Shown piece after piece: positions 1 to 43,842 of a stretch of DNA of 43,842 bases; the stretch's first letter is position 1, and each line of letters starts with the position of its first letter. Origin of the DNA: a virus; IMG/VR virus record IMGVR_UViG_3300027706_000020, positions 1-43,842 of that record; one strand, given 5' to 3'. A model generated the notes under the pieces. That model saw nothing but the letters and a program-made list of their open reading frames with translations. It searched no databases and was not told where the DNA came from. The translations under genes were made by a program, and so were the position numbers.

Positions 1-154
1 CGCGCCGAACGTCCCGGTCGCTTGGCCGCATGACGGCCACAACCGCGAAAAAAGCAGTGGCGTCGAACTGGCCGAAATCTACCGGCGCGGTCGGTGGGGG
101 ACTTCCGTCGGTGGGATGCCGGGGCTCAATATGCTGCGCGAGCATGCCACATCG
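1..154. repeat. Terminal overlap of the circular assembly (left copy)
   Basis: Bases 1-154 are the same as 43689-43842 except at position 28 (G here, A at 43716). The repeat lies wholly inside the large terminase gene and joins its two halves in frame, so it most likely reflects a circular assembly opened at an arbitrary point and not a biological terminus. The one difference is a silent change in a proline codon (CCG/CCA), which could be a population variant or a consensus error. Confidence 0.9.
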
Positions 155-439
155 CCGGACGGCGGCACGTCGCTCTACGCGAGCGTTACCGAAATTGACA
201 CGCTGATGCAGGCGGGCCGGTGGAAGGTGTGTGAAAATTGCCACGAGTGGTTCCAGGAAAACTCGACCTACCACTACAAGAACGGCCAGATCGTCCCCCT
301 TCGCGACGACGTTTTGAGCGCTGCTCGCTACGCTTACATGATGCGCCGGTTCGCTCGGGCCATCCCGCTCGGAAATCGGTTTGCGGGCCGCCCGCGCGTT
401 CGTATCGCCAAGGGTGTCGAGGACTTCCCCTACTTTTGA
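2..439 (+). CDS. terL: Terminase large subunit, C-terminal part (continues from 43842)
   Basis: This is the 3' end of the packaging ATPase-nuclease gene that begins at 42673. The reading frame enters at base 2, and after the 154-base overlap is removed the joined gene has 485 codons (484 aa), a normal TerL length. This part carries the C-terminal portion of the nuclease domain, including the HDGHNREKSSG segment that follows the nuclease core, and ends in VEDFPYF. The protein cuts concatemeric phage DNA and drives it into the prohead through the portal. The gene is followed by a promoter at 442 that starts the portal unit. Confidence 0.9.
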   Translation, partial: APNVPVAWPHDGHNREKSSGVELAEIYRRGRWGTSVGGMPGLNMLREHATSPDGGTSLYASVTEIDTLMQAGRWKVCENCHEWFQENSTYHYKNGQIVPLRDDVLSAARYAYMMRRFARAIPLGNRFAGRPRVRIAKGVEDFPYF

Positions 440-441
440 TC

Positions 442-470
442 TTGACAGATCGCAGTTGCGATGATATATG
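442..470 (+). promoter_or_regulatory. Promoter P1 with CGCA-N2-TGCG palindrome, ahead of the portal unit
   Basis: The -35 TTGACA (442-447) and -10 TATATG (465-470) are separated by exactly 17 bp. The palindrome CGCAGTTGCG fills 451-460 inside the spacer, where a bound protein would block RNA polymerase. The promoter begins 3 bp after the terL stop codon and would start RNA near 477. The next gene begins at 599, so there is a leader of about 120 nt. Confidence 0.8.
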
Positions 471-549
471 CGGCCGGTTCCTTGCTTGCCTCGGTGCACG
501 CCTCCATCCAGGCCGGGGCCGCAACGGAACTTATAGGTATGGGCCCCTT

Positions 550-584
550 CCCCGCCGGCCTTAAGTAAAGCTGGCGGGGATTTT
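550..584 (+). terminator. Terminator-like hairpin in the leader between P1 and the portal unit
   Basis: The arm at 550-559 (CCCCGCCGGC) pairs with 570-579 (GCTGGCGGGG) in a 10-bp stem with one G-T pair and a 10-nt loop, followed by ATTTT at 580-584. It stands downstream of promoter P1 and 15 bp before the ATG at 599. It could be an attenuator, the end of a short leader RNA of about 105 nt, or a leftover terminator of the packaging unit. The T-run is short, so efficiency is uncertain. Confidence 0.6.
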
Positions 585-598
585 ACCAGTGAGAGCCG

Positions 599-796
599 AT
601 GGCTTCGCCAAACCCTACCATTCCTTCGGCTTGGGACTTCGCTACCGGCGAGGCGTTGCACCAGCAAGTCGATGACGAAACCAACGAGCGCCGCAAGAAG
701 CTGATGCGGAACGCACAGGTGGCCGGAACCGGTTTGACCGCGGCGTCGCTGCTCGGGCTCGCCGGCACCAACGGCGCCGCCGGAGGCATGCAGTAG
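599..796 (+). CDS. Small hypothetical protein upstream of portal
   Basis: This 65-aa protein is not recognised. The N-terminal part is acidic and polar, followed by a KKLMRNAQ segment and a small-residue-rich hydrophobic stretch (about residues 42-60, GLTAASLLGLAGTNGAAGG) that could pack as a helix. The start is supported by GAGAG shortly upstream. Its TAG overlaps the GTG of the portal gene by one base (TAGTG), so it is translationally coupled to the portal. A small open frame directly before the portal is common in podoviruses; the role is unknown. Confidence 0.75.
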   Translation: MASPNPTIPSAWDFATGEALHQQVDDETNERRKKLMRNAQVAGTGLTAASLLGLAGTNGAAGGMQ

Positions 797-2559
797 TGAG
801 TCTCAACGCGCTGATTGCCGCGATCCCCGAGACGCCGCGCATTCAATCGGCGTATGAGCAGGATATCGTCGAGGAAACGTTCCGCGAACACTCTCAGCTT
901 GCGCTGATGCGGTATAATTTCGAGGCGCAGTGGGAGGAAACGGCATCTCTGATTATGCCGTCGATGCGGAACACGTTCCGTTATCTCAGTTTCCTATGGC
1001 CGGGCATGAAGAAGACTGAGATGCAGGTCGATACGACCGGCATGCTCGCGCTTTCGCGGTTCGGCGCGATCGTCGAGAGCTTGTGCACTCCGGCCAACAT
1101 GATCTGGCACACGCTGTCGTCGCTCGATCCCTCGCTCAACAAGGATCGCGCCTGCCGCCTGTGGTTCCTCGAAGCGACGCGGACGATGTTCCGCTACCGC
1201 TATCAGGCCGCCTCGGGGTTCATCGGACAAATTCCCGCAAGCTGGGTGAACCTCGGCGCATTCGGCAATCACTATATGTTCGTGGACCGGCTCTCGGGGC
1301 CGCATGGCCCGGAAAAAGGACTGCGGTACAAATCGCTGCCGGTCGGCGAGGTCTATCTGCGCGAAAACCACCAAGGCGTGCCGATCGGGTTCATCCGATG
1401 GTTCAAGTTGACGGCCGTGCAAGCGCTCGAAATGTTCGGCCCCGAGGCGTTTCCGCCGGTGTTGAAGCCGGCGCTGATGCAGAACTCGCAAATCCTCTAC
1501 GACTTCTTCCACCGCGTCTGCCCGCGTACCGATTATGATCCTGAACGGCTCGATCACCGAGCGATGCCGTGGGCGTCGTACTACGTCTGTGTCGCCTCGC
1601 GGACGCTGGTGCGGGAAGGCGGCTATCGCACCTTCCCCATGGCCGTCGGCCGCTATCTGCAATTTCCCGGCGAAACTTACGGGCGTGGGCCGGCGCAACT
1701 TGCGCTGCCGGCGTTGAAAACCCTCAACGCGGAGAAAAGCGATTTCCTGAAAATCGGCCATCGCACAGCCGACCCGGTGCTGTTCACCGGCGACGACGGG
1801 CTCGCCGATGCGGTGAACCTGACGCCGGGCGCAGTGAACCCCGGCGGCGTCAACAGCGACGGCAAGCTGATCGTTCAGCCGTTACCGATCGGCAATATAC
1901 AGATCACCAAGGAGATGATGGAGGAAGAGCGCAACATCATCAACGATCTGTTTCTCGTCTCGCTGTTCCAGATGCTTGAGGAACGCTCGAACATGAGCGC
2001 CACCGAGGTCATCGAGCGCGTCAACGAGAAAGGCATCCTTTTGGCCCCGACGCTCGGGCGCCAGGCCGAATTCCTCGGACCGCTGATTGACCGCGAATTG
2101 GACGAGCTGATGTATCAGCGGCTTCTGCCGCCGATGCCGCCAAAGTTGCGCGAGGCAATAGCCGCCGGGCAGGGCGAGTACCATCCGATCTACACGTCGC
2201 CGCTGGCGAAAGCGGCGCGGGCGCAGGAAGCGGCCGGGTTCATGCGAACCCTCGAAACCATGCAGGCGGCGGCGCAGGCGACGGGCGACGCTTCGCTGCT
2301 CGATTTCATCGCCTTCGATCGTGCCGGTCCGGGGCTCGCCGATATCCAGTCGGTGCCGGAAGACTGGCTCGCTTCGCAGGCCGAGATTGCGGCCAAGCAG
2401 CGCGGTCGGCTCAAGGCGCAGCAGACGGAGCAGCAGATCAAGGCGGCGCCGGCGCAGGCGGCCATGATGAAGGCGCAGGCGGTGGCGGCGAAGGCTGCGC
2501 CGCAGGGTGGCGGCGGCATCCCGGCGCCTGTCCTCGGGCAGATGATGGGGCTGAGATGA
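796..2559 (+). CDS. Portal (head-to-tail connector) protein
   Basis: This 587-aa protein matches the podovirus head-to-tail connector family (T7 gp8-type): an N-terminal EETFREHSQLALMRYNFEAQWEE region, a long conserved core, and the SATEVIERVNEKG segment near residues 405-420, followed by an Ala/Gln-rich C-terminus. Portals form a dodecameric ring at one capsid vertex through which TerL pumps DNA and to which the tail attaches. GTG is the start; it overlaps the preceding TAG. The stop overlaps the next ATG (ATGA). The last 60 residues are rich in KAQA-type repeats, likely helical. Family assignment is by recognition; position right after terL agrees. Confidence 0.88.
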   Translation: MSLNALIAAIPETPRIQSAYEQDIVEETFREHSQLALMRYNFEAQWEETASLIMPSMRNTFRYLSFLWPGMKKTEMQVDTTGMLALSRFGAIVESLCTPANMIWHTLSSLDPSLNKDRACRLWFLEATRTMFRYRYQAASGFIGQIPASWVNLGAFGNHYMFVDRLSGPHGPEKGLRYKSLPVGEVYLRENHQGVPIGFIRWFKLTAVQALEMFGPEAFPPVLKPALMQNSQILYDFFHRVCPRTDYDPERLDHRAMPWASYYVCVASRTLVREGGYRTFPMAVGRYLQFPGETYGRGPAQLALPALKTLNAEKSDFLKIGHRTADPVLFTGDDGLADAVNLTPGAVNPGGVNSDGKLIVQPLPIGNIQITKEMMEEERNIINDLFLVSLFQMLEERSNMSATEVIERVNEKGILLAPTLGRQAEFLGPLIDRELDELMYQRLLPPMPPKLREAIAAGQGEYHPIYTSPLAKAARAQEAAGFMRTLETMQAAAQATGDASLLDFIAFDRAGPGLADIQSVPEDWLASQAEIAAKQRGRLKAQQTEQQIKAAPAQAAMMKAQAVAAKAAPQGGGGIPAPVLGQMMGLR

Positions 2560-2858
2560 CCGGGCGCCGGTATCTGCCGACGCCCCTGTTGCGTTGGCGC
2601 CGCACCGCCGACGATGTGCGCGAGGTTCAGCGCGCCGCGAAGCTGCTGCTGCGGTCGCCGTCCGGCGCGATCCTCCTGGCCGATCTAGCGCAGTTCTGCC
2701 GAGCCGGCCAGACGACGTTTCATCTCGATCCTCGCGTTCACGCCGCGCTCGAAGGGCGCCGCGAGGTCTTCCTGCGTCTCGTTCAGCTTATGGAGCTGAG
2801 CGAGGAAGAACTGTTCGATCTATGGGGTGGGAAGTACCCCGACCAACCGAAGGAGTAA
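2556..2858 (+). CDS. Bbp19-like conserved phage protein
   Basis: This 100-aa protein resembles the Bbp19 family, named for Bordetella phage BPP-1, found just after podovirus portal genes. Supporting features are a central SPSGAILLADLAQFCRAG segment (about residues 35-52) and a GRREVFLRLVQL helix (about residues 68-79). The family has no settled function; position suggests a role in head assembly or packaging. It overlaps the portal gene by ATGA and is followed 3 bp later by the scaffold-like gene, so it is part of the same operon. Confidence 0.6.
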   Translation: MTGRRYLPTPLLRWRRTADDVREVQRAAKLLLRSPSGAILLADLAQFCRAGQTTFHLDPRVHAALEGRREVFLRLVQLMELSEEELFDLWGGKYPDQPKE

Positions 2859-2861
2859 CGC

Positions 2862-3782
2862 ATGGCCGAAGAAACTGCCAACACGACGACCGCCGTCAAC
2901 CCGACCGGAAACGTGGCAACGGCACCAGTCGCTCCGTGGTACGGCACCAACGCCGATCCGGCGCTTGTCGGCTACTTGCAAAACCGCGGCTGGGACAAGC
3001 TCGATCCGGCTGCCGCCGCCTTGGCCGCGGCGCAGGCGCACCGTGAGGCATCGCAGTTTCTCGGCGTGCCGCCGGAGCAGCTTTTGCGGCTGCCCAAGGA
3101 CGCGAGCGACGAGGCGGCCTGGAAAACGGTTTATCAGCGCCTCGGTGCGCCGGCCGATCCGAAGGAATACGCCTTCGACGGCGTGGACTTCGGAGACCCC
3201 GACCTGACGGCCGATTTCACCGGCGTTCTGCGGTCGAGCGCGTCGAAGTATGGCCTCACCAAGGAAGCCGCCGCGGGGCTTGCGGCCGATCTGTTCAAAT
3301 GGATCGAGGGCAAGGGTGCCGCGGAGGATGCGGAGGCGACGGCGGCGCGCGAGGCGGCGATGACGGCGCTCAAGCAGTCGTGGGGGAACAACTATGCCGC
3401 CAACGAATTCATCGCCAATCAGGCGGTTGCTAAACTCGATCAGATGATGGGCGGCGACGGCCGACTGGCGAAGGCGGTCAAGGCGCTTGTCGAGGGCGGC
3501 CACGCGCACCTGAACGATGCGATGGAGATGTTCCGCGTGATCGGCCAGGGGCTTGGCGAGGACAAGTTTGTCAGCGGCACTGGCGTGGGCGGCGGCGTCG
3601 GGGGTGCCATGACCCGCGAGCAAGCGTTGCAGCGTCGCTACGAGCTGACGGGCATTCCGGCCAACGGCGGCCCGATGGGCAAGCCCGATCAGGAATTCAT
3701 CGCCCGGCTCAACCGCGGCGACGCGGCGGCGAAGCGGGAGTGGGCGGCGTTGACCGCCATCATCGCGGGCGTGCCGCAGTAA
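2862..3782 (+). CDS. Scaffold-like head assembly protein
   Basis: This 306-aa protein has the form of podovirus scaffolding proteins: acidic, Ala-rich and strongly helical. The N-terminal part has WYGTNADPALVGYLQNRGW (about residues 26-44), and PADPKEYAF follows at about residues 96-104, a stretch often seen in such proteins. A GKPDQEFIARLNRGD segment lies near the C-terminus. Scaffolds line the prohead interior and guide capsid assembly. A GGAG-type ribosome site precedes ATG 2862. In most relatives the capsid gene follows directly; here an integrase module separates the two. Assignment rests on composition, motif and position. Confidence 0.7.
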   Translation: MAEETANTTTAVNPTGNVATAPVAPWYGTNADPALVGYLQNRGWDKLDPAAAALAAAQAHREASQFLGVPPEQLLRLPKDASDEAAWKTVYQRLGAPADPKEYAFDGVDFGDPDLTADFTGVLRSSASKYGLTKEAAAGLAADLFKWIEGKGAAEDAEATAAREAAMTALKQSWGNNYAANEFIANQAVAKLDQMMGGDGRLAKAVKALVEGGHAHLNDAMEMFRVIGQGLGEDKFVSGTGVGGGVGGAMTREQALQRRYELTGIPANGGPMGKPDQEFIARLNRGDAAAKREWAALTAIIAGVPQ

Positions 3783-3785
3783 GCC

Positions 3786-3968
3786 ATGCCCAGCGAGAGC
3801 CAGGCACAGGCGGGGCTGATGGCATTGGCCTCGACGCAGTACGGCCAGCGCAAGCTGCGCGCCGAGGGCAAGAAGCCGCCTCCGATTTCAGTGGCGCGGG
3901 AGTTTCGCCGCACCGATGCCGGCCGGGCCATCTCGAAACTGGCCCGTCATGTGAGGAAACGGAAATGA
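3786..3968 (+). CDS. Small basic hypothetical protein
   Basis: This 60-aa protein is not recognised. It is rich in Lys and Arg, especially at the C-terminus (LARHVRKRK), and carries GKKPPPISVAREFRRTD in the middle. Small basic open frames of this kind lie near scaffold genes in several podoviruses. It starts 3 bp after the scaffold stop and overlaps the next ATG by 4 bases (ATGA), which supports real translation. It may bind nucleic acid, but nothing in the sequence proves this. Confidence 0.65.
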   Translation: MPSESQAQAGLMALASTQYGQRKLRAEGKKPPPISVAREFRRTDAGRAISKLARHVRKRK

Positions 3969-4147
3969 GCGCAAAGCATTTCATCCAGAAGGCCATCAAG
4001 CATCCGGGGGCGGAAACCCGTGCCGCCAAGGCCGCCGGCATGTCGGTGCACGAATACGCGGAGAAGCACCAGCACGATCCCGGCACCGCCGGCCGGCGGG
4101 CTCGCTTGGCCTTGACGCTTTCGAAGCTTGCCAAGCGGCGGAAGTGA
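3965..4147 (+). CDS. Small basic conserved phage protein (KHFIQKAIKHPGA type)
   Basis: This 60-aa protein begins MSAKHFIQKAIKHPGA and ends LTLSKLAKRRK. Peptides with the pattern 'FI..AIKHPGAL..' are common small phage proteins of unknown function near head genes. It contains a conserved HEYAEKHQHDPGTAGRRARLA segment (about residues 29-49). The start overlaps the previous stop (ATGA) and its TGA overlaps the next GTG (GTGA), so the gene is tightly coupled on both sides. Unknown role; likely a structural or assembly accessory. Confidence 0.7.
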   Translation: MSAKHFIQKAIKHPGAETRAAKAAGMSVHEYAEKHQHDPGTAGRRARLALTLSKLAKRRK

Positions 4148-4449
4148 CGCCGATCGCGGAATACGCGGCGGCGTGCGGCGTGCATCCGCGGACGATCCGT
4201 CGTCGCCTTAACGATGCGGGTATCTTGCCGGCCCGCATCGGCCGGGGTATCGTTCTGACGGATCAGGACATTGCGGCGCTTGTGGAGGCCAGCCGGTGTC
4301 GCTCAGGTTGTACGCTCCCGGCACCCGCAAGGGCAACAAAACCTGGCTCGCCCGAGGTTCGGTCGGCGGCCGGGTTTACGAGATTGCGACGGGCGCAGGC
4401 GACGAGAAGTCTGCTCGCCGGATTGCGCGGGAATTCGCGGCGCGTGTAG
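4144..4449 (+). CDS. MerR/excisionase-like helix-turn-helix protein
   Basis: The first 50 residues form a MerR/Xis-type winged HTH: MTPIAEYAAACGVHPRTIRR (HTH about residues 5-24) followed by a short wing (LPARIGRGIVLTDQDIAAL, residues 28-46). Proteins of this size beside an integrase are usually recombination directionality factors that favour excision. The frame overlaps the integrase by 154 bp out of phase. Residues after about 50 look low in complexity and may be an unstructured tail read through the integrase start. GTG start, coupled to the previous gene by GTGA. An alternative role is a transcription regulator. Confidence 0.7.
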   Translation: MTPIAEYAAACGVHPRTIRRRLNDAGILPARIGRGIVLTDQDIAALVEASRCRSGCTLPAPARATKPGSPEVRSAAGFTRLRRAQATRSLLAGLRGNSRRV

Positions 4450-5288
4450 CCGCGACGCCGAATCGCGATCGGCTGACGTTCGCCGAGGCGGCGCGACGCT
4501 ATATTGCGTATAAGGCTCCAGCCCGCAATGATAAATTGCGCATTGACCGGCTGGTCGAGGAGATTGGCGGCAAGCGGGTTCGCGATATCGTTGCGGCTGA
4601 TCTGCATGACCTCGCCAAGCGGCTATACCCCGTCGGCGCTGCGGCGACCCGTAATCGGAACGTTCTGCGTCCGGCGGTTACTATCTTGCATCATGCGGCC
4701 AGTGAAGGGCTCTGCGATTGGATCAGGGTGCGGTATTTTCCCGAGCCGCGGCCACGACCGCGGGCGCTGACACCCGATGCTGCCGCCGCGTTGATCGCCG
4801 CAGCCGAGACGCCGCAGCAGCGGCTGTTACTGCGCTGGCTGTTTCTGCAAGGGACGCGGATCAGCGCTACCTTGGCGCTCGACTGGTTGCAACTCGATCT
4901 TGACCGGGCGACGGTCACACTGATCAACAACAAAGGCGCTGGCCGCGAGGAAACGTTTGCGCTACATCCGGAGGTGTTGGCCGATTTGCGCCAGGTCCGC
5001 GAACGCGCCGGGCGCGTGTTTGCGTGGTCGAGCCGGTCGAGCTTGCGCCGCTGGCTGCCGCGGATTGCGGCCAAGGCCGGCGTTCGCTTCACGCCGCACA
5101 TGGCGCGTCACACCCTTGGAACGATGATGGCGGCCAATGGCGAGACGCTGCGGGCGATCATGGGCGCGCTCGGCCACAGTCAGGCGTCGTCGTCGCTGAT
5201 TTATCAGAATGGTGACGTCGAGATGGTGCGGGCGGCGGTCGCCCGCGTTTCGCTTCCCCAAGCGAAAAAGTTGGGGAACGCGGCCTAG
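4296..5288 (+). CDS. int: Tyrosine-type site-specific integrase
   Basis: This 330-aa tyrosine recombinase has all catalytic residues: Arg188 (QGTRISATLAL), Lys213 (NNKGAGREE), His268 and Arg271 (HMARHTLG), His294 (LGHSQ) and nucleophile Tyr303 (LIYQ). Residues 1-50 form an arm-binding-like segment and about 60-145 the core-binding SAM-like domain. It starts at GTG with GGAGG 7 bp upstream. An attP-like tRNA 5' half lies 23 bp after its stop (5311-5354), the usual int-attP order. The protein joins phage DNA to the host chromosome. The oddity is its place between scaffold and capsid genes, in the same direction as the virion genes. Confidence 0.95.
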   Translation: MSLRLYAPGTRKGNKTWLARGSVGGRVYEIATGAGDEKSARRIAREFAARVAATPNRDRLTFAEAARRYIAYKAPARNDKLRIDRLVEEIGGKRVRDIVAADLHDLAKRLYPVGAAATRNRNVLRPAVTILHHAASEGLCDWIRVRYFPEPRPRPRALTPDAAAALIAAAETPQQRLLLRWLFLQGTRISATLALDWLQLDLDRATVTLINNKGAGREETFALHPEVLADLRQVRERAGRVFAWSSRSSLRRWLPRIAAKAGVRFTPHMARHTLGTMMAANGETLRAIMGALGHSQASSSLIYQNGDVEMVRAAVARVSLPQAKKLGNAA

Positions 5289-5310
5289 GTCCTTGTTTTG
5301 ATTAGCCGGC

Positions 5311-5354
5311 GTCTCCCGTGTGAAGGGTGTGCTCTCCCGCTGAGCTACGCGCCC
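5311..5354 (-). other. attP: attP-like site: 5' half of a tRNA-Val(CAC)-like gene
   Basis: Read on the minus strand, 5354-5311 begins GGGCGCGTAGCTCAGCGGGA, a tRNA acceptor arm plus a complete D arm (GCTC/GAGC), then an anticodon stem start CACCC and the loop TTCACAC, which places CAC as anticodon (valine). The tRNA match then breaks: the 3' side of the stem reads GGGAG, with one mismatch, and no variable loop, T arm or acceptor 3' strand follows. A tRNA half next to an integrase is the standard look of a phage attachment site. The identity probably ends in or just after the anticodon loop, where strand exchange would fall. Confidence 0.82.
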
Positions 5355-5373
5355 CGCCTCTAATGGTGGCAAT

Positions 5374-5402
5374 AGGTTAGGCGATAGATCGTTAAAACGC
5401 AA
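5374..5402 (-). promoter_or_regulatory. Possible promoter pointing into the tRNA half of attP
   Basis: On the minus strand a -35-like TTGCGT (5397-5402) and a -10-like TAACCT (5374-5379) are 17 bp apart and lead into the tRNA 5' half, whose first base lies about 19 bp after the -10. After integration this sequence would stand upstream of the rebuilt tRNA gene. It carries no CGCA-N2-TGCG site. Both hexamers match the consensus only partly. Confidence 0.45.
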
Positions 5403-5487
5403 GAGGAACGATCCGGCCAGAAAATGCCGGAACGTGACAAGAACGTTTGGGGAGTTTTTGGGGAGAAAAATCTTTTTTCAATCGCAC

Positions 5488-5516
5488 TTGACATCGCAGT
5501 TGCGTTGTAGTATATA
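5488..5516 (+). promoter_or_regulatory. Promoter P2 with CGCA-N2-TGCG palindrome, ahead of the capsid gene
   Basis: TTGACA (5488-5493), 17-bp spacer, TATATA (5511-5516): close to a consensus sigma70 promoter and probably the strongest in the genome. The palindrome CGCAGTTGCG occupies 5495-5504, one base after the -35. It shares the core TCGCAGTTGCG with P1. Transcription would begin near 5523 and supply extra mRNA for the capsid and downstream virion genes. Confidence 0.85.
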
Positions 5517-5688
5517 CCGCGGTTGCCGCCGGGGGCCGCGCGCCGCGCCGCGCCTCCCTCGCGAGCCGGGACCCCGCGCCGGAAGGCGACGCCGCAGAGC
5601 GGGGGCCCCGCCCGGCGCCCGGCGGCAGCATCGCCCCCCGTAAGGATACGGGCAACCTACGTCAGCGCTATTCGTAGAGTATTGGGCT
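5517..5688 (+). promoter_or_regulatory. Very GC-rich capsid mRNA leader
   Basis: About 165 nt separate the P2 start point from the capsid start codon. Bases 5517-5640 are made almost only of G and C (runs such as GCCGCGCGCCGCGCCGCGCC) with many self-complementary segments, so the RNA should be strongly folded. It holds no convincing reading frame: the capsid frame is closed by TAA at 5641-5643. TAAGGA at 5641 resembles a ribosome site but has no start codon at proper spacing. A stabilising or translation-regulating leader is possible. Confidence 0.5.
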
Positions 5689-6633
5689 GTGGCCGAAGGT
5701 CTTCTCCAACTTCAAACCGTCCAGTACGGGCAGAACATCCAGCTTAACTTGCAGCAGATGCGGTCGCGTCTGCGCGGGAAGACGATGGAAGGTTTCCACG
5801 TCGGCAAGCAGGCTTCGCCCGTCGATTACGTGAAGCCGGTCGCGATGCGCGCGCCGGCCGGTCGTTTTGCGCCGCTCAATCGCACCGATACCGACTATCA
5901 GCGCCGGTGGGTGATGCCGGTCGATAAGGAGCTGGTGCAGATGGTGGACAGCTTCGACAAGCTGCGCACCGTCGAGGACCCGACCTCGGCCTTGAACCAG
6001 AACGCCGCCGCGGCTGTCAACCGTGAGTGGGACGATCGGATCATTGCCGCGGCCTTTGGCGACGCGCAGATCAGCACCGCCGACGGCTCGACTCTCTCGA
6101 CGGAAACCTGGGCCAGCTTCGGCGGCAAGTACGAGATTTCCGACACCTTCGGCGCCGGCGGCACTTCGATCGGCATGACGGTGGACAAGCTGATCGAGGC
6201 GGACCGCCTGTTCCGCCACTTCCACGTCACCGAGGCCGAGATGCAGCCAGGGAACAAGACCCTGGTCATCTCCTCGTGGCAGGAAGCCGAGATGAAGAAG
6301 CTCGTCGAGTTCGTCAGCCGTGAGTTCAATGACCGCCCGGTCTTGAACAACGAAAACGGGCTTGACGGCGGCCGGTTCATGGGCTGGAACATCGTGATTT
6401 CCGAGCGTCTGAACTTGTCTTTGAACATCCGCGAGTGCATCGCTTTCGTCAAGAGCGGGTTGTATCTCGGCATGTGGATGGACATGGAGAACGTCGTGAC
6501 CCGGCGCGAGGATTTGTCGGGTCGGCCGTATCAGCTCTACACCGCGATGTCTTCGGGCGCCACTCGGCTGGAGCCGGGCCGGGTGCTCAAGATCAAGTGT
6601 GGCGGCGACCTGAGCGGCCCGGACAACATCTAA
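5689..6633 (+). CDS. Major capsid protein
   Basis: This 314-aa protein resembles the HK97-fold podovirus capsid group (Phage_capsid_2 type). Conserved-looking features are the LRGKTMEGFHVGKQASPVD segment (about residues 28-46), TDTDYQRRWVMPVDKELV (about 66-83), DPTSALNQNAAAAVNREWD (about 98-116) and a C-terminal MENVVTRREDLSGRPYQLY. Hundreds of copies build the icosahedral shell. The start is GTG 5689 with only a weak AGAG 9 bp upstream; the frame is open back to 5644, but no better start exists there. It has its own strong promoter P2 and a structured leader, fitting high expression. Confidence 0.82.
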   Translation: MAEGLLQLQTVQYGQNIQLNLQQMRSRLRGKTMEGFHVGKQASPVDYVKPVAMRAPAGRFAPLNRTDTDYQRRWVMPVDKELVQMVDSFDKLRTVEDPTSALNQNAAAAVNREWDDRIIAAAFGDAQISTADGSTLSTETWASFGGKYEISDTFGAGGTSIGMTVDKLIEADRLFRHFHVTEAEMQPGNKTLVISSWQEAEMKKLVEFVSREFNDRPVLNNENGLDGGRFMGWNIVISERLNLSLNIRECIAFVKSGLYLGMWMDMENVVTRREDLSGRPYQLYTAMSSGATRLEPGRVLKIKCGGDLSGPDNI

Positions 6634-6641
6634 CCGAGTAA

Positions 6642-6680
6642 GCCAGGCGGCGGGTTGGGCTACGGCCCTCCCGTCCTGGC
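6642..6680 (+). other. Hairpin in the spacer after the capsid gene
   Basis: GCCAGG (6642-6647) is complementary to CCTGGC (6675-6680), and GC-rich segments between them can pair further. There is no T-run, so it is more likely an mRNA 3' stabiliser or partial terminator than a full stop. A ribosome site GAGGA follows it for the gene at 6693. Confidence 0.4.
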
Positions 6681-6692
6681 GAGGACAACGAG

Positions 6693-7220
6693 ATGGCTAC
6701 AGAGGCAGTAAAATCGGCTCAGATCACCAACCTCGACGCGGTTCCGGTCGTTCGCGTGACGGAAGGCACCGGCGCGCCCGGCTTTCTGCGGTCGGTGGAC
6801 GGTTCGGCGGCGTTTACCAGCGGCCCCACCGCCGGCTCGACCTATCAGCTTGTGCGCCTGCCCACCGCGGCAAAGGTGAAATCCGTCAAGCTGTGGCTCG
6901 ACGCCGCGGTGACCACGTTCACGGGGAACGTCGGCATCTACTACAGCACGTCGTCGAGCGACGGCACGCCGAAGGCTAACCAGGGGACCGCCGTTAACGC
7001 CACGTTCTTCGGCTCGGCTGTCGCTTTGGCCGCGGTTATCGAACCGACCGAGACCTCCGGCCAGAGCGGGACTTATGTGGGCGCGCTGCGGATGAAGCAG
7101 TTGTGGGATGCGCTCGGGCTCTCGACCGATCCCGGCGGGTTCTTCGATCTTGTGGTGACAACCACGGCGACCAACAACGGCGCCGGCGTGGTCAACGGCC
7201 AGGTCGATTTCGTCCTCTAA
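6693..7220 (+). CDS. Putative virion protein after the capsid gene
   Basis: This 175-aa protein is unrecognised. It is rich in Thr, Val, Ala and Gly with alternating hydrophobic residues, which suggests a beta-sandwich. VKSVKLWLDAAVTTFTGNVG (about residues 62-81) is typical of the beta-rich small structural proteins that follow podovirus capsid genes, such as decoration or cement proteins. GAGGA precedes the ATG. Its position right after the capsid gene, under the same strong promoter, points to a high-copy virion part. Function is an inference from position and composition. Confidence 0.7.
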   Translation: MATEAVKSAQITNLDAVPVVRVTEGTGAPGFLRSVDGSAAFTSGPTAGSTYQLVRLPTAAKVKSVKLWLDAAVTTFTGNVGIYYSTSSSDGTPKANQGTAVNATFFGSAVALAAVIEPTETSGQSGTYVGALRMKQLWDALGLSTDPGGFFDLVVTTTATNNGAGVVNGQVDFVL

Positions 7221-7310
7221 GCGAGGCACGTCCGGCGGCCGGCCCGCGAGGCGGGCGCATGGGCGAGGTGATAGCCCTCGACCGGCCGACCGGCGGCATA
7301 GGAGTAGAGA

Positions 7311-7667
7311 ATGGCACGGATTGGCGCGGCGTTGAAGGTGAACAGAGCGACGCTGGGCCAGGAGAGCTTTTCCGGCGTCGTTCACATTTCCGATCCGCAC
7401 AACAGCGCCTCGTTCGACAGCGACCGGACGGCGTTCGAGGCGGCGCTGACGACGCTGGTTGCCGATGGAGCGAGCCCGACGCAGGCGCACGTGACTGCGG
7501 TCAACAACGCCTATACCACGCTTAAAGGCGATTTCGGCGTGACGCCGGCGGTGTCGGATGTGACGCTCTCCATCGACACGACGAAAGTGCCGTCGATTAC
7601 TGTGTTGCGCCAGGTGCTTGATCGCCTGCTCGCAACGCTCTCGGCCACCAGCTATTTCACGCGCTAA
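7311..7667 (+). CDS. Hypothetical virion-region protein
   Basis: This 118-aa protein is unrecognised. It has a mixed alpha/beta look: SFSGVVHISDPHNSASFDSD near residues 19-38, a helical FEAALTTLVADGASPTQAHV part, and a C-terminal PSITVLRQVLDRLLATLS helix (about residues 94-111). GGAG stands before ATG 7311. The 90-bp spacer from the previous gene (7221-7310) is GC-rich with possible stem-loops but no clear promoter. It belongs to the rightward virion operon. Confidence 0.65.
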   Translation: MARIGAALKVNRATLGQESFSGVVHISDPHNSASFDSDRTAFEAALTTLVADGASPTQAHVTAVNNAYTTLKGDFGVTPAVSDVTLSIDTTKVPSITVLRQVLDRLLATLSATSYFTR

Positions 7668-7678
7668 GAGGATCGCCA

Positions 7679-7930
7679 ATGGCTCACCTGATGGTCACGA
7701 TGAACTACAACGACGACGCCGGGTTTCCGACGCCGCAGTTGCCAGTTCGCGAGGTCAAGCCATCCGGCACGATGCGCACCGTGACCGTCATTATCGACGA
7801 GAGCGCGAAGCATCCTGGCATGCGCGATGACATCGAATACAGCGACAGCGAACTGGAACGCATGGCGGTTATTTGCATGCGCCAGGCGCTCAACGAACGC
7901 CGGCGTCGGCGATCGGAGAAGAAGGAGTAA
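7679..7930 (+). CDS. Hypothetical small protein
   Basis: This 83-aa protein is unrecognised. An N-terminal part with MVTMNYNDDAGF and TMRTVTVIIDES beta-like strands is followed by a charged C-terminal helix (SELERMAVICMRQALNERRR, about residues 58-77) ending in Lys/Arg/Glu. A GAGG-type site precedes the ATG. It is spaced 11 bp from the preceding gene and 3 bp from the next, inside the virion operon. Confidence 0.65.
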   Translation: MAHLMVTMNYNDDAGFPTPQLPVREVKPSGTMRTVTVIIDESAKHPGMRDDIEYSDSELERMAVICMRQALNERRRRRSEKKE

Positions 7931-7933
7931 CGC

Positions 7934-8155
7934 ATGGCCGATCATTTCTATTCCGTCGCGAACCCGGCCGTCACCAAGCGGCGTCAGCGCAGCGATATCG
8001 TCGTCGGCACTGCCGCGACCGGGGCCAATCCCATCGAACTGCGGATTACCGACGGCTCGCTCACGGCGCAGCAGGTTTACGATTTCTGCGAGTTCATCGC
8101 CGATCTGTTCTCGGTGCGCGACTTCCAGGTGATCCCGGCCGGCACGGTGCAGTAA
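7934..8155 (+). CDS. Hypothetical small virion-region protein
   Basis: This 73-aa protein is unrecognised. It reads like a compact alpha/beta domain: SDIVVGTAATGANPIELRI (about residues 18-36) as strands, then TAQQVYDFCEFIADLFSVRD (about 42-61) as a helix. AAGGAG precedes ATG 7934 with good spacing. The next gene starts 1 bp after its stop, so translation is coupled. Likely a small structural or assembly protein by position only. Confidence 0.65.
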   Translation: MADHFYSVANPAVTKRRQRSDIVVGTAATGANPIELRITDGSLTAQQVYDFCEFIADLFSVRDFQVIPAGTVQ

Positions 8156-8156
8156 C

Positions 8157-8444
8157 ATGCGGGCCACTGATAGCTATTTCGCCAGCAACATCAACGCCAC
8201 GACCGCCGCGTTCATCTTGACCGGCGGCAAATACGGCGTCGATTGCATGGCGACGTTCGGCGGCGGCAGCGTCAAGCTGCAAAAGGTGCTGGGCGACGGC
8301 GCGACGTTGCAGTCGGTGTCGAGCGCCACCGATTTCACCGCCAATGGCTACGCCACGGTCGATTTGCCGCACGGCTCCTACAAGCTGGTCATTGCGACCG
8401 CGACGGGCGTTTACGTCCAAATCAAGCGTATCCCCGGCGAATAA
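8157..8444 (+). CDS. Hypothetical small virion-region protein
   Basis: This 95-aa protein is unrecognised. Its sequence suggests a beta-sandwich: ALTITG-like strands such as AAFILTGGKYGVDCMATFGG (about residues 17-36), VKLQKVLGDGATLQSVSSAT and a C-terminal YKLVIATATGVYVQIKRIPG. Short beta proteins of this form occur before tail tubular genes in BPP-1-like and related podoviruses. It begins 1 bp after the previous stop. Function is not shown by the sequence. Confidence 0.65.
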   Translation: MRATDSYFASNINATTAAFILTGGKYGVDCMATFGGGSVKLQKVLGDGATLQSVSSATDFTANGYATVDLPHGSYKLVIATATGVYVQIKRIPGE

Positions 8445-8456
8445 AGGAGGCCGAGC

Positions 8457-9605
8457 GTGCCGGCCTTCTCGACACAGGAAGACATCGCAGCCCGAGCGCT
8501 CCAGCTTTGCGGTGCCGAGCGCCTGCTGGCGGGAGAGACATTGGCGGCGCCCAAGAGCAAGGGCGCGCGCGAGATTGCCGTCTGTTACGACAAGATGCGC
8601 GTTACCGAGATGAGCGACCACTACTGGGTGTTTTCGCTTAAGCGCGCCGTCTTGCGGCCAATCGACACGACGACGCGGCTGCTGACGCCGCCCGCCTGGA
8701 GCAATATCACCACCTACCTGCCCGGCGCGATCGTGTCCTACAACGGCGACTACTGGGTCTCGACGACAAACGACAATCTCGGCAATACGCCGGGGACGGA
8801 CGGGGCGACCGTATGGGACAAGTATTTTGGCCCGCTGAGTGTGATGCCATTCGACACATCGGGCGCCACGGCTTACGCGGCGGGCGAATTGGTCTATGTG
8901 GTCACCGGCGCCGGCACATATGATGTCTTTGCCTCATTGCAGGCCGGCAACAGCGATCCTCCCGAGACGGTGACGGCGTTCGATCCGACCGTCACCTACT
9001 ACAAAAATCAGATCGTTTCCCAGTCGAGCGTCAACTACCAGAGCCTAGTGGACCTCAACCTCGGGCAGACGCCGCCGAGCGCGAGCTATTGGACGACGAC
9101 CCTGACGTTCCCGGCCGTCAGCAACAAGTGGCTGAAAATCACCGGCGCGACGCTGAGCCCGATCATCCTCTCGTGGCCGATCGGTACCGGGCCGCTCAGC
9201 GACACCAGCACACGGAACGTCTACCGGCTCCCGAGCGGCTATCTGCGCCGGGCGCCGCAGGACCCGAAGACCGGGCTTGTGACGCCGCTCGGTGCACCGA
9301 CCGGCAAGATGGCCGACGACTGGCTCTATGAGGGCGTTTATTTCACCAGCGCCGACGGCTCGGCGCTCGATTACCGCTTTGTCGCCGACGTTACCAACGT
9401 GTCGGCGTTCGATCCCTGTTTCGCCGATGCCCTGGCCGCGAAGATCGCGCGCGAAATTGTCGAGCCGCTGACGCAATCGGCCGACAAGTATGCCCGCATC
9501 GACCGCGCCTATAAGGAGGCGATGGCCGGAGCGGTGCTGCGCGACGCGATCGAGCGTGGGCCGACGGTGAGCGTGGAGGACAACTACATTGCCTGCCGGC
9601 TCTAA
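8457..9605 (+). CDS. Tail tubular protein A-like (gp11-type) adaptor with inserted beta domains
   Basis: This 382-aa protein starts like podovirus tail tubular A/adaptor proteins: IAARALQLCGAERL (about residues 10-23) and REIAVCYDKMRVTEMSDHYW (about 40-59), and ends with a helical FADALAAKIAREIVEPLTQS (about 322-341) and an ARIDRAYKEAM helix, both typical of the gp11 fold. Between them lie two Trp/Tyr-rich modules (WSNITTYLPGAIVSYNGDYW at about 82-101; DPTVTYYKNQIVSQ at about 179-192) that resemble small carbohydrate-binding repeats and make the protein longer than T7 gp11 (about 196 aa). It would sit between portal and nozzle. GTG start after AAAGGAGG. Confidence 0.75.
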   Translation: MPAFSTQEDIAARALQLCGAERLLAGETLAAPKSKGAREIAVCYDKMRVTEMSDHYWVFSLKRAVLRPIDTTTRLLTPPAWSNITTYLPGAIVSYNGDYWVSTTNDNLGNTPGTDGATVWDKYFGPLSVMPFDTSGATAYAAGELVYVVTGAGTYDVFASLQAGNSDPPETVTAFDPTVTYYKNQIVSQSSVNYQSLVDLNLGQTPPSASYWTTTLTFPAVSNKWLKITGATLSPIILSWPIGTGPLSDTSTRNVYRLPSGYLRRAPQDPKTGLVTPLGAPTGKMADDWLYEGVYFTSADGSALDYRFVADVTNVSAFDPCFADALAAKIAREIVEPLTQSADKYARIDRAYKEAMAGAVLRDAIERGPTVSVEDNYIACRL

Positions 9606-9753
9606 CTTCGATCCGCATGTCGCGGTCGCCATTCTTTGCATCGCCGCTGCGACGATGGCCGCGGCGATTGCCTACGCGCTGATCAATGCCGATCCGCACC
9701 GGCCGAAGGAACCTCCGCCGCTTGACGACACGCCGTATTTTCCGGGGCTGTGA
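9589..9753 (+). CDS. Small membrane peptide with TTG start
   Basis: A 54-aa frame starting at TTG 9589, with GGAGGA 8 bp upstream, runs to TGA 9751-9753. The peptide starts MPAGSNFDPH, has one hydrophobic helix (VAVAILCIAAATMAAAIAYA, about residues 11-30) and a Pro-rich acidic tail ending DDTPYFPGL. Its start overlaps the end of the tubular A-like gene and its stop overlaps the ATG at 9753 (TGATG), the tight packing expected of a real gene. A single-span protein inside the tail cluster could be a virion or ejection accessory; the function is unknown. Confidence 0.6.
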   Translation: MPAGSNFDPHVAVAILCIAAATMAAAIAYALINADPHRPKEPPPLDDTPYFPGL

Positions 9754-12700
9754 TGCCAAGATCGTCGTACAGCCAATCGAATTTCCTTGGCGGTGAGTGG
9801 GCGCCGCAGGCGCAGGGTCGCAGCGAAGACCCGCGTTACGCTACGGCGCTCTCGCGCTGCTTCAATGCGTTGCCGGTTGAGGAAGGGGCGTGGATCAGGC
9901 GTTCGGGAACGCAGCGTCTCGGCCCGACTTACAAGCAGGCGCAGGCGAGAATTCTGCCGTTCGTATCCTCGACTTCGTGCGCTTTTGTATGCGAGTTCAC
10001 CGACGGCAATCTCCAGTTCTGGTCGGGGCCGGCGCCGATCTTCACTAACGATCCGCGCACCGTCTCGGCGGCCAGTCTAAATTTCGCAGGTATTTTGACG
10101 CTGACGCTCGATGCCGCGCATGGCTGGACGGTTGGCGATACGGTCATGTTTTCGTTTCCGGCCGGTTATAGCCAAACGCTCGAAAGCAACTGCCGCGGTC
10201 GAGTATTTCAGGCAATTTCCGGCACGACGGGCTCGACGCTCGTTTTGGGCGATATCTTGGGCAACGGATTGCCGATCACCTTGCCGAGCGGGGGCTTGGT
10301 TGGCGCGACGGTGCTGCGGATCAAGCGGTTCGCGGCGCCGTGGCATGCGGCGGACCTTGCCGGGTTGCGGATTGTGCAGGCACAGAACAACGCGGTGATC
10401 CTGAGCGCTGGCTTGCCGCCGTACACGCTGACGGTGCAGGAACCGACCGGCAACAACGACCCGACATTCTCTTTGGCTTCTACCGATTTTGCGGACGGCC
10501 CCTATCTCGACCCGTCGGGTGACACTTGCACGGTGTCGGGGTTTACCGGCACGATCACGGTGACGGCTTCGACGACGACGCCGTTTTCCTCGACCGACCT
10601 GGGCCGCCATATCCGCCTGTTTTCGCAGCCGCCGGCTTGGAACGCCGGCACCCCCTATGTGACGGGCAATCTGGTAACTGGGCCGGACGGGGTGTCGTGG
10701 TGGCAGGCTATCGCCAACAACACCGGCGTCACGCCCGGCACGATGACGGTGGTAAACGGTGTTAACACTGTGGTGTGGGTTCCCTCGGCAAACGCCGGCT
10801 CCTGGGCATGGGGCAAGATCGCGTCCTATGTCAGCCCGAGCCAGGTGACGGTCACGCTCGACACCAGCATTCCCGGCATGGTGTTGAACTCGGCCAACGG
10901 GACGACCATGAGCCTGTTCCGGCTCGGGGTCTACACATCGGCCCAATATCCGACCGTCGGCACCTACCATGAGGGCCGGCTTTGGCTGGCCGGGGCGGTG
11001 CCAAACCGCTTCGACAGTTCCATCTCCAACTTGCGAGCGCCAACCGATCCTGTCACTCGCTTTGTGTTTTCGCCAACCGATCCGAACGGTAACGTTCTCG
11101 ACAGCAGCGGCATCAGCGAGACACTGAACTCGACGGAACTGAACACGTTCCAGTGGATGTTGCCCGACGACCGCGGGATTGTCTGCGGGACGCTTGGTGG
11201 CGAGTGGATCATTGAGGCGAGCGCGCTGAGCGATCCGCTGACGCCGACGAGCATTCAGGCGCACCAAACGACCAAATATGGCAGCAAGTTCGTCGAGGCG
11301 CGCCGGGCCGGCATGGCGATCATTTTTGTTCAGCGTTTCGGCCGGCGCGTCATCGAGTATCTGGCCGACGCCTTCACCGGGCGGTTCTCCGGTTCGCATC
11401 TCAATGAGATGTCGAAGCATCTGTCGATTTCCGGCGTGGTTGAGCTGGCTTATCAGGAAGAAAGCGCGCCGGTGATCTGGGCTCGCATGGCCGATGGTTC
11501 TCTCGCTGGCTGTACCTATCGCCGGGTGAGCCGATTTGTGACGGAAAAGCCGGTGTTCTCGGGCTGGCACAAGCACCAACACGGTTCGCCGCGGGCCACG
11601 TTCGAGGGGATGTGCATACTTCCTCGGGAAGACGGTTTGAGCGACGCTTTGTATTTGGTGGTCAACGATGGCCTGCAACGGTATATTGAGATCATGCGGC
11701 CATTGTTCGAGCCGGCGAAGGACACGATCCGCAATGCTTGGCATATTGACGCCGCACCCGGTAATGCCGTCGCTACGTCGCTGGTCAAGTGCGGGTTTTA
11801 CGTGCCTTCGATCGGGATCAGCGGCACTGGCTCGGTGGCGGCTGATTGGCCTAATGCAAGTATTGATAACCTGCCTGGTCGTGCAACGATCGCACCGGGT
11901 ACGACGTTGACCGCGGCTAATCAGGGTTTGGCGTTCGGCGTCCTAAAGGACGGCGTGAAATTTAACGGCTATAGCTTGCTGTATAATCTTGGTTTTAGCA
12001 CGTTAGAAACTGCATTTTCTTTATCTTGTTGGATTTACACCGAAGGACAATCGGGGGTTCTTGTAGGAACTCCTATGCAATTATTCGGTACATTTTGGAC
12101 TGGCTATGAGATTTCTCAAATACTCGGAATTACCGATTTGTCTAAATTATTGGCAATCGGTGGAACATACAATGGCATCGGCGGCCCGGGGACCGGCGGT
12201 AACGCGATACTCGGGAGTAATGGCCCCACTCCGGGCGGCGGAGCTTGGCACCACCTCATGCTATCGATAGACTTGTTACTCGGCGAAGTTTCTATTTACA
12301 TGGACAACACTGACTTATCTCGGCTTGGTTTGCCGTATAATAACGGGTTCGATCTTTCGAAATTGGCAGTTGGCGGCCAAGAATTCATTTCGCTTCCAAC
12401 GTCATCGTCTGCGCCGGAATTGATTTCGACAACGCAAATCCCGAATGGTAACGGTTTGATTGCTGCGATGGCTGAGCTGTGGATCACCAATACTTATGTC
12501 GATTGGACCAATGCCGCCAATCGAGCAAAATTTCATATCTCGGATTTGTCCGGGCTCAATTTCGCGCCATGCGACCTGGGCAATCGCGGGCAGCTTCCTT
12601 TCGGAACTCAGCCCAAGGTCTATCTCGCTGGTAACCCCTCGCAGTTCCGGTTCAACCGGGCGCGCCGGATGCAGATCGGTACCTACAACGGGTTCCTCGA

Positions 12701-12767
12701 CACCAACGAGATTGATCCGAGGGAAACCACGCTCGATCCGTCCGATGTCGGAGTGCCGTCATTATGA
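9753..12767 (+). CDS. Tail tubular protein B-like (gp12-type) nozzle protein with LamG-like insert
   Basis: This 1004-aa protein opens with SQSNFLGGEWAPQAQGR and YATALSRCFNALPVEEGAWI, hallmarks of the podovirus nozzle/stabilisation family related to T7 gp12. The middle (about residues 400-560) keeps the GRLWLAGA, TLGGEWIIEA and YGSKFVEARR segments of this family. Residues about 690-930 look like a concanavalin/LamG domain (AFSLSCWIYTEG; GGAWHHLMLSIDLLLGEVSI), a ligand-binding fold. The DNA for this insert (about 11930-12530) falls to roughly 40-45% G+C against over 60% around it, so it was probably acquired. A GTG at 9750 directly precedes the ATG and is an alternative start. Confidence 0.8.
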   Translation: MPRSSYSQSNFLGGEWAPQAQGRSEDPRYATALSRCFNALPVEEGAWIRRSGTQRLGPTYKQAQARILPFVSSTSCAFVCEFTDGNLQFWSGPAPIFTNDPRTVSAASLNFAGILTLTLDAAHGWTVGDTVMFSFPAGYSQTLESNCRGRVFQAISGTTGSTLVLGDILGNGLPITLPSGGLVGATVLRIKRFAAPWHAADLAGLRIVQAQNNAVILSAGLPPYTLTVQEPTGNNDPTFSLASTDFADGPYLDPSGDTCTVSGFTGTITVTASTTTPFSSTDLGRHIRLFSQPPAWNAGTPYVTGNLVTGPDGVSWWQAIANNTGVTPGTMTVVNGVNTVVWVPSANAGSWAWGKIASYVSPSQVTVTLDTSIPGMVLNSANGTTMSLFRLGVYTSAQYPTVGTYHEGRLWLAGAVPNRFDSSISNLRAPTDPVTRFVFSPTDPNGNVLDSSGISETLNSTELNTFQWMLPDDRGIVCGTLGGEWIIEASALSDPLTPTSIQAHQTTKYGSKFVEARRAGMAIIFVQRFGRRVIEYLADAFTGRFSGSHLNEMSKHLSISGVVELAYQEESAPVIWARMADGSLAGCTYRRVSRFVTEKPVFSGWHKHQHGSPRATFEGMCILPREDGLSDALYLVVNDGLQRYIEIMRPLFEPAKDTIRNAWHIDAAPGNAVATSLVKCGFYVPSIGISGTGSVAADWPNASIDNLPGRATIAPGTTLTAANQGLAFGVLKDGVKFNGYSLLYNLGFSTLETAFSLSCWIYTEGQSGVLVGTPMQLFGTFWTGYEISQILGITDLSKLLAIGGTYNGIGGPGTGGNAILGSNGPTPGGGAWHHLMLSIDLLLGEVSIYMDNTDLSRLGLPYNNGFDLSKLAVGGQEFISLPTSSSAPELISTTQIPNGNGLIAAMAELWITNTYVDWTNAANRAKFHISDLSGLNFAPCDLGNRGQLPFGTQPKVYLAGNPSQFRFNRARRMQIGTYNGFLDTNEIDPRETTLDPSDVGVPSL

Positions 12768-13381
12768 GCGACGGCGTGACCTTTTCCGGGCTGCAACAGT
12801 TGCCGGGCTCGCTCGTTCGAGCCTGGGTTGCCGGGCTCGACTGCGGCACTTACACCGTAGCCGTTAACGGGACGATTTTCGTCCCGTTCTATGCCGATCC
12901 CAATGGGCTGTTCGAGCCGGGTTACCTCAACGCGGTCAGCGTTCAAGGCGGCTACGGCGATGCTGAAATGGCGCTGACGATCACCAATGGCGCCGGCGAC
13001 AGCGTTACCGTCTATGTGCCGGTGGTGATCGGCTACGCGTTCAGTAGTCAGGGGCAGATGCTCCGGCCGGCGACCGCCGATCAGACGAAATCGCCACAGG
13101 GGCCGGCGCTCGGCAAGACTCGGCGTAATCACCGCTTCGCGGTGTTGCTCAGCAAGACGCAGGGGATTGCGTTTGGCACCGACCTCAACAACACGACCGC
13201 GGCGCCGCTGCGCGATAGCACCGATGGCGAAACGACGGCCGACACCCTATTTAACGGGGTGCACCGTGGCGAAATGGAGGACAGCTACAGCTTCGACGGT
13301 GCCTTGTGCTGGCGCATCGACGGTCCGCATCCGGCGGTCGTGTGCGCAATCAGCGGTTTTCTTGAGACTGAGGAACTGTAA
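12764..13381 (+). CDS. Putative tail-associated protein
   Basis: This 205-aa protein overlaps the nozzle gene by ATGA. The N-terminal half has beta-rich GLDCGTYTVAVNGTIFVPF (about residues 26-44) and YVPVVIGYAFSSQGQMLRP (about 83-101), the second being the motif that in many podovirus nozzle proteins comes near the C-terminus. Thus it may be the split-off C-terminal domain of the gp12-like protein. Then follow LGKTRRNHRFAVLLSKTQGI and an end IDGPHPAVVCAISGFLETEE, also usual for nozzle C-termini. The stop overlaps the next ATG by one base. Confidence 0.7.
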   Translation: MSDGVTFSGLQQLPGSLVRAWVAGLDCGTYTVAVNGTIFVPFYADPNGLFEPGYLNAVSVQGGYGDAEMALTITNGAGDSVTVYVPVVIGYAFSSQGQMLRPATADQTKSPQGPALGKTRRNHRFAVLLSKTQGIAFGTDLNNTTAAPLRDSTDGETTADTLFNGVHRGEMEDSYSFDGALCWRIDGPHPAVVCAISGFLETEEL

Positions 13382-14127
13382 TGGCCGCCTCTATATTCGA
13401 CCAAGGGCCTGATTTACGGACGATCCGAGCGAACACGGCGACGCTCAATGAGATTGTTTCGTCCGTCTTGTCGCTGCGCGCTCAGTCTCAGCTTGACCAA
13501 GCTAAGGCGACGGCGGCAGAAGCGCAAGCGCAAGGTTCCCAGGCCGAAGCCGGCGCCTATACGACATCGGCCACGATCGCCGAGCAGAACGCGTTTCTCG
13601 CCGAAGCGAGCGGGAAAATTCAGCAGTATCAGCAGTTACGATCGGCCTTTCAGACGATCGGCGCGCAGAAGGCCGCCGTCGCCGCGGCCGGGTTTGCCTC
13701 GTCCGGCTCGTCGCTCGATCTACTGCGGTCGAGCACACAGCAAGCTTATCTGCAAAACCAGATACTCGGGATCAATGCCGCCTCGGCGCAAAGCGGCTAT
13801 CTCGGGCAGGCCGCGGCCAGTAGGGCGGAAGCGACGGCGGCGACCGCGGCGTCCACTGCGCAACTGGCCCTCGCGCAGCAAGCGCGGCAAGCCAGCGAGA
13901 TTGCGCAAGCGCAGGCTACCAATGAGGCAAACGCGCTCAAATCGGTATTCCCCAGCACGCCCCAGTCTGCAATGGCTTCGGAGGCGGCAGGCGGCGGTCC
14001 GATTGATACCTCCAATTTTGCCAAAGCACTTTCAATTCAGACGGGCGTTGGTGGCGGCATGGTATATACGGGTAACGGATGGGTGCCTGTCGGCACGATA
14101 AATTGGCATACCGGCAAGCCGTATTAA
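13381..14127 (+). CDS. Internal virion protein, gp14-like
   Basis: This 248-aa protein is Ala/Gln/Ser-rich and almost wholly helical (residues about 30-190), with the segment AGFASSGSSLDLLRSSTQQA near residues 100-119. That pattern is characteristic of gp14-like internal virion proteins of podoviruses, which exit the head early in ejection and form a channel through the outer membrane. The C-terminus (TGVGGGMVYTGNGWVPVG) is Gly-rich. The start ATG overlaps the preceding TAA by one base. Identification rests on composition and on order: nozzle, gp14-like, two middle proteins, very large protein. Confidence 0.7.
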   Translation: MAASIFDQGPDLRTIRANTATLNEIVSSVLSLRAQSQLDQAKATAAEAQAQGSQAEAGAYTTSATIAEQNAFLAEASGKIQQYQQLRSAFQTIGAQKAAVAAAGFASSGSSLDLLRSSTQQAYLQNQILGINAASAQSGYLGQAAASRAEATAATAASTAQLALAQQARQASEIAQAQATNEANALKSVFPSTPQSAMASEAAGGGPIDTSNFAKALSIQTGVGGGMVYTGNGWVPVGTINWHTGKPY

Positions 14128-14138
14128 AAGGTTGAGCA

Positions 14139-14861
14139 ATGCCGAAAATTCCTGTCTATGACGCCACGCAAGACAAAATTTCGCCGAGTGATCTTGGCTT
14201 CACCGCCTATGAGACGGCGGGGCGCCGGCTAGGGCCGCTCTACGATCGAGCAGCGGAGGCGATCAAAGAGGGTGGCGTATTGGCCGCCGAGGAAATCAAA
14301 GACTCCGACTGGCCGCTGGCGTTCGCCCGGTTTCGCACGGCGACGACGGGCGTCTCCATCCATTTCGCCGGCGGCCGCGGGGGTGGCGGTGGCGGAGGCC
14401 GCGGCGGCCGAGCGATACCTTTTGTCCCGATGATGAGCCGCAGCGCACCGATTTTGAGTGGGATTGCGAAGTCGGCAGTCGAGAAGCCGTTCGATTTTGC
14501 CGCGTTCCCCGAGGCAAAAGAGCAACGGCAGATCAGCGAGGCGGCAAACGACTGGTATTACGGCCGGAAGGACGCGGCCGGCAATCCGATCACGTCTGTC
14601 AAAACGTTATCCGACAGCAACTACGACAGATCGGGCAACTACATCGAACCGCTTGCGGGCGGCGGCAACAGCAGCGGCATTTTTGGCGGCTTGCAAGGAG
14701 CAGACTTCGGCCAGGCGGCATCGGACATCGCCCAGGATGTCAGCAACTACGGACCGGTCGGAGCGGCCGTCGCCGGCGCTGTTCAATCCATGAGCGACGC
14801 GGCATCTTCCTTTGCCTCGGAAGCCGGGCAGTTTTGGGACGACATAACGACGGCGCAATGA
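14139..14861 (+). CDS. Putative internal virion protein with Gly-rich linker
   Basis: This 240-aa protein is unrecognised. Residues 1-65 are mixed, then a Gly/Arg-rich stretch at about residues 69-90 (GGRGGGGGGGRGGRA) forms a flexible linker, then a predicted helical C-terminal part with DFGQAASDIAQDVSNYGPVG (about 186-205) and SMSDAASSFASEAGQFW. Its place between the gp14-like gene and the two large internal-type genes suggests it is carried in the capsid. AAGG stands upstream of ATG 14139. The next gene begins 1 bp after its stop. Confidence 0.65.
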   Translation: MPKIPVYDATQDKISPSDLGFTAYETAGRRLGPLYDRAAEAIKEGGVLAAEEIKDSDWPLAFARFRTATTGVSIHFAGGRGGGGGGGRGGRAIPFVPMMSRSAPILSGIAKSAVEKPFDFAAFPEAKEQRQISEAANDWYYGRKDAAGNPITSVKTLSDSNYDRSGNYIEPLAGGGNSSGIFGGLQGADFGQAASDIAQDVSNYGPVGAAVAGAVQSMSDAASSFASEAGQFWDDITTAQ

Positions 14862-14862
14862 C

Positions 14863-16272
14863 ATGGCCGACTACGACGATACCGAGCCCGACGTAAACCC
14901 GGCGTTCCCGCAGGACAATCGCCTCGACCCTGCGCTCGACCAGGTGCGTGGTATGTTCACCACACCGGACGGGGCGGAGCTTGCCTCGACGGTCCTGCCA
15001 ATCATTCAGCAACACCTGAATGCGGTGCGCGTCGCCGACACCAATGCGGCGGCCGGGCAACAGGTGGTCACCGACCTCGATCAAACCAAGCGCAACCTCG
15101 TCGATATGGTCAAGCAGGACCCGACGGCGGCCGAGCTTGGTGTTGCTTTGGCGCCGCACCTGGTCGCTGACATCGTTCGCGGGAGCGGGCTCGATCCCGA
15201 CCAGCAAGAGGCGGTGCACAGCGATCTCACTAGTCACATTCAGAGCGAAATCGCGCGCGCCGCGGTGACACGGATGGCGGAGTTGCACGCCAATTCCGCG
15301 ACGACGCTGATGGACATGCTGTCCGACCATTTGTCGGACACCGACAAGACGCACCTGAGCGGCTACATCAACACGATGGAAGCGGCGCGGGTTCTCGATC
15401 ATGGCGCCCATACCGATCAGCTCATGGACGACGCCGCGCGGATTTCGCGCAACAAGGCGTTCGGCTACGCGCAGCAGCTTCTCGACCCGCGCACCGAGAG
15501 CGTGCAGTTTCCACCGACATTCATGGCGAACCTGGTGGCTGAGCGCGGCATCGCGCCGGCCGACAAGGCGCCGCTCTACACAGCCTTCGACAACCTGCGT
15601 CGGTTCGGCGACGTTCCAAACAGCGATCCCTATGTCCTCAGCGACATCGTGAAGGCGATTGCCGACCCGGAGGTCAACGTTCCGGCCGACGCGATCATGC
15701 GGCACGTCGGGACTTCGCTGCGGTACGCCGATGCCCAAATGCTGCATGGCCTCTCGACGACGCGCACGCCGGCGATGCAGGGCGCGACGCAGCAACTCGC
15801 CGCTGTCCTCGACGACGCGCAGCGCCGGCTGGCGCCGGCCGCCGACAGCGCGGGCAACGCGGCGTTCGGCCGTTTTGTCAACTGGCTCACGACATCCTAT
15901 CGTCGGACGGGAGCCGGTGGCCTCGACCCGGCCAGCCCGAGTTACCTGTTCAAGAGCGTCGGCGTCGCCGATTTTGCGCCGCGCCACGACGATGTGGTAC
16001 CGCCGACGCTGGCGAGTGCTGAACGGCCATCGCTCCATGACATTTTCAGCGGGCGCTACGACGGTCCGCGCGAGCAGCTACAGCGCGGCCTTGCCAGCCG
16101 CGGCGAGCCCGAGGACCAGACAACCAACCCGGCGGCGTCGTTGCCGAGGACCAGTCCGCCGTCCATGCCGCTGACGCCAACAGAACGGAACCAGATCAAC
16201 AATATCGAGCGTGGCCGCGGCGCGGCCTCGGCGACCGGCGCTGACTTGACACGCTCAGGGAGAGAAATCTGA
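14863..16272 (+). CDS. Putative internal virion protein (gp15-position)
   Basis: This 469-aa protein is largely helical and acidic, without a hydrophobic segment. Long Ala/Asp/Gln-rich stretches such as DLDQTKRNLVDMVKQDPTAA (about residues 69-88) and a low-complexity end rich in Pro, Thr and Gly are seen. It holds the position of gp15 in T7-like gene order, directly before the largest internal protein. No enzyme motif is recognised. Its TGA overlaps the next ATG by one base. Function follows from order only. Confidence 0.65.
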   Translation: MADYDDTEPDVNPAFPQDNRLDPALDQVRGMFTTPDGAELASTVLPIIQQHLNAVRVADTNAAAGQQVVTDLDQTKRNLVDMVKQDPTAAELGVALAPHLVADIVRGSGLDPDQQEAVHSDLTSHIQSEIARAAVTRMAELHANSATTLMDMLSDHLSDTDKTHLSGYINTMEAARVLDHGAHTDQLMDDAARISRNKAFGYAQQLLDPRTESVQFPPTFMANLVAERGIAPADKAPLYTAFDNLRRFGDVPNSDPYVLSDIVKAIADPEVNVPADAIMRHVGTSLRYADAQMLHGLSTTRTPAMQGATQQLAAVLDDAQRRLAPAADSAGNAAFGRFVNWLTTSYRRTGAGGLDPASPSYLFKSVGVADFAPRHDDVVPPTLASAERPSLHDIFSGRYDGPREQLQRGLASRGEPEDQTTNPAASLPRTSPPSMPLTPTERNQINNIERGRGAASATGADLTRSGREI

Positions 16273-19200
16273 TGGCCGACGATATCGACCCGATGACCGG
16301 CGAAGCCGAGGGTACGGTCGAGCCGGCGCCGGCGGAGGGCGGTTCCTATTCGTCACCGCCGGTCTATGACCGGATGGCGCAGGCGCGCGCCGCCGGCTAT
16401 TCCTGGCAGGACATCGACGGCCATCTGGCCGATCGCCGCGCCGCGGCAGTCGCCGCCGGCTACGACGACAGCGACGTTGACCAATTCCTCGGATACAATC
16501 TCAGCCAGGCGGCGGCCGACCGCTTTACCGCGAATTGGACTGCCTCCTTGGCCGCCAATCCCGAACAGGCGAAAGGCGCCGCTCAGCCGACATCGCCCGA
16601 CCAGCCGTCGCCGGTGTCCCTCGATCATCCTGACATGATGGCCGATTACGCGCGGGCGCTGCTCGCCGGCGACGTAAAGGGGCCGCAGGACTTCGCCGAC
16701 AAGTACGGCCAGAGTTATATCGCGGCGCTCGACCAGAGCAACCCCGAAGTCGAAGCGATCCAGCGCAGTGCGTTCGCGGACCAGATCGCGGCCAACATCA
16801 AGCGCGCCAGCGACGACCTAGCGGCGCAGTTGCCCGACATCAAGGAGCTTACCGATACGTCTCTCGCGCTTGCTGCGGCGGCTGCCGGCGATCCGACCGC
16901 GGCGCAGGTTGGCGCGGTGAGAGAAAACTTGATGCAGCGCTGGGCTGAAACCGGCGAGCGGCCGATGCAACTCTACCAGCGGGCATTGCAGGACCCGGTT
17001 CTCGGAGCGCAGCTTACCACCCCGACTGTGACGCCGCCGGTAGTTGACGCCGCCACAGCGGCGCTGGACCGTGTCGCCGAAGCGGCAAAGGCTGGCCTTG
17101 TCGAGCCGTGGGAGGACTTGCCCGATACGCTATCGGACATAAAGCGCTCGTTCGAGAACGCGCCGGTGGCGGGCAAGATCATGACGGGACTGGGCTCGCT
17201 CATCGCGGCACCCGTCGAGTTGAGCGGCCGGGTGCTTGGCTCCGCCACGTTGCCGATTGTCGCGGGAGCGTTTCAGCTTATCAGCGAAGTTTTCGACCGG
17301 CAGGCGCAGACGCCGGAAGAAAGCGCCAAGATGGCCGCCCATTTCATGAATGAGGTGCTGGTGCCTTTCGGCGTGGAAGAAGGGATCGCCGGAGCGGGCC
17401 GGCCAGTGCCGCGGGTCAATTTTGTCGATCCGCTGAAAGAGCCCGGCGCTGCTGTGCGGACGGCACCGGCGAGTGAACTGGTACCGAAGGCGGCCGAAGT
17501 TCCGGCGCCTTCGCCGGAGGCGACGCCAGAACCGATCGGTAAACGCTTGGCCGCGGCTAAGGCGAGCCCGGCTGAGAGCCTGGAAGCCATAACCAAGGAG
17601 GCCAATGCGCCGGCGTCCATCGAGCAGGCGGCGACGGAAGCGGGCGCCGATCTGGCCACGCAGGAACTCGCGCGGGGCTATGATATCGCGAGCGCTATAT
17701 ACGCCACGTTCCACAACATCATGACAGACACGTCCGGGCGGCTTAATCTGTTTCGCACGCCCCAGCAAGCGATGGAACGGGCCAAGTATATCGCGGCCAG
17801 GGACTATGTGCAGCCGTTGATCCGGGAGAAAATGGGGCTGGCGAATCAGGTCATTCAGGCCCAGTTCGCCAAGCTTGAGCCGTACATGGCCGCAGTGAAC
17901 AAGTATCTGCCCGAGTATGAGCGGCAAATTCGTCTGGGACCGGCGGCTCGGCTCAACGGCAATCCGATCCATGAGATGCTGAAATACATCGAAGGCCGCA
18001 GCACCGGCTACTACCTCGACCCGAATTCTCCGCTCAAGCCGGTGGCCGACATCGTGCGGGAAGTCTACCAAAGCGTGCGCCAACAAATCGAGGCGACGCT
18101 TCCCAACATGAACAGCTTTTACGAGGACTACTACCGGCATCTGTGGCAAAATCCGGCTAAGGCGGATCAGGTCTTTGGAATTGGCAAGCAAGGCTCCGGC
18201 GCGTCGCTGCGGAAGCGCGTGCTGCCGACTTTGGCGGACGGGATCGCGCGCGGCCTTATGCCAAAATTCCTCAACCCAATTGAGAATACCCTTCACTATG
18301 TGCAAGGGATGATGCGGCACCTAGCCGCCCGGCAAATCCTCGATACGGCGCACGGGGCCGGTTTCATTGAATACCATCCGAAAGCGCCGATCGGGATGGT
18401 GCCGCTGCGCGGGCTGGCAGCGGAGAAGCCGGTGGCGCCGGGGGTGATGCAGCGCGCCTATGCGTCGCCCGGCTTTGCAACGTCGTATAACAACTGGCTG
18501 TCGCGCGGCTTCTATGATAGCCAGCGCTTCGGCAAGCTCTATGATCGCCTGCTCTATGCGGCGAACGCGATGACCGGCCTCAAGCTCATCGTCCCGACCT
18601 ATCACGCGCTGGCGATGGCATCGGAGACTTCGATCGCCAGCCTCGCCAACGGCTTCGGCGAGATCATGCGCGGCGAGTTGCTGCGTGGGCTCAAGGACAT
18701 CGGCGCCGGCGTGACTGTGTTGCCGTCGCTGATCGAGACGGCCGCGAAAGGACGGCGCGTGCAGCAGAACTACCTTCGGATGGCCGGCGATCCCGTCAGC
18801 ACGCTGTTCGCCGAGGCCAACGGTCGCGCAGTCGGCCGCCAGGAAATTTACAAAATGGGCTCGACACCGAGCCTTATCACGTCAATCCGACGGCGCAGTC
18901 TCGGGATGGAGTTGAGAGCCGACACGCGGCATATCATCGGTAGCCCGGATGAGGCGCCTGGCGTTCGCGCGGCCATGTTCGCGCCGCGGCTCGTCGGATT
19001 TGCCGGGCGCGAGATTGGCCGGGTGCTTAACACCATCTCGGCACCGCTGTTCGATCACCTGATCCCCTGGCTCAAGCAGGGTGCGTTCGGTGCGGAAATG
19101 GAAGCGTGGCTGCGGCGAAACCCGACTGCGACCGCCGAGGATGCCCGCGCTTACGCGCGCAATCTCGTCGATAGCATGGACAACCGCTTCGGCGAGTTGA

Positions 19201-20129
19201 ACCAGGACAACCTGTTCTGGAACGCCTATGCCAAGCAGCTTGCGAACCTGCTGCTCGTCTCGACCGGGTGGGAATATGGCTCGCTGCGCGCCTTCGGCAA
19301 CGCCGTCGGCTGGGATGTGGACCGCATGCGCCCGGCGTGGAACCCAGTCGCGTTCCGCTGGATGCTCGGCTTTGTCGTCGGCGCCAGCTTGCAGAATGCA
19401 CTCTATCAGTACGCCCGCACCGGCGCGCTGCCGTGGCAGACGAATTCGATGTGGACGGACTTGATCGCTCCGCGGACCGGCGGCAAATCGCCGGAGGGTG
19501 CGCCCGAGCGGGCGGTGTTGCCGGGCTACCAGAAGGACGTTTTCAACCTGCTCAAGGCATGGCTGTTCGCGCGCGACCCGTTCTCGGCGGCGCAGAACTT
19601 GATCAGCATCCTCGGCCACAAGGCAAACCCGTTCTGGCAGACTGCGTGGACGGCGCTGGTCACCGGCAAGGATGCGATCGGCCATGATATCGCGTCGATG
19701 CCGGTCAACGGGCATGCGCCGCACGGGTTCCTCGATCGGATGCACAATTACCTGACGCACGTATTCCTGCCGGCGTTCGAGCCAATCGCGGTCGAGAACC
19801 AGGGCAAGCGACTGAAAGGGACCGGCCTGACGCCGCTCGAAGGGTTCTTAGGCATCCGGCCGGCGCCGCCGTGGATCATCGACCCGACGCGGTACGCCAA
19901 GATACAAGAGACGCTGGAGAAGCGGTCGCAGCAAGAAGAACTCAACCGAGCCCGACATGAGAACAAGCGCCTCGAAACCCCCGACACCAGCATTCCGCCG
20001 GCGCAGCCGCGCGCGGCCCGTCAGGTCAAACGGGACTATTTCGGGATGCCGGAGCGGCGAAGGACCAAGCCGGCGGTCAAGCGGGACTATTTCGGGATGC
20101 CGATCGCGCCGCAGCACCACCAGCGCTAG
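16272..20129 (+). CDS. Very large internal virion protein (gp16-position), with C-terminal peptide repeat
   Basis: This 1285-aa protein is the largest product and occupies the place of the ejected gp16-like protein. The N-terminal 430 residues are Ala/Pro-rich. Residues about 480-1000 hold the conserved core seen in large podovirus internal proteins (SGRLNLFRTPQQAMERAKYI; PNMNSFYEDYYRHLWQNPAK; NAMTGLKLIVPTYHALAMAS), with weakly hydrophobic helices such as FRWMLGFVVGASLQNALYQY (about 1030-1050). No lytic transglycosylase motif was seen. The C-terminus repeats VKRDYFGMP twice, 17 residues apart. AGGGAGAG precedes the ATG. The stop codon overlaps that of the convergent tail fibre gene. Confidence 0.75.
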   Translation: MADDIDPMTGEAEGTVEPAPAEGGSYSSPPVYDRMAQARAAGYSWQDIDGHLADRRAAAVAAGYDDSDVDQFLGYNLSQAAADRFTANWTASLAANPEQAKGAAQPTSPDQPSPVSLDHPDMMADYARALLAGDVKGPQDFADKYGQSYIAALDQSNPEVEAIQRSAFADQIAANIKRASDDLAAQLPDIKELTDTSLALAAAAAGDPTAAQVGAVRENLMQRWAETGERPMQLYQRALQDPVLGAQLTTPTVTPPVVDAATAALDRVAEAAKAGLVEPWEDLPDTLSDIKRSFENAPVAGKIMTGLGSLIAAPVELSGRVLGSATLPIVAGAFQLISEVFDRQAQTPEESAKMAAHFMNEVLVPFGVEEGIAGAGRPVPRVNFVDPLKEPGAAVRTAPASELVPKAAEVPAPSPEATPEPIGKRLAAAKASPAESLEAITKEANAPASIEQAATEAGADLATQELARGYDIASAIYATFHNIMTDTSGRLNLFRTPQQAMERAKYIAARDYVQPLIREKMGLANQVIQAQFAKLEPYMAAVNKYLPEYERQIRLGPAARLNGNPIHEMLKYIEGRSTGYYLDPNSPLKPVADIVREVYQSVRQQIEATLPNMNSFYEDYYRHLWQNPAKADQVFGIGKQGSGASLRKRVLPTLADGIARGLMPKFLNPIENTLHYVQGMMRHLAARQILDTAHGAGFIEYHPKAPIGMVPLRGLAAEKPVAPGVMQRAYASPGFATSYNNWLSRGFYDSQRFGKLYDRLLYAANAMTGLKLIVPTYHALAMASETSIASLANGFGEIMRGELLRGLKDIGAGVTVLPSLIETAAKGRRVQQNYLRMAGDPVSTLFAEANGRAVGRQEIYKMGSTPSLITSIRRRSLGMELRADTRHIIGSPDEAPGVRAAMFAPRLVGFAGREIGRVLNTISAPLFDHLIPWLKQGAFGAEMEAWLRRNPTATAEDARAYARNLVDSMDNRFGELNQDNLFWNAYAKQLANLLLVSTGWEYGSLRAFGNAVGWDVDRMRPAWNPVAFRWMLGFVVGASLQNALYQYARTGALPWQTNSMWTDLIAPRTGGKSPEGAPERAVLPGYQKDVFNLLKAWLFARDPFSAAQNLISILGHKANPFWQTAWTALVTGKDAIGHDIASMPVNGHAPHGFLDRMHNYLTHVFLPAFEPIAVENQGKRLKGTGLTPLEGFLGIRPAPPWIIDPTRYAKIQETLEKRSQQEELNRARHENKRLETPDTSIPPAQPRAARQVKRDYFGMPERRRTKPAVKRDYFGMPIAPQHHQR
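20025..20102 (+). repeat. Tandem 27-bp repeat encoding VKRDYFGMP twice
   Basis: Copies at 20025-20051 and 20076-20102 differ at one base and are 51 bp apart, keeping frame. They encode VKRDYFGMP twice at the very C-terminus of the 1285-aa protein. The strict conservation of DNA and peptide suggests either a recent duplication or a sorting or capsid-docking tag used twice. Confidence 0.85.
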
Positions 20130-22753
20130 CCGGCGACCCAGGCGGTGCCGTTGTAGAACACTGGCGTCACAACGGTGCCGCCGCCAGTGAGCGCGCCAAG
20201 GAAGGTCGGGGCCACGGCATCCGTCACGTAAGCTCTGGCCCCCTGGCCGGGAGCGGCGGGAAGCGTAGCCACGGTATACTGCTTGAGGCCGTCCAAGACC
20301 CCATTTCGGTAGAAGTTGCCGCTTGTGTTGATATCTCCGCCTTGAACGTCGAGCCTGTATCCCGGAGCAGTGGTTCCAATTCCGACAGCGCTGCTCGTTG
20401 CTGCAAAAATGTTAGTATTTGTTGCAGATATTTTGAACCCGGTACCCCCGACGCGGGCATAGACATATTTATCGCTATCTATACCGAACGTCAAAACCCT
20501 TGCATCCGTGGGGCTGAATGTAGCGCCGGTAAGTGCTTGTGAATTTGATAATTTTAATATTTCGCCTCCATCCGCACTTATTGGAATACTTGTATAATTT
20601 GAAGAAATAATAGGATCGCCACTGATCGTCGGCGACGTTGTCAATACAACCGCGCCGCTGCCGGTCGTCCCGTTGCTGAGGTTAGACGCCGCGATCTGTG
20701 CGCCCGCCACCCGATACACGGTGCTGGTGTTCACGTCGCCGACAACATCAAGAGGATACGCCGGAACACCATGCGTTTGGTAGTTCCCAATCAGAACTTT
20801 ACCGGCCCCCGAAACATAGAATACAGGTAACCATTGAGTTCCACCTGTCGGTGTCGTTCCGAGAGAAAAACCTGTCGCAGCCGACGTGCCGCTGTAATTT
20901 TCTTCCGCGACTGGTTGCAAATTTACGAGGCCGACGGTCCAAGTGCCGGCTGAGGTATAGCCGCGGAAATTGATGTTGCCTACGGATTGACCGGAAAGGA
21001 TACCAGTTGGTGACGCCAAAGTGCCATTGGCGCCGCGAATGACGAACCGGGTAGGATCGCCATAACTAGTCCATGTCGCGGACAAGTTGTTTGGTGATGT
21101 ACTACTCCACGTAGTTTGAACATCGAGACTGGAAACTGGACTGGTCGTGCCGATCCCAAGTTGACCAGTTGAAGCGATAACACCAGCAGCGATTGTACCG
21201 TTTCCACTGACGCCACCCGGCAACGTCGTGGTCCCGGACAGAGTGGCGCCGTTGAGTGTCGGCGACGTTGCCAGTACCACCGCACCGGAACCGGTCGTGC
21301 CGTTGGTAAGGTCCGAAGCGGCGAACGTCTGCGTGCCGCCGAGCGAGACAACGTGACCGGCCAGCGTCATCGACGAGTTGGCCAGCATCGCGTTGGTGAC
21401 GGCGCCGTTCGGCAGTGACAACGTGCCGGTGACGGTGAGGTTGGTAAACGAACCGGGTGCCTTGGTGACACCGCCGATCGTCGTGCCGTCGATGGTGCCG
21501 CCGCTAATCGTAAGGCCGGTCAAAGTCCCCGACCACGTGGGATTGGCGGCGGTGCCGTTGGTCTGCAACAGCCGGTTCGCCGTGCCCGGCGCCAGCACCA
21601 CCCACGACGACGCACCGCGATAAAGGATGCTCCCCTGCGAGGCGCCGAACGCGTGGTCGAGGACCGCGGAGAGCCCGTTGGACACCGGCTCAGCCGAGGC
21701 GCCCGAGATGTTCGAGACAACTGTACTGTCGGCCGCGGACGCCAGCTTGAGTTGGCCGCTGCTCAGTGCAAAGTTGCTATCGACGGTGTTAACGTTCCCT
21801 TGGCTCAGCCAGTGGGCATCATCCTGGTCGGGCGATGTGTTGCTGACGCCGACAGTCGAAGCCAAGGCATCAACCAAGTGTAAACCGTTGGTCAATGAAA
21901 TCGCTTCGGAAGATAGTGTACCTGAGGCGATGGCATAGTAGACCGCGCCGCGGCTGTTGCCGATCGCACCGTTAGTGCCAATCTGCGTGAAAGTCAGGTG
22001 AGATGACGACGGCGCGCTCGGCGTGCCCTGTGTGCCATAGGCAACCACGATCACGTCGTCGGCTGTGTTGGTTGAAATTGTCGCCGTCGTGCCGGACCCG
22101 GAAATCGCCGGCACCGAAGCGTTGGCATCGAAGATCGTGCCGGTGTTGAGGCCGTTGAGGCCAAAGGCCCACACTACCGCGCCGTCGGTCGAGAGAGAGA
22201 AATTGACCGTGATCGTTACCGCGCTGAGCGCGCTGGCGGCGACTGCTGTCCACAATTCAACATCGCCGTTGCCACTGGTGAGGCTAGTTCGCTTGGTAAA
22301 GGTTAAGCCGGTCGCAGTGACCGATGATACGACGGGGTTTGTGCCCGACGCCTTTGACGGTGTTGCCACAACGCAGATCACGTCGTTGGTCTTGGTCGTT
22401 GTCAACGCGCCGTTGGCAGAACTTACGCCGACGTTGGCTTGGAATTGCACTGACCCGTCAAGCGTAGGCGACGGGCCGCCGGTTGCGGCTGCGACTGCGG
22501 TGTAGCACACATAAGCTGAGCCGTTGAAGGTAACCACATCGCCAGGATTGTACGCCGACGTGCCGGACCAGGCACCCTTGTTGATGAAGTTCACTCGCGA
22601 CGGCAACGCGGTGATGCCGGCTGTGGCGATCCGAGAAGCCAAATCGGAAATCGCGATCTGTTGCGCCGGCCCTTGCCCCGGCGTTGTGCGTCCGATCAGA
22701 ATGCCAGAAGGGAGGGTTTGGCGGATACCCCGAACTCGATTATTACGTGGCAT
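20126..22753 (-). CDS. Tail fibre / receptor-binding protein
   Basis: This 875-aa protein has a short N-terminal adaptor (MPRNNRVRGIRQTLPSGILI) followed by a small Trp/Tyr module (NKGAWSGTSAYNPGDVVTFN, about residues 58-77) of the carbohydrate-binding type. Then come long Gly/Ser/Thr repeats, including LSNGTTGSGAVVLTTSPT-type units at about 490 and 690, as in fibre shafts. The C-terminus (TLPAAPGQGARAYVTDA ... GTAWVAG) matches the receptor-binding tip common in phage fibres. It determines host range. It lies opposite to the tail genes and follows the lysis genes. Its middle DNA (about 20400-21150) is AT-richer, hinting at acquired segments. Confidence 0.85.
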   Translation of the reverse strand: MPRNNRVRGIRQTLPSGILIGRTTPGQGPAQQIAISDLASRIATAGITALPSRVNFINKGAWSGTSAYNPGDVVTFNGSAYVCYTAVAAATGGPSPTLDGSVQFQANVGVSSANGALTTTKTNDVICVVATPSKASGTNPVVSSVTATGLTFTKRTSLTSGNGDVELWTAVAASALSAVTITVNFSLSTDGAVVWAFGLNGLNTGTIFDANASVPAISGSGTTATISTNTADDVIVVAYGTQGTPSAPSSSHLTFTQIGTNGAIGNSRGAVYYAIASGTLSSEAISLTNGLHLVDALASTVGVSNTSPDQDDAHWLSQGNVNTVDSNFALSSGQLKLASAADSTVVSNISGASAEPVSNGLSAVLDHAFGASQGSILYRGASSWVVLAPGTANRLLQTNGTAANPTWSGTLTGLTISGGTIDGTTIGGVTKAPGSFTNLTVTGTLSLPNGAVTNAMLANSSMTLAGHVVSLGGTQTFAASDLTNGTTGSGAVVLATSPTLNGATLSGTTTLPGGVSGNGTIAAGVIASTGQLGIGTTSPVSSLDVQTTWSSTSPNNLSATWTSYGDPTRFVIRGANGTLASPTGILSGQSVGNINFRGYTSAGTWTVGLVNLQPVAEENYSGTSAATGFSLGTTPTGGTQWLPVFYVSGAGKVLIGNYQTHGVPAYPLDVVGDVNTSTVYRVAGAQIAASNLSNGTTGSGAVVLTTSPTISGDPIISSNYTSIPISADGGEILKLSNSQALTGATFSPTDARVLTFGIDSDKYVYARVGGTGFKISATNTNIFAATSSAVGIGTTAPGYRLDVQGGDINTSGNFYRNGVLDGLKQYTVATLPAAPGQGARAYVTDAVAPTFLGALTGGGTVVTPVFYNGTAWVAG

Positions 22754-22754
22754 A

Positions 22755-22976
22755 TCAGTTCAACCATTCGTCAATCGCAGCCGGCCAGAGGGTTGCGTTA
22801 CTGCCGATCGGCACGTAGGCGCCGGGCGCAAAGATGCGGATGCGGGCTACGTGGGGATCGCGGAAACCGTGTGCCTCGATCGCGGCGACACAGCGCGTGT
22901 TGTCGCACTCAAACGCCAAGGTGTGAACGTCGCCCGCCCCGCCGTACAGCACGGTCAAGACGACCACCCAGGGCAT
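22755..22976 (-). CDS. Small secreted or membrane-anchored hypothetical protein
   Basis: This 73-aa protein begins MPWVVVLTVLYGGAG, a short hydrophobic start like a signal peptide, followed by a small soluble part with two Cys (FECDNTRCVAAIEAHGF, about residues 22-38) that could form a disulfide outside the cytoplasm. A GTG at 22979 overlaps the upstream stop by GTGA and is an alternative start. It sits between the lysis genes and the fibre gene, 1 bp before the latter. Unknown function; a periplasmic or virion accessory is plausible. Confidence 0.6.
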   Translation of the reverse strand: MPWVVVLTVLYGGAGDVHTLAFECDNTRCVAAIEAHGFRDPHVARIRIFAPGAYVPIGSNATLWPAAIDEWLN

Positions 22977-23260
22977 CACGGGTGTTCCGCCAGTTCCTCG
23001 ACACGCTCGTCGATTTCCTCGACCAGCGCCAGGGTCGTTTCCTCGATTTCCCGCTGCGCCGCTTCGCGTTCCTCTTGCTGCCCGATCAGCAGCGTTACCG
23101 CGGCGCTCGCCTCGATTGACAACAGAAGGTTCAACTCGGTGAAATCGGGATCAAAGCCGGTAATGAAATGCACCGCCATCCAGCCGGCGATAACCGCCGC
23201 CAACAGGGCGAGAAACCCCCACCCCGAGCGAAACCGGCTATACGCGGCGGAGAACGTCAT
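22976..23260 (-). CDS. Two-span membrane protein with coiled-coil tail
   Basis: This 94-aa protein has two probable membrane helices (GFLALLAAVIAGWMAVHFI, about residues 15-33, and ELNLLLSIEASAAVTLLIG, about 42-60), then a Glu-rich coiled-coil tail (EEREAAQREIEETTLALVEE). This layout resembles small DUF1003-like membrane proteins. Its start overlaps the Rz stop by ATGA, so it belongs to the lysis operon and could be an accessory holin or antiholin. The role is an inference from place and topology. Confidence 0.6.
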   Translation of the reverse strand: MTFSAAYSRFRSGWGFLALLAAVIAGWMAVHFITGFDPDFTELNLLLSIEASAAVTLLIGQQEEREAAQREIEETTLALVEEIDERVEELAEHP

Positions 23261-23775
23261 CGCTTGGCCGCCTCGTACCACCGGCTCAGCGCGTCAAGCT
23301 GTTCGGCGTTGCCGCGGGCGATCCCGTAGTCGGCGACGAGGGCGGCGGCCAAGTCAGACCACTCAAGAGCCGTGCAGGAACCATCAGATTTGCCGGCGGG
23401 GAGGGGCAGACTGTCGGCGCTGACACCGCGAGATGCGGCGACGAGCACGCGGACAAGGCCGTAAGGCACGCAATAGGGAGCAACAGGCGCGACCACATGG
23501 CGCTTTACCTCGGCAAGTTGACGACGAATATCCGCCGCGATCGCGGCTTGCTCGGCGGCTTCGCGGCGGGCGGCATCGGCCGCCACCTGATCGAGCCGCT
23601 TCTGCTCATCGAGCGCCTGTTGCAACGCCTTGGCGTGCGCCTCGGCAACGCTCAGTTCGAGCGCCTTATAGCGCGCGTCGTCGATTTTGTGCGTCACGAC
23701 CGCGATTGCCGCAACCGTGGCCGCGATGCCGACGACCGCGCCGAGCAGTTTGATATTGCCAAGGCCGGGGATCAT
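23257..23775 (-). CDS. Rz: Rz-like inner-membrane spanin
   Basis: This 172-aa protein has an N-terminal membrane helix (LGAVVGIAATVAAIAVVTHK, about residues 10-29) followed by a long Ala/Glu/Gln-rich coiled coil (about 35-100) and a periplasmic C-terminal domain. This is the architecture of i-spanins, which link with the outer-membrane Rz1 lipoprotein to fuse both membranes in the last step of lysis. The start was set at ATG 23775 because it overlaps the previous stop (ATGA); upstream residues are out of character. A complete Rz1 frame is nested within it. Confidence 0.8.
   Translation of the reverse strand: MIPGLGNIKLLGAVVGIAATVAAIAVVTHKIDDARYKALELSVAEAHAKALQQALDEQKRLDQVAADAARREAAEQAAIAADIRRQLAEVKRHVVAPVAPYCVPYGLVRVLVAASRGVSADSLPLPAGKSDGSCTALEWSDLAAALVADYGIARGNAEQLDALSRWYEAAKR
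23286..23498 (-). CDS. Rz1: Rz1-like outer-membrane spanin lipoprotein, nested in Rz
   Basis: This 70-aa frame lies wholly inside Rz in another reading frame, as in lambda. It opens with a lipoprotein signal MWSRLLLPIACLTALSACSS with lipobox LSAC (lipidated Cys18) and continues with a Pro-rich mature part (PTVCPSPPANLM, PPPSSPTT). Both are defining marks of Rz1 o-spanins. It would be anchored in the outer membrane and bind the Rz C-terminus across the periplasm. Confidence 0.85.
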   Translation of the reverse strand: MWSRLLLPIACLTALSACSSPHLAVSAPTVCPSPPANLMVPARLLSGLTWPPPSSPTTGSPAATPNSLTR

Positions 23776-24026
23776 TTCGGGGTATCCTCGGGCTCGCGCG
23801 CCGGCGGACTCGACAGCCGATCGTGAACCGTCTTGCCGCCGGCCATTGCAGCGATCAGGGAGCCGACGCCGGTGGCGTAGCTGATCGGGTTCCACGACGC
23901 ATGATCCTGGGCCACCACGTAGATCGTGATGGCAACAAGGACAGCGAGCGAGACGAGCCCGGCCACGACGACGCTGTGGACCTCGCTCTCGTTGCCAGAG
24001 ACGAGCGCCCGGAAGAAATTACCCAT
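23772..24026 (-). CDS. Holin candidate (two membrane helices)
   Basis: This 84-aa protein has two membrane helices (VVVAGLVSLAVLVAITIYVV, about residues 18-37, and YATGVGSLIAAMAGGKTV, about 50-67), a short N-terminus and a charged C-terminal tail (SSPPAREPEDTPK), the shape of class II holins. It lies between endolysin and Rz, the usual site of a holin. It overlaps the endolysin end by 8 bp and the Rz start by 4 bp. Other small membrane proteins nearby (24606-24994) compete for the holin role. Confidence 0.65.
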   Translation of the reverse strand: MGNFFRALVSGNESEVHSVVVAGLVSLAVLVAITIYVVAQDHASWNPISYATGVGSLIAAMAGGKTVHDRLSSPPAREPEDTPK

Positions 24027-24603
24027 AGGTATGCTCCGACATGAACCGCTCGAAATCGGCCCGCTTTCGCGCCACGATGTCCGGCGTGTTGAAGCCAACG
24101 CAACGCAAGAGCCCGTCGAAGCCCGAGCCGTCGTAGCGATCCACGATGTATGCGATGGTCACTGCGGCGCCGACGTCAGGATCATCCAACAGATCGAGAT
24201 TGTTCATCACCTCGGGGTGACCAGCGAGCCGGGTATAACGCTCGTAGTTGCCACGGCCGGTCAATTGGATTGGCCCGCGGCCTCGGAAATCGTAGCCGTC
24301 GCTGGTGCCCGGCCGGTTGCCGAGGGCTCGGCCTACCGCGTTATTGCCGCCATAGACGAAATTGAAGAACGCCCGATCGTCGGCTTTCAGCTTGTCGAGC
24401 TGATCGTCGCGCAACATGCTGACGCGACTGCGGAACACAGCGCGGATGCGGTCGTTCGACGTGTGCGAATAGCCGATTTCCGGCCGTAGCGCACCAAAGC
24501 CGCCCTCATTCGCGGCGATCGCCATGATGCCGTTGCGAACCACCGGATCGGTGATACCCTGGGCGTCCATTTCGGCGACCAGGGCGTCGGCAACGTCGCT
24601 CAT
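24019..24603 (-). CDS. Endolysin, GH19 (chitinase-like) lysozyme
   Basis: This 194-aa protein has the GH19-like muramidase signature: AIAANEGGFGAL (about residues 28-39) with Glu as likely acid, and DFRGRGPIQLTGRGNYERY (about 104-122), the conserved substrate-binding segment. GH19 endolysins cut the glycan strands of peptidoglycan. No signal peptide is seen, so release depends on a holin. It is within a run of small membrane and spanin genes. Length fits single-domain family members. Confidence 0.88.
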   Translation of the reverse strand: MSDVADALVAEMDAQGITDPVVRNGIMAIAANEGGFGALRPEIGYSHTSNDRIRAVFRSRVSMLRDDQLDKLKADDRAFFNFVYGGNNAVGRALGNRPGTSDGYDFRGRGPIQLTGRGNYERYTRLAGHPEVMNNLDLLDDPDVGAAVTIAYIVDRYDGSGFDGLLRCVGFNTPDIVARKRADFERFMSEHTYG

Positions 24604-24605
24604 GG

Positions 24606-24824
24606 CTAGAGCAGCATCCGCAGCGACGCGATCAGCGACGCCGCGACGCCGATGGCGGCAAAGCCGAGGATCACGTATTCCACGATGCGCTGCTTGCCGG
24701 ACGCTGCGCGGATCATCTGCTCGACGCTGGTTACGACGATGTGCTCGCCCGCTTCGAGGCGGGTGATGACGTCGCTGAGGATGGTCTTGGCTTCTGCCGT
24801 GATATGCTGCTGCGCGTCGCTCAC
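24606..24824 (-). CDS. Small membrane protein, C-terminal anchor
   Basis: This 72-aa protein starts at GTG 24824 (GGGAGAAAA upstream, GTGA overlap with the gene before). The first 48 residues are soluble and helical (SDAQQHITAEAKTILSDVIT), followed by one C-terminal membrane helix (EYVILGFAAIGVAASLIASL, about residues 49-68). It could be a holin/antiholin partner or a virion-associated membrane protein. An upstream ATG at 24851 lies in the previous gene and is less likely. Confidence 0.6.
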   Translation of the reverse strand: MSDAQQHITAEAKTILSDVITRLEAGEHIVVTSVEQMIRAASGKQRIVEYVILGFAAIGVAASLIASLRMLL

Positions 24825-24994
24825 TGCGTTTTCTCCCGCCGGGAGCGCCACCAGAGTGCTACCCGGTCATAGATGAAAATCCCGTACCAGACGATAGCGA
24901 AAGCCGATGCAATCGCCGGCAGATACCCGAGCAGCGCGCCGGCGATAGAAACCAGCGATACCGCGTCGCCGATCGGTTGCGCTTTCTCGACCAT
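24821..24994 (-). CDS. Small membrane protein, holin candidate
   Basis: This 57-aa protein has a long hydrophobic region (AVSLVSIAGALLGYLPAIAS then AFAIVWYGIFIYDRV, about residues 11-45) that could form one long or two short membrane helices, and a basic C-terminus (RSRREKTQ), like small phage holins. It begins 3 bp after the stop of the coiled-coil gene and ends in a GTGA overlap. It belongs to the leftward lysis operon from promoter P3. Confidence 0.6.
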   Translation of the reverse strand: MVEKAQPIGDAVSLVSIAGALLGYLPAIASAFAIVWYGIFIYDRVALWWRSRREKTQ

Positions 24995-24996
24995 CG

Positions 24997-25188
24997 TTAA
25001 GCAGCCGGCTCGATCTGGTTGAGCAGGTCGCGCACATCGGCCAGAGTGGGCTTGCGCGTCGCCGCGGCCGACACCTCGCTTTCGAGCGCCGCAATCTGCG
25101 TGGCAATCGCCTGGATCGCGGCGGTAAGCTGGTCGTAGGACGTTTTGAGCGTAGCGATCTGAGCGGCGATGGAAGACAGAGACGACAT
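24997..25188 (-). CDS. Small coiled-coil protein, first gene of the lysis unit
   Basis: This 63-aa protein is a heptad-like helix for nearly its whole length (SSIAAQIATLKTSYDQLTAA, IQAIATQIAALESEV), so an oligomeric coiled coil is likely. GGAGAG precedes the ATG. It is the first gene downstream of promoter P3. No family is recognised. It could be a small structural protein or a regulator of lysis timing, but the sequence gives no proof. Confidence 0.6.
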   Translation of the reverse strand: MSSLSSIAAQIATLKTSYDQLTAAIQAIATQIAALESEVSAAATRKPTLADVRDLLNQIEPAA

Positions 25189-25213
25189 GAGAACTCTCCG
25201 AGGTTGGCCGCAT

Positions 25214-25242
25214 ATTCAAGCGCAAATGCGATGACTTGTCAA
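25214..25242 (-). promoter_or_regulatory. Promoter P3 with CGCA-N2-TGCG palindrome, ahead of lysis and fibre genes
   Basis: On the minus strand TTGACA lies at 25242-25237 and, 17 bp on, TTGAAT at 25219-25214 (AATATG a little further is an alternative -10). The palindrome CGCAAATGCG at 25221-25230 is in the spacer. It is the only clear promoter upstream of the lysis-fibre block and partly overlaps the end of the preceding gene. Confidence 0.7.
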
Positions 25243-25688
25243 GCGTCCTTTTTCGCTTCGGCAAGCTTTCGCAGCAGCGCGCCGGCGTTACCCTTCGGCG
25301 GCCGATTGTCCGCCAAATGCCCGACCTCTTTTGCGTCAACGAGAATAGCGAGACACGCAAGAGCGTGGGCCAAATGAGGAACGCCGCTCTCGGGATCGGT
25401 GTCCTCGCCGTCCACATAGGCGGCCAAGTGACGCTCGGCCGCGTGCACGTAGGTCATCGCTTGGATGGAGTATTCCCGCCAGTTGAACGGCCCGTATTTT
25501 CGTGCACCCTCCTTAAACGCGAGCGCCATGTAGGCAACAGCGCTGGCCGGGACGAGCCCGAGCGGCACTTTCAGATCACCGTATTGCTGCTTAGGGTTTA
25601 CCTCGCCGGTCATTGCGGCATACGCCTGTTGAACCATCTCGCCTAACTCCTTTTCCGTCAGCTTTCGCCAGTCGAGAATTTCCGTCAT
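25239..25688 (-). CDS. dATP/dGTP diphosphohydrolase-like protein (DUF5664 family)
   Basis: This 149-aa protein matches the phage DUF5664 / dGTP_diPhyd_N type: KVPLGLVPASAVAYMALAFK (about residues 39-58), the strongly conserved EGARKYGPFNWRE (about 59-71) and HLAAYVDGEDTDPESGVPHL (about 86-105), with acidic and His residues fit for metal binding. Relatives act in phage nucleotide-pool control; some such proteins accompany 2-aminoadenine genomes, but no PurZ-like gene is present here. Start set at ATG 25688 with ATGA coupling to the cupin gene. Confidence 0.75.
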   Translation of the reverse strand: MTEILDWRKLTEKELGEMVQQAYAAMTGEVNPKQQYGDLKVPLGLVPASAVAYMALAFKEGARKYGPFNWREYSIQAMTYVHAAERHLAAYVDGEDTDPESGVPHLAHALACLAILVDAKEVGHLADNRPPKGNAGALLRKLAEAKKDA

Positions 25689-26218
25689 TTCTTCTCTCCG
25701 ACGTGAAAACTGACGCCGTTGCACTCGGCAACGTGACGCTCATTGTGATGCCAGCCGTCGGGATACCAGAACCCCCAAGCTCGCCGCTTGGGGCCGGTCG
25801 AAAACAGCGTCATGGTGTAAGGGATGCCGGGCGGCAGGATCAGCCGGTGCGCTTCCTCGGCCTTACGTGTCACCACGTCACCCTTGCGGAGCGAGCGCGT
25901 CAGCGTTCGGCTGTGCGGATGCCCCGGCGTCAAATCGACTATCTCGTCATAGCCGCCCGATAAGATCACTGACTGGTTGTCCCAAGGATGATCGTGAAGG
26001 GGCCGCTCGGGATCGCTGGCGACCTGAATGTGCAGATACACGTTCGCCCGATTGTTGTGCGGGACGAGATGCCAGCGAAACAGGTACGGTTGCCCGTCCG
26101 GCGCCAGGATCAATGGCCGCAGCAACGGCACGTCGGCCGGCAGAAACGAATGCAGGATGTCGAAATCATCCATGCTCAAACGATTTATGAGCTTGGCGGT
26201 TTGCTCGGAAACGCTCAT
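25685..26218 (-). CDS. Cupin-fold phage protein
   Basis: This 177-aa protein contains a cupin core: metal-ligand candidates in PLHDHPWDNQSVILSGGYDE (about residues 74-93), then KGDVVTRKAEEAHRLILPPG (about 110-129) with a second His, and a C-terminal RAWGFWYPDGWHH. Cysteine-dioxygenase-like cupins of this length occur in many phages beside nucleotide-metabolism genes; the substrate is not known. Start at ATG 26218, overlapping the upstream stop (ATGA); the longer frame is not needed. Confidence 0.75.
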   Translation of the reverse strand: MSVSEQTAKLINRLSMDDFDILHSFLPADVPLLRPLILAPDGQPYLFRWHLVPHNNRANVYLHIQVASDPERPLHDHPWDNQSVILSGGYDEIVDLTPGHPHSRTLTRSLRKGDVVTRKAEEAHRLILPPGIPYTMTLFSTGPKRRAWGFWYPDGWHHNERHVAECNGVSFHVGEKK

Positions 26219-27345
26219 GCCGCGTGCCTCAGCATCTCGGGGTTGACAATGTAGCGGGCGACCTCGCCGTGCTCCCGATGGAGCACGATCGCTTTCATGT
26301 CGCGAATCGGGCGATAGCCGCTGTTGGCCGCCCACGCGTCGGGTGGAGGCAAAATGCGGAAGCTCTCGACCGTGACGCCGCGGAAATCATGCGCAGTGCG
26401 GGAATGCACATGGCCGGTCCACCAATAGCGATGCTTGGCCGCGCCCCATGCCTCGGGCTGATCAGTTGCCATAATCATGGGAAGCTGCTCGGCCTTCACG
26501 CCGTGACCGTGATGCGTGCCAACAAGCACGTGGCCGAAGCTGAAATAATGGAAGTGCCGAGGCGACGTGTCGATGGAAATGCGCGGGTCATTCTCATAAA
26601 TGTTGTGAAGGCACTCCATCAGGAAAATGGACGATGCCAAGTCATGATTGCCAATCTCGACAATTACCCGCACGTGAAAATGCCGCGCCGCGGCCATTTC
26701 GATTACGCGCCGCATCGACCTGATGCTCGCGCGGACCATCTTAGGAAAGCGCCCGTCGGCATCGAGGGGGTTTTTGCTGGTGGGCGTCACTGCGACAAAG
26801 CTGTCGTAGTGCATGAAATCGCCGAGAAAAACGACGAGCCCGTTGTTGCAAGCTGGCGTGACCTCGACGAGATGCGCCATCGCCGCGCCGATCAATCGCT
26901 CGCCGATGTCAAGATCGTAGCTGTCGCCGGTCTCGTACTTCCAGGCGAGCATGCCCATGTGGTGATCGCCGATCGGATAACAGGCGCACAAGTCGCTGTT
27001 GACCGCGGCCGGCGCCGGAATCGGCTCGGCTCGTGGCAATCCCTCGGCCAAAGCGGTAGCAATCTCGCGCCAAGCGGCGTCGCGCGCAGCGAGGTCAGGC
27101 TTTTCAATTTCCCAGCGCTGGAGAACGTTCCCTTCGGCGTCAACCAGCGTCGAGCGCCGAGCGAGCGTCGCGTCGGGCAGGGGGACGTAGGGCTCTCGCT
27201 CGGGCGCATATTGCACCGATCGGCCGCGAACCTTGCCGTCGGCGTCGTACTGTACTGACTGACGCAGAGCGGCAAACTGTTCGCGTATCGTGGCCCGGCG
27301 TCTCCGATCGTACTCCCGCTTGCGCTCAGGATCAGCGTAAGGCAT
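26215..27345 (-). CDS. Calcineurin-like metallophosphoesterase
   Basis: This 376-aa enzyme shows the ordered metal-binding motifs of the family: IGDHHMG (about residue 124), LGDFMHYD (about 174), GNHD (about 231), GTHHGHG (about 275) and GHVHSR (about 313). The first 110 residues begin MPYADPERKREYDRRRR, a basic segment, possibly DNA-binding. Phage members hydrolyse phosphodiesters and are often near recombination nucleases. Here it overlaps the PD-(D/E)XK nuclease gene by 14 bp, so the two may work on the same DNA ends, in the manner of SbcD-like enzymes; that is an inference. Confidence 0.82.
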   Translation of the reverse strand: MPYADPERKREYDRRRRATIREQFAALRQSVQYDADGKVRGRSVQYAPEREPYVPLPDATLARRSTLVDAEGNVLQRWEIEKPDLAARDAAWREIATALAEGLPRAEPIPAPAAVNSDLCACYPIGDHHMGMLAWKYETGDSYDLDIGERLIGAAMAHLVEVTPACNNGLVVFLGDFMHYDSFVAVTPTSKNPLDADGRFPKMVRASIRSMRRVIEMAAARHFHVRVIVEIGNHDLASSIFLMECLHNIYENDPRISIDTSPRHFHYFSFGHVLVGTHHGHGVKAEQLPMIMATDQPEAWGAAKHRYWWTGHVHSRTAHDFRGVTVESFRILPPPDAWAANSGYRPIRDMKAIVLHREHGEVARYIVNPEMLRHAA

Positions 27346-27673
27346 CAGGCGATCCCCTCAGTTCGAGCGCAGCGATCAGTGCGATAAAATCGTCGAGCGG
27401 CAAGATCGCCACCCATTCGCGACGGTTACGCCGGTGCGCGACGACAGGGATACAACCCTCCGCGGCGTCGCGCCGGGCTTGATCGAGCCAGTCGTAAAGC
27501 TGGCCGCGCTCGACGCGCTTGCATTCGAGATGTACGCCGGGAATGCCGACGACATCGGGACTATCGGCGCCGCCCTTGAACTGCTGGCCGCGGCGCGCGT
27601 CTGTGAACCCGTGGTCGCGCAGAAAGATGGCAAGCTCTAGCTCGCCGGCCTTTCCCTTCGCCCGACTGTTCAC
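27332..27673 (-). CDS. PD-(D/E)XK nuclease, Holliday-junction-resolvase-like
   Basis: This 113-aa protein has the compact Hjc/VRR-like nuclease core: KGKAGELELAIFLRDHG with Glu at about residue 11, SPDVVGIPG with Asp at about 40, and HLECKRVERG with the E-x-K pair at about 50-52. Such enzymes cut branched DNA and resolve replication or recombination joints before packaging. GTG start overlapping the upstream TGA (GTGA). It lies in the leftward DNA-metabolism operon between a small basic peptide and the phosphoesterase. Confidence 0.8.
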   Translation of the reverse strand: MNSRAKGKAGELELAIFLRDHGFTDARRGQQFKGGADSPDVVGIPGVHLECKRVERGQLYDWLDQARRDAAEGCIPVVAHRRNRREWVAILPLDDFIALIAALELRGSPDALR

Positions 27674-27828
27674 TTGCCGCGCCTTTTGGCGGCGCCAGCA
27701 CGCATACGGATCGCCTGCTCACGGGCGATCTTCGCAGCGAGCCGCCGCGTCCACGTCGCGTTGTCGTGCTTCTGGCCGGCATAGCGAGGATCGTTCCGCG
27801 CCGCTCGACGAGCCCTCACCTGGTGCAT
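27670..27828 (-). CDS. Small basic hypothetical protein
   Basis: This 52-aa protein is very rich in Arg, Ala and Lys (RARRAARNDPRYAGQ; AKIAREQAIRMRAGAAKRRG), so RNA or DNA binding is plausible. The start is ATG 27828, preceded by AGGGAGA; the longer frame to 27876 would begin inside promoter P4. The stop overlaps the nuclease start (GTGA). No family recognised. Confidence 0.65.
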   Translation of the reverse strand: MHQVRARRAARNDPRYAGQKHDNATWTRRLAAKIAREQAIRMRAGAAKRRGK

Positions 27829-27851
27829 CGCAATCTCCCTTGCATAGATCG

Positions 27852-27880
27852 CATATACCATCGCAAATGCGATCACGCAA
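27852..27880 (-). promoter_or_regulatory. Promoter P4 with CGCA-N2-TGCG palindrome, ahead of the nuclease unit
   Basis: On the minus strand TTGCGT (27880-27875), a 17-bp spacer and TATATG (27857-27852). The palindrome CGCAAATGCG at 27862-27871 lies 3 bp after the -35, the same placing as in P1, and the -10 is also the same hexamer as P1. It would drive 27828 down to 25239. Confidence 0.78.
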
Positions 27881-27893
27881 GAGAAAAGTGCAC

Positions 27894-29903
27894 CTATTTC
27901 CGGTATCTATTACCCGTCCACGCCTCGACGGCGATTGGGATGCCGATGTCCTCGGCCCAGCGCGGCGCTGCTTCCATCGTGCGGACAAACAGCGCCTCGT
28001 CGGCGGCGTCCGCGGCGACCTCAACTACCGCCTCGTCGTGGACCGTCAGCACGATCGGCATCCCAGCCTGCGTCAGCCGGCCCATCGCCCCGACAAGTAA
28101 GCCACGTGCGAGCGCCTGTACGATGTTCTCACAGATGAGGCCGCCATAGAGAAACACCGTCGTCCACTGACCAATTTTCATAGCCTTGTACGACGGCTCT
28201 AATGTCTGTTTGCCGTCGGGCCAGGTTTTCGTCCGCATCGCTGGCGCGTAGTACCACAGCGTTTGCCAGCCGCTCGGGAGGTCAATCGCCATGTATTCGC
28301 CGGCGAGGCGAAAGGTGCAGCCGTAGGTCTTGACGGTGCGCCCGCGGCCGATGCAGAGCAGAAGCGCTTCCTTGAATGCTTGCCACATCTCCGGCACCTT
28401 CGGCGCCCACTTGGTGCGGTAGCTCTCGACGACCTCGAACGCAAACTCAATCGGCTGACCTTTGCAATAGCGCGCGTGGAATTTCAGCGGTCCCATCTGG
28501 AAGCCGCAGCCAAGGACAGTGTTTTTGCCCACTTGGCGCTTTTCGGTGTCGGCCTTAGTCAGTGAGCCCCGCGGCACGCCGTAGATATCACAGGCCATGT
28601 CGAGATAGACGTCGGCACCGGCGGCCAGCAGTGCGCATTTGTCGTGCTGGCCGGCGAGGGCCAAATCGACCCGCATCTCGATTCCGGCGAAATCGCCGAC
28701 GTGGAAAACCTTACCGGGATCGGGAACAAGCGCATGACGCAGGCTCGACGCTACCGCTTCGATCGCGGTGGCCCCGAGCGTCGTTTCGACGACTTCCGGG
28801 TCGCCGGTGTAGATTGCATCCACGGCCGTTTGCGGGTCGCACTTGAGGGTGCCGCGTGGGAAGTTCTGCGGCTGCAAGAGCCGCCCTCCCCATCGTCCGG
28901 AGTGAGCGGCGTGGTACTGGAGCAATCCGCGGGCTCGGCCATCGGAGCCGGTGCAAGCGACCATTCGATCGAGCTTCTTAATAGAGGCAGAACCAAGCAT
29001 CTGCCTAATCTGTAGCACTCGCCGCACATTCCCCGGGAGGGCCACGGACACGTTTCGATCGTTCTCATCGTAGTCACCCGCGAGACTTTCACTGTCTTCG
29101 TCGTTCTCGCCGAGCAATTCGTCGAGGTAATCCTTCCGCAAATTGTCGAGTTCGACGCCTTGGCCCTTCGCCCACGCGATCACCTTGTCGCGCTGGCCGG
29201 GGTTCACGCCGCCGGTAAGATCGCGGAATTCCTCCATCAGAGGCACGCTGGCCTTACGCACCACGCGCTGCGCAGCGTTAACGAATTGAAGGTCAATGCG
29301 GACGCCTCGCTGGTTGATGTCCTGATCGAGTTCCCACACCTTGCGCTCGGCGGGCGACAGCGAGCCGATGCGATGCAGCAGCATTTCCTCGCCGACGACA
29401 TCGGTGCGGCAATACTGGATGACTCTCCGAATCGTAGCCGGGCTACGATCCAGGGCTCCGGTCTTACGGTGAGGCCGCGACAGCCCGATCGTCAGCCGGT
29501 TCCCCTCCATGTCCTTCTGAATCGGGAGAAGAAGTACCTTACTCACTTTTTCGAGCGCGAGCGGGAGAGCCCGCCATGCGCACGTCGCCTGCGTGTCTTC
29601 CCAGCGAGAAGGAGGCAGTGGCGGCATGCCGACAATCGGCACCATGATATGATGCCAGATCGCCTGCTCGAACACAGCGTGCGAAACAAACGTGACGGTA
29701 GGATCGGCAGCCAGATGGGCAATGAGGGCCAGATCGCGATACTCGGGCAACCGCGGGGCCCACACGCCCCACATGTCTTCCACGCCCTCAACCTTCCACA
29801 CAAAGCACAGCACTTCGGTGGTCGGGTGCTCCGCGTAAACCCAAGCACCGCAGCGTTTCAGGTCGCACGCGCTCGCGGTCTCGAAATCGCAGATAACCCG
29901 CAT
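27894..29903 (-). CDS. Family A DNA polymerase with 3'-5' exonuclease domain
   Basis: This 669-aa enzyme starts with a DEDD exonuclease: exo I DFETASACDL (Asp6, Glu8), exo II FVSHAVFEQAIW (about residues 84-95) and exo III YCRTDVVGE (about 166-174). The polymerase part has motif A HVGDFAGIEMRVDLALAG (about 420), motif B KRQVGKNTVLGCGFQ (about 470) and motif C VLTVHDEAVVEV (about 625). Motif A departs from the usual DYSQIELR. It copies the phage genome. Start chosen at ATG 29903, where the exonuclease domain begins; the upstream open frame crosses an inverted repeat and is not protein-like. Neighbours are the SSB and nuclease genes. Confidence 0.92.
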   Translation of the reverse strand: MRVICDFETASACDLKRCGAWVYAEHPTTEVLCFVWKVEGVEDMWGVWAPRLPEYRDLALIAHLAADPTVTFVSHAVFEQAIWHHIMVPIVGMPPLPPSRWEDTQATCAWRALPLALEKVSKVLLLPIQKDMEGNRLTIGLSRPHRKTGALDRSPATIRRVIQYCRTDVVGEEMLLHRIGSLSPAERKVWELDQDINQRGVRIDLQFVNAAQRVVRKASVPLMEEFRDLTGGVNPGQRDKVIAWAKGQGVELDNLRKDYLDELLGENDEDSESLAGDYDENDRNVSVALPGNVRRVLQIRQMLGSASIKKLDRMVACTGSDGRARGLLQYHAAHSGRWGGRLLQPQNFPRGTLKCDPQTAVDAIYTGDPEVVETTLGATAIEAVASSLRHALVPDPGKVFHVGDFAGIEMRVDLALAGQHDKCALLAAGADVYLDMACDIYGVPRGSLTKADTEKRQVGKNTVLGCGFQMGPLKFHARYCKGQPIEFAFEVVESYRTKWAPKVPEMWQAFKEALLLCIGRGRTVKTYGCTFRLAGEYMAIDLPSGWQTLWYYAPAMRTKTWPDGKQTLEPSYKAMKIGQWTTVFLYGGLICENIVQALARGLLVGAMGRLTQAGMPIVLTVHDEAVVEVAADAADEALFVRTMEAAPRWAEDIGIPIAVEAWTGNRYRK

Positions 29904-29915
29904 CCCACCCTGCCT

Positions 29916-30017
29916 TTTCCGATTTCGCCTGCCCGGCCTCGGTATACCGCATTGGCGCCCACCCGTGCGCGCGTTCGGGCCGCCGTTCATGCCCCGCCGG
30001 GCAGGCGAAATCGGAAA
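29916..30017. repeat. Perfect 22-bp inverted repeat upstream of the DNA polymerase gene
   Basis: Arms at 29916-29937 and 29996-30017 (TTTCCGATTTCGCCTGCCCG and on) are exact reverse complements, spaced by 58 bp. The element fills the 177-bp space between the SSB stop (30081) and the polymerase start (29903). In leftward RNA it would form a long stem just before the polymerase ribosome site. It has no T-run. Candidate roles are translational control, RNA processing or a protein-binding cruciform. Confidence 0.8.
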
Positions 30018-30080
30018 TTGCCCCGACAACTCCGTGGCTCGGGGCCACACCCTCGCTTGCACCCCGCGACAGGTGCCTCG

Positions 30081-30752
30081 TTACCAGGGGTTCGCGCCAG
30101 CCCCTGATGTCGGGTCCTCCGACGACCGCGCGCCGATATACCCGGAGAACTTCTCCTCGGTTGGCCGACCGCCGGCGAGACGATCGCCAGTCGCCGCCGA
30201 AACCAACTCGTTGAGATACGCCTTCACGCCCGGCATGTTGGAGCCGACCTGATGCGTCTGCAAGTTGACCTCGGCAAGAACGTGGACGCCGGGGTAGAAA
30301 TACTTCTCGGCGCTGCCGCGCATCTCGTCGCGGTACTTGGTAAGCTGCCCGTTGCTGTAGACGTTCAGCAGCGGGGCATAGATCGTGCTGGTCTTGAACA
30401 GCACTCGGCCGCTGAACAAGCTCTCGTCGGCCTTGTCGCCGCGCTTGGCCGCTTGGCGCCGCATGAACGCCTCGCCGCTCTCCCACGGCAATTGCAGCAG
30501 GTTGTCGGGGATCGGGTTGCCGTCGCGGTCGCGGAACTGAGCGCCATCGACCAGCCGCTTCGCGATCGCCTTCAACGCTGCCAGATCGCGACTGTCGGCC
30601 CCGAACAGGAACGTGGCGTCGTACCAGCCCTTCTCACCGTTCTCCGCCTTGCGGAATTTGTTCGTACGCTCGTCGAACATGACCGGCTCGAACAAATGCC
30701 CGAACAGCAAGATCGCGGGCTCGGTGAACACATAGAGATTCGGTTCGCTCAT
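30081..30752 (-). CDS. DUF2815 (Enc34-type) single-stranded-DNA-binding protein
   Basis: This 223-aa protein matches the DUF2815/Enc34 ssDNA-binding family: FTEPAILLFGHLFEPVMFDE near the N-terminus, WYDATFLFG (about residues 42-50), FKTSTIYAPLL (about 119-129) and PGVHVLAEVNLQTHQ (about 154-168), with an acidic, flexible C-terminus as in SSBs. It protects single strands during replication. Together with the DUF2800 nuclease upstream and PolA downstream it makes a well-known phage replication trio. Start set at ATG 30752 (AGGA upstream); the longer frame starts within the leader of P5. Confidence 0.85.
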   Translation of the reverse strand: MSEPNLYVFTEPAILLFGHLFEPVMFDERTNKFRKAENGEKGWYDATFLFGADSRDLAALKAIAKRLVDGAQFRDRDGNPIPDNLLQLPWESGEAFMRRQAAKRGDKADESLFSGRVLFKTSTIYAPLLNVYSNGQLTKYRDEMRGSAEKYFYPGVHVLAEVNLQTHQVGSNMPGVKAYLNELVSAATGDRLAGGRPTEEKFSGYIGARSSEDPTSGAGANPW

Positions 30753-30794
30753 AACAATCCTCACAATCGCAACAAAGGTTAACAACAAGAGCGC

Positions 30795-30823
30795 ATATTA
30801 CCCCGCAGATGCGAGCTTGTCAA
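30795..30823 (-). promoter_or_regulatory. Promoter P5 with CGCA-N2-TGCG palindrome, ahead of SSB and polymerase
   Basis: On the minus strand TTGACA (30823-30818), 17-bp spacer, TAATAT (30800-30795). The palindrome CGCAGATGCG at 30804-30813 is in the spacer, 4 bp from the -35. It overlaps the last codons of the DUF2800 gene and separates SSB-polymerase control from it. Confidence 0.8.
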
Positions 30824-31979
30824 TCCCTTTCTGAAATTTTTCCTCGGTGGAGAGAACAGCGACAGCCGGACGCCTGTCGCTCAGCGAAACCGCCGTCAAC
30901 CCGGTGTCGGGCTTGTAGGCATACTCGGCCACGAACTCCTTGCCGCCGGGCAACTTCTCGATTTCGGCCACCGAGCGCAAGCGCGTAACGAAAGCGTCGG
31001 GGCCAAAGCGTTCCTCGACCGGCGCACCCTCTTTGAACACCCGATCGGACCGCCTCGCCACCAGCTTCGCGTAGGCGCCGAGCGCCGGATGATCGCCCTG
31101 AATCAGGCGGCGATAGGTTTCCTGCTCGACCGCGCTGATGAACATGTTGAGCACCGATAGCCGCTTGAACCAATCGCCGAGCCAGTTGTCGCTAACGCTC
31201 AGGAGACGGTCGGCGGAAGCCGTCTCGTGCTGCGCCATGGCGGCGTCCGATGCCAGATGACGCATCGCCGGACAAACCAACTTGGCCGGGCAGAAGCGGC
31301 AATGCTCACCGAGTTCGAAGCTCTGCTCGCCGGCGCGCTCCATCGCCGGCCGCAGCACTTCTCTCGCCCAACGGCGAATGTCGCCCGCCGTCGTCTCCCA
31401 TGACCGGATCACACCGTCGGGGTGCCAGAGAGCGCGGGGCTGAACGATCGTCAACTTGACCGTTTCGCCATCCATGACCGGCAGATCGGCAGTAGGACCG
31501 TCACCGATGAACCCGTAGGCGTAATACTTAAGCTGCGGGTTATCTCGGGCTTCGACGACCACGCCGACGCCATGCTTGTAATCGACGATTTCGGTGGCCT
31601 CGTTCACGCGGCTCACCGCCGCGAAATCGACGGTGCCGTAAAACTGAGGATGGAACTCAGGCCGATGAACCCGATGCTCGACGTAACGATCGCCGCCAAG
31701 CGATCGGACGTAATTGAGATAAACCTGCACAGCATCGGCCATCTCGGCCGAGATGGCGTCGAACTCGCCCATCGCCTCCCACGCATCGCAGTTCGCGTTA
31801 AGACAATGAGCCGCGAGCGCGTGCGCCTGTGTGCCGTCGCGCCGATAGTCAGGCTCGTCGGCCTCGATCGGGCCAAGCGCCTGGATCAACGCTACCGAGC
31901 CGGAGCAACGCATCCACCGCTCGGCGGAACTGGCCCCAAGCGGGCTGTGTTCGGGCAACGTGAAACCATCCGGCATCAT
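30798..31979 (-). CDS. DUF2800 PD-(D/E)XK (Cas4/RecB-like) nuclease
   Basis: This 393-aa protein belongs to the phage DUF2800 group. It starts with SPLGASSAERWMRCSGSVAL, a Cas4/AddB-like opening with the first Cys (about residue 24), has nuclease core residues in TVDFAAVSRV and EIVDYKHG (about 116-136), and a C-terminal Cys cluster HCRFCPAKLVCPAM (about 221-234). One early and three late Cys are the 4Fe-4S arrangement of this nuclease class. It likely processes DNA ends for recombination-dependent replication, with the SSB gene downstream. Confidence 0.85.
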   Translation of the reverse strand: MMPDGFTLPEHSPLGASSAERWMRCSGSVALIQALGPIEADEPDYRRDGTQAHALAAHCLNANCDAWEAMGEFDAISAEMADAVQVYLNYVRSLGGDRYVEHRVHRPEFHPQFYGTVDFAAVSRVNEATEIVDYKHGVGVVVEARDNPQLKYYAYGFIGDGPTADLPVMDGETVKLTIVQPRALWHPDGVIRSWETTAGDIRRWAREVLRPAMERAGEQSFELGEHCRFCPAKLVCPAMRHLASDAAMAQHETASADRLLSVSDNWLGDWFKRLSVLNMFISAVEQETYRRLIQGDHPALGAYAKLVARRSDRVFKEGAPVEERFGPDAFVTRLRSVAEIEKLPGGKEFVAEYAYKPDTGLTAVSLSDRRPAVAVLSTEEKFQKGIDKLASAG

Positions 31980-32023
31980 TATCTCCCTATGCGTACCAGC
32001 GTTTACGACTGCCCTTGGGCGGT

Positions 32024-32323
32024 TTAGGCGCCGGAGTTGTAACCTTCGGTTGGCGTCGAGCGCCGCTCACGTAAAGCCGCGACCTGGCGCTGAGAGGGAC
32101 GGCGACCTTGGCAACCGCTGTATCGGCAGGCAATGTTGGTGCAATCGACACATGGGCCATTGTCATCTCCCACGACGAACCCGACACCCTTGCACTCGGG
32201 GCAGTAGTCGAGGCCACCACAGGTGCGACAGCCTGTCCCGCCGCCGTCGCAGTCCGGGCAAGAACCCGAACCATCGCAGGTCGGGCAGTAGTTGAATCCT
32301 GTTCTCGGTTTCGGCCGAGACAT
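32024..32323 (-). CDS. Cys-rich zinc-ribbon protein
   Basis: This 99-aa protein has repeated CxxC pairs resembling the DnaJ zinc-finger type: CPTCDGSGSCPDCDGGGTG (about residues 12-30), CRTCGGLDYCPECKGVGF (about 31-48) and then CVDCTNIACRYSGC (about 58-71). At least two zinc sites are likely. The rest is basic (RRPSQRQVAALRERR). It could bind single-stranded DNA or partner proteins in replication. Start ATG 32323 overlaps the previous stop (TGATG). An alternative frame in the same stretch lacks such motifs. Confidence 0.72.
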   Translation of the reverse strand: MSRPKPRTGFNYCPTCDGSGSCPDCDGGGTGCRTCGGLDYCPECKGVGFVVGDDNGPCVDCTNIACRYSGCQGRRPSQRQVAALRERRSTPTEGYNSGA

Positions 32324-32883
32324 CACAGCGCTTTGAGCCGCTTGATGAATTCGGCTCGCTTGGTCTGGTCCAACGTATAGACCGGTTTCAACGGGTCGCC
32401 GGTCATGCTGACGATCAGTTGCTTGATCCTGATCCCGGCGGGCTCGCCCTTGCTCATCAGTTCCTCGTTCTTCCTGGCGCACGCCTGCTGGAGCATGGCA
32501 TCGGTGATTTCGGGCTGCGGCTCCTCGACCGCCGGCTTGGGCGACTGCGGCTCCTCGACCGCCGGCTTGGGCGGCTGCGGCTCCTCGACCGCCGGAGCAA
32601 CCGTCGGCTCGGGCAATTCGACCACCTCGACGATCTTGGGCGTCCGCTGCACGGGCTTCGGCTCGGGCTTCGACGCCGGCTCGACCGCCAATTTAGCCGG
32701 CGACTTCTCGCCCACCATCGACAGCGCTTGCGCGACCGCACGCGCGGCGACATTGGTAATCTCGTCGTCGGGGTTTTCGCCGTCGTTAACCACAAACGAC
32801 AGCGACACCGTTGCCTTCTTGTGCTCGTAGTCGGCCGTCCGACGCTGACGCTGGAACTCGACTATGCCGTTGGTGATCTGCAT
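32323..32883 (-). CDS. Hypothetical replication-linked protein with Pro/Glu repeat linker
   Basis: This 186-aa protein has an N-terminal beta-rich domain (IVEFQRQRRTADYEHKKATV, about residues 7-26; VSLSFVVNDGE), a Pro/Glu-rich linker with tandem VEEPQPPKPA/VEEPQSPKPA units (about 98-123), and a helical C-terminal domain (ITDAMLQQACARKNEELMSK). It looks like two folded parts on a flexible spacer, as in adaptor proteins. The gene lies between the helicase and the DUF2800 nuclease and is first after promoter P6. Function unknown. Confidence 0.7.
   Translation of the reverse strand: MQITNGIVEFQRQRRTADYEHKKATVSLSFVVNDGENPDDEITNVAARAVAQALSMVGEKSPAKLAVEPASKPEPKPVQRTPKIVEVVELPEPTVAPAVEEPQPPKPAVEEPQSPKPAVEEPQPEITDAMLQQACARKNEELMSKGEPAGIRIKQLIVSMTGDPLKPVYTLDQTKRAEFIKRLKAL
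32521..32595. repeat. 30-bp tandem repeat coding the Pro/Glu linker
   Basis: Units at 32521-32550 and 32551-32580 differ by one base, with a half unit at 32581-32595. They encode 10-residue steps of the linker (minus strand). The length is a multiple of three, so copy number can change without frame loss. Confidence 0.85.
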
Positions 32884-32895
32884 TGGATACTCCCT

Positions 32896-32939
32896 CGCAT
32901 CTGCGTCCGACTATACAATCTCGGATGCGCGCATGTCAA
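32896..32939 (-). promoter_or_regulatory. Promoter P6, palindrome downstream of the -10
   Basis: On the minus strand TTGACA (32939-32934), 17-bp spacer, GTATAG (32916-32911). The palindrome CGCATCTGCG sits at 32896-32905, 5 bp after the -10, over the start point. A second palindromic segment ATGCGCGCAT lies in the spacer. It drives the Pro-rich, zinc and DUF2800 genes and overlaps the helicase 3' end. Confidence 0.75.
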
Positions 32940-34566
32940 GCGATTTGTGAATGACGCCGCCTTTGCGAAGTGCCGTCGCCAAAATGCGCTCGGCAATCGA
33001 GCCGGGAGCGACGAAAATGTCGATTTGAACCGTCTCCCGCTGGCCGCCGCGGTCGAGGCGGTCGCCGCACTGTACGTTATTCCCCGGCACCCAGTCAGGC
33101 TCAGCGATCAATCCATGGTTGCACACGATCTGCAACCCGTCCGTGCCGGTGCCGAGCGACAAGATGTTGCCAACGATCACCCGGATTTCCGGCCGCTCGA
33201 CAAACGCCCGAACCTTAGTATCCTTAGATCGCGCCGTGTCGCTGCCATCGACCCGCACTACCCCGTATTCGTGCAGTCGCTCACAAAGGATATCCAGAAC
33301 CTCGACGTGGTGAGCGAACACGACCAACTTGTTCTCGCCGCCTTCAATCAACATGGCAATGTAATCGGCTACCTGCGGCGCCAGCGCCACGCCCATCATC
33401 CGCCGGACGGTCGAGACCTGACCAAGTATCTGCGCGTCGGCGCCGGCCAACATCTCGGGGTCGATGTCGAGTAATCTTTCCGCCGCCAATGCCTGTTTGA
33501 CCGCGCTCGTTTCCTCGACCTGGATCAGATCGTAAATCGGCAGCTTGAGTTGCGGCAGAACTTCACGTTTCAAGTGGCGGCACATGAAGTGCGCCCGCAT
33601 TCGATTTTGCAACTCGGGGAGCCGGCCTTGCCGCTCCTGAACGAATACCTTGCCGGGACGCACTTCCGTCTTCCGCATCGGATTGTAGCGCTCGGCAAAC
33701 TTTCGCTGGCTCAGCCAGTCGATTGCATCCCAGCACAGTCCGCGAGCCATCACATACGCCTCGCGCGGGCGGTTGGGCAGTGGCGTCCCAGTGAGACACA
33801 GCACCCGCTTCGACCGTTCGGCCAGACAAGCCGTCACCACCGTCTCGCTCTCGCCATCGTCGGGCCGGCGATCGTGATATCCGAAAATCGCGCGAGTACG
33901 CTTACTCGAAACTTCCTTGCAATAGTGCGCTTCATCAATTACCAGCAGGTCGTATTCCTGCTTGACCAGCGCCCGCAGGATCGGCGGCCGGCGCGCGAGG
34001 TCGAATGACACGACGGAATACTCCGCGCGCTCGCTGGTGCCGTAGCGCGAAGCTGTGATCGCATAGACCCGCGGCCGGTCGAGCGTGGACCACTCCCGGA
34101 TGCGCTTCGCCCATTGCAACCGGATACTGGCGGGGCAGACGACCAGCACCCGCTTCGCCTGCATCTCATTCGCCACGCAAATCGCCACCATCGTCTTGCC
34201 GAGGCCGGGTTCGTCGGCGTCGAGCCCGTGCGGGCGCCGCATCAGGTAGTCCACGTCAGCGCGCTGGTACGGCCAGAGTTCGCGGCCGGGCGGGCAATCG
34301 ACATGACGATCGCTCGACGGCGCCCAACTCGCTTCGACCTCGCGGATAATCCAGTCAAGCTGTTGCCGCGCCGCCGGCGTGGCGCCTTCGCGGAACGAGA
34401 CAGCGCAATAGGGATCGCGTGTAAACAGCACGGCCGAGTTGTAGGTGCTTGCCGGCTCGGAGAAATCGAGGCCGTATTCCGTCATCAGCGTTTGCGCGTC
34501 GGGGGTGGCGCCGCGAGGCACCCGCAGCCAATAGGCGCCAGTCGCCGGGTTGTAATCGAGGATCAC
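32911..34566 (-). CDS. SNF2-family (DEAD/H-like) DNA helicase/translocase
   Basis: This 551-aa protein has both RecA-like lobes of SNF2 enzymes. Motif I DEPGLGKT (about residues 116-123), Ia VVCPASIRLQW, II DEAH (about 197-200), III CLTGTPLPNRP (about 243-253), IV/V in ENKLVVFAHHVEVLDILCER, and VI QCGDRLDRGGQ (about 500-510). The order matches SMARCAL1-like translocases, which anneal or remodel replication forks. Phages use them in replication and repair. It overlaps the next upstream gene (ATGA). Confidence 0.88.
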   Translation of the reverse strand: MILDYNPATGAYWLRVPRGATPDAQTLMTEYGLDFSEPASTYNSAVLFTRDPYCAVSFREGATPAARQQLDWIIREVEASWAPSSDRHVDCPPGRELWPYQRADVDYLMRRPHGLDADEPGLGKTMVAICVANEMQAKRVLVVCPASIRLQWAKRIREWSTLDRPRVYAITASRYGTSERAEYSVVSFDLARRPPILRALVKQEYDLLVIDEAHYCKEVSSKRTRAIFGYHDRRPDDGESETVVTACLAERSKRVLCLTGTPLPNRPREAYVMARGLCWDAIDWLSQRKFAERYNPMRKTEVRPGKVFVQERQGRLPELQNRMRAHFMCRHLKREVLPQLKLPIYDLIQVEETSAVKQALAAERLLDIDPEMLAGADAQILGQVSTVRRMMGVALAPQVADYIAMLIEGGENKLVVFAHHVEVLDILCERLHEYGVVRVDGSDTARSKDTKVRAFVERPEIRVIVGNILSLGTGTDGLQIVCNHGLIAEPDWVPGNNVQCGDRLDRGGQRETVQIDIFVAPGSIAERILATALRKGGVIHKSLDMRASEIV

Positions 34567-34763
34567 CGCCTAAGCTTCCGCGCGATTGCTCTGATCGTTC
34601 GTCGCTGATCGTCAAGAAATATCCCGACGTAATGCGAACTCATGTGATACTTTTTCCAAAGATTTTCTTCCGACAGACGCCTCGCGTCATCGAGAAAATC
34701 ATAGTTATCGCGCAACCGCTTGCGCAAGGCGTCAAGCGAATATACCTGATCCATTCTCATCAC
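34563..34763 (-). CDS. Small hypothetical protein
   Basis: This 66-aa protein is unrecognised; it is charged and helical (ALRKRLRDNYDFLDDARRLS, about residues 12-31; DDQRRTIRAIARKLRR at the end). It overlaps the neighbouring genes at both ends by ATGA-type contacts, so it is translated in the same unit. Its DNA is AT-richer than that of the helicase downstream, which hints at separate origin with the 182-aa gene. Confidence 0.65.
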   Translation of the reverse strand: MMRMDQVYSLDALRKRLRDNYDFLDDARRLSEENLWKKYHMSSHYVGIFLDDQRRTIRAIARKLRR

Positions 34764-35308
34764 AAAACCACCCGATATCCAGGTTCATTGAGGAACGGAT
34801 ACATCTCGACGATCTTGGAATAGCTCGACGTAGGCCGGATGGCCTTTGCGAACTCTTTATGCTTGTCGAGATTTTCTGTCGTGGCGTTACGACGCCACTT
34901 CACAATCGCCCACAGTTCCGCGTAATCGGGATCACTATCCCGGCACTGACAATGATAGGTTTCGTGCGGTTTTTCGTTCGCGTACCACTGTGAACGCGTC
35001 GGGATTAAAATATTGGTCTTGAGTTCGACCGCCAACTTATTATCAGCAAATCCAAAACCAGAAGTTCTCGCTGGATCGAATACTTCGATAATGCCATAAG
35101 TAACTAGTGCCGCCACCGAATACTTTTCGAGAACGCGCATATCCTTTTGGATATCGGGCGCTCCCCATTTAGCTTCCAGGCGCTTGACAATCGCCGCCCG
35201 TACCTGCGTAGCAAATCCGTTTACTTTGATCTGTGTCTGGCGGTCGAGATACTGCCGATAATTGTATTCCATCGCGCGACGGATCACCCGGTCAAGTTTA
35301 ACGGCCAT
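34760..35308 (-). CDS. Hypothetical 182-aa early protein
   Basis: This protein is unrecognised. It has a basic helical N-terminal part (MAVKLDRVIRRAMEYNYRQY) and a possible alpha/beta domain with VAALVTYGIIEVFDPARTSG (about residues 65-84), KLAVELKTNILIPTRSQWYA (about 91-110) and a His/Cys-containing HETYHCQCRDSD (about 115-126). The ELKT element recalls nuclease cores (E-x-K), but no full motif can be shown. Start at ATG 35308, with GGAG 9 bp before it. Its DNA is near 48% G+C, clearly lower than neighbours, a sign of transfer. Confidence 0.65.
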   Translation of the reverse strand: MAVKLDRVIRRAMEYNYRQYLDRQTQIKVNGFATQVRAAIVKRLEAKWGAPDIQKDMRVLEKYSVAALVTYGIIEVFDPARTSGFGFADNKLAVELKTNILIPTRSQWYANEKPHETYHCQCRDSDPDYAELWAIVKWRRNATTENLDKHKEFAKAIRPTSSYSKIVEMYPFLNEPGYRVVL

Positions 35309-35525
35309 CTGTCTTTCTCCTATTGCGCATCTTTGCTCGAACGGTCGTCGGCGAAATCCCCAATTCCCGGCACTTGCGATGAAATGCCGGACGGTCCATG
35401 CCGGCCGTCGCCGCAGCACGGGTGACGTTGCCGAAGTGCCGTTCCAGCATCGCGAGAACGTACACAGTCTCGAACGCTCGCCGCGCGGCCCGCAGCGTCG
35501 GTATGCGCTGTCGCAAATCGGCCAT
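35298..35525 (-). CDS. Fis-type HTH DNA-binding protein; candidate master regulator
   Basis: This 75-aa protein is essentially a Fis/NtrC C-terminal (HTH_8) DNA-binding domain: AFETVYVLAMLERHFGNVTR (residues 17-36) and the HTH RAAATAGMDRPAFHRKCREL (residues 36-55), followed by a basic tail. Such domains dimerise and bind palindromes. It is the first gene of the leftward DNA-metabolism block, and its own promoter P7 carries the CGCA-N2-TGCG palindrome, as expected for an autoregulator. It is therefore the leading candidate for binding the motif across the genome. That link is inference. It overlaps the next gene by 11 bp. Confidence 0.8.
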   Translation of the reverse strand: MADLRQRIPTLRAARRAFETVYVLAMLERHFGNVTRAAATAGMDRPAFHRKCRELGISPTTVRAKMRNRRKTDGR

Positions 35526-35548
35526 GCATCCCTTCCCTTTGCGGCTGC

Positions 35549-35577
35549 ATGGTTGATCGCATTTGCGCGGTTGTCAA
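35549..35577 (-). promoter_or_regulatory. Promoter P7 with CGCA-N2-TGCG palindrome, ahead of the Fis-type gene
   Basis: On the minus strand TTGACA (35577-35572) with the palindrome CGCATTTGCG at 35558-35567 in the following spacer, 4 bp away. The -10 expected at 35554-35549 (AACCAT) is weak, so the promoter may need help or be weak by design. It is back-to-back with P8, with 17 bp between the two -35 boxes. Confidence 0.65.
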
Positions 35578-35594
35578 GCGCCAAATCGGGATGC

Positions 35595-35624
35595 TTGACA
35601 AAAATTCATCGCGCATGCTACCTA
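35595..35624 (+). promoter_or_regulatory. Promoter P8, divergent from P7, with degenerate palindrome
   Basis: TTGACA at 35595-35600, 18-bp spacer, TACCTA at 35619-35624. CGCGCATGCT at 35610-35619 keeps the inner part of the palindrome with two changes. It drives the 168-aa gene at 35661, giving a leader of about 30 nt with GGTAGGGAG as ribosome site. Confidence 0.6.
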
Positions 35625-35660
35625 ATCCGCGAAACCTCTGTATCGGTAGGGAGCCGATCA

Positions 35661-36167
35661 ATGCCTCGAATGATCCGGCCGCGGTCGCGCGGGCCGCGTG
35701 TCGATACCGGCCAGCCGCGGCCACGGTTGGTGCAGCACGGCCGAAACCCGGCGTCGCCGGCGTCTCTCGCCAGACAGGCGCGCAACCGCGCCGCCTTCGA
35801 GCGAAACTGGCAACCGCGGCTGAACGAATTCCGCCGCTGGATTGTCGATTTGAAGGTGATGTACGACGCTCGCCAGTACCCGATCGGCTATTCGGAGATG
35901 GGAGCGCTGGTACAGGTCTTGAAGCACCTGTATCTGGAAGCCGAATGGCTCGCGAAACCGCAAACCGAGCGAAACGTATTCGCGTCACGTCTCGCAACAA
36001 TTCTCGAGGCTTTTCTGAATATCCTGAAGCTTCTCGATAATGATCATTATCAATACACTGAGGTCGAGGCCGAGCGGGTCCTGAGCGTCGTCAAGACGAC
36101 AATCCAGCAACTTTGCGACACGGATGAGATGCAAGCCCGTTCCCGCCCACCAGTCGCCCGGCCCTAG
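35661..36167 (+). CDS. Hypothetical 168-aa protein
   Basis: This protein is unrecognised. It has a basic, Pro/Arg-rich N-terminus (MPRMIRPRSRGPRVDTGQPR) and a helical body (LNEFRRWIVDLKVMYDARQY, about residues 54-73; LATILEAFLNILKLLDNDHY, about 112-131). The start is ATG 35661, preceded by GGTAGGGAG; the longer frame enters the divergent promoter region. It is a one-gene unit: promoter P8 before, strong terminator after. Standing alone opposite the Fis-type regulator gene, it could be part of the lysis-lysogeny switch; that is a guess from position. Confidence 0.7.
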   Translation: MPRMIRPRSRGPRVDTGQPRPRLVQHGRNPASPASLARQARNRAAFERNWQPRLNEFRRWIVDLKVMYDARQYPIGYSEMGALVQVLKHLYLEAEWLAKPQTERNVFASRLATILEAFLNILKLLDNDHYQYTEVEAERVLSVVKTTIQQLCDTDEMQARSRPPVARP

Positions 36168-36183
36168 CCAGCGGCACCGCGGA

Positions 36184-36216
36184 ACGCCCCGGTTCACTGC
36201 CGGGGCGTTTTGTTTT
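36184..36216 (+). terminator. Strong rho-independent terminator
   Basis: Stem ACGCCCCGG (36184-36192) with CCGGGGCGT (36200-36208), a 7-nt loop, then TTTTGTTTT. It ends the 168-aa gene transcript and insulates the primase-helicase promoter P9 that starts 24 bp later. It is the clearest terminator in the window. Confidence 0.9.
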
Positions 36217-36239
36217 GCCTGCTTCATCCCGATCCCCCC

Positions 36240-36282
36240 TTGCCAAATCGCCGCTGCGCTGGTATAGACGACCGCAATTGCG
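36240..36282 (+). promoter_or_regulatory. Promoter P9, palindrome downstream of the -10, ahead of the primase-helicase
   Basis: TTGCCA (36240-36245), 17-bp spacer, TATAGA (36263-36268). The perfect palindrome CGCAATTGCG is at 36273-36282, 5 bp after the -10, the same spacing as in P6, covering the start point. RNA would start about 30 nt before TTG 36304. Confidence 0.75.
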
Positions 36283-36303
36283 CGGCAATGTCAAGGGGCG
36301 AAA

Positions 36304-38283
36304 TTGCAGTTACCGGCGCCTATCTCGCCCCGACACGGGGCCGCCCTGGCCTATGCTCGCGCCGGCATCCCGGTGTTCCCGTGCGTCGCCGGCAGCAAGC
36401 GCCCGGCCACGCCGCGCGGGTTCCATGATGCCACCACAGATGAAGAAACCATTAACGGGTGGTGGTCGGAAGCCGATTATAATGTAGCAGTCGAGCCGGA
36501 ACGCGCCGGCTGGGCCGTCATCGACATCGACCGGCCGGAGGTACCGCCGAAGCTGGCCGAGCTGGCAGCCCGGAGCCATATCGTTCGCACACCACGCGGC
36601 GGCTGGCATATCTACTTGGCCGGCTCGCTGCCGCCAACCGCGGGCAAGCTCGGCCCCGGCATCGACACGCGCGGGCACGGCTCCTACGTGCTGATGCCGC
36701 CGTCGATTGTCGAGGGCCGGCCGTACCTCGGCCTAGCGGAACCGCCGGCGCCGTGGGACGTGATGCCGCTGCCGGACTGGATTGCCGCCGCGGTCACACA
36801 GGACCGGCCGGTGCGGGCGCTCGCCGGCGATGTGCCGCTCGACCTGCCCGACAATATCGAGCGCGCCCGAACTCGCCTGCGGCATTACGTCGGCATGGGC
36901 GACGTGGCAATCGAGGGCCAAGGCGGCGACGACCGCACATATCGCCTCGCCGCCGAAATGCTCAACCTCGGCTTGAGCGAGGCTAAGGCGCTCGACCTGA
37001 TCGCCATCGAATGGAACCCCCATTGCGTTCCACCGTGGGACGACGAGGAACTGGCGACCAAGGTGGCGAACGCCGCGGCGTACATGCAGAACGAGCCGGG
37101 ATCGTGGGCCGTCGGCGGCAACACCGAGCGCATGGCCGAGGCGGCGGCCAGGTATGCCGCGGAGCATCCCGCGCCGGCGCCGGATCACGGCTTCCGCTCG
37201 TGGTCCTGGCTCGCCGACCGCGTCTTCCCGCCGGTCGAATGGGCTTGGGATCGTCGGCTGGTGTTGCATCATCCCAACCTCTACACCGGGCGGGCCAAGG
37301 TCGGCAAAACGACGTTCGCGCTGAATCTGGCCGTGGCCATCGCCGCCGGCATCCCATTCCTCGGGCGCGACACGCGTGCCTTGAACGTCGCGATGCTGCT
37401 GGGCGAGGACGCCTACGGACCCGTCCGCGACAACCTGCGCCGCATCGCGGCGGAACTCGACGCCGACCCGGCATGCCTCGACCGCATCGCGATCAGATCG
37501 GTACTGAGCGAGCCGGTCAAGGCCGGCCATTTGCTCGCCTCGATAGGCGACGACGGCACTGTCAGCGACACCGCCTTCATGCGGGAGGTAGTGGTGCCGT
37601 TTGTCACCCGGTCAGCGGAGCATACGCTGCTCATCGTTGATCCGCTCGCCGAGTTTGTGTCGTTCAATCGCTACAGCGACCATTCCGCGCGCGCCCTGGT
37701 CACGCGTTGGCTCAATGCGGTGTGTCGCCTCGGTAACGTGACCCCCTTGCTCACCGACCATCCGTCATTGACGGGCGTTCGCGAGGGTCGCGACGTCGGC
37801 GGCTCGCAGCAAATGGAAGCATCGTTTCCGCTGGTCGCCACGCTCAAAGCCGGGGAGTGGTCCGGTGTGGCATTCCGGCAACGCGAGATGACATTTGAAG
37901 TAAAATTTAATCGTTTTGCCCCCGAGGAGCGGGTAAGCTTCTGGCGCTCCGAGCGGTCGCCGGTGCTGACGCGCGACGGCGTGGCCGGCCATCGACCGCA
38001 GGATCGCATGGAACGAGTTTTTCGCCATGTTCTGGGCCGGTTAGAAAAGAACCTCTACTGCGGGCGCACGAACGCCAGCGATCACGGGCCGGCGGAAATC
38101 GCCAGGGAACTCGCGATGACAGAGCGCGACGTAGCGATCGCACTCAGTTCATTGACTGCGCTCAAATGGCTTGAATATCACCAGCGCAGCGGCGGAGGGG
38201 CGGGCCACACGCCGGCGCATTATGCGCTTGGGCCAGAGGCGCCAAAGCTCGCCGAGCTATCGGAACCCGGCGAGCCTTGGTGA
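36304..38283 (+). CDS. Prim-Pol primase fused to RecA-like (RepA-type) helicase
   Basis: This 659-aa protein begins with a bifunctional primase-polymerase domain: GWAVIDIDRPE with catalytic D-x-D (about residues 70-80), RTPRGGWHIYL with His (about 96-106), GSYVLMPPSIVEGRPY (about 127-142). The middle has a RepA/AAA_25 helicase: Walker A YTGRAKVGKTTF (about 326-337), LGEDAYGPVRDNLRRIAAE and Walker B LLIVDPLAEF (about 440-449). The C-terminal 100 residues look like a winged helix (EIARELAMTERDVAIALSSL). It would lay primers and unwind DNA at the origin. TTG start with AAGGGG 5 bp upstream. It has its own promoter P9. Confidence 0.88.
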   Translation: MQLPAPISPRHGAALAYARAGIPVFPCVAGSKRPATPRGFHDATTDEETINGWWSEADYNVAVEPERAGWAVIDIDRPEVPPKLAELAARSHIVRTPRGGWHIYLAGSLPPTAGKLGPGIDTRGHGSYVLMPPSIVEGRPYLGLAEPPAPWDVMPLPDWIAAAVTQDRPVRALAGDVPLDLPDNIERARTRLRHYVGMGDVAIEGQGGDDRTYRLAAEMLNLGLSEAKALDLIAIEWNPHCVPPWDDEELATKVANAAAYMQNEPGSWAVGGNTERMAEAAARYAAEHPAPAPDHGFRSWSWLADRVFPPVEWAWDRRLVLHHPNLYTGRAKVGKTTFALNLAVAIAAGIPFLGRDTRALNVAMLLGEDAYGPVRDNLRRIAAELDADPACLDRIAIRSVLSEPVKAGHLLASIGDDGTVSDTAFMREVVVPFVTRSAEHTLLIVDPLAEFVSFNRYSDHSARALVTRWLNAVCRLGNVTPLLTDHPSLTGVREGRDVGGSQQMEASFPLVATLKAGEWSGVAFRQREMTFEVKFNRFAPEERVSFWRSERSPVLTRDGVAGHRPQDRMERVFRHVLGRLEKNLYCGRTNASDHGPAEIARELAMTERDVAIALSSLTALKWLEYHQRSGGGAGHTPAHYALGPEAPKLAELSEPGEPW

Positions 38284-38304
38284 GCCTTAGTTCAGGGGAT
38301 CAGG

Positions 38305-38466
38305 TCACTCACGCTCTCCGACAAAAAAATCAACCGCCTGAAACGGCACATCGTCCGTAAGCATCTTCTCTAGGGCCATAATCAGTTTGGGCAATAGGCT
38401 AGGGTTGATGTGCAGGCAGATATTGCCCTCGGGGAGAACAATATCTGCCTTCTCAACCTCTAACAA
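38305..38466 (-). CDS. Possible small gene with TTG start (or 5'-broken gene)
   Basis: A frame open from 38514 to the TGA at 38305 encodes a protein-like sequence (KYQRVGNDLLLLEVEKADIV, NICLHINPSLLPKLIMALEK, FQAVDFFVGERE) but has no ATG or GTG; TAA closes it at 38517. The only start is TTG 38466, without a ribosome site, giving 53 aa. The upstream ATG at about 38509 is one frame off and stops after 16 codons. So this is either a TTG gene or the 3' part of a gene broken by an indel. It converges with the primase gene. Confidence 0.4.
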   Translation of the reverse strand: MLEVEKADIVLPEGNICLHINPSLLPKLIMALEKMLTDDVPFQAVDFFVGERE

Positions 38467-38539
38467 GAGAAGATCGTTGCCGACACGCTGGTATTTTCCA
38501 CTTCCATCATTTGATTACCGCCATGCCGGGTCCGGGGGG

Positions 38540-38623
38540 TTAGAAATCCCAAACGAACCCTTTGGGCATCTCCCCCGACTTGAGGATCGAAAGTAACTGC
38601 GCGCGGTTTTTGGCTACTGTCAT
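38540..38623 (-). CDS. Very small hypothetical ORF
   Basis: A 27-codon frame (MTVAKNRAQLLSILKSGEMP ...) starts at ATG 38623 with GGGAG 8 bp upstream and ends at TAA 38540. It is helical then aromatic (FVWDF). Good ribosome site and position between 38707 and 38466 in the same direction support translation; its size and lack of relatives keep the call weak. It might be the true N-terminus of the frame at 38305-38514 after a frameshift. Confidence 0.4.
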   Translation of the reverse strand: MTVAKNRAQLLSILKSGEMPKGFVWDF

Positions 38624-38706
38624 CGTGTACTCCCTGCGCCCGATCCCGGCGGCGCTCCCGATAGAGCTTGGCGCTCCGCGATGCCCCCGCGCGGCACTCC
38701 GCAGCG

Positions 38707-39186
38707 TCACGCTGAAGCACTGCGAATGTTGGCTTCCGCCATGAAGAGATCACGCGCTTCCGCGATCATGTGGTTCCATTTCCACCCTTCGACGAGTGCC
38801 TTGTGCATCAGCGATGCCAACAGCAATTCGGCCAGCCTTTCCTTGGTGACGGCGCCGGGGTCACCGGTGCCTTCATCGAAGGCTGTCAACGCGATATCGG
38901 CGAGACGTACAAACGCCTCGTCGTAGATCGGCAAAGTGGGGAGGGGGTCAGCGTCGGGGTCGAAAAAGATGACTTCGCATTGCCGCGAAAGGGCATAATT
39001 TCCGACCTGCTGAACGGCCAAGTTTTTATCCTGGCTGAGAAGCTCAGCCAGAACGAAAAATCGATCGCTCTTTCCTTCTTTGTCTTGGGGATTGTGGTAG
39101 GAACCGATGCTTTTTCGCACTTCACCTGCGCTTTTTGGCGGCAGATGAAGTGTAGAGAGCGTCATGAGCCGTGAAATATTGTCCAT
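38707..39186 (-). CDS. Hypothetical 159-aa protein
   Basis: Unrecognised. It has LHLPPKSAGEVRKSIGSYHN (about residues 14-33), FFVLAELLSQDKNLAVQQVG (about 43-62), an acidic FFDPDADPLPTLP (about 74-86), and helical stretches to the end (LAELLLASLMHKALVEGWKW, about 118-137). AAAGGACAGG stands before ATG 39186. It is transcribed leftward from P10, which carries the phage palindrome, and its 5' side adjoins the repeat-rich origin-like region, so a role in replication start or its control is possible. Confidence 0.7.
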   Translation of the reverse strand: MDNISRLMTLSTLHLPPKSAGEVRKSIGSYHNPQDKEGKSDRFFVLAELLSQDKNLAVQQVGNYALSRQCEVIFFDPDADPLPTLPIYDEAFVRLADIALTAFDEGTGDPGAVTKERLAELLLASLMHKALVEGWKWNHMIAEARDLFMAEANIRSASA

Positions 39187-39228
39187 TTTCCTGTCCTTTC
39201 CCAGGGTTGAAGAAATCCATTCAGGCCA

Positions 39229-39268
39229 AGTGTAACGGATTTACCCGCTTCGATCAAACGCAAATGCG
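39229..39268 (-). promoter_or_regulatory. Promoter P10, palindrome just upstream of the -35
   Basis: On the minus strand TTGATC (39257-39252), 17-bp spacer, TACACT (39234-39229). The palindrome CGCAAATGCG at 39259-39268 ends 1 bp upstream of the -35, the same placing as in P12. A further half site (AAATGCG) lies at 39274-39280. It drives the 159-aa gene. Confidence 0.72.
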
Positions 39269-39365
39269 CCGGTAAATGCGGTGTTGCTCAAATGCCATAG
39301 TTAAGGATTGGTTAACAAAAATGTGGCAAGGCGGGTATGGTATGCTGACCTAACGAATTTCCGGT

Positions 39366-39467
39366 CAAAAGCCGGTCAAAGCCGGGAAAGTATTGGAAAC
39401 ATTGGCATTACCGTTCGGGCAAAAAAGCCAATGTTTTCAATACCCTCACCACTTTGACCGGCTTTTG
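39366..39467. repeat. Large two-part inverted repeat in an AT-rich, origin-like region
   Basis: Outer arms 39366-39381 and 39452-39467 (CAAAAGCCGGTCAAAG) pair perfectly over 16 bp. Inner arms 39390-39406 and 39427-39443 pair over 17 bp with one mismatch. Both sides have an 8-nt gap, so the folded form is symmetric, with a 20-nt loop at 39407-39426. The core GGTCAAA/TTTGACC is repeated again at 39363, 39515 and 39527. No gene covers it. Confidence 0.85.
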
Positions 39468-39514
39468 AAATTCTACTTTGTGAAATTTGCAAACGAAATC
39501 AATATGTTCCCAGG

Positions 39515-39540
39515 TTTGACCGGCTTTTTGACCGGCTTTT
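39515..39540. repeat. Overlapping TTTGACCGGCTTTT repeats
   Basis: TTTGACCGGCTTTT occurs at 39515-39528 and 39527-39540 (12-bp step), at 39454-39467 within the inverted repeat, and inverted at 39367-39380. Such iteron-like copies in both directions within about 180 bp are typical of initiator- or regulator-binding regions. Confidence 0.75.
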
Positions 39541-39586
39541 GGCGAAACCCCGGTCACACACTTTATGGTGTGACCGGTGGTTCGCC
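39541..39586. repeat. Hairpin/cruciform element
   Basis: CCGGTCACAC (39550-39559) pairs with GTGTGACCGG (39568-39577) around an 8-nt loop, and outer GGCGAA (39541-39546) pairs with TTCGCC (39581-39586). The stem reaches about 19 positions with two mismatches. It lies 21 bp after the stop of the leftward gene at 39608, with no T-run in either direction, so a terminator of ordinary type is unlikely. Confidence 0.7.
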
Positions 39587-39607
39587 ATAATGTCTCAATC
39601 CCCTGGC

Positions 39608-40081
39608 CTAAGTCCGCGATACCTCGTTCGTGGCGCATACGTGCGCCAAGACTTTCAGCGCTTCCCTGACAGTCACGCCACGCCGAAGCCCAAAGCGTTC
39701 GTCGATTTCCGCGACAAACCGGCACGCCCATTCAGGCAACGAGAACTCATTGGCGAACTCGTTGGGGTCTTTCGGACGCCAGTAGCCCCCTACCACGGTC
39801 GCATCGATCCTGTGCCGCTCCCGGAGATACACGGCAATTGGGCAGCGATCGGGCGAAGTCGAGACGGCAAACGTATCGTCATCGTAATTTTGCTGAGTCG
39901 CCAACCAAACGACAAAGTCGGCTTGGTCGATGGCGTTGCCAAGGGACGATTTCAGTTCCGAAATAACCGCAAGAATATTGCGGTGGGCGTCTTGGCTACA
40001 CGGCAGCATTCCAAGATGACGATGCAGTGCGCGCGCCGCCGCCAGGGTTTCCAACGTCTCTTTGATCGGTAGCTTTTCCAC
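39608..40081 (-). CDS. Hypothetical 157-aa protein
   Basis: Unrecognised. It has a helical N-terminal half (KETLETLAAARALHRHLGML; AHRNILAVISELKSSLGNAI) and a mixed C-terminal half with ATVVGGYWRPKDPNEFANEF (about residues 93-112) and EWACRFVAEIDERFGLRRGV. GTG start at 40081 with GGGAG upstream. It is the last gene of the leftward small-gene unit starting at 41189 and ends next to the hairpin of the origin-like region. Confidence 0.65.
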   Translation of the reverse strand: MEKLPIKETLETLAAARALHRHLGMLPCSQDAHRNILAVISELKSSLGNAIDQADFVVWLATQQNYDDDTFAVSTSPDRCPIAVYLRERHRIDATVVGGYWRPKDPNEFANEFSLPEWACRFVAEIDERFGLRRGVTVREALKVLAHVCATNEVSRT

Positions 40082-40106
40082 GTTTGACTCCCTTCAGGAA
40101 GGTTTG

Positions 40107-40131
40107 ACGGCCGGGCAAATCGCTCGGCCGT
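40107..40131. repeat. Intergenic GC hairpin, copy 1 (variant)
   Basis: ACGGCCGGGC (40107-40116), loop AAATC, and GCTCGGCCGT (40122-40131), followed on the plus strand by TTCGCCTTTT. It stands 9 bp after the stop of the leftward gene 40140-40352. It is a variant of the two hairpins at 40395 and 40761. Confidence 0.75.
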
Positions 40132-40139
40132 TTCGCCTT

Positions 40140-40352
40140 TTATGCAAGAAAGTCCCAGTCATCCAAGACGGTGCGCCCCGCGGTAGTGATTACCAGCCCG
40201 TCGCGTCCGAACGTGACGAGGCCCGCGTTTAACAGGCGTTCGATCCGGCGCCGCGGGGTATCGCGGTCGCGATGGTAACTCCCGCCGGCGTCGGTGATGC
40301 GCTCGATTTCGCGCAGTGTCGAGCGGGTTGAGCGGTTGTACAGGGGATGCAT
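40140..40352 (-). CDS. Small winged-helix-like protein
   Basis: This 70-aa protein starts at ATG 40352 (GGAG 8 bp upstream). STLREIERITDAGGSYHRDR and TPRRRIERLLNAGLVTFGRD, then GLVITTAGRTVLDDW, fit a helix-helix-wing layout as in small winged-helix DNA-binding proteins, where LLNAGLV...ITTAGR is a usual wing. It may be a regulator, a second candidate for control of phage promoters. The longer frame from 40373 lacks a ribosome site. Confidence 0.65.
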   Translation of the reverse strand: MHPLYNRSTRSTLREIERITDAGGSYHRDRDTPRRRIERLLNAGLVTFGRDGLVITTAGRTVLDDWDFLA

Positions 40353-40374
40353 TGTAGTTACTCCGAGGCTCATC

Positions 40375-40427
40375 AGGCGGCGCCTAACGCCGCGACGGCC
40401 GGGCGGTTGCCCGGCCGTTTCGCCTTG
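40375..40427. repeat. 53-bp direct repeat with GC hairpin, copy A
   Basis: Bases 40375-40427 are the same as 40741-40793. Inside, ACGGCCGGGC (40395-40404) and GCCCGGCCGT (40409-40418) form a perfect 10-bp stem with a GGTT loop. It fills the space between two leftward genes, 10 bp after the stop at 40428. On the plus strand it is followed by TTCGCCTT; on the coding side there is no T-run. Confidence 0.9.
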
Positions 40428-40715
40428 CTAGTTGAACTGGCCGACCGCGACAAACCATGCCGGATGATCCTGCGGCAGGATGGGGCGCAGGAAATCGGAC
40501 GTGATCGCGTTGAGTTCGTCGCAGAGAACGTCTTGCGATCCTCGGCCGCCGTTGATTTCCAAAGCGACTAATCCGCCGGCAACGAACGTTGCCATGACAC
40601 GTTTGCCGCTCAGGAAACTGCATGGCCAAAGCGCGCCGGGTCGCTGGGCCCATTCCGCCGTATCGCGAGCGGATAGCCAGATGGTGACGCGCGCGGGTTC
40701 GATCTGGTATTTCAT
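40428..40715 (-). CDS. Hypothetical 95-aa protein
   Basis: Unrecognised. It reads as a beta-rich small domain: VTIWLSARDTAEWAQRPGAL (about residues 10-29), CSFLSGKRVMATFVAGGLVA (about 33-52), ITSDFLRPILPQDHPAWFVA (about 71-90). Its style resembles small phage proteins that bind or modify host factors, without direct evidence. ATG 40715 has GAGGG upstream. It is flanked on both sides by copies of the 53-bp repeat. Confidence 0.68.
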   Translation of the reverse strand: MKYQIEPARVTIWLSARDTAEWAQRPGALWPCSFLSGKRVMATFVAGGLVALEINGGRGSQDVLCDELNAITSDFLRPILPQDHPAWFVAVGQFN

Positions 40716-40740
40716 CGTTTCGGCCCTCCCTAGGCCATCG

Positions 40741-40793
40741 AGGCGGCGCCTAACGCCGCGACGGCCGGGCGGTTGCCCGGCCGTTTCGCCTTG
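40741..40793. repeat. 53-bp direct repeat with GC hairpin, copy B
   Basis: Exact copy of 40375-40427. The stem ACGGCCGGGC (40761-40770) with GCCCGGCCGT (40775-40784) lies 11 bp after the stop of the leftward gene at 40795. The repeated form suggests duplication of a gene-plus-hairpin cassette boundary. Confidence 0.9.
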
Positions 40794-40794
40794 G

Positions 40795-41010
40795 TCACAC
40801 GTCGATGGCTTTCCAGCCTGACGCATTTAAGTGTGGCGGTGGCGGCAGTAGCAGCGAGCGCACGTGCCGCAATCCGATTTCCATTTCGTCCGGGTTGAAC
40901 GGACGCCCGAGGTAGGCGAGCATGACTTGAAACGCCCGCCCCCCAATGTCGTCGGAAAGGTGCGCAAGCGCGCAAGCCGTGACGTATTCCCGATAGGTGA
41001 TCGGCGGCAT
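40795..41010 (-). CDS. Hypothetical 71-aa protein
   Basis: Unrecognised. ITYREYVTACALAHLSDDIG and GRAFQVMLAYLGRPFNPDEM form a helical body, followed by a Pro-rich turn (LLLPPPPHLN). GGAG is 8 bp before ATG 41010, with the same GGAGTAAC leader as the gene at 40140-40352. It starts 5 bp after the stop of the 57-aa gene upstream and is followed by repeat copy B. Confidence 0.65.
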   Translation of the reverse strand: MPPITYREYVTACALAHLSDDIGGRAFQVMLAYLGRPFNPDEMEIGLRHVRSLLLPPPPHLNASGWKAIDV

Positions 41011-41015
41011 GGCGG

Positions 41016-41189
41016 TTACTCCGGCCGGCGGGCAGTGGCCCATTCGGCCGTCAGGATGCCCTTGGCGCCGAGCAACCGGACAAGCTCGGCAGCCCATGCC
41101 GCGGCCCGCCCGGGCTTGTTGCAGTCGGCGTACGCAATGGCTTTGGCCAGCGCCCGGTTGAGCGCTGCGCGGTCGGCGGTAGCAGTCAT
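41016..41189 (-). CDS. Hypothetical 57-aa protein, first of the accessory unit
   Basis: Unrecognised. It is Ala-rich and helical (ATADRAALNRALAKAIAYAD; AAAWAAELVRLLGAKGILTA). GGGAG precedes ATG 41189 with 9-bp spacing. It follows a long leader of about 300 nt from P11 that ends in a large hairpin just before the ribosome site, so its translation may be controlled. The longer frame upstream runs through repeats and promoter sequence and is unlikely to be coding. Confidence 0.62.
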   Translation of the reverse strand: MTATADRAALNRALAKAIAYADCNKPGRAAAWAAELVRLLGAKGILTAEWATARRPE

Positions 41190-41206
41190 CGTGGTTTCTC
41201 CCGTGG

Positions 41207-41267
41207 AACATTGGCGTTCCGCGATGCCTCCCCGGCGAGCGGGGAGGCATACCGCAACGTCAATGTT
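41207..41267 (-). promoter_or_regulatory. Large hairpin in the leader of the accessory unit
   Basis: Outer arms AACATTG (41207-41213) and CAATGTT (41261-41267), a partly paired 10-bp middle, and a perfect inner stem ATGCCTCCCC (41224-41233) with GGGGAGGCAT (41241-41250), loop 7 nt. In leftward RNA the hairpin ends about 18 nt before ATG 41189, next to the ribosome site. It could be an attenuator or translational control element. Confidence 0.65.
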
Positions 41268-41489
41268 GAGTTCCCCCGGAGGCCGGGGATCGAGCGCTCG
41301 ACTGACTGTTGCCAGCCTGCCCATGTCGCGGGTTCGATTGGTGCCGCGTTCGCCTCGTTCGCTGGTTAGGTGCCGGGCCGGCGATCCGCCCTTGGTGGTT
41401 GCCGGCTCTGGTCTTGGCCCCCTGCTCTCCCGGCAACTGGAGGCAGGGTTCCGCGAGGGTCCCAGGACGGGACTTGTCGCATTGGCGCT

Positions 41490-41518
41490 ACAGTAGACCG
41501 CCGCCGATGCGCCGTCAA
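41490..41518 (-). promoter_or_regulatory. Promoter P11 with one-mismatch palindrome, ahead of the accessory unit
   Basis: On the minus strand TTGACG (41518-41513), 17-bp spacer, TACTGT (41495-41490). The spacer holds CGCATCGGCG (41511-41502), the phage palindrome with one change, 1 bp after the -35 as in P2. RNA would run about 300 nt before the first start codon at 41189; that stretch (41190-41489) holds no convincing gene. Confidence 0.65.
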
Positions 41519-41578
41519 GCCGAAAAAGATAAAATGCGAGGCAAATGCGTCCCACAATGATGAACGCGCATGTATGTC

Positions 41579-41658
41579 GTGTTGCCAAAACGCAACAAGT
41601 GTTGCCAAACTGCAACAGATGTTGCCAAAGCGCAACAGGTGTTGCATTTGCGCCCAAC
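41579..41658. repeat. Tandem 20-bp iterons with internal dyad (TGTTGC-N6-GCAACA)
   Basis: Three units of exactly 20 bp (41579-41598, 41599-41618, 41619-41638) share GTTGCCAAA and GCAACA; each has the dyad TGTTGC-N6-GCAACA, with one base changed at the right arm edge in some. A fourth, divergent unit (41639-41658) reads GTTGCATTTGCG, which blends the iteron start with a near copy of the phage palindrome. The 20-bp step puts sites on one DNA face. This is a binding array in the 733-bp gene-free region. Confidence 0.88.
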
Positions 41659-41750
41659 GGTTTGCCCTCGCGCGCGAAAAGACCGGGGGTGGGGTAGGGG
41701 TAGGGTTCCGCGTGCGCGGGCGCGGGCGTGATCACGGAAACCTCCATAGG

Positions 41751-41831
41751 CGAAAAGGCACTTAGAAACCAATGTTAATCGTCGCTTAGCTTTCTCTCCA
41801 CAGACGAAAAAGTACCCGAAAACCAACACTA
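41751..41831. repeat. Imperfect 27-bp direct repeats
   Basis: 41751-41777 and 41805-41831 both follow the pattern CGAAAA..AC...AAACCAA...TA. They match at 18 of 27 positions and all nine differences are transitions. They lie in an AT-richer stretch before P12, with TTATCC nearby at 41850. No gene covers this part. Confidence 0.5.
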
Positions 41832-41876
41832 GCCCTCAACTAGGCTGTTTATCCGGGGCTAACGATTTCGGCCCAT

Positions 41877-41916
41877 CGCAATTGCGGTTGACAATATGAA
41901 GGCCAGATGTTATGTA
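41877..41916 (+). promoter_or_regulatory. Promoter P12, palindrome just upstream of the -35, ahead of the terminase genes
   Basis: CGCAATTGCG (41877-41886), 1 bp, TTGACA (41888-41893), 17-bp spacer, TATGTA (41911-41916). The expected RNA start is at or next to 41923, the ATG of the small terminase gene, so the mRNA would be leaderless or nearly so. The palindrome placing matches P10. Confidence 0.78.
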
Positions 41917-41922
41917 AGCGGT

Positions 41923-42468
41923 ATGACGAGCGCACTCACCACGATCCAGGCTCCGGTCGAATTTGGCCCGGCGATGACGTCGCTGAACGAACGGCAGCGC
42001 GCATTTGTGATCGCTTTGAACAACTCAGGGTTGGAAAACGCCACGCAGGCGGCCCGGCTTGCCGGCTACAGTCAGAAAGGCGCTTCCGTCACGGCGCACC
42101 GCCTGATGCACAGCAAGAATATCCAGGACGCCATCCGCGAAGATGCCCGAGCCCGGCTGGCCTCCCTGGTACCCGGCGCTCTGCGGGTGTTGCAGGACAC
42201 CATCGACAACGAGACGCATCCGGACCGGCTCAAAGCGGCGCTGTCCATCCTCAACCGCACCGGCATCAACGAGGTGATGGAGCGCAACGTGAAAGTCGAA
42301 GTCACGATGACCACCGACCAGAAGCTCGCTCGGATCGGCGAGTTGGCCGAAAAACTCGGCCTCGACCCGAAAGTTCTCCTCGGGAACGTCGAGGTCCCGG
42401 TCGTCGATGCCGAGTTCGAGGAGGTCAAGGAACCATCCGGCCTCAACGGTTTGGAAGGGCTGGTGTGA
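41923..42468 (+). CDS. terS: Terminase small subunit
   Basis: This 181-aa protein has the small-terminase HTH region: LNERQRAFVIALNNSGLENA (about residues 20-39) and TQAARLAGYSQKGASVTAHR (about 40-59), followed by a helical oligomerisation part and an acidic tail. TerS rings recognise the packaging site and stimulate TerL. Start ATG 41923 has no ribosome site and coincides with the predicted RNA start of P12; ATG 41974 is an alternative. The frame to 41896 would start inside the promoter. The GTG of the next gene overlaps its end. Confidence 0.85.
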   Translation: MTSALTTIQAPVEFGPAMTSLNERQRAFVIALNNSGLENATQAARLAGYSQKGASVTAHRLMHSKNIQDAIREDARARLASLVPGALRVLQDTIDNETHPDRLKAALSILNRTGINEVMERNVKVEVTMTTDQKLARIGELAEKLGLDPKVLLGNVEVPVVDAEFEEVKEPSGLNGLEGLV

Positions 42469-42683
42469 CCGTCAGCGCTCTCTGCGAGGAACTGTGGGCG
42501 GTCGCCCTCACCAAGAGCGGCGAGGAACGGTTGGAACTGGAATGCCTGGCCGAGGATTACATGGAGTTGGTTAACGCCTATCTGGAAAAGCCGACGCCGG
42601 CACTGGAGCATGAAATGTTGGTTGCCCAGGGGATGATCGGGCAGGCGATCGAACGATACCGAGGCCGCTTCTATGACGCTTGA
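42465..42683 (+). CDS. Small hypothetical protein between the terminase genes
   Basis: This 72-aa protein (GTG start) is acidic and helical: SALCEELWAVALTKSGEERL (about residues 3-22), ECLAEDYMELVNAYLEKPTP, LVAQGMIGQAIERYRGRFYD. It overlaps terS by 4 bp (GTGTGA context) and terL by 11 bp, so all three are tightly coupled. Small genes in this place are frequent in phages without known function; a packaging accessory is likely. It has no longer alternative. Confidence 0.68.
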   Translation: MTVSALCEELWAVALTKSGEERLELECLAEDYMELVNAYLEKPTPALEHEMLVAQGMIGQAIERYRGRFYDA

Positions 42684-43842
42684 TGAATTGATCGCGACGC
42701 TCGAATTGGCGGTCGAGCGCAAGACGTTTGAGCGGGCGAAATTTTTTGTGCCGGTGCCGAAGCAGCAGGAGTTTTTCGAGGCCGGCGCCAAATATACTGA
42801 ACGTATGCTGATGGCCGGCAACGGCAACGGCAAAACCGAGTGCGCCGCGTTCGAGGTCGCCTGCCATCTCACCGGGGAGTATCCTCCCTGGTGGAAGGGA
42901 TACCGCTTCGCTAAGCCGGTGCGGGTGTGGGCGGCCGGCACCAGCGTCACGATGTTGCGCGAGGGCGGCCAGACGAAACTGTGCGGTCCCGCCGGCGTCG
43001 AGGATGCGTTCGGTACAGGCATGATCCCACGCGATCGGTTTGTGGACAAGCCGTCGGTGAGCCGCACCGCGGCCGATGCTTACGAGAGCTTCCAGGTCCG
43101 CCACGTCAGCGGCGGCATCAGCCGACTGGTGTTCAAGACCTACGTGCAAGAGCGGCAGCACTGGCAGGGTGCCGACATCGACCTGATCTGGTTCGACGAG
43201 GAACCGCCGGAGGACCGCTACACTGAGGGGCTTGCCCGATTGCGTGGACGTGGCATTTCGATGATGACCTTCACGCCGCTCAAAGGCATGTCGGAGGTCG
43301 TCTGCCGCTTTTTGGAACAGCCGGACCCGCAGCGCTGCGTGATTCACATGGGGATCATGGATGCGACGTGGTACAGTCAGGAAGAACGAGAACGCCAGAT
43401 CAACCTGTTCCCGCTGCGGGAGCGGCGAGCCCGCGCCTACGGTGAGCCGTTGATGGGCGAGGGCAAGGTGTGGCCGACGCCCGACGAGGACTTGCGTATT
43501 CCGGCTATTCCGCTCGACCGGGTGCCGGAGCATTGGGCGAAGATTTGGGGCATCGACTTCGGTATCAACCATCCGTTCGGTGCCGCGCTTTGCGCTTGGG
43601 ATCGCGATATGGATGTCTTTTATGTCCTGCATACGATCCGCATGTCCGACGCATTGCCTTTGCAGCACGCGACGGCGATGCGGGCGATCGCGCCGAACGT
43701 CCCGGTCGCTTGGCCACATGACGGCCACAACCGCGAAAAAAGCAGTGGCGTCGAACTGGCCGAAATCTACCGGCGCGGTCGGTGGGGGACTTCCGTCGGT
43801 GGGATGCCGGGGCTCAATATGCTGCGCGAGCATGCCACATCG
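42673..43842 (+). CDS. terL: Terminase large subunit, N-terminal part (continues at base 155)
   Basis: These 390 codons are the start of the packaging motor; with 155-439 the full protein is 484 aa. Walker A AGNGNGKT (residues 48-55), Walker B LIWFDEEPPED (about 171-181) with catalytic Glu, coupling motif MTFTPLKG (about 198-205), and the nuclease opening WGIDFGINHPFGAALCAWD (about 290-308) with metal-binding Asp. It resembles podovirus and BPP-1-like terminases. It begins inside the preceding gene (11-bp overlap), without an ideal ribosome site, consistent with coupling. Confidence 0.93.
   Translation, partial: MTLDELIATLELAVERKTFERAKFFVPVPKQQEFFEAGAKYTERMLMAGNGNGKTECAAFEVACHLTGEYPPWWKGYRFAKPVRVWAAGTSVTMLREGGQTKLCGPAGVEDAFGTGMIPRDRFVDKPSVSRTAADAYESFQVRHVSGGISRLVFKTYVQERQHWQGADIDLIWFDEEPPEDRYTEGLARLRGRGISMMTFTPLKGMSEVVCRFLEQPDPQRCVIHMGIMDATWYSQEERERQINLFPLRERRARAYGEPLMGEGKVWPTPDEDLRIPAIPLDRVPEHWAKIWGIDFGINHPFGAALCAWDRDMDVFYVLHTIRMSDALPLQHATAMRAIAPNVPVAWPHDGHNREKSSGVELAEIYRRGRWGTSVGGMPGLNMLREHATS
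43689..43842. repeat. Terminal overlap of the circular assembly (right copy)
   Basis: Matches bases 1-154 with one difference (A at 43716 against G at 28). See the left copy; joining the two gives an uninterrupted terL frame. Confidence 0.9.

Follow-up and report, generated by a model that had tools for sequence, protein, structure and literature searches.

A promoter-embedded palindrome at nearly every strong predicted promoter of a temperate-looking podovirus points to one phage-wide regulator

The IMG/VR record analysed here over its whole length of 43,842 nt (the window) looks complete, and its final stretch repeats, over 126 bases or more, sequence near the start that ends at position 154, the pattern of a contig closed into a circle. 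Gene calls, produced by a simple script with additions by hand, and family searches give terminase, portal, protease, integrase, capsid, tail and lysis genes, leftward replication genes, a rightward primase and small accessory genes, a content that makes a temperate-looking podovirus plausible. The temperate lifestyle rests on a tyrosine integrase (4296..5288, + strand; PHROG integrase, 2.5e-40) and on an excisionase-like HTH_17 protein whose gene overlaps that of the integrase (4144..4449, + strand) and whose weak HTH-like match lies under the curated cut-off. The integrase is the sole gene of recombinase type; its matches are integrase families, and on inspection by eye the R, HxxR and Y residues are retained.

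A count over the full sequence finds exactly ten exact copies of CGCA-N2-TGCG, located on both strands and in front of terminase, portal, capsid, lysis, nuclease, SSB/polymerase, recombination, early HTH/helicase, primase and accessory units. Relative to predicted promoters—i.e., matches to consensus, with the start site assumed 12 bases after the first base of the -10 element—they form three position classes: in the spacer between -35 and -10 (six copies, with centres ranging from -18.5 to -23.5), at +2.5 (two) and at -41.5 (two), the last two offsets each repeating exactly twice. The spacer class comprises two rightward putative operators of sequence CGCAGTTGCG, at 451..460 (+ strand; TTGACA(442)-N17-TATATG(465), portal operon, centre -21.5) and 5495..5504 (+ strand; TTGACA(5488)-N17-TATATA(5511), capsid gene, centre -23.5), and four on the minus strand, at 25221..25230 (TTGACA-N17-TTGAAT, 25242-25214, lysis genes, centre -18.5), 27862..27871 (TTGCGT-N17-TATATG, with a weak -35, nuclease/exonuclease genes, centre -21.5), 30804..30813 (TTGACA-N17-TAATAT, 30823-30795, Gp2.5-like SSB and DNA polymerase genes, centre -20.5; overlapping the 3' end of the exonuclease gene) and 35558..35567 (leftward promoter 35577-35549, operon of an HTH_8 gene and the helicase, centre -20.5). 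Putative operators centred at +2.5 are found at 32896..32905 (- strand; TTGACA-N18-TATAGT, 32939-32910, gene 32323-32883 and exonuclease genes) and 36273..36282 (+ strand; TTGCCA-N17-TATAGA, 36240-36268, primase gene), and those centred at -41.5, each lying 1 base upstream of the -35 element, at 39259..39268 (- strand; TTGATC-N17-TACACT, 39257-39229, accessory gene 38707-39186) and 41877..41886 (+ strand; TTGACA-N17-TATGTA, 41888-41916, terminase genes). Some -10 elements are poor (AACCAT, TTGAAT). A MerR-type reader was judged unlikely given spacers of 17-18 bp, as was a hairpin, the loop of which would be 2 nt.

Degenerate copies extend this pattern. A leftward accessory promoter (41478..41518, - strand; TTGACG-N17-TACTGT, 41490-41518) carries two one-mismatch operators, at 41502 (centre -23.5) and 41478 (centre +0.5), which form a local cluster with further one-mismatch sites at 41540 and 41643, and the rightward promoter TTGACA-N18-TACCTA (35595..35625, + strand), preceding the gene at 35661-36167, holds an operator-like spacer with two mismatches (35610). 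Flank preference around the palindrome is weak (A at -2, T at -1).

A preliminary description of this DNA had listed the ten exact copies and the two degenerate ones at 35610 and 41502, assigned them to promoter regions of units from packaging to accessory genes on both strands, and reported no exact copy inside genes away from promoters; all of this is borne out, while its estimate of one or two copies by chance proves too low. Dinucleotide shuffles give 3.3 +/- 1.8 copies, and ten or more were reached in none of 100 shuffles, so that the excess is still real. One-mismatch sites show no overall enrichment (52 found versus 62 expected), and the signal thus resides in the exact copies and where they sit. 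Nine of the ten are intergenic, although intergenic DNA makes up 9.0% of the sequence (binomial P ~10^-8.4), and the only exception (30804) overlaps the last bases of a gene inside the promoter of the next one. When every 4-base half-site with gaps of 0-12 was ranked by intergenic occurrence, CGCA-N2 came top, with 9 intergenic copies versus 1 genic and 5 for the runner-up.

The association with promoters was recovered by a scan that used hexamers only and was blind to the palindrome: nine of the ten copies lie at its 20 best sites, versus a mean of 0.28 after circular shifts, and no other N2 palindrome has more than one copy there. The remaining copy, 27862, falls within a weaker promoter. 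All five top-scoring sigma-70-like promoters of the genome contain the palindrome, exact or with one mismatch, as does each intergenic promoter scoring at least 14.7.

Conservation in related phages, which the preliminary description had itself named as a refuting check, fails for the exact motif: 38 related records average ~0.5 copy of CGCA-N2-TGCG per 44 kb, 13 helicase-related loci hold scattered single or double copies at most, the exact motif was not found conserved in the annotated relative MW202898, and BcepC6B has three copies only, with no intergenic enrichment. Scans of genomes with the helicase and portal returned no prophage of use. The nearest relative by portal, G001 (locus L005, 60%), has a different palindrome, CTAC-N6-GTAG, in seven copies, all seven intergenic; it occupies the promoter spacer of the capsid gene (TTGACG-atcCTACTACTCGGTAG) and of genes in lysis position, and copies are clustered before the terminase small subunit, so that the units marked there (terminase, capsid, lysis) are operator-bearing units in the present phage as well. 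A different palindrome at equivalent promoters fits a diverged repressor specificity. In a further relative, G016, TCACGAAATCGTGA occurs twice 1 base upstream of TTGACA, the same geometry as the -41.5 class here. These comparisons of sequence, one good case (G001) and one partial (G016), suggest that operator position may be kept while operator sequence diverges, as in heteroimmunity. In relatives, capsid promoters frequently contain inverted repeats of their own (combined P ~1e-7, for hand-picked promoters and related rows), most of which do not recur in the same genome, and that of L225 is also terminator-like; as proof of an operator network these repeats were rejected because of the hand choice, the kinship and the general lack of recurrence.

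Outside this group, a viral scan found CGCANNTGCG embedded in promoters at no fewer than 118 loci, many of them perhaps by chance. At some of these loci 2-3 copies, often in the form ATCGCANNTGCGAT, occupy a control region that has Xre-type CI/Cro genes beside it. None of 50 records with promoter-embedded CGCANNTGCG reached ten copies, the range being 1-6 per record. CGCA-N2-TGCG is also the core of the Aca2 operator, the Aca2 binding probe containing TTCGCAATTGCGAA (PMC9410881). The window yields no match to HTH_3 (PF01381) in a six-frame search at E<=10 and none to the Aca2_YdiL domain (PF08965).

The best candidate reader of the palindrome, with a probability that we would put at or slightly short of even, is a 75-aa stand-alone HTH_8 (Fis family) protein encoded at 35298..35525 (- strand) and closest to the C-terminal DNA-binding domain of NtrX (Pfam 2e-10, above the curated cut-off; PDB 5m7n, 7.4e-8; NCBIfam NtrX, 3.2e-10). 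Besides the terminase small subunit, it is the sole HTH protein over a curated cut-off in the scans made. It matches the C-terminal part of NtrX only, the receiver and AAA+ domains being absent, and its best matches come from Alphaproteobacteria and some other Proteobacteria; its AlphaFold prediction is poor (pLDDT 56). Its gene is the first behind the operator at 35558, is preceded by a purine-rich, ribosome-binding-like stretch, adjoins the primase in a divergent control region and shares its operon with the helicase and with a gene for a 182-aa protein without assigned function (34760..35308, - strand), which overlaps it by 11 bases. In BcepC6B a CI and a Cro-like gene occupy a comparable position, although synteny is only approximate because its helicase is located elsewhere. 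Sharing an operon with the helicase is less what one would expect of a lysogenic repressor than of an early regulator of the Cro type.

The palindromes known to be bound by NtrX (CAAN2-5TTG, GCAN9TGC) have CA-Nx-TG in common, and NtrX appears to repress where its site covers the start site (PMC9223101). The motif here contains GCA-N2-TGC, overlapping these sites in CA-Nx-TG only and differing in spacing, a resemblance compatible with an HTH_8 reader and not specific to it. The flank preference matches the ATCGCANNTGCGAT form of several Xre-type control regions, which counts against an HTH_8 reader. The HTH_8, 182-aa and 168-aa proteins, used as queries, retrieved no close relatives, and an HTH_8 profile search found one phage (L285) with a stand-alone NtrX-like protein, CGCANNTGCG being absent from its examined stretch.

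From the computed palindrome, its placement and its position classes we infer repression, a single regulator and the identity of its reader. The same palindrome at almost every strong promoter means that one small DNA-binding protein could silence nearly the whole virus together, and its placement is strong support for one regulator whose operators lie at nearly all promoters. The single global regulator of a temperate phage put forward in the preliminary description is to that extent upheld, temperate life being plausible from the integrase and excisionase-like genes. That this regulator is a phage-encoded dimer, of which the HTH_8 protein is the likeliest candidate, acting through CGCA-N2-TGCG on nearly all sigma-70-like promoters is a reading to which we give an even chance. 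At six promoters, where it would bind in the spacer, and at two, where it would cover the start site, the regulator would block RNA polymerase; that the spacer positions vary by several bases fits steric repression better than activation. At -41.5, before the terminase and one accessory promoter, it might either block the -35 element or activate, lambda CI at PRM being a parallel for activation from a position of this type. The HTH_8 protein would be autoregulated through the operator at 35558, and the regulator might keep a prophage silent or shut promoters after early expression. More tentative, and on balance improbable, is the fuller proposal that the master repressor is an NtrX-type domain taken from a bacterial response regulator, with relatives keeping operator positions and changing the palindrome.

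An alternative, which we regard as fairly unlikely, is that the operators are real but read by another phage protein. The candidates are a winged-helix-like 70-aa protein (40140-40352), the excisionase-like protein at 4144-4449, the 182-aa protein and a 168-aa protein without assigned function (35661..36167, + strand), the last encoded upstream of the primase and facing away from the HTH_8 gene across their common control region, in a position that is Cro-like in BcepC6B. The first two have weak HTH-like matches, which, however, lie under curated cut-offs that the HTH_8 protein alone exceeds, and the 168-aa protein matches no family, its AlphaFold model being all-helical and of low confidence. 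A host regulator, such as the host NtrX or another repressor, could instead read the palindrome and couple the phage programme to host physiology. An Xre repressor was not detected in the phage, the HTH_8 protein resembles alphaproteobacterial NtrX, and NtrX appears, as described above, to repress some promoters from sites that cover the start site; yet a shared regulator would favour common sites, the relatives are without the motif and published NtrX sites are spaced differently, leaving this explanation distinctly improbable.

A lytic timing switch, in which an early protein would turn promoters off once early expression is over and might activate that of the terminase, is a doubtful alternative of somewhat greater weight than either of these. 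It draws on the joint operon of the HTH_8 gene and the helicase, on the terminase operator at -41.5, a class II activator position, and on the marking of terminase, capsid and lysis promoters by the palindrome of G001, whereas spacer operators at the portal and capsid promoters predict repression and the integrase and excisionase-like genes point to lysogeny. It overlaps the phage-encoded regulator proposed above and differs in when that regulator acts. Chance or a compositional artefact could appeal to a count that is by itself moderate (10 versus 3.3) and to the unenriched one-mismatch sites, but is refuted by placement, i.e., the intergenic bias, the independently predicted promoters and the repeated offsets, and retains next to no probability.

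In most of the familiar temperate phages, repression acts on one or two early promoters and the cascade handles the remainder. Operators placed on nearly all strong promoters, those of portal, capsid and terminase among them, would make a compact system in which to study repression of a whole genome, and one in which operator positions may persist between relatives while specificity changes. If the HTH_8 protein is the reader, it would extend the known range of phage repressors to the DNA-binding domain of a response regulator.

That one phage repressor can act through dispersed operators is already known, and many copies of one site at promoters, as in SPbeta and P1, are what is found here. 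The logic most closely resembles that of the temperate Bacillus subtilis prophage SPbeta, in which one master repressor, MrpR, acts at about ten dispersed promoter regions carrying SPBRE (PMC10516654), placing one site at many promoters across the genome. SPBRE is nevertheless a distinct 15-bp motif and MrpR has a non-catalytic tyrosine recombinase fold, whereas the only recombinase-like gene here resembles an ordinary integrase. In P1, the single repressor C1 has 22 operators dispersed over the genome (PMC8546580), which are 17 bp long and asymmetric, in contrast with the 10-bp palindrome. Both appear nearer than the mycobacteriophage stoperators to which the preliminary description had compared the motif: those of L5 are likewise numerous copies of a single repressor site scattered through a temperate phage (20-30 per genome) but are asymmetric, oriented and mostly off promoters (PMC6550527), so that the palindromic, promoter-bound sites fall outside the stoperator definition and the likeness is weak. 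Xre CI/Cro and Aca2 operators share the CGCANNTGCG core in a promoter spacer but are often local to one control region, with 1-6 copies per record, and their cognate proteins were undetected in this phage. What is unusual here is that nearly all predicted strong promoters are marked, structural ones included, and that the candidate reader, homologous to the NtrX DNA-binding domain (Fis family, HTH_8), is predicted to be a stand-alone domain of 75 aa.

The gene for the 75-aa HTH_8 protein, the candidate reader of the CGCA-N2-TGCG palindrome, overlaps the next gene of its operon (182 aa) by 11 bases (35298-35308), an arrangement which suggests that the two are translationally coupled, and their products could work jointly. 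A stand-alone HTH_8 protein of the NtrX type (94 aa, L285:9968-10252) is encoded by another phage, and CGCANNTGCG is absent from 12.6 kb of sequence at this locus.

Between the accessory and terminase promoters lies an 18-bp palindrome, TGTTGCCAAANNGCAACA, present in three tandem copies with a spacing of 20 bp plus a partial fourth (41580-41655), which could represent iterons, a partition site, or the operators of a second regulator. A long intergenic stretch (39364-39580) carries repeated units resembling TGACCGGCTTTT together with a strong hairpin (ccggtcacac...gtgtgaccgg). GC-rich hairpins that resemble one another (CGGCCGGGCGGTTGCCCGGCCGTTTCGCCTT type), flanked by small accessory genes (40100-40140, 40395-40427 and 40755-40795), can be read as repeated terminators or cassette boundaries. 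Integrase and excisionase-like genes (4144-5288) interrupt the structural module, with the protease on one side and the capsid on the other.

In the nearest relative, CTAC-N6-GTAG occurs at the terminase, capsid and lysis-position promoters (L241:17480-17681, L242:4460 and L242:19084). Related phages carry repeated intergenic elements of ~50 bp (L268:396, 807, 1538 and 2420; L266:2266 and 2667), in which the flanks (taacgggatcgctagg...cttacgata) are conserved and the arms of the hairpin vary from phage to phage.
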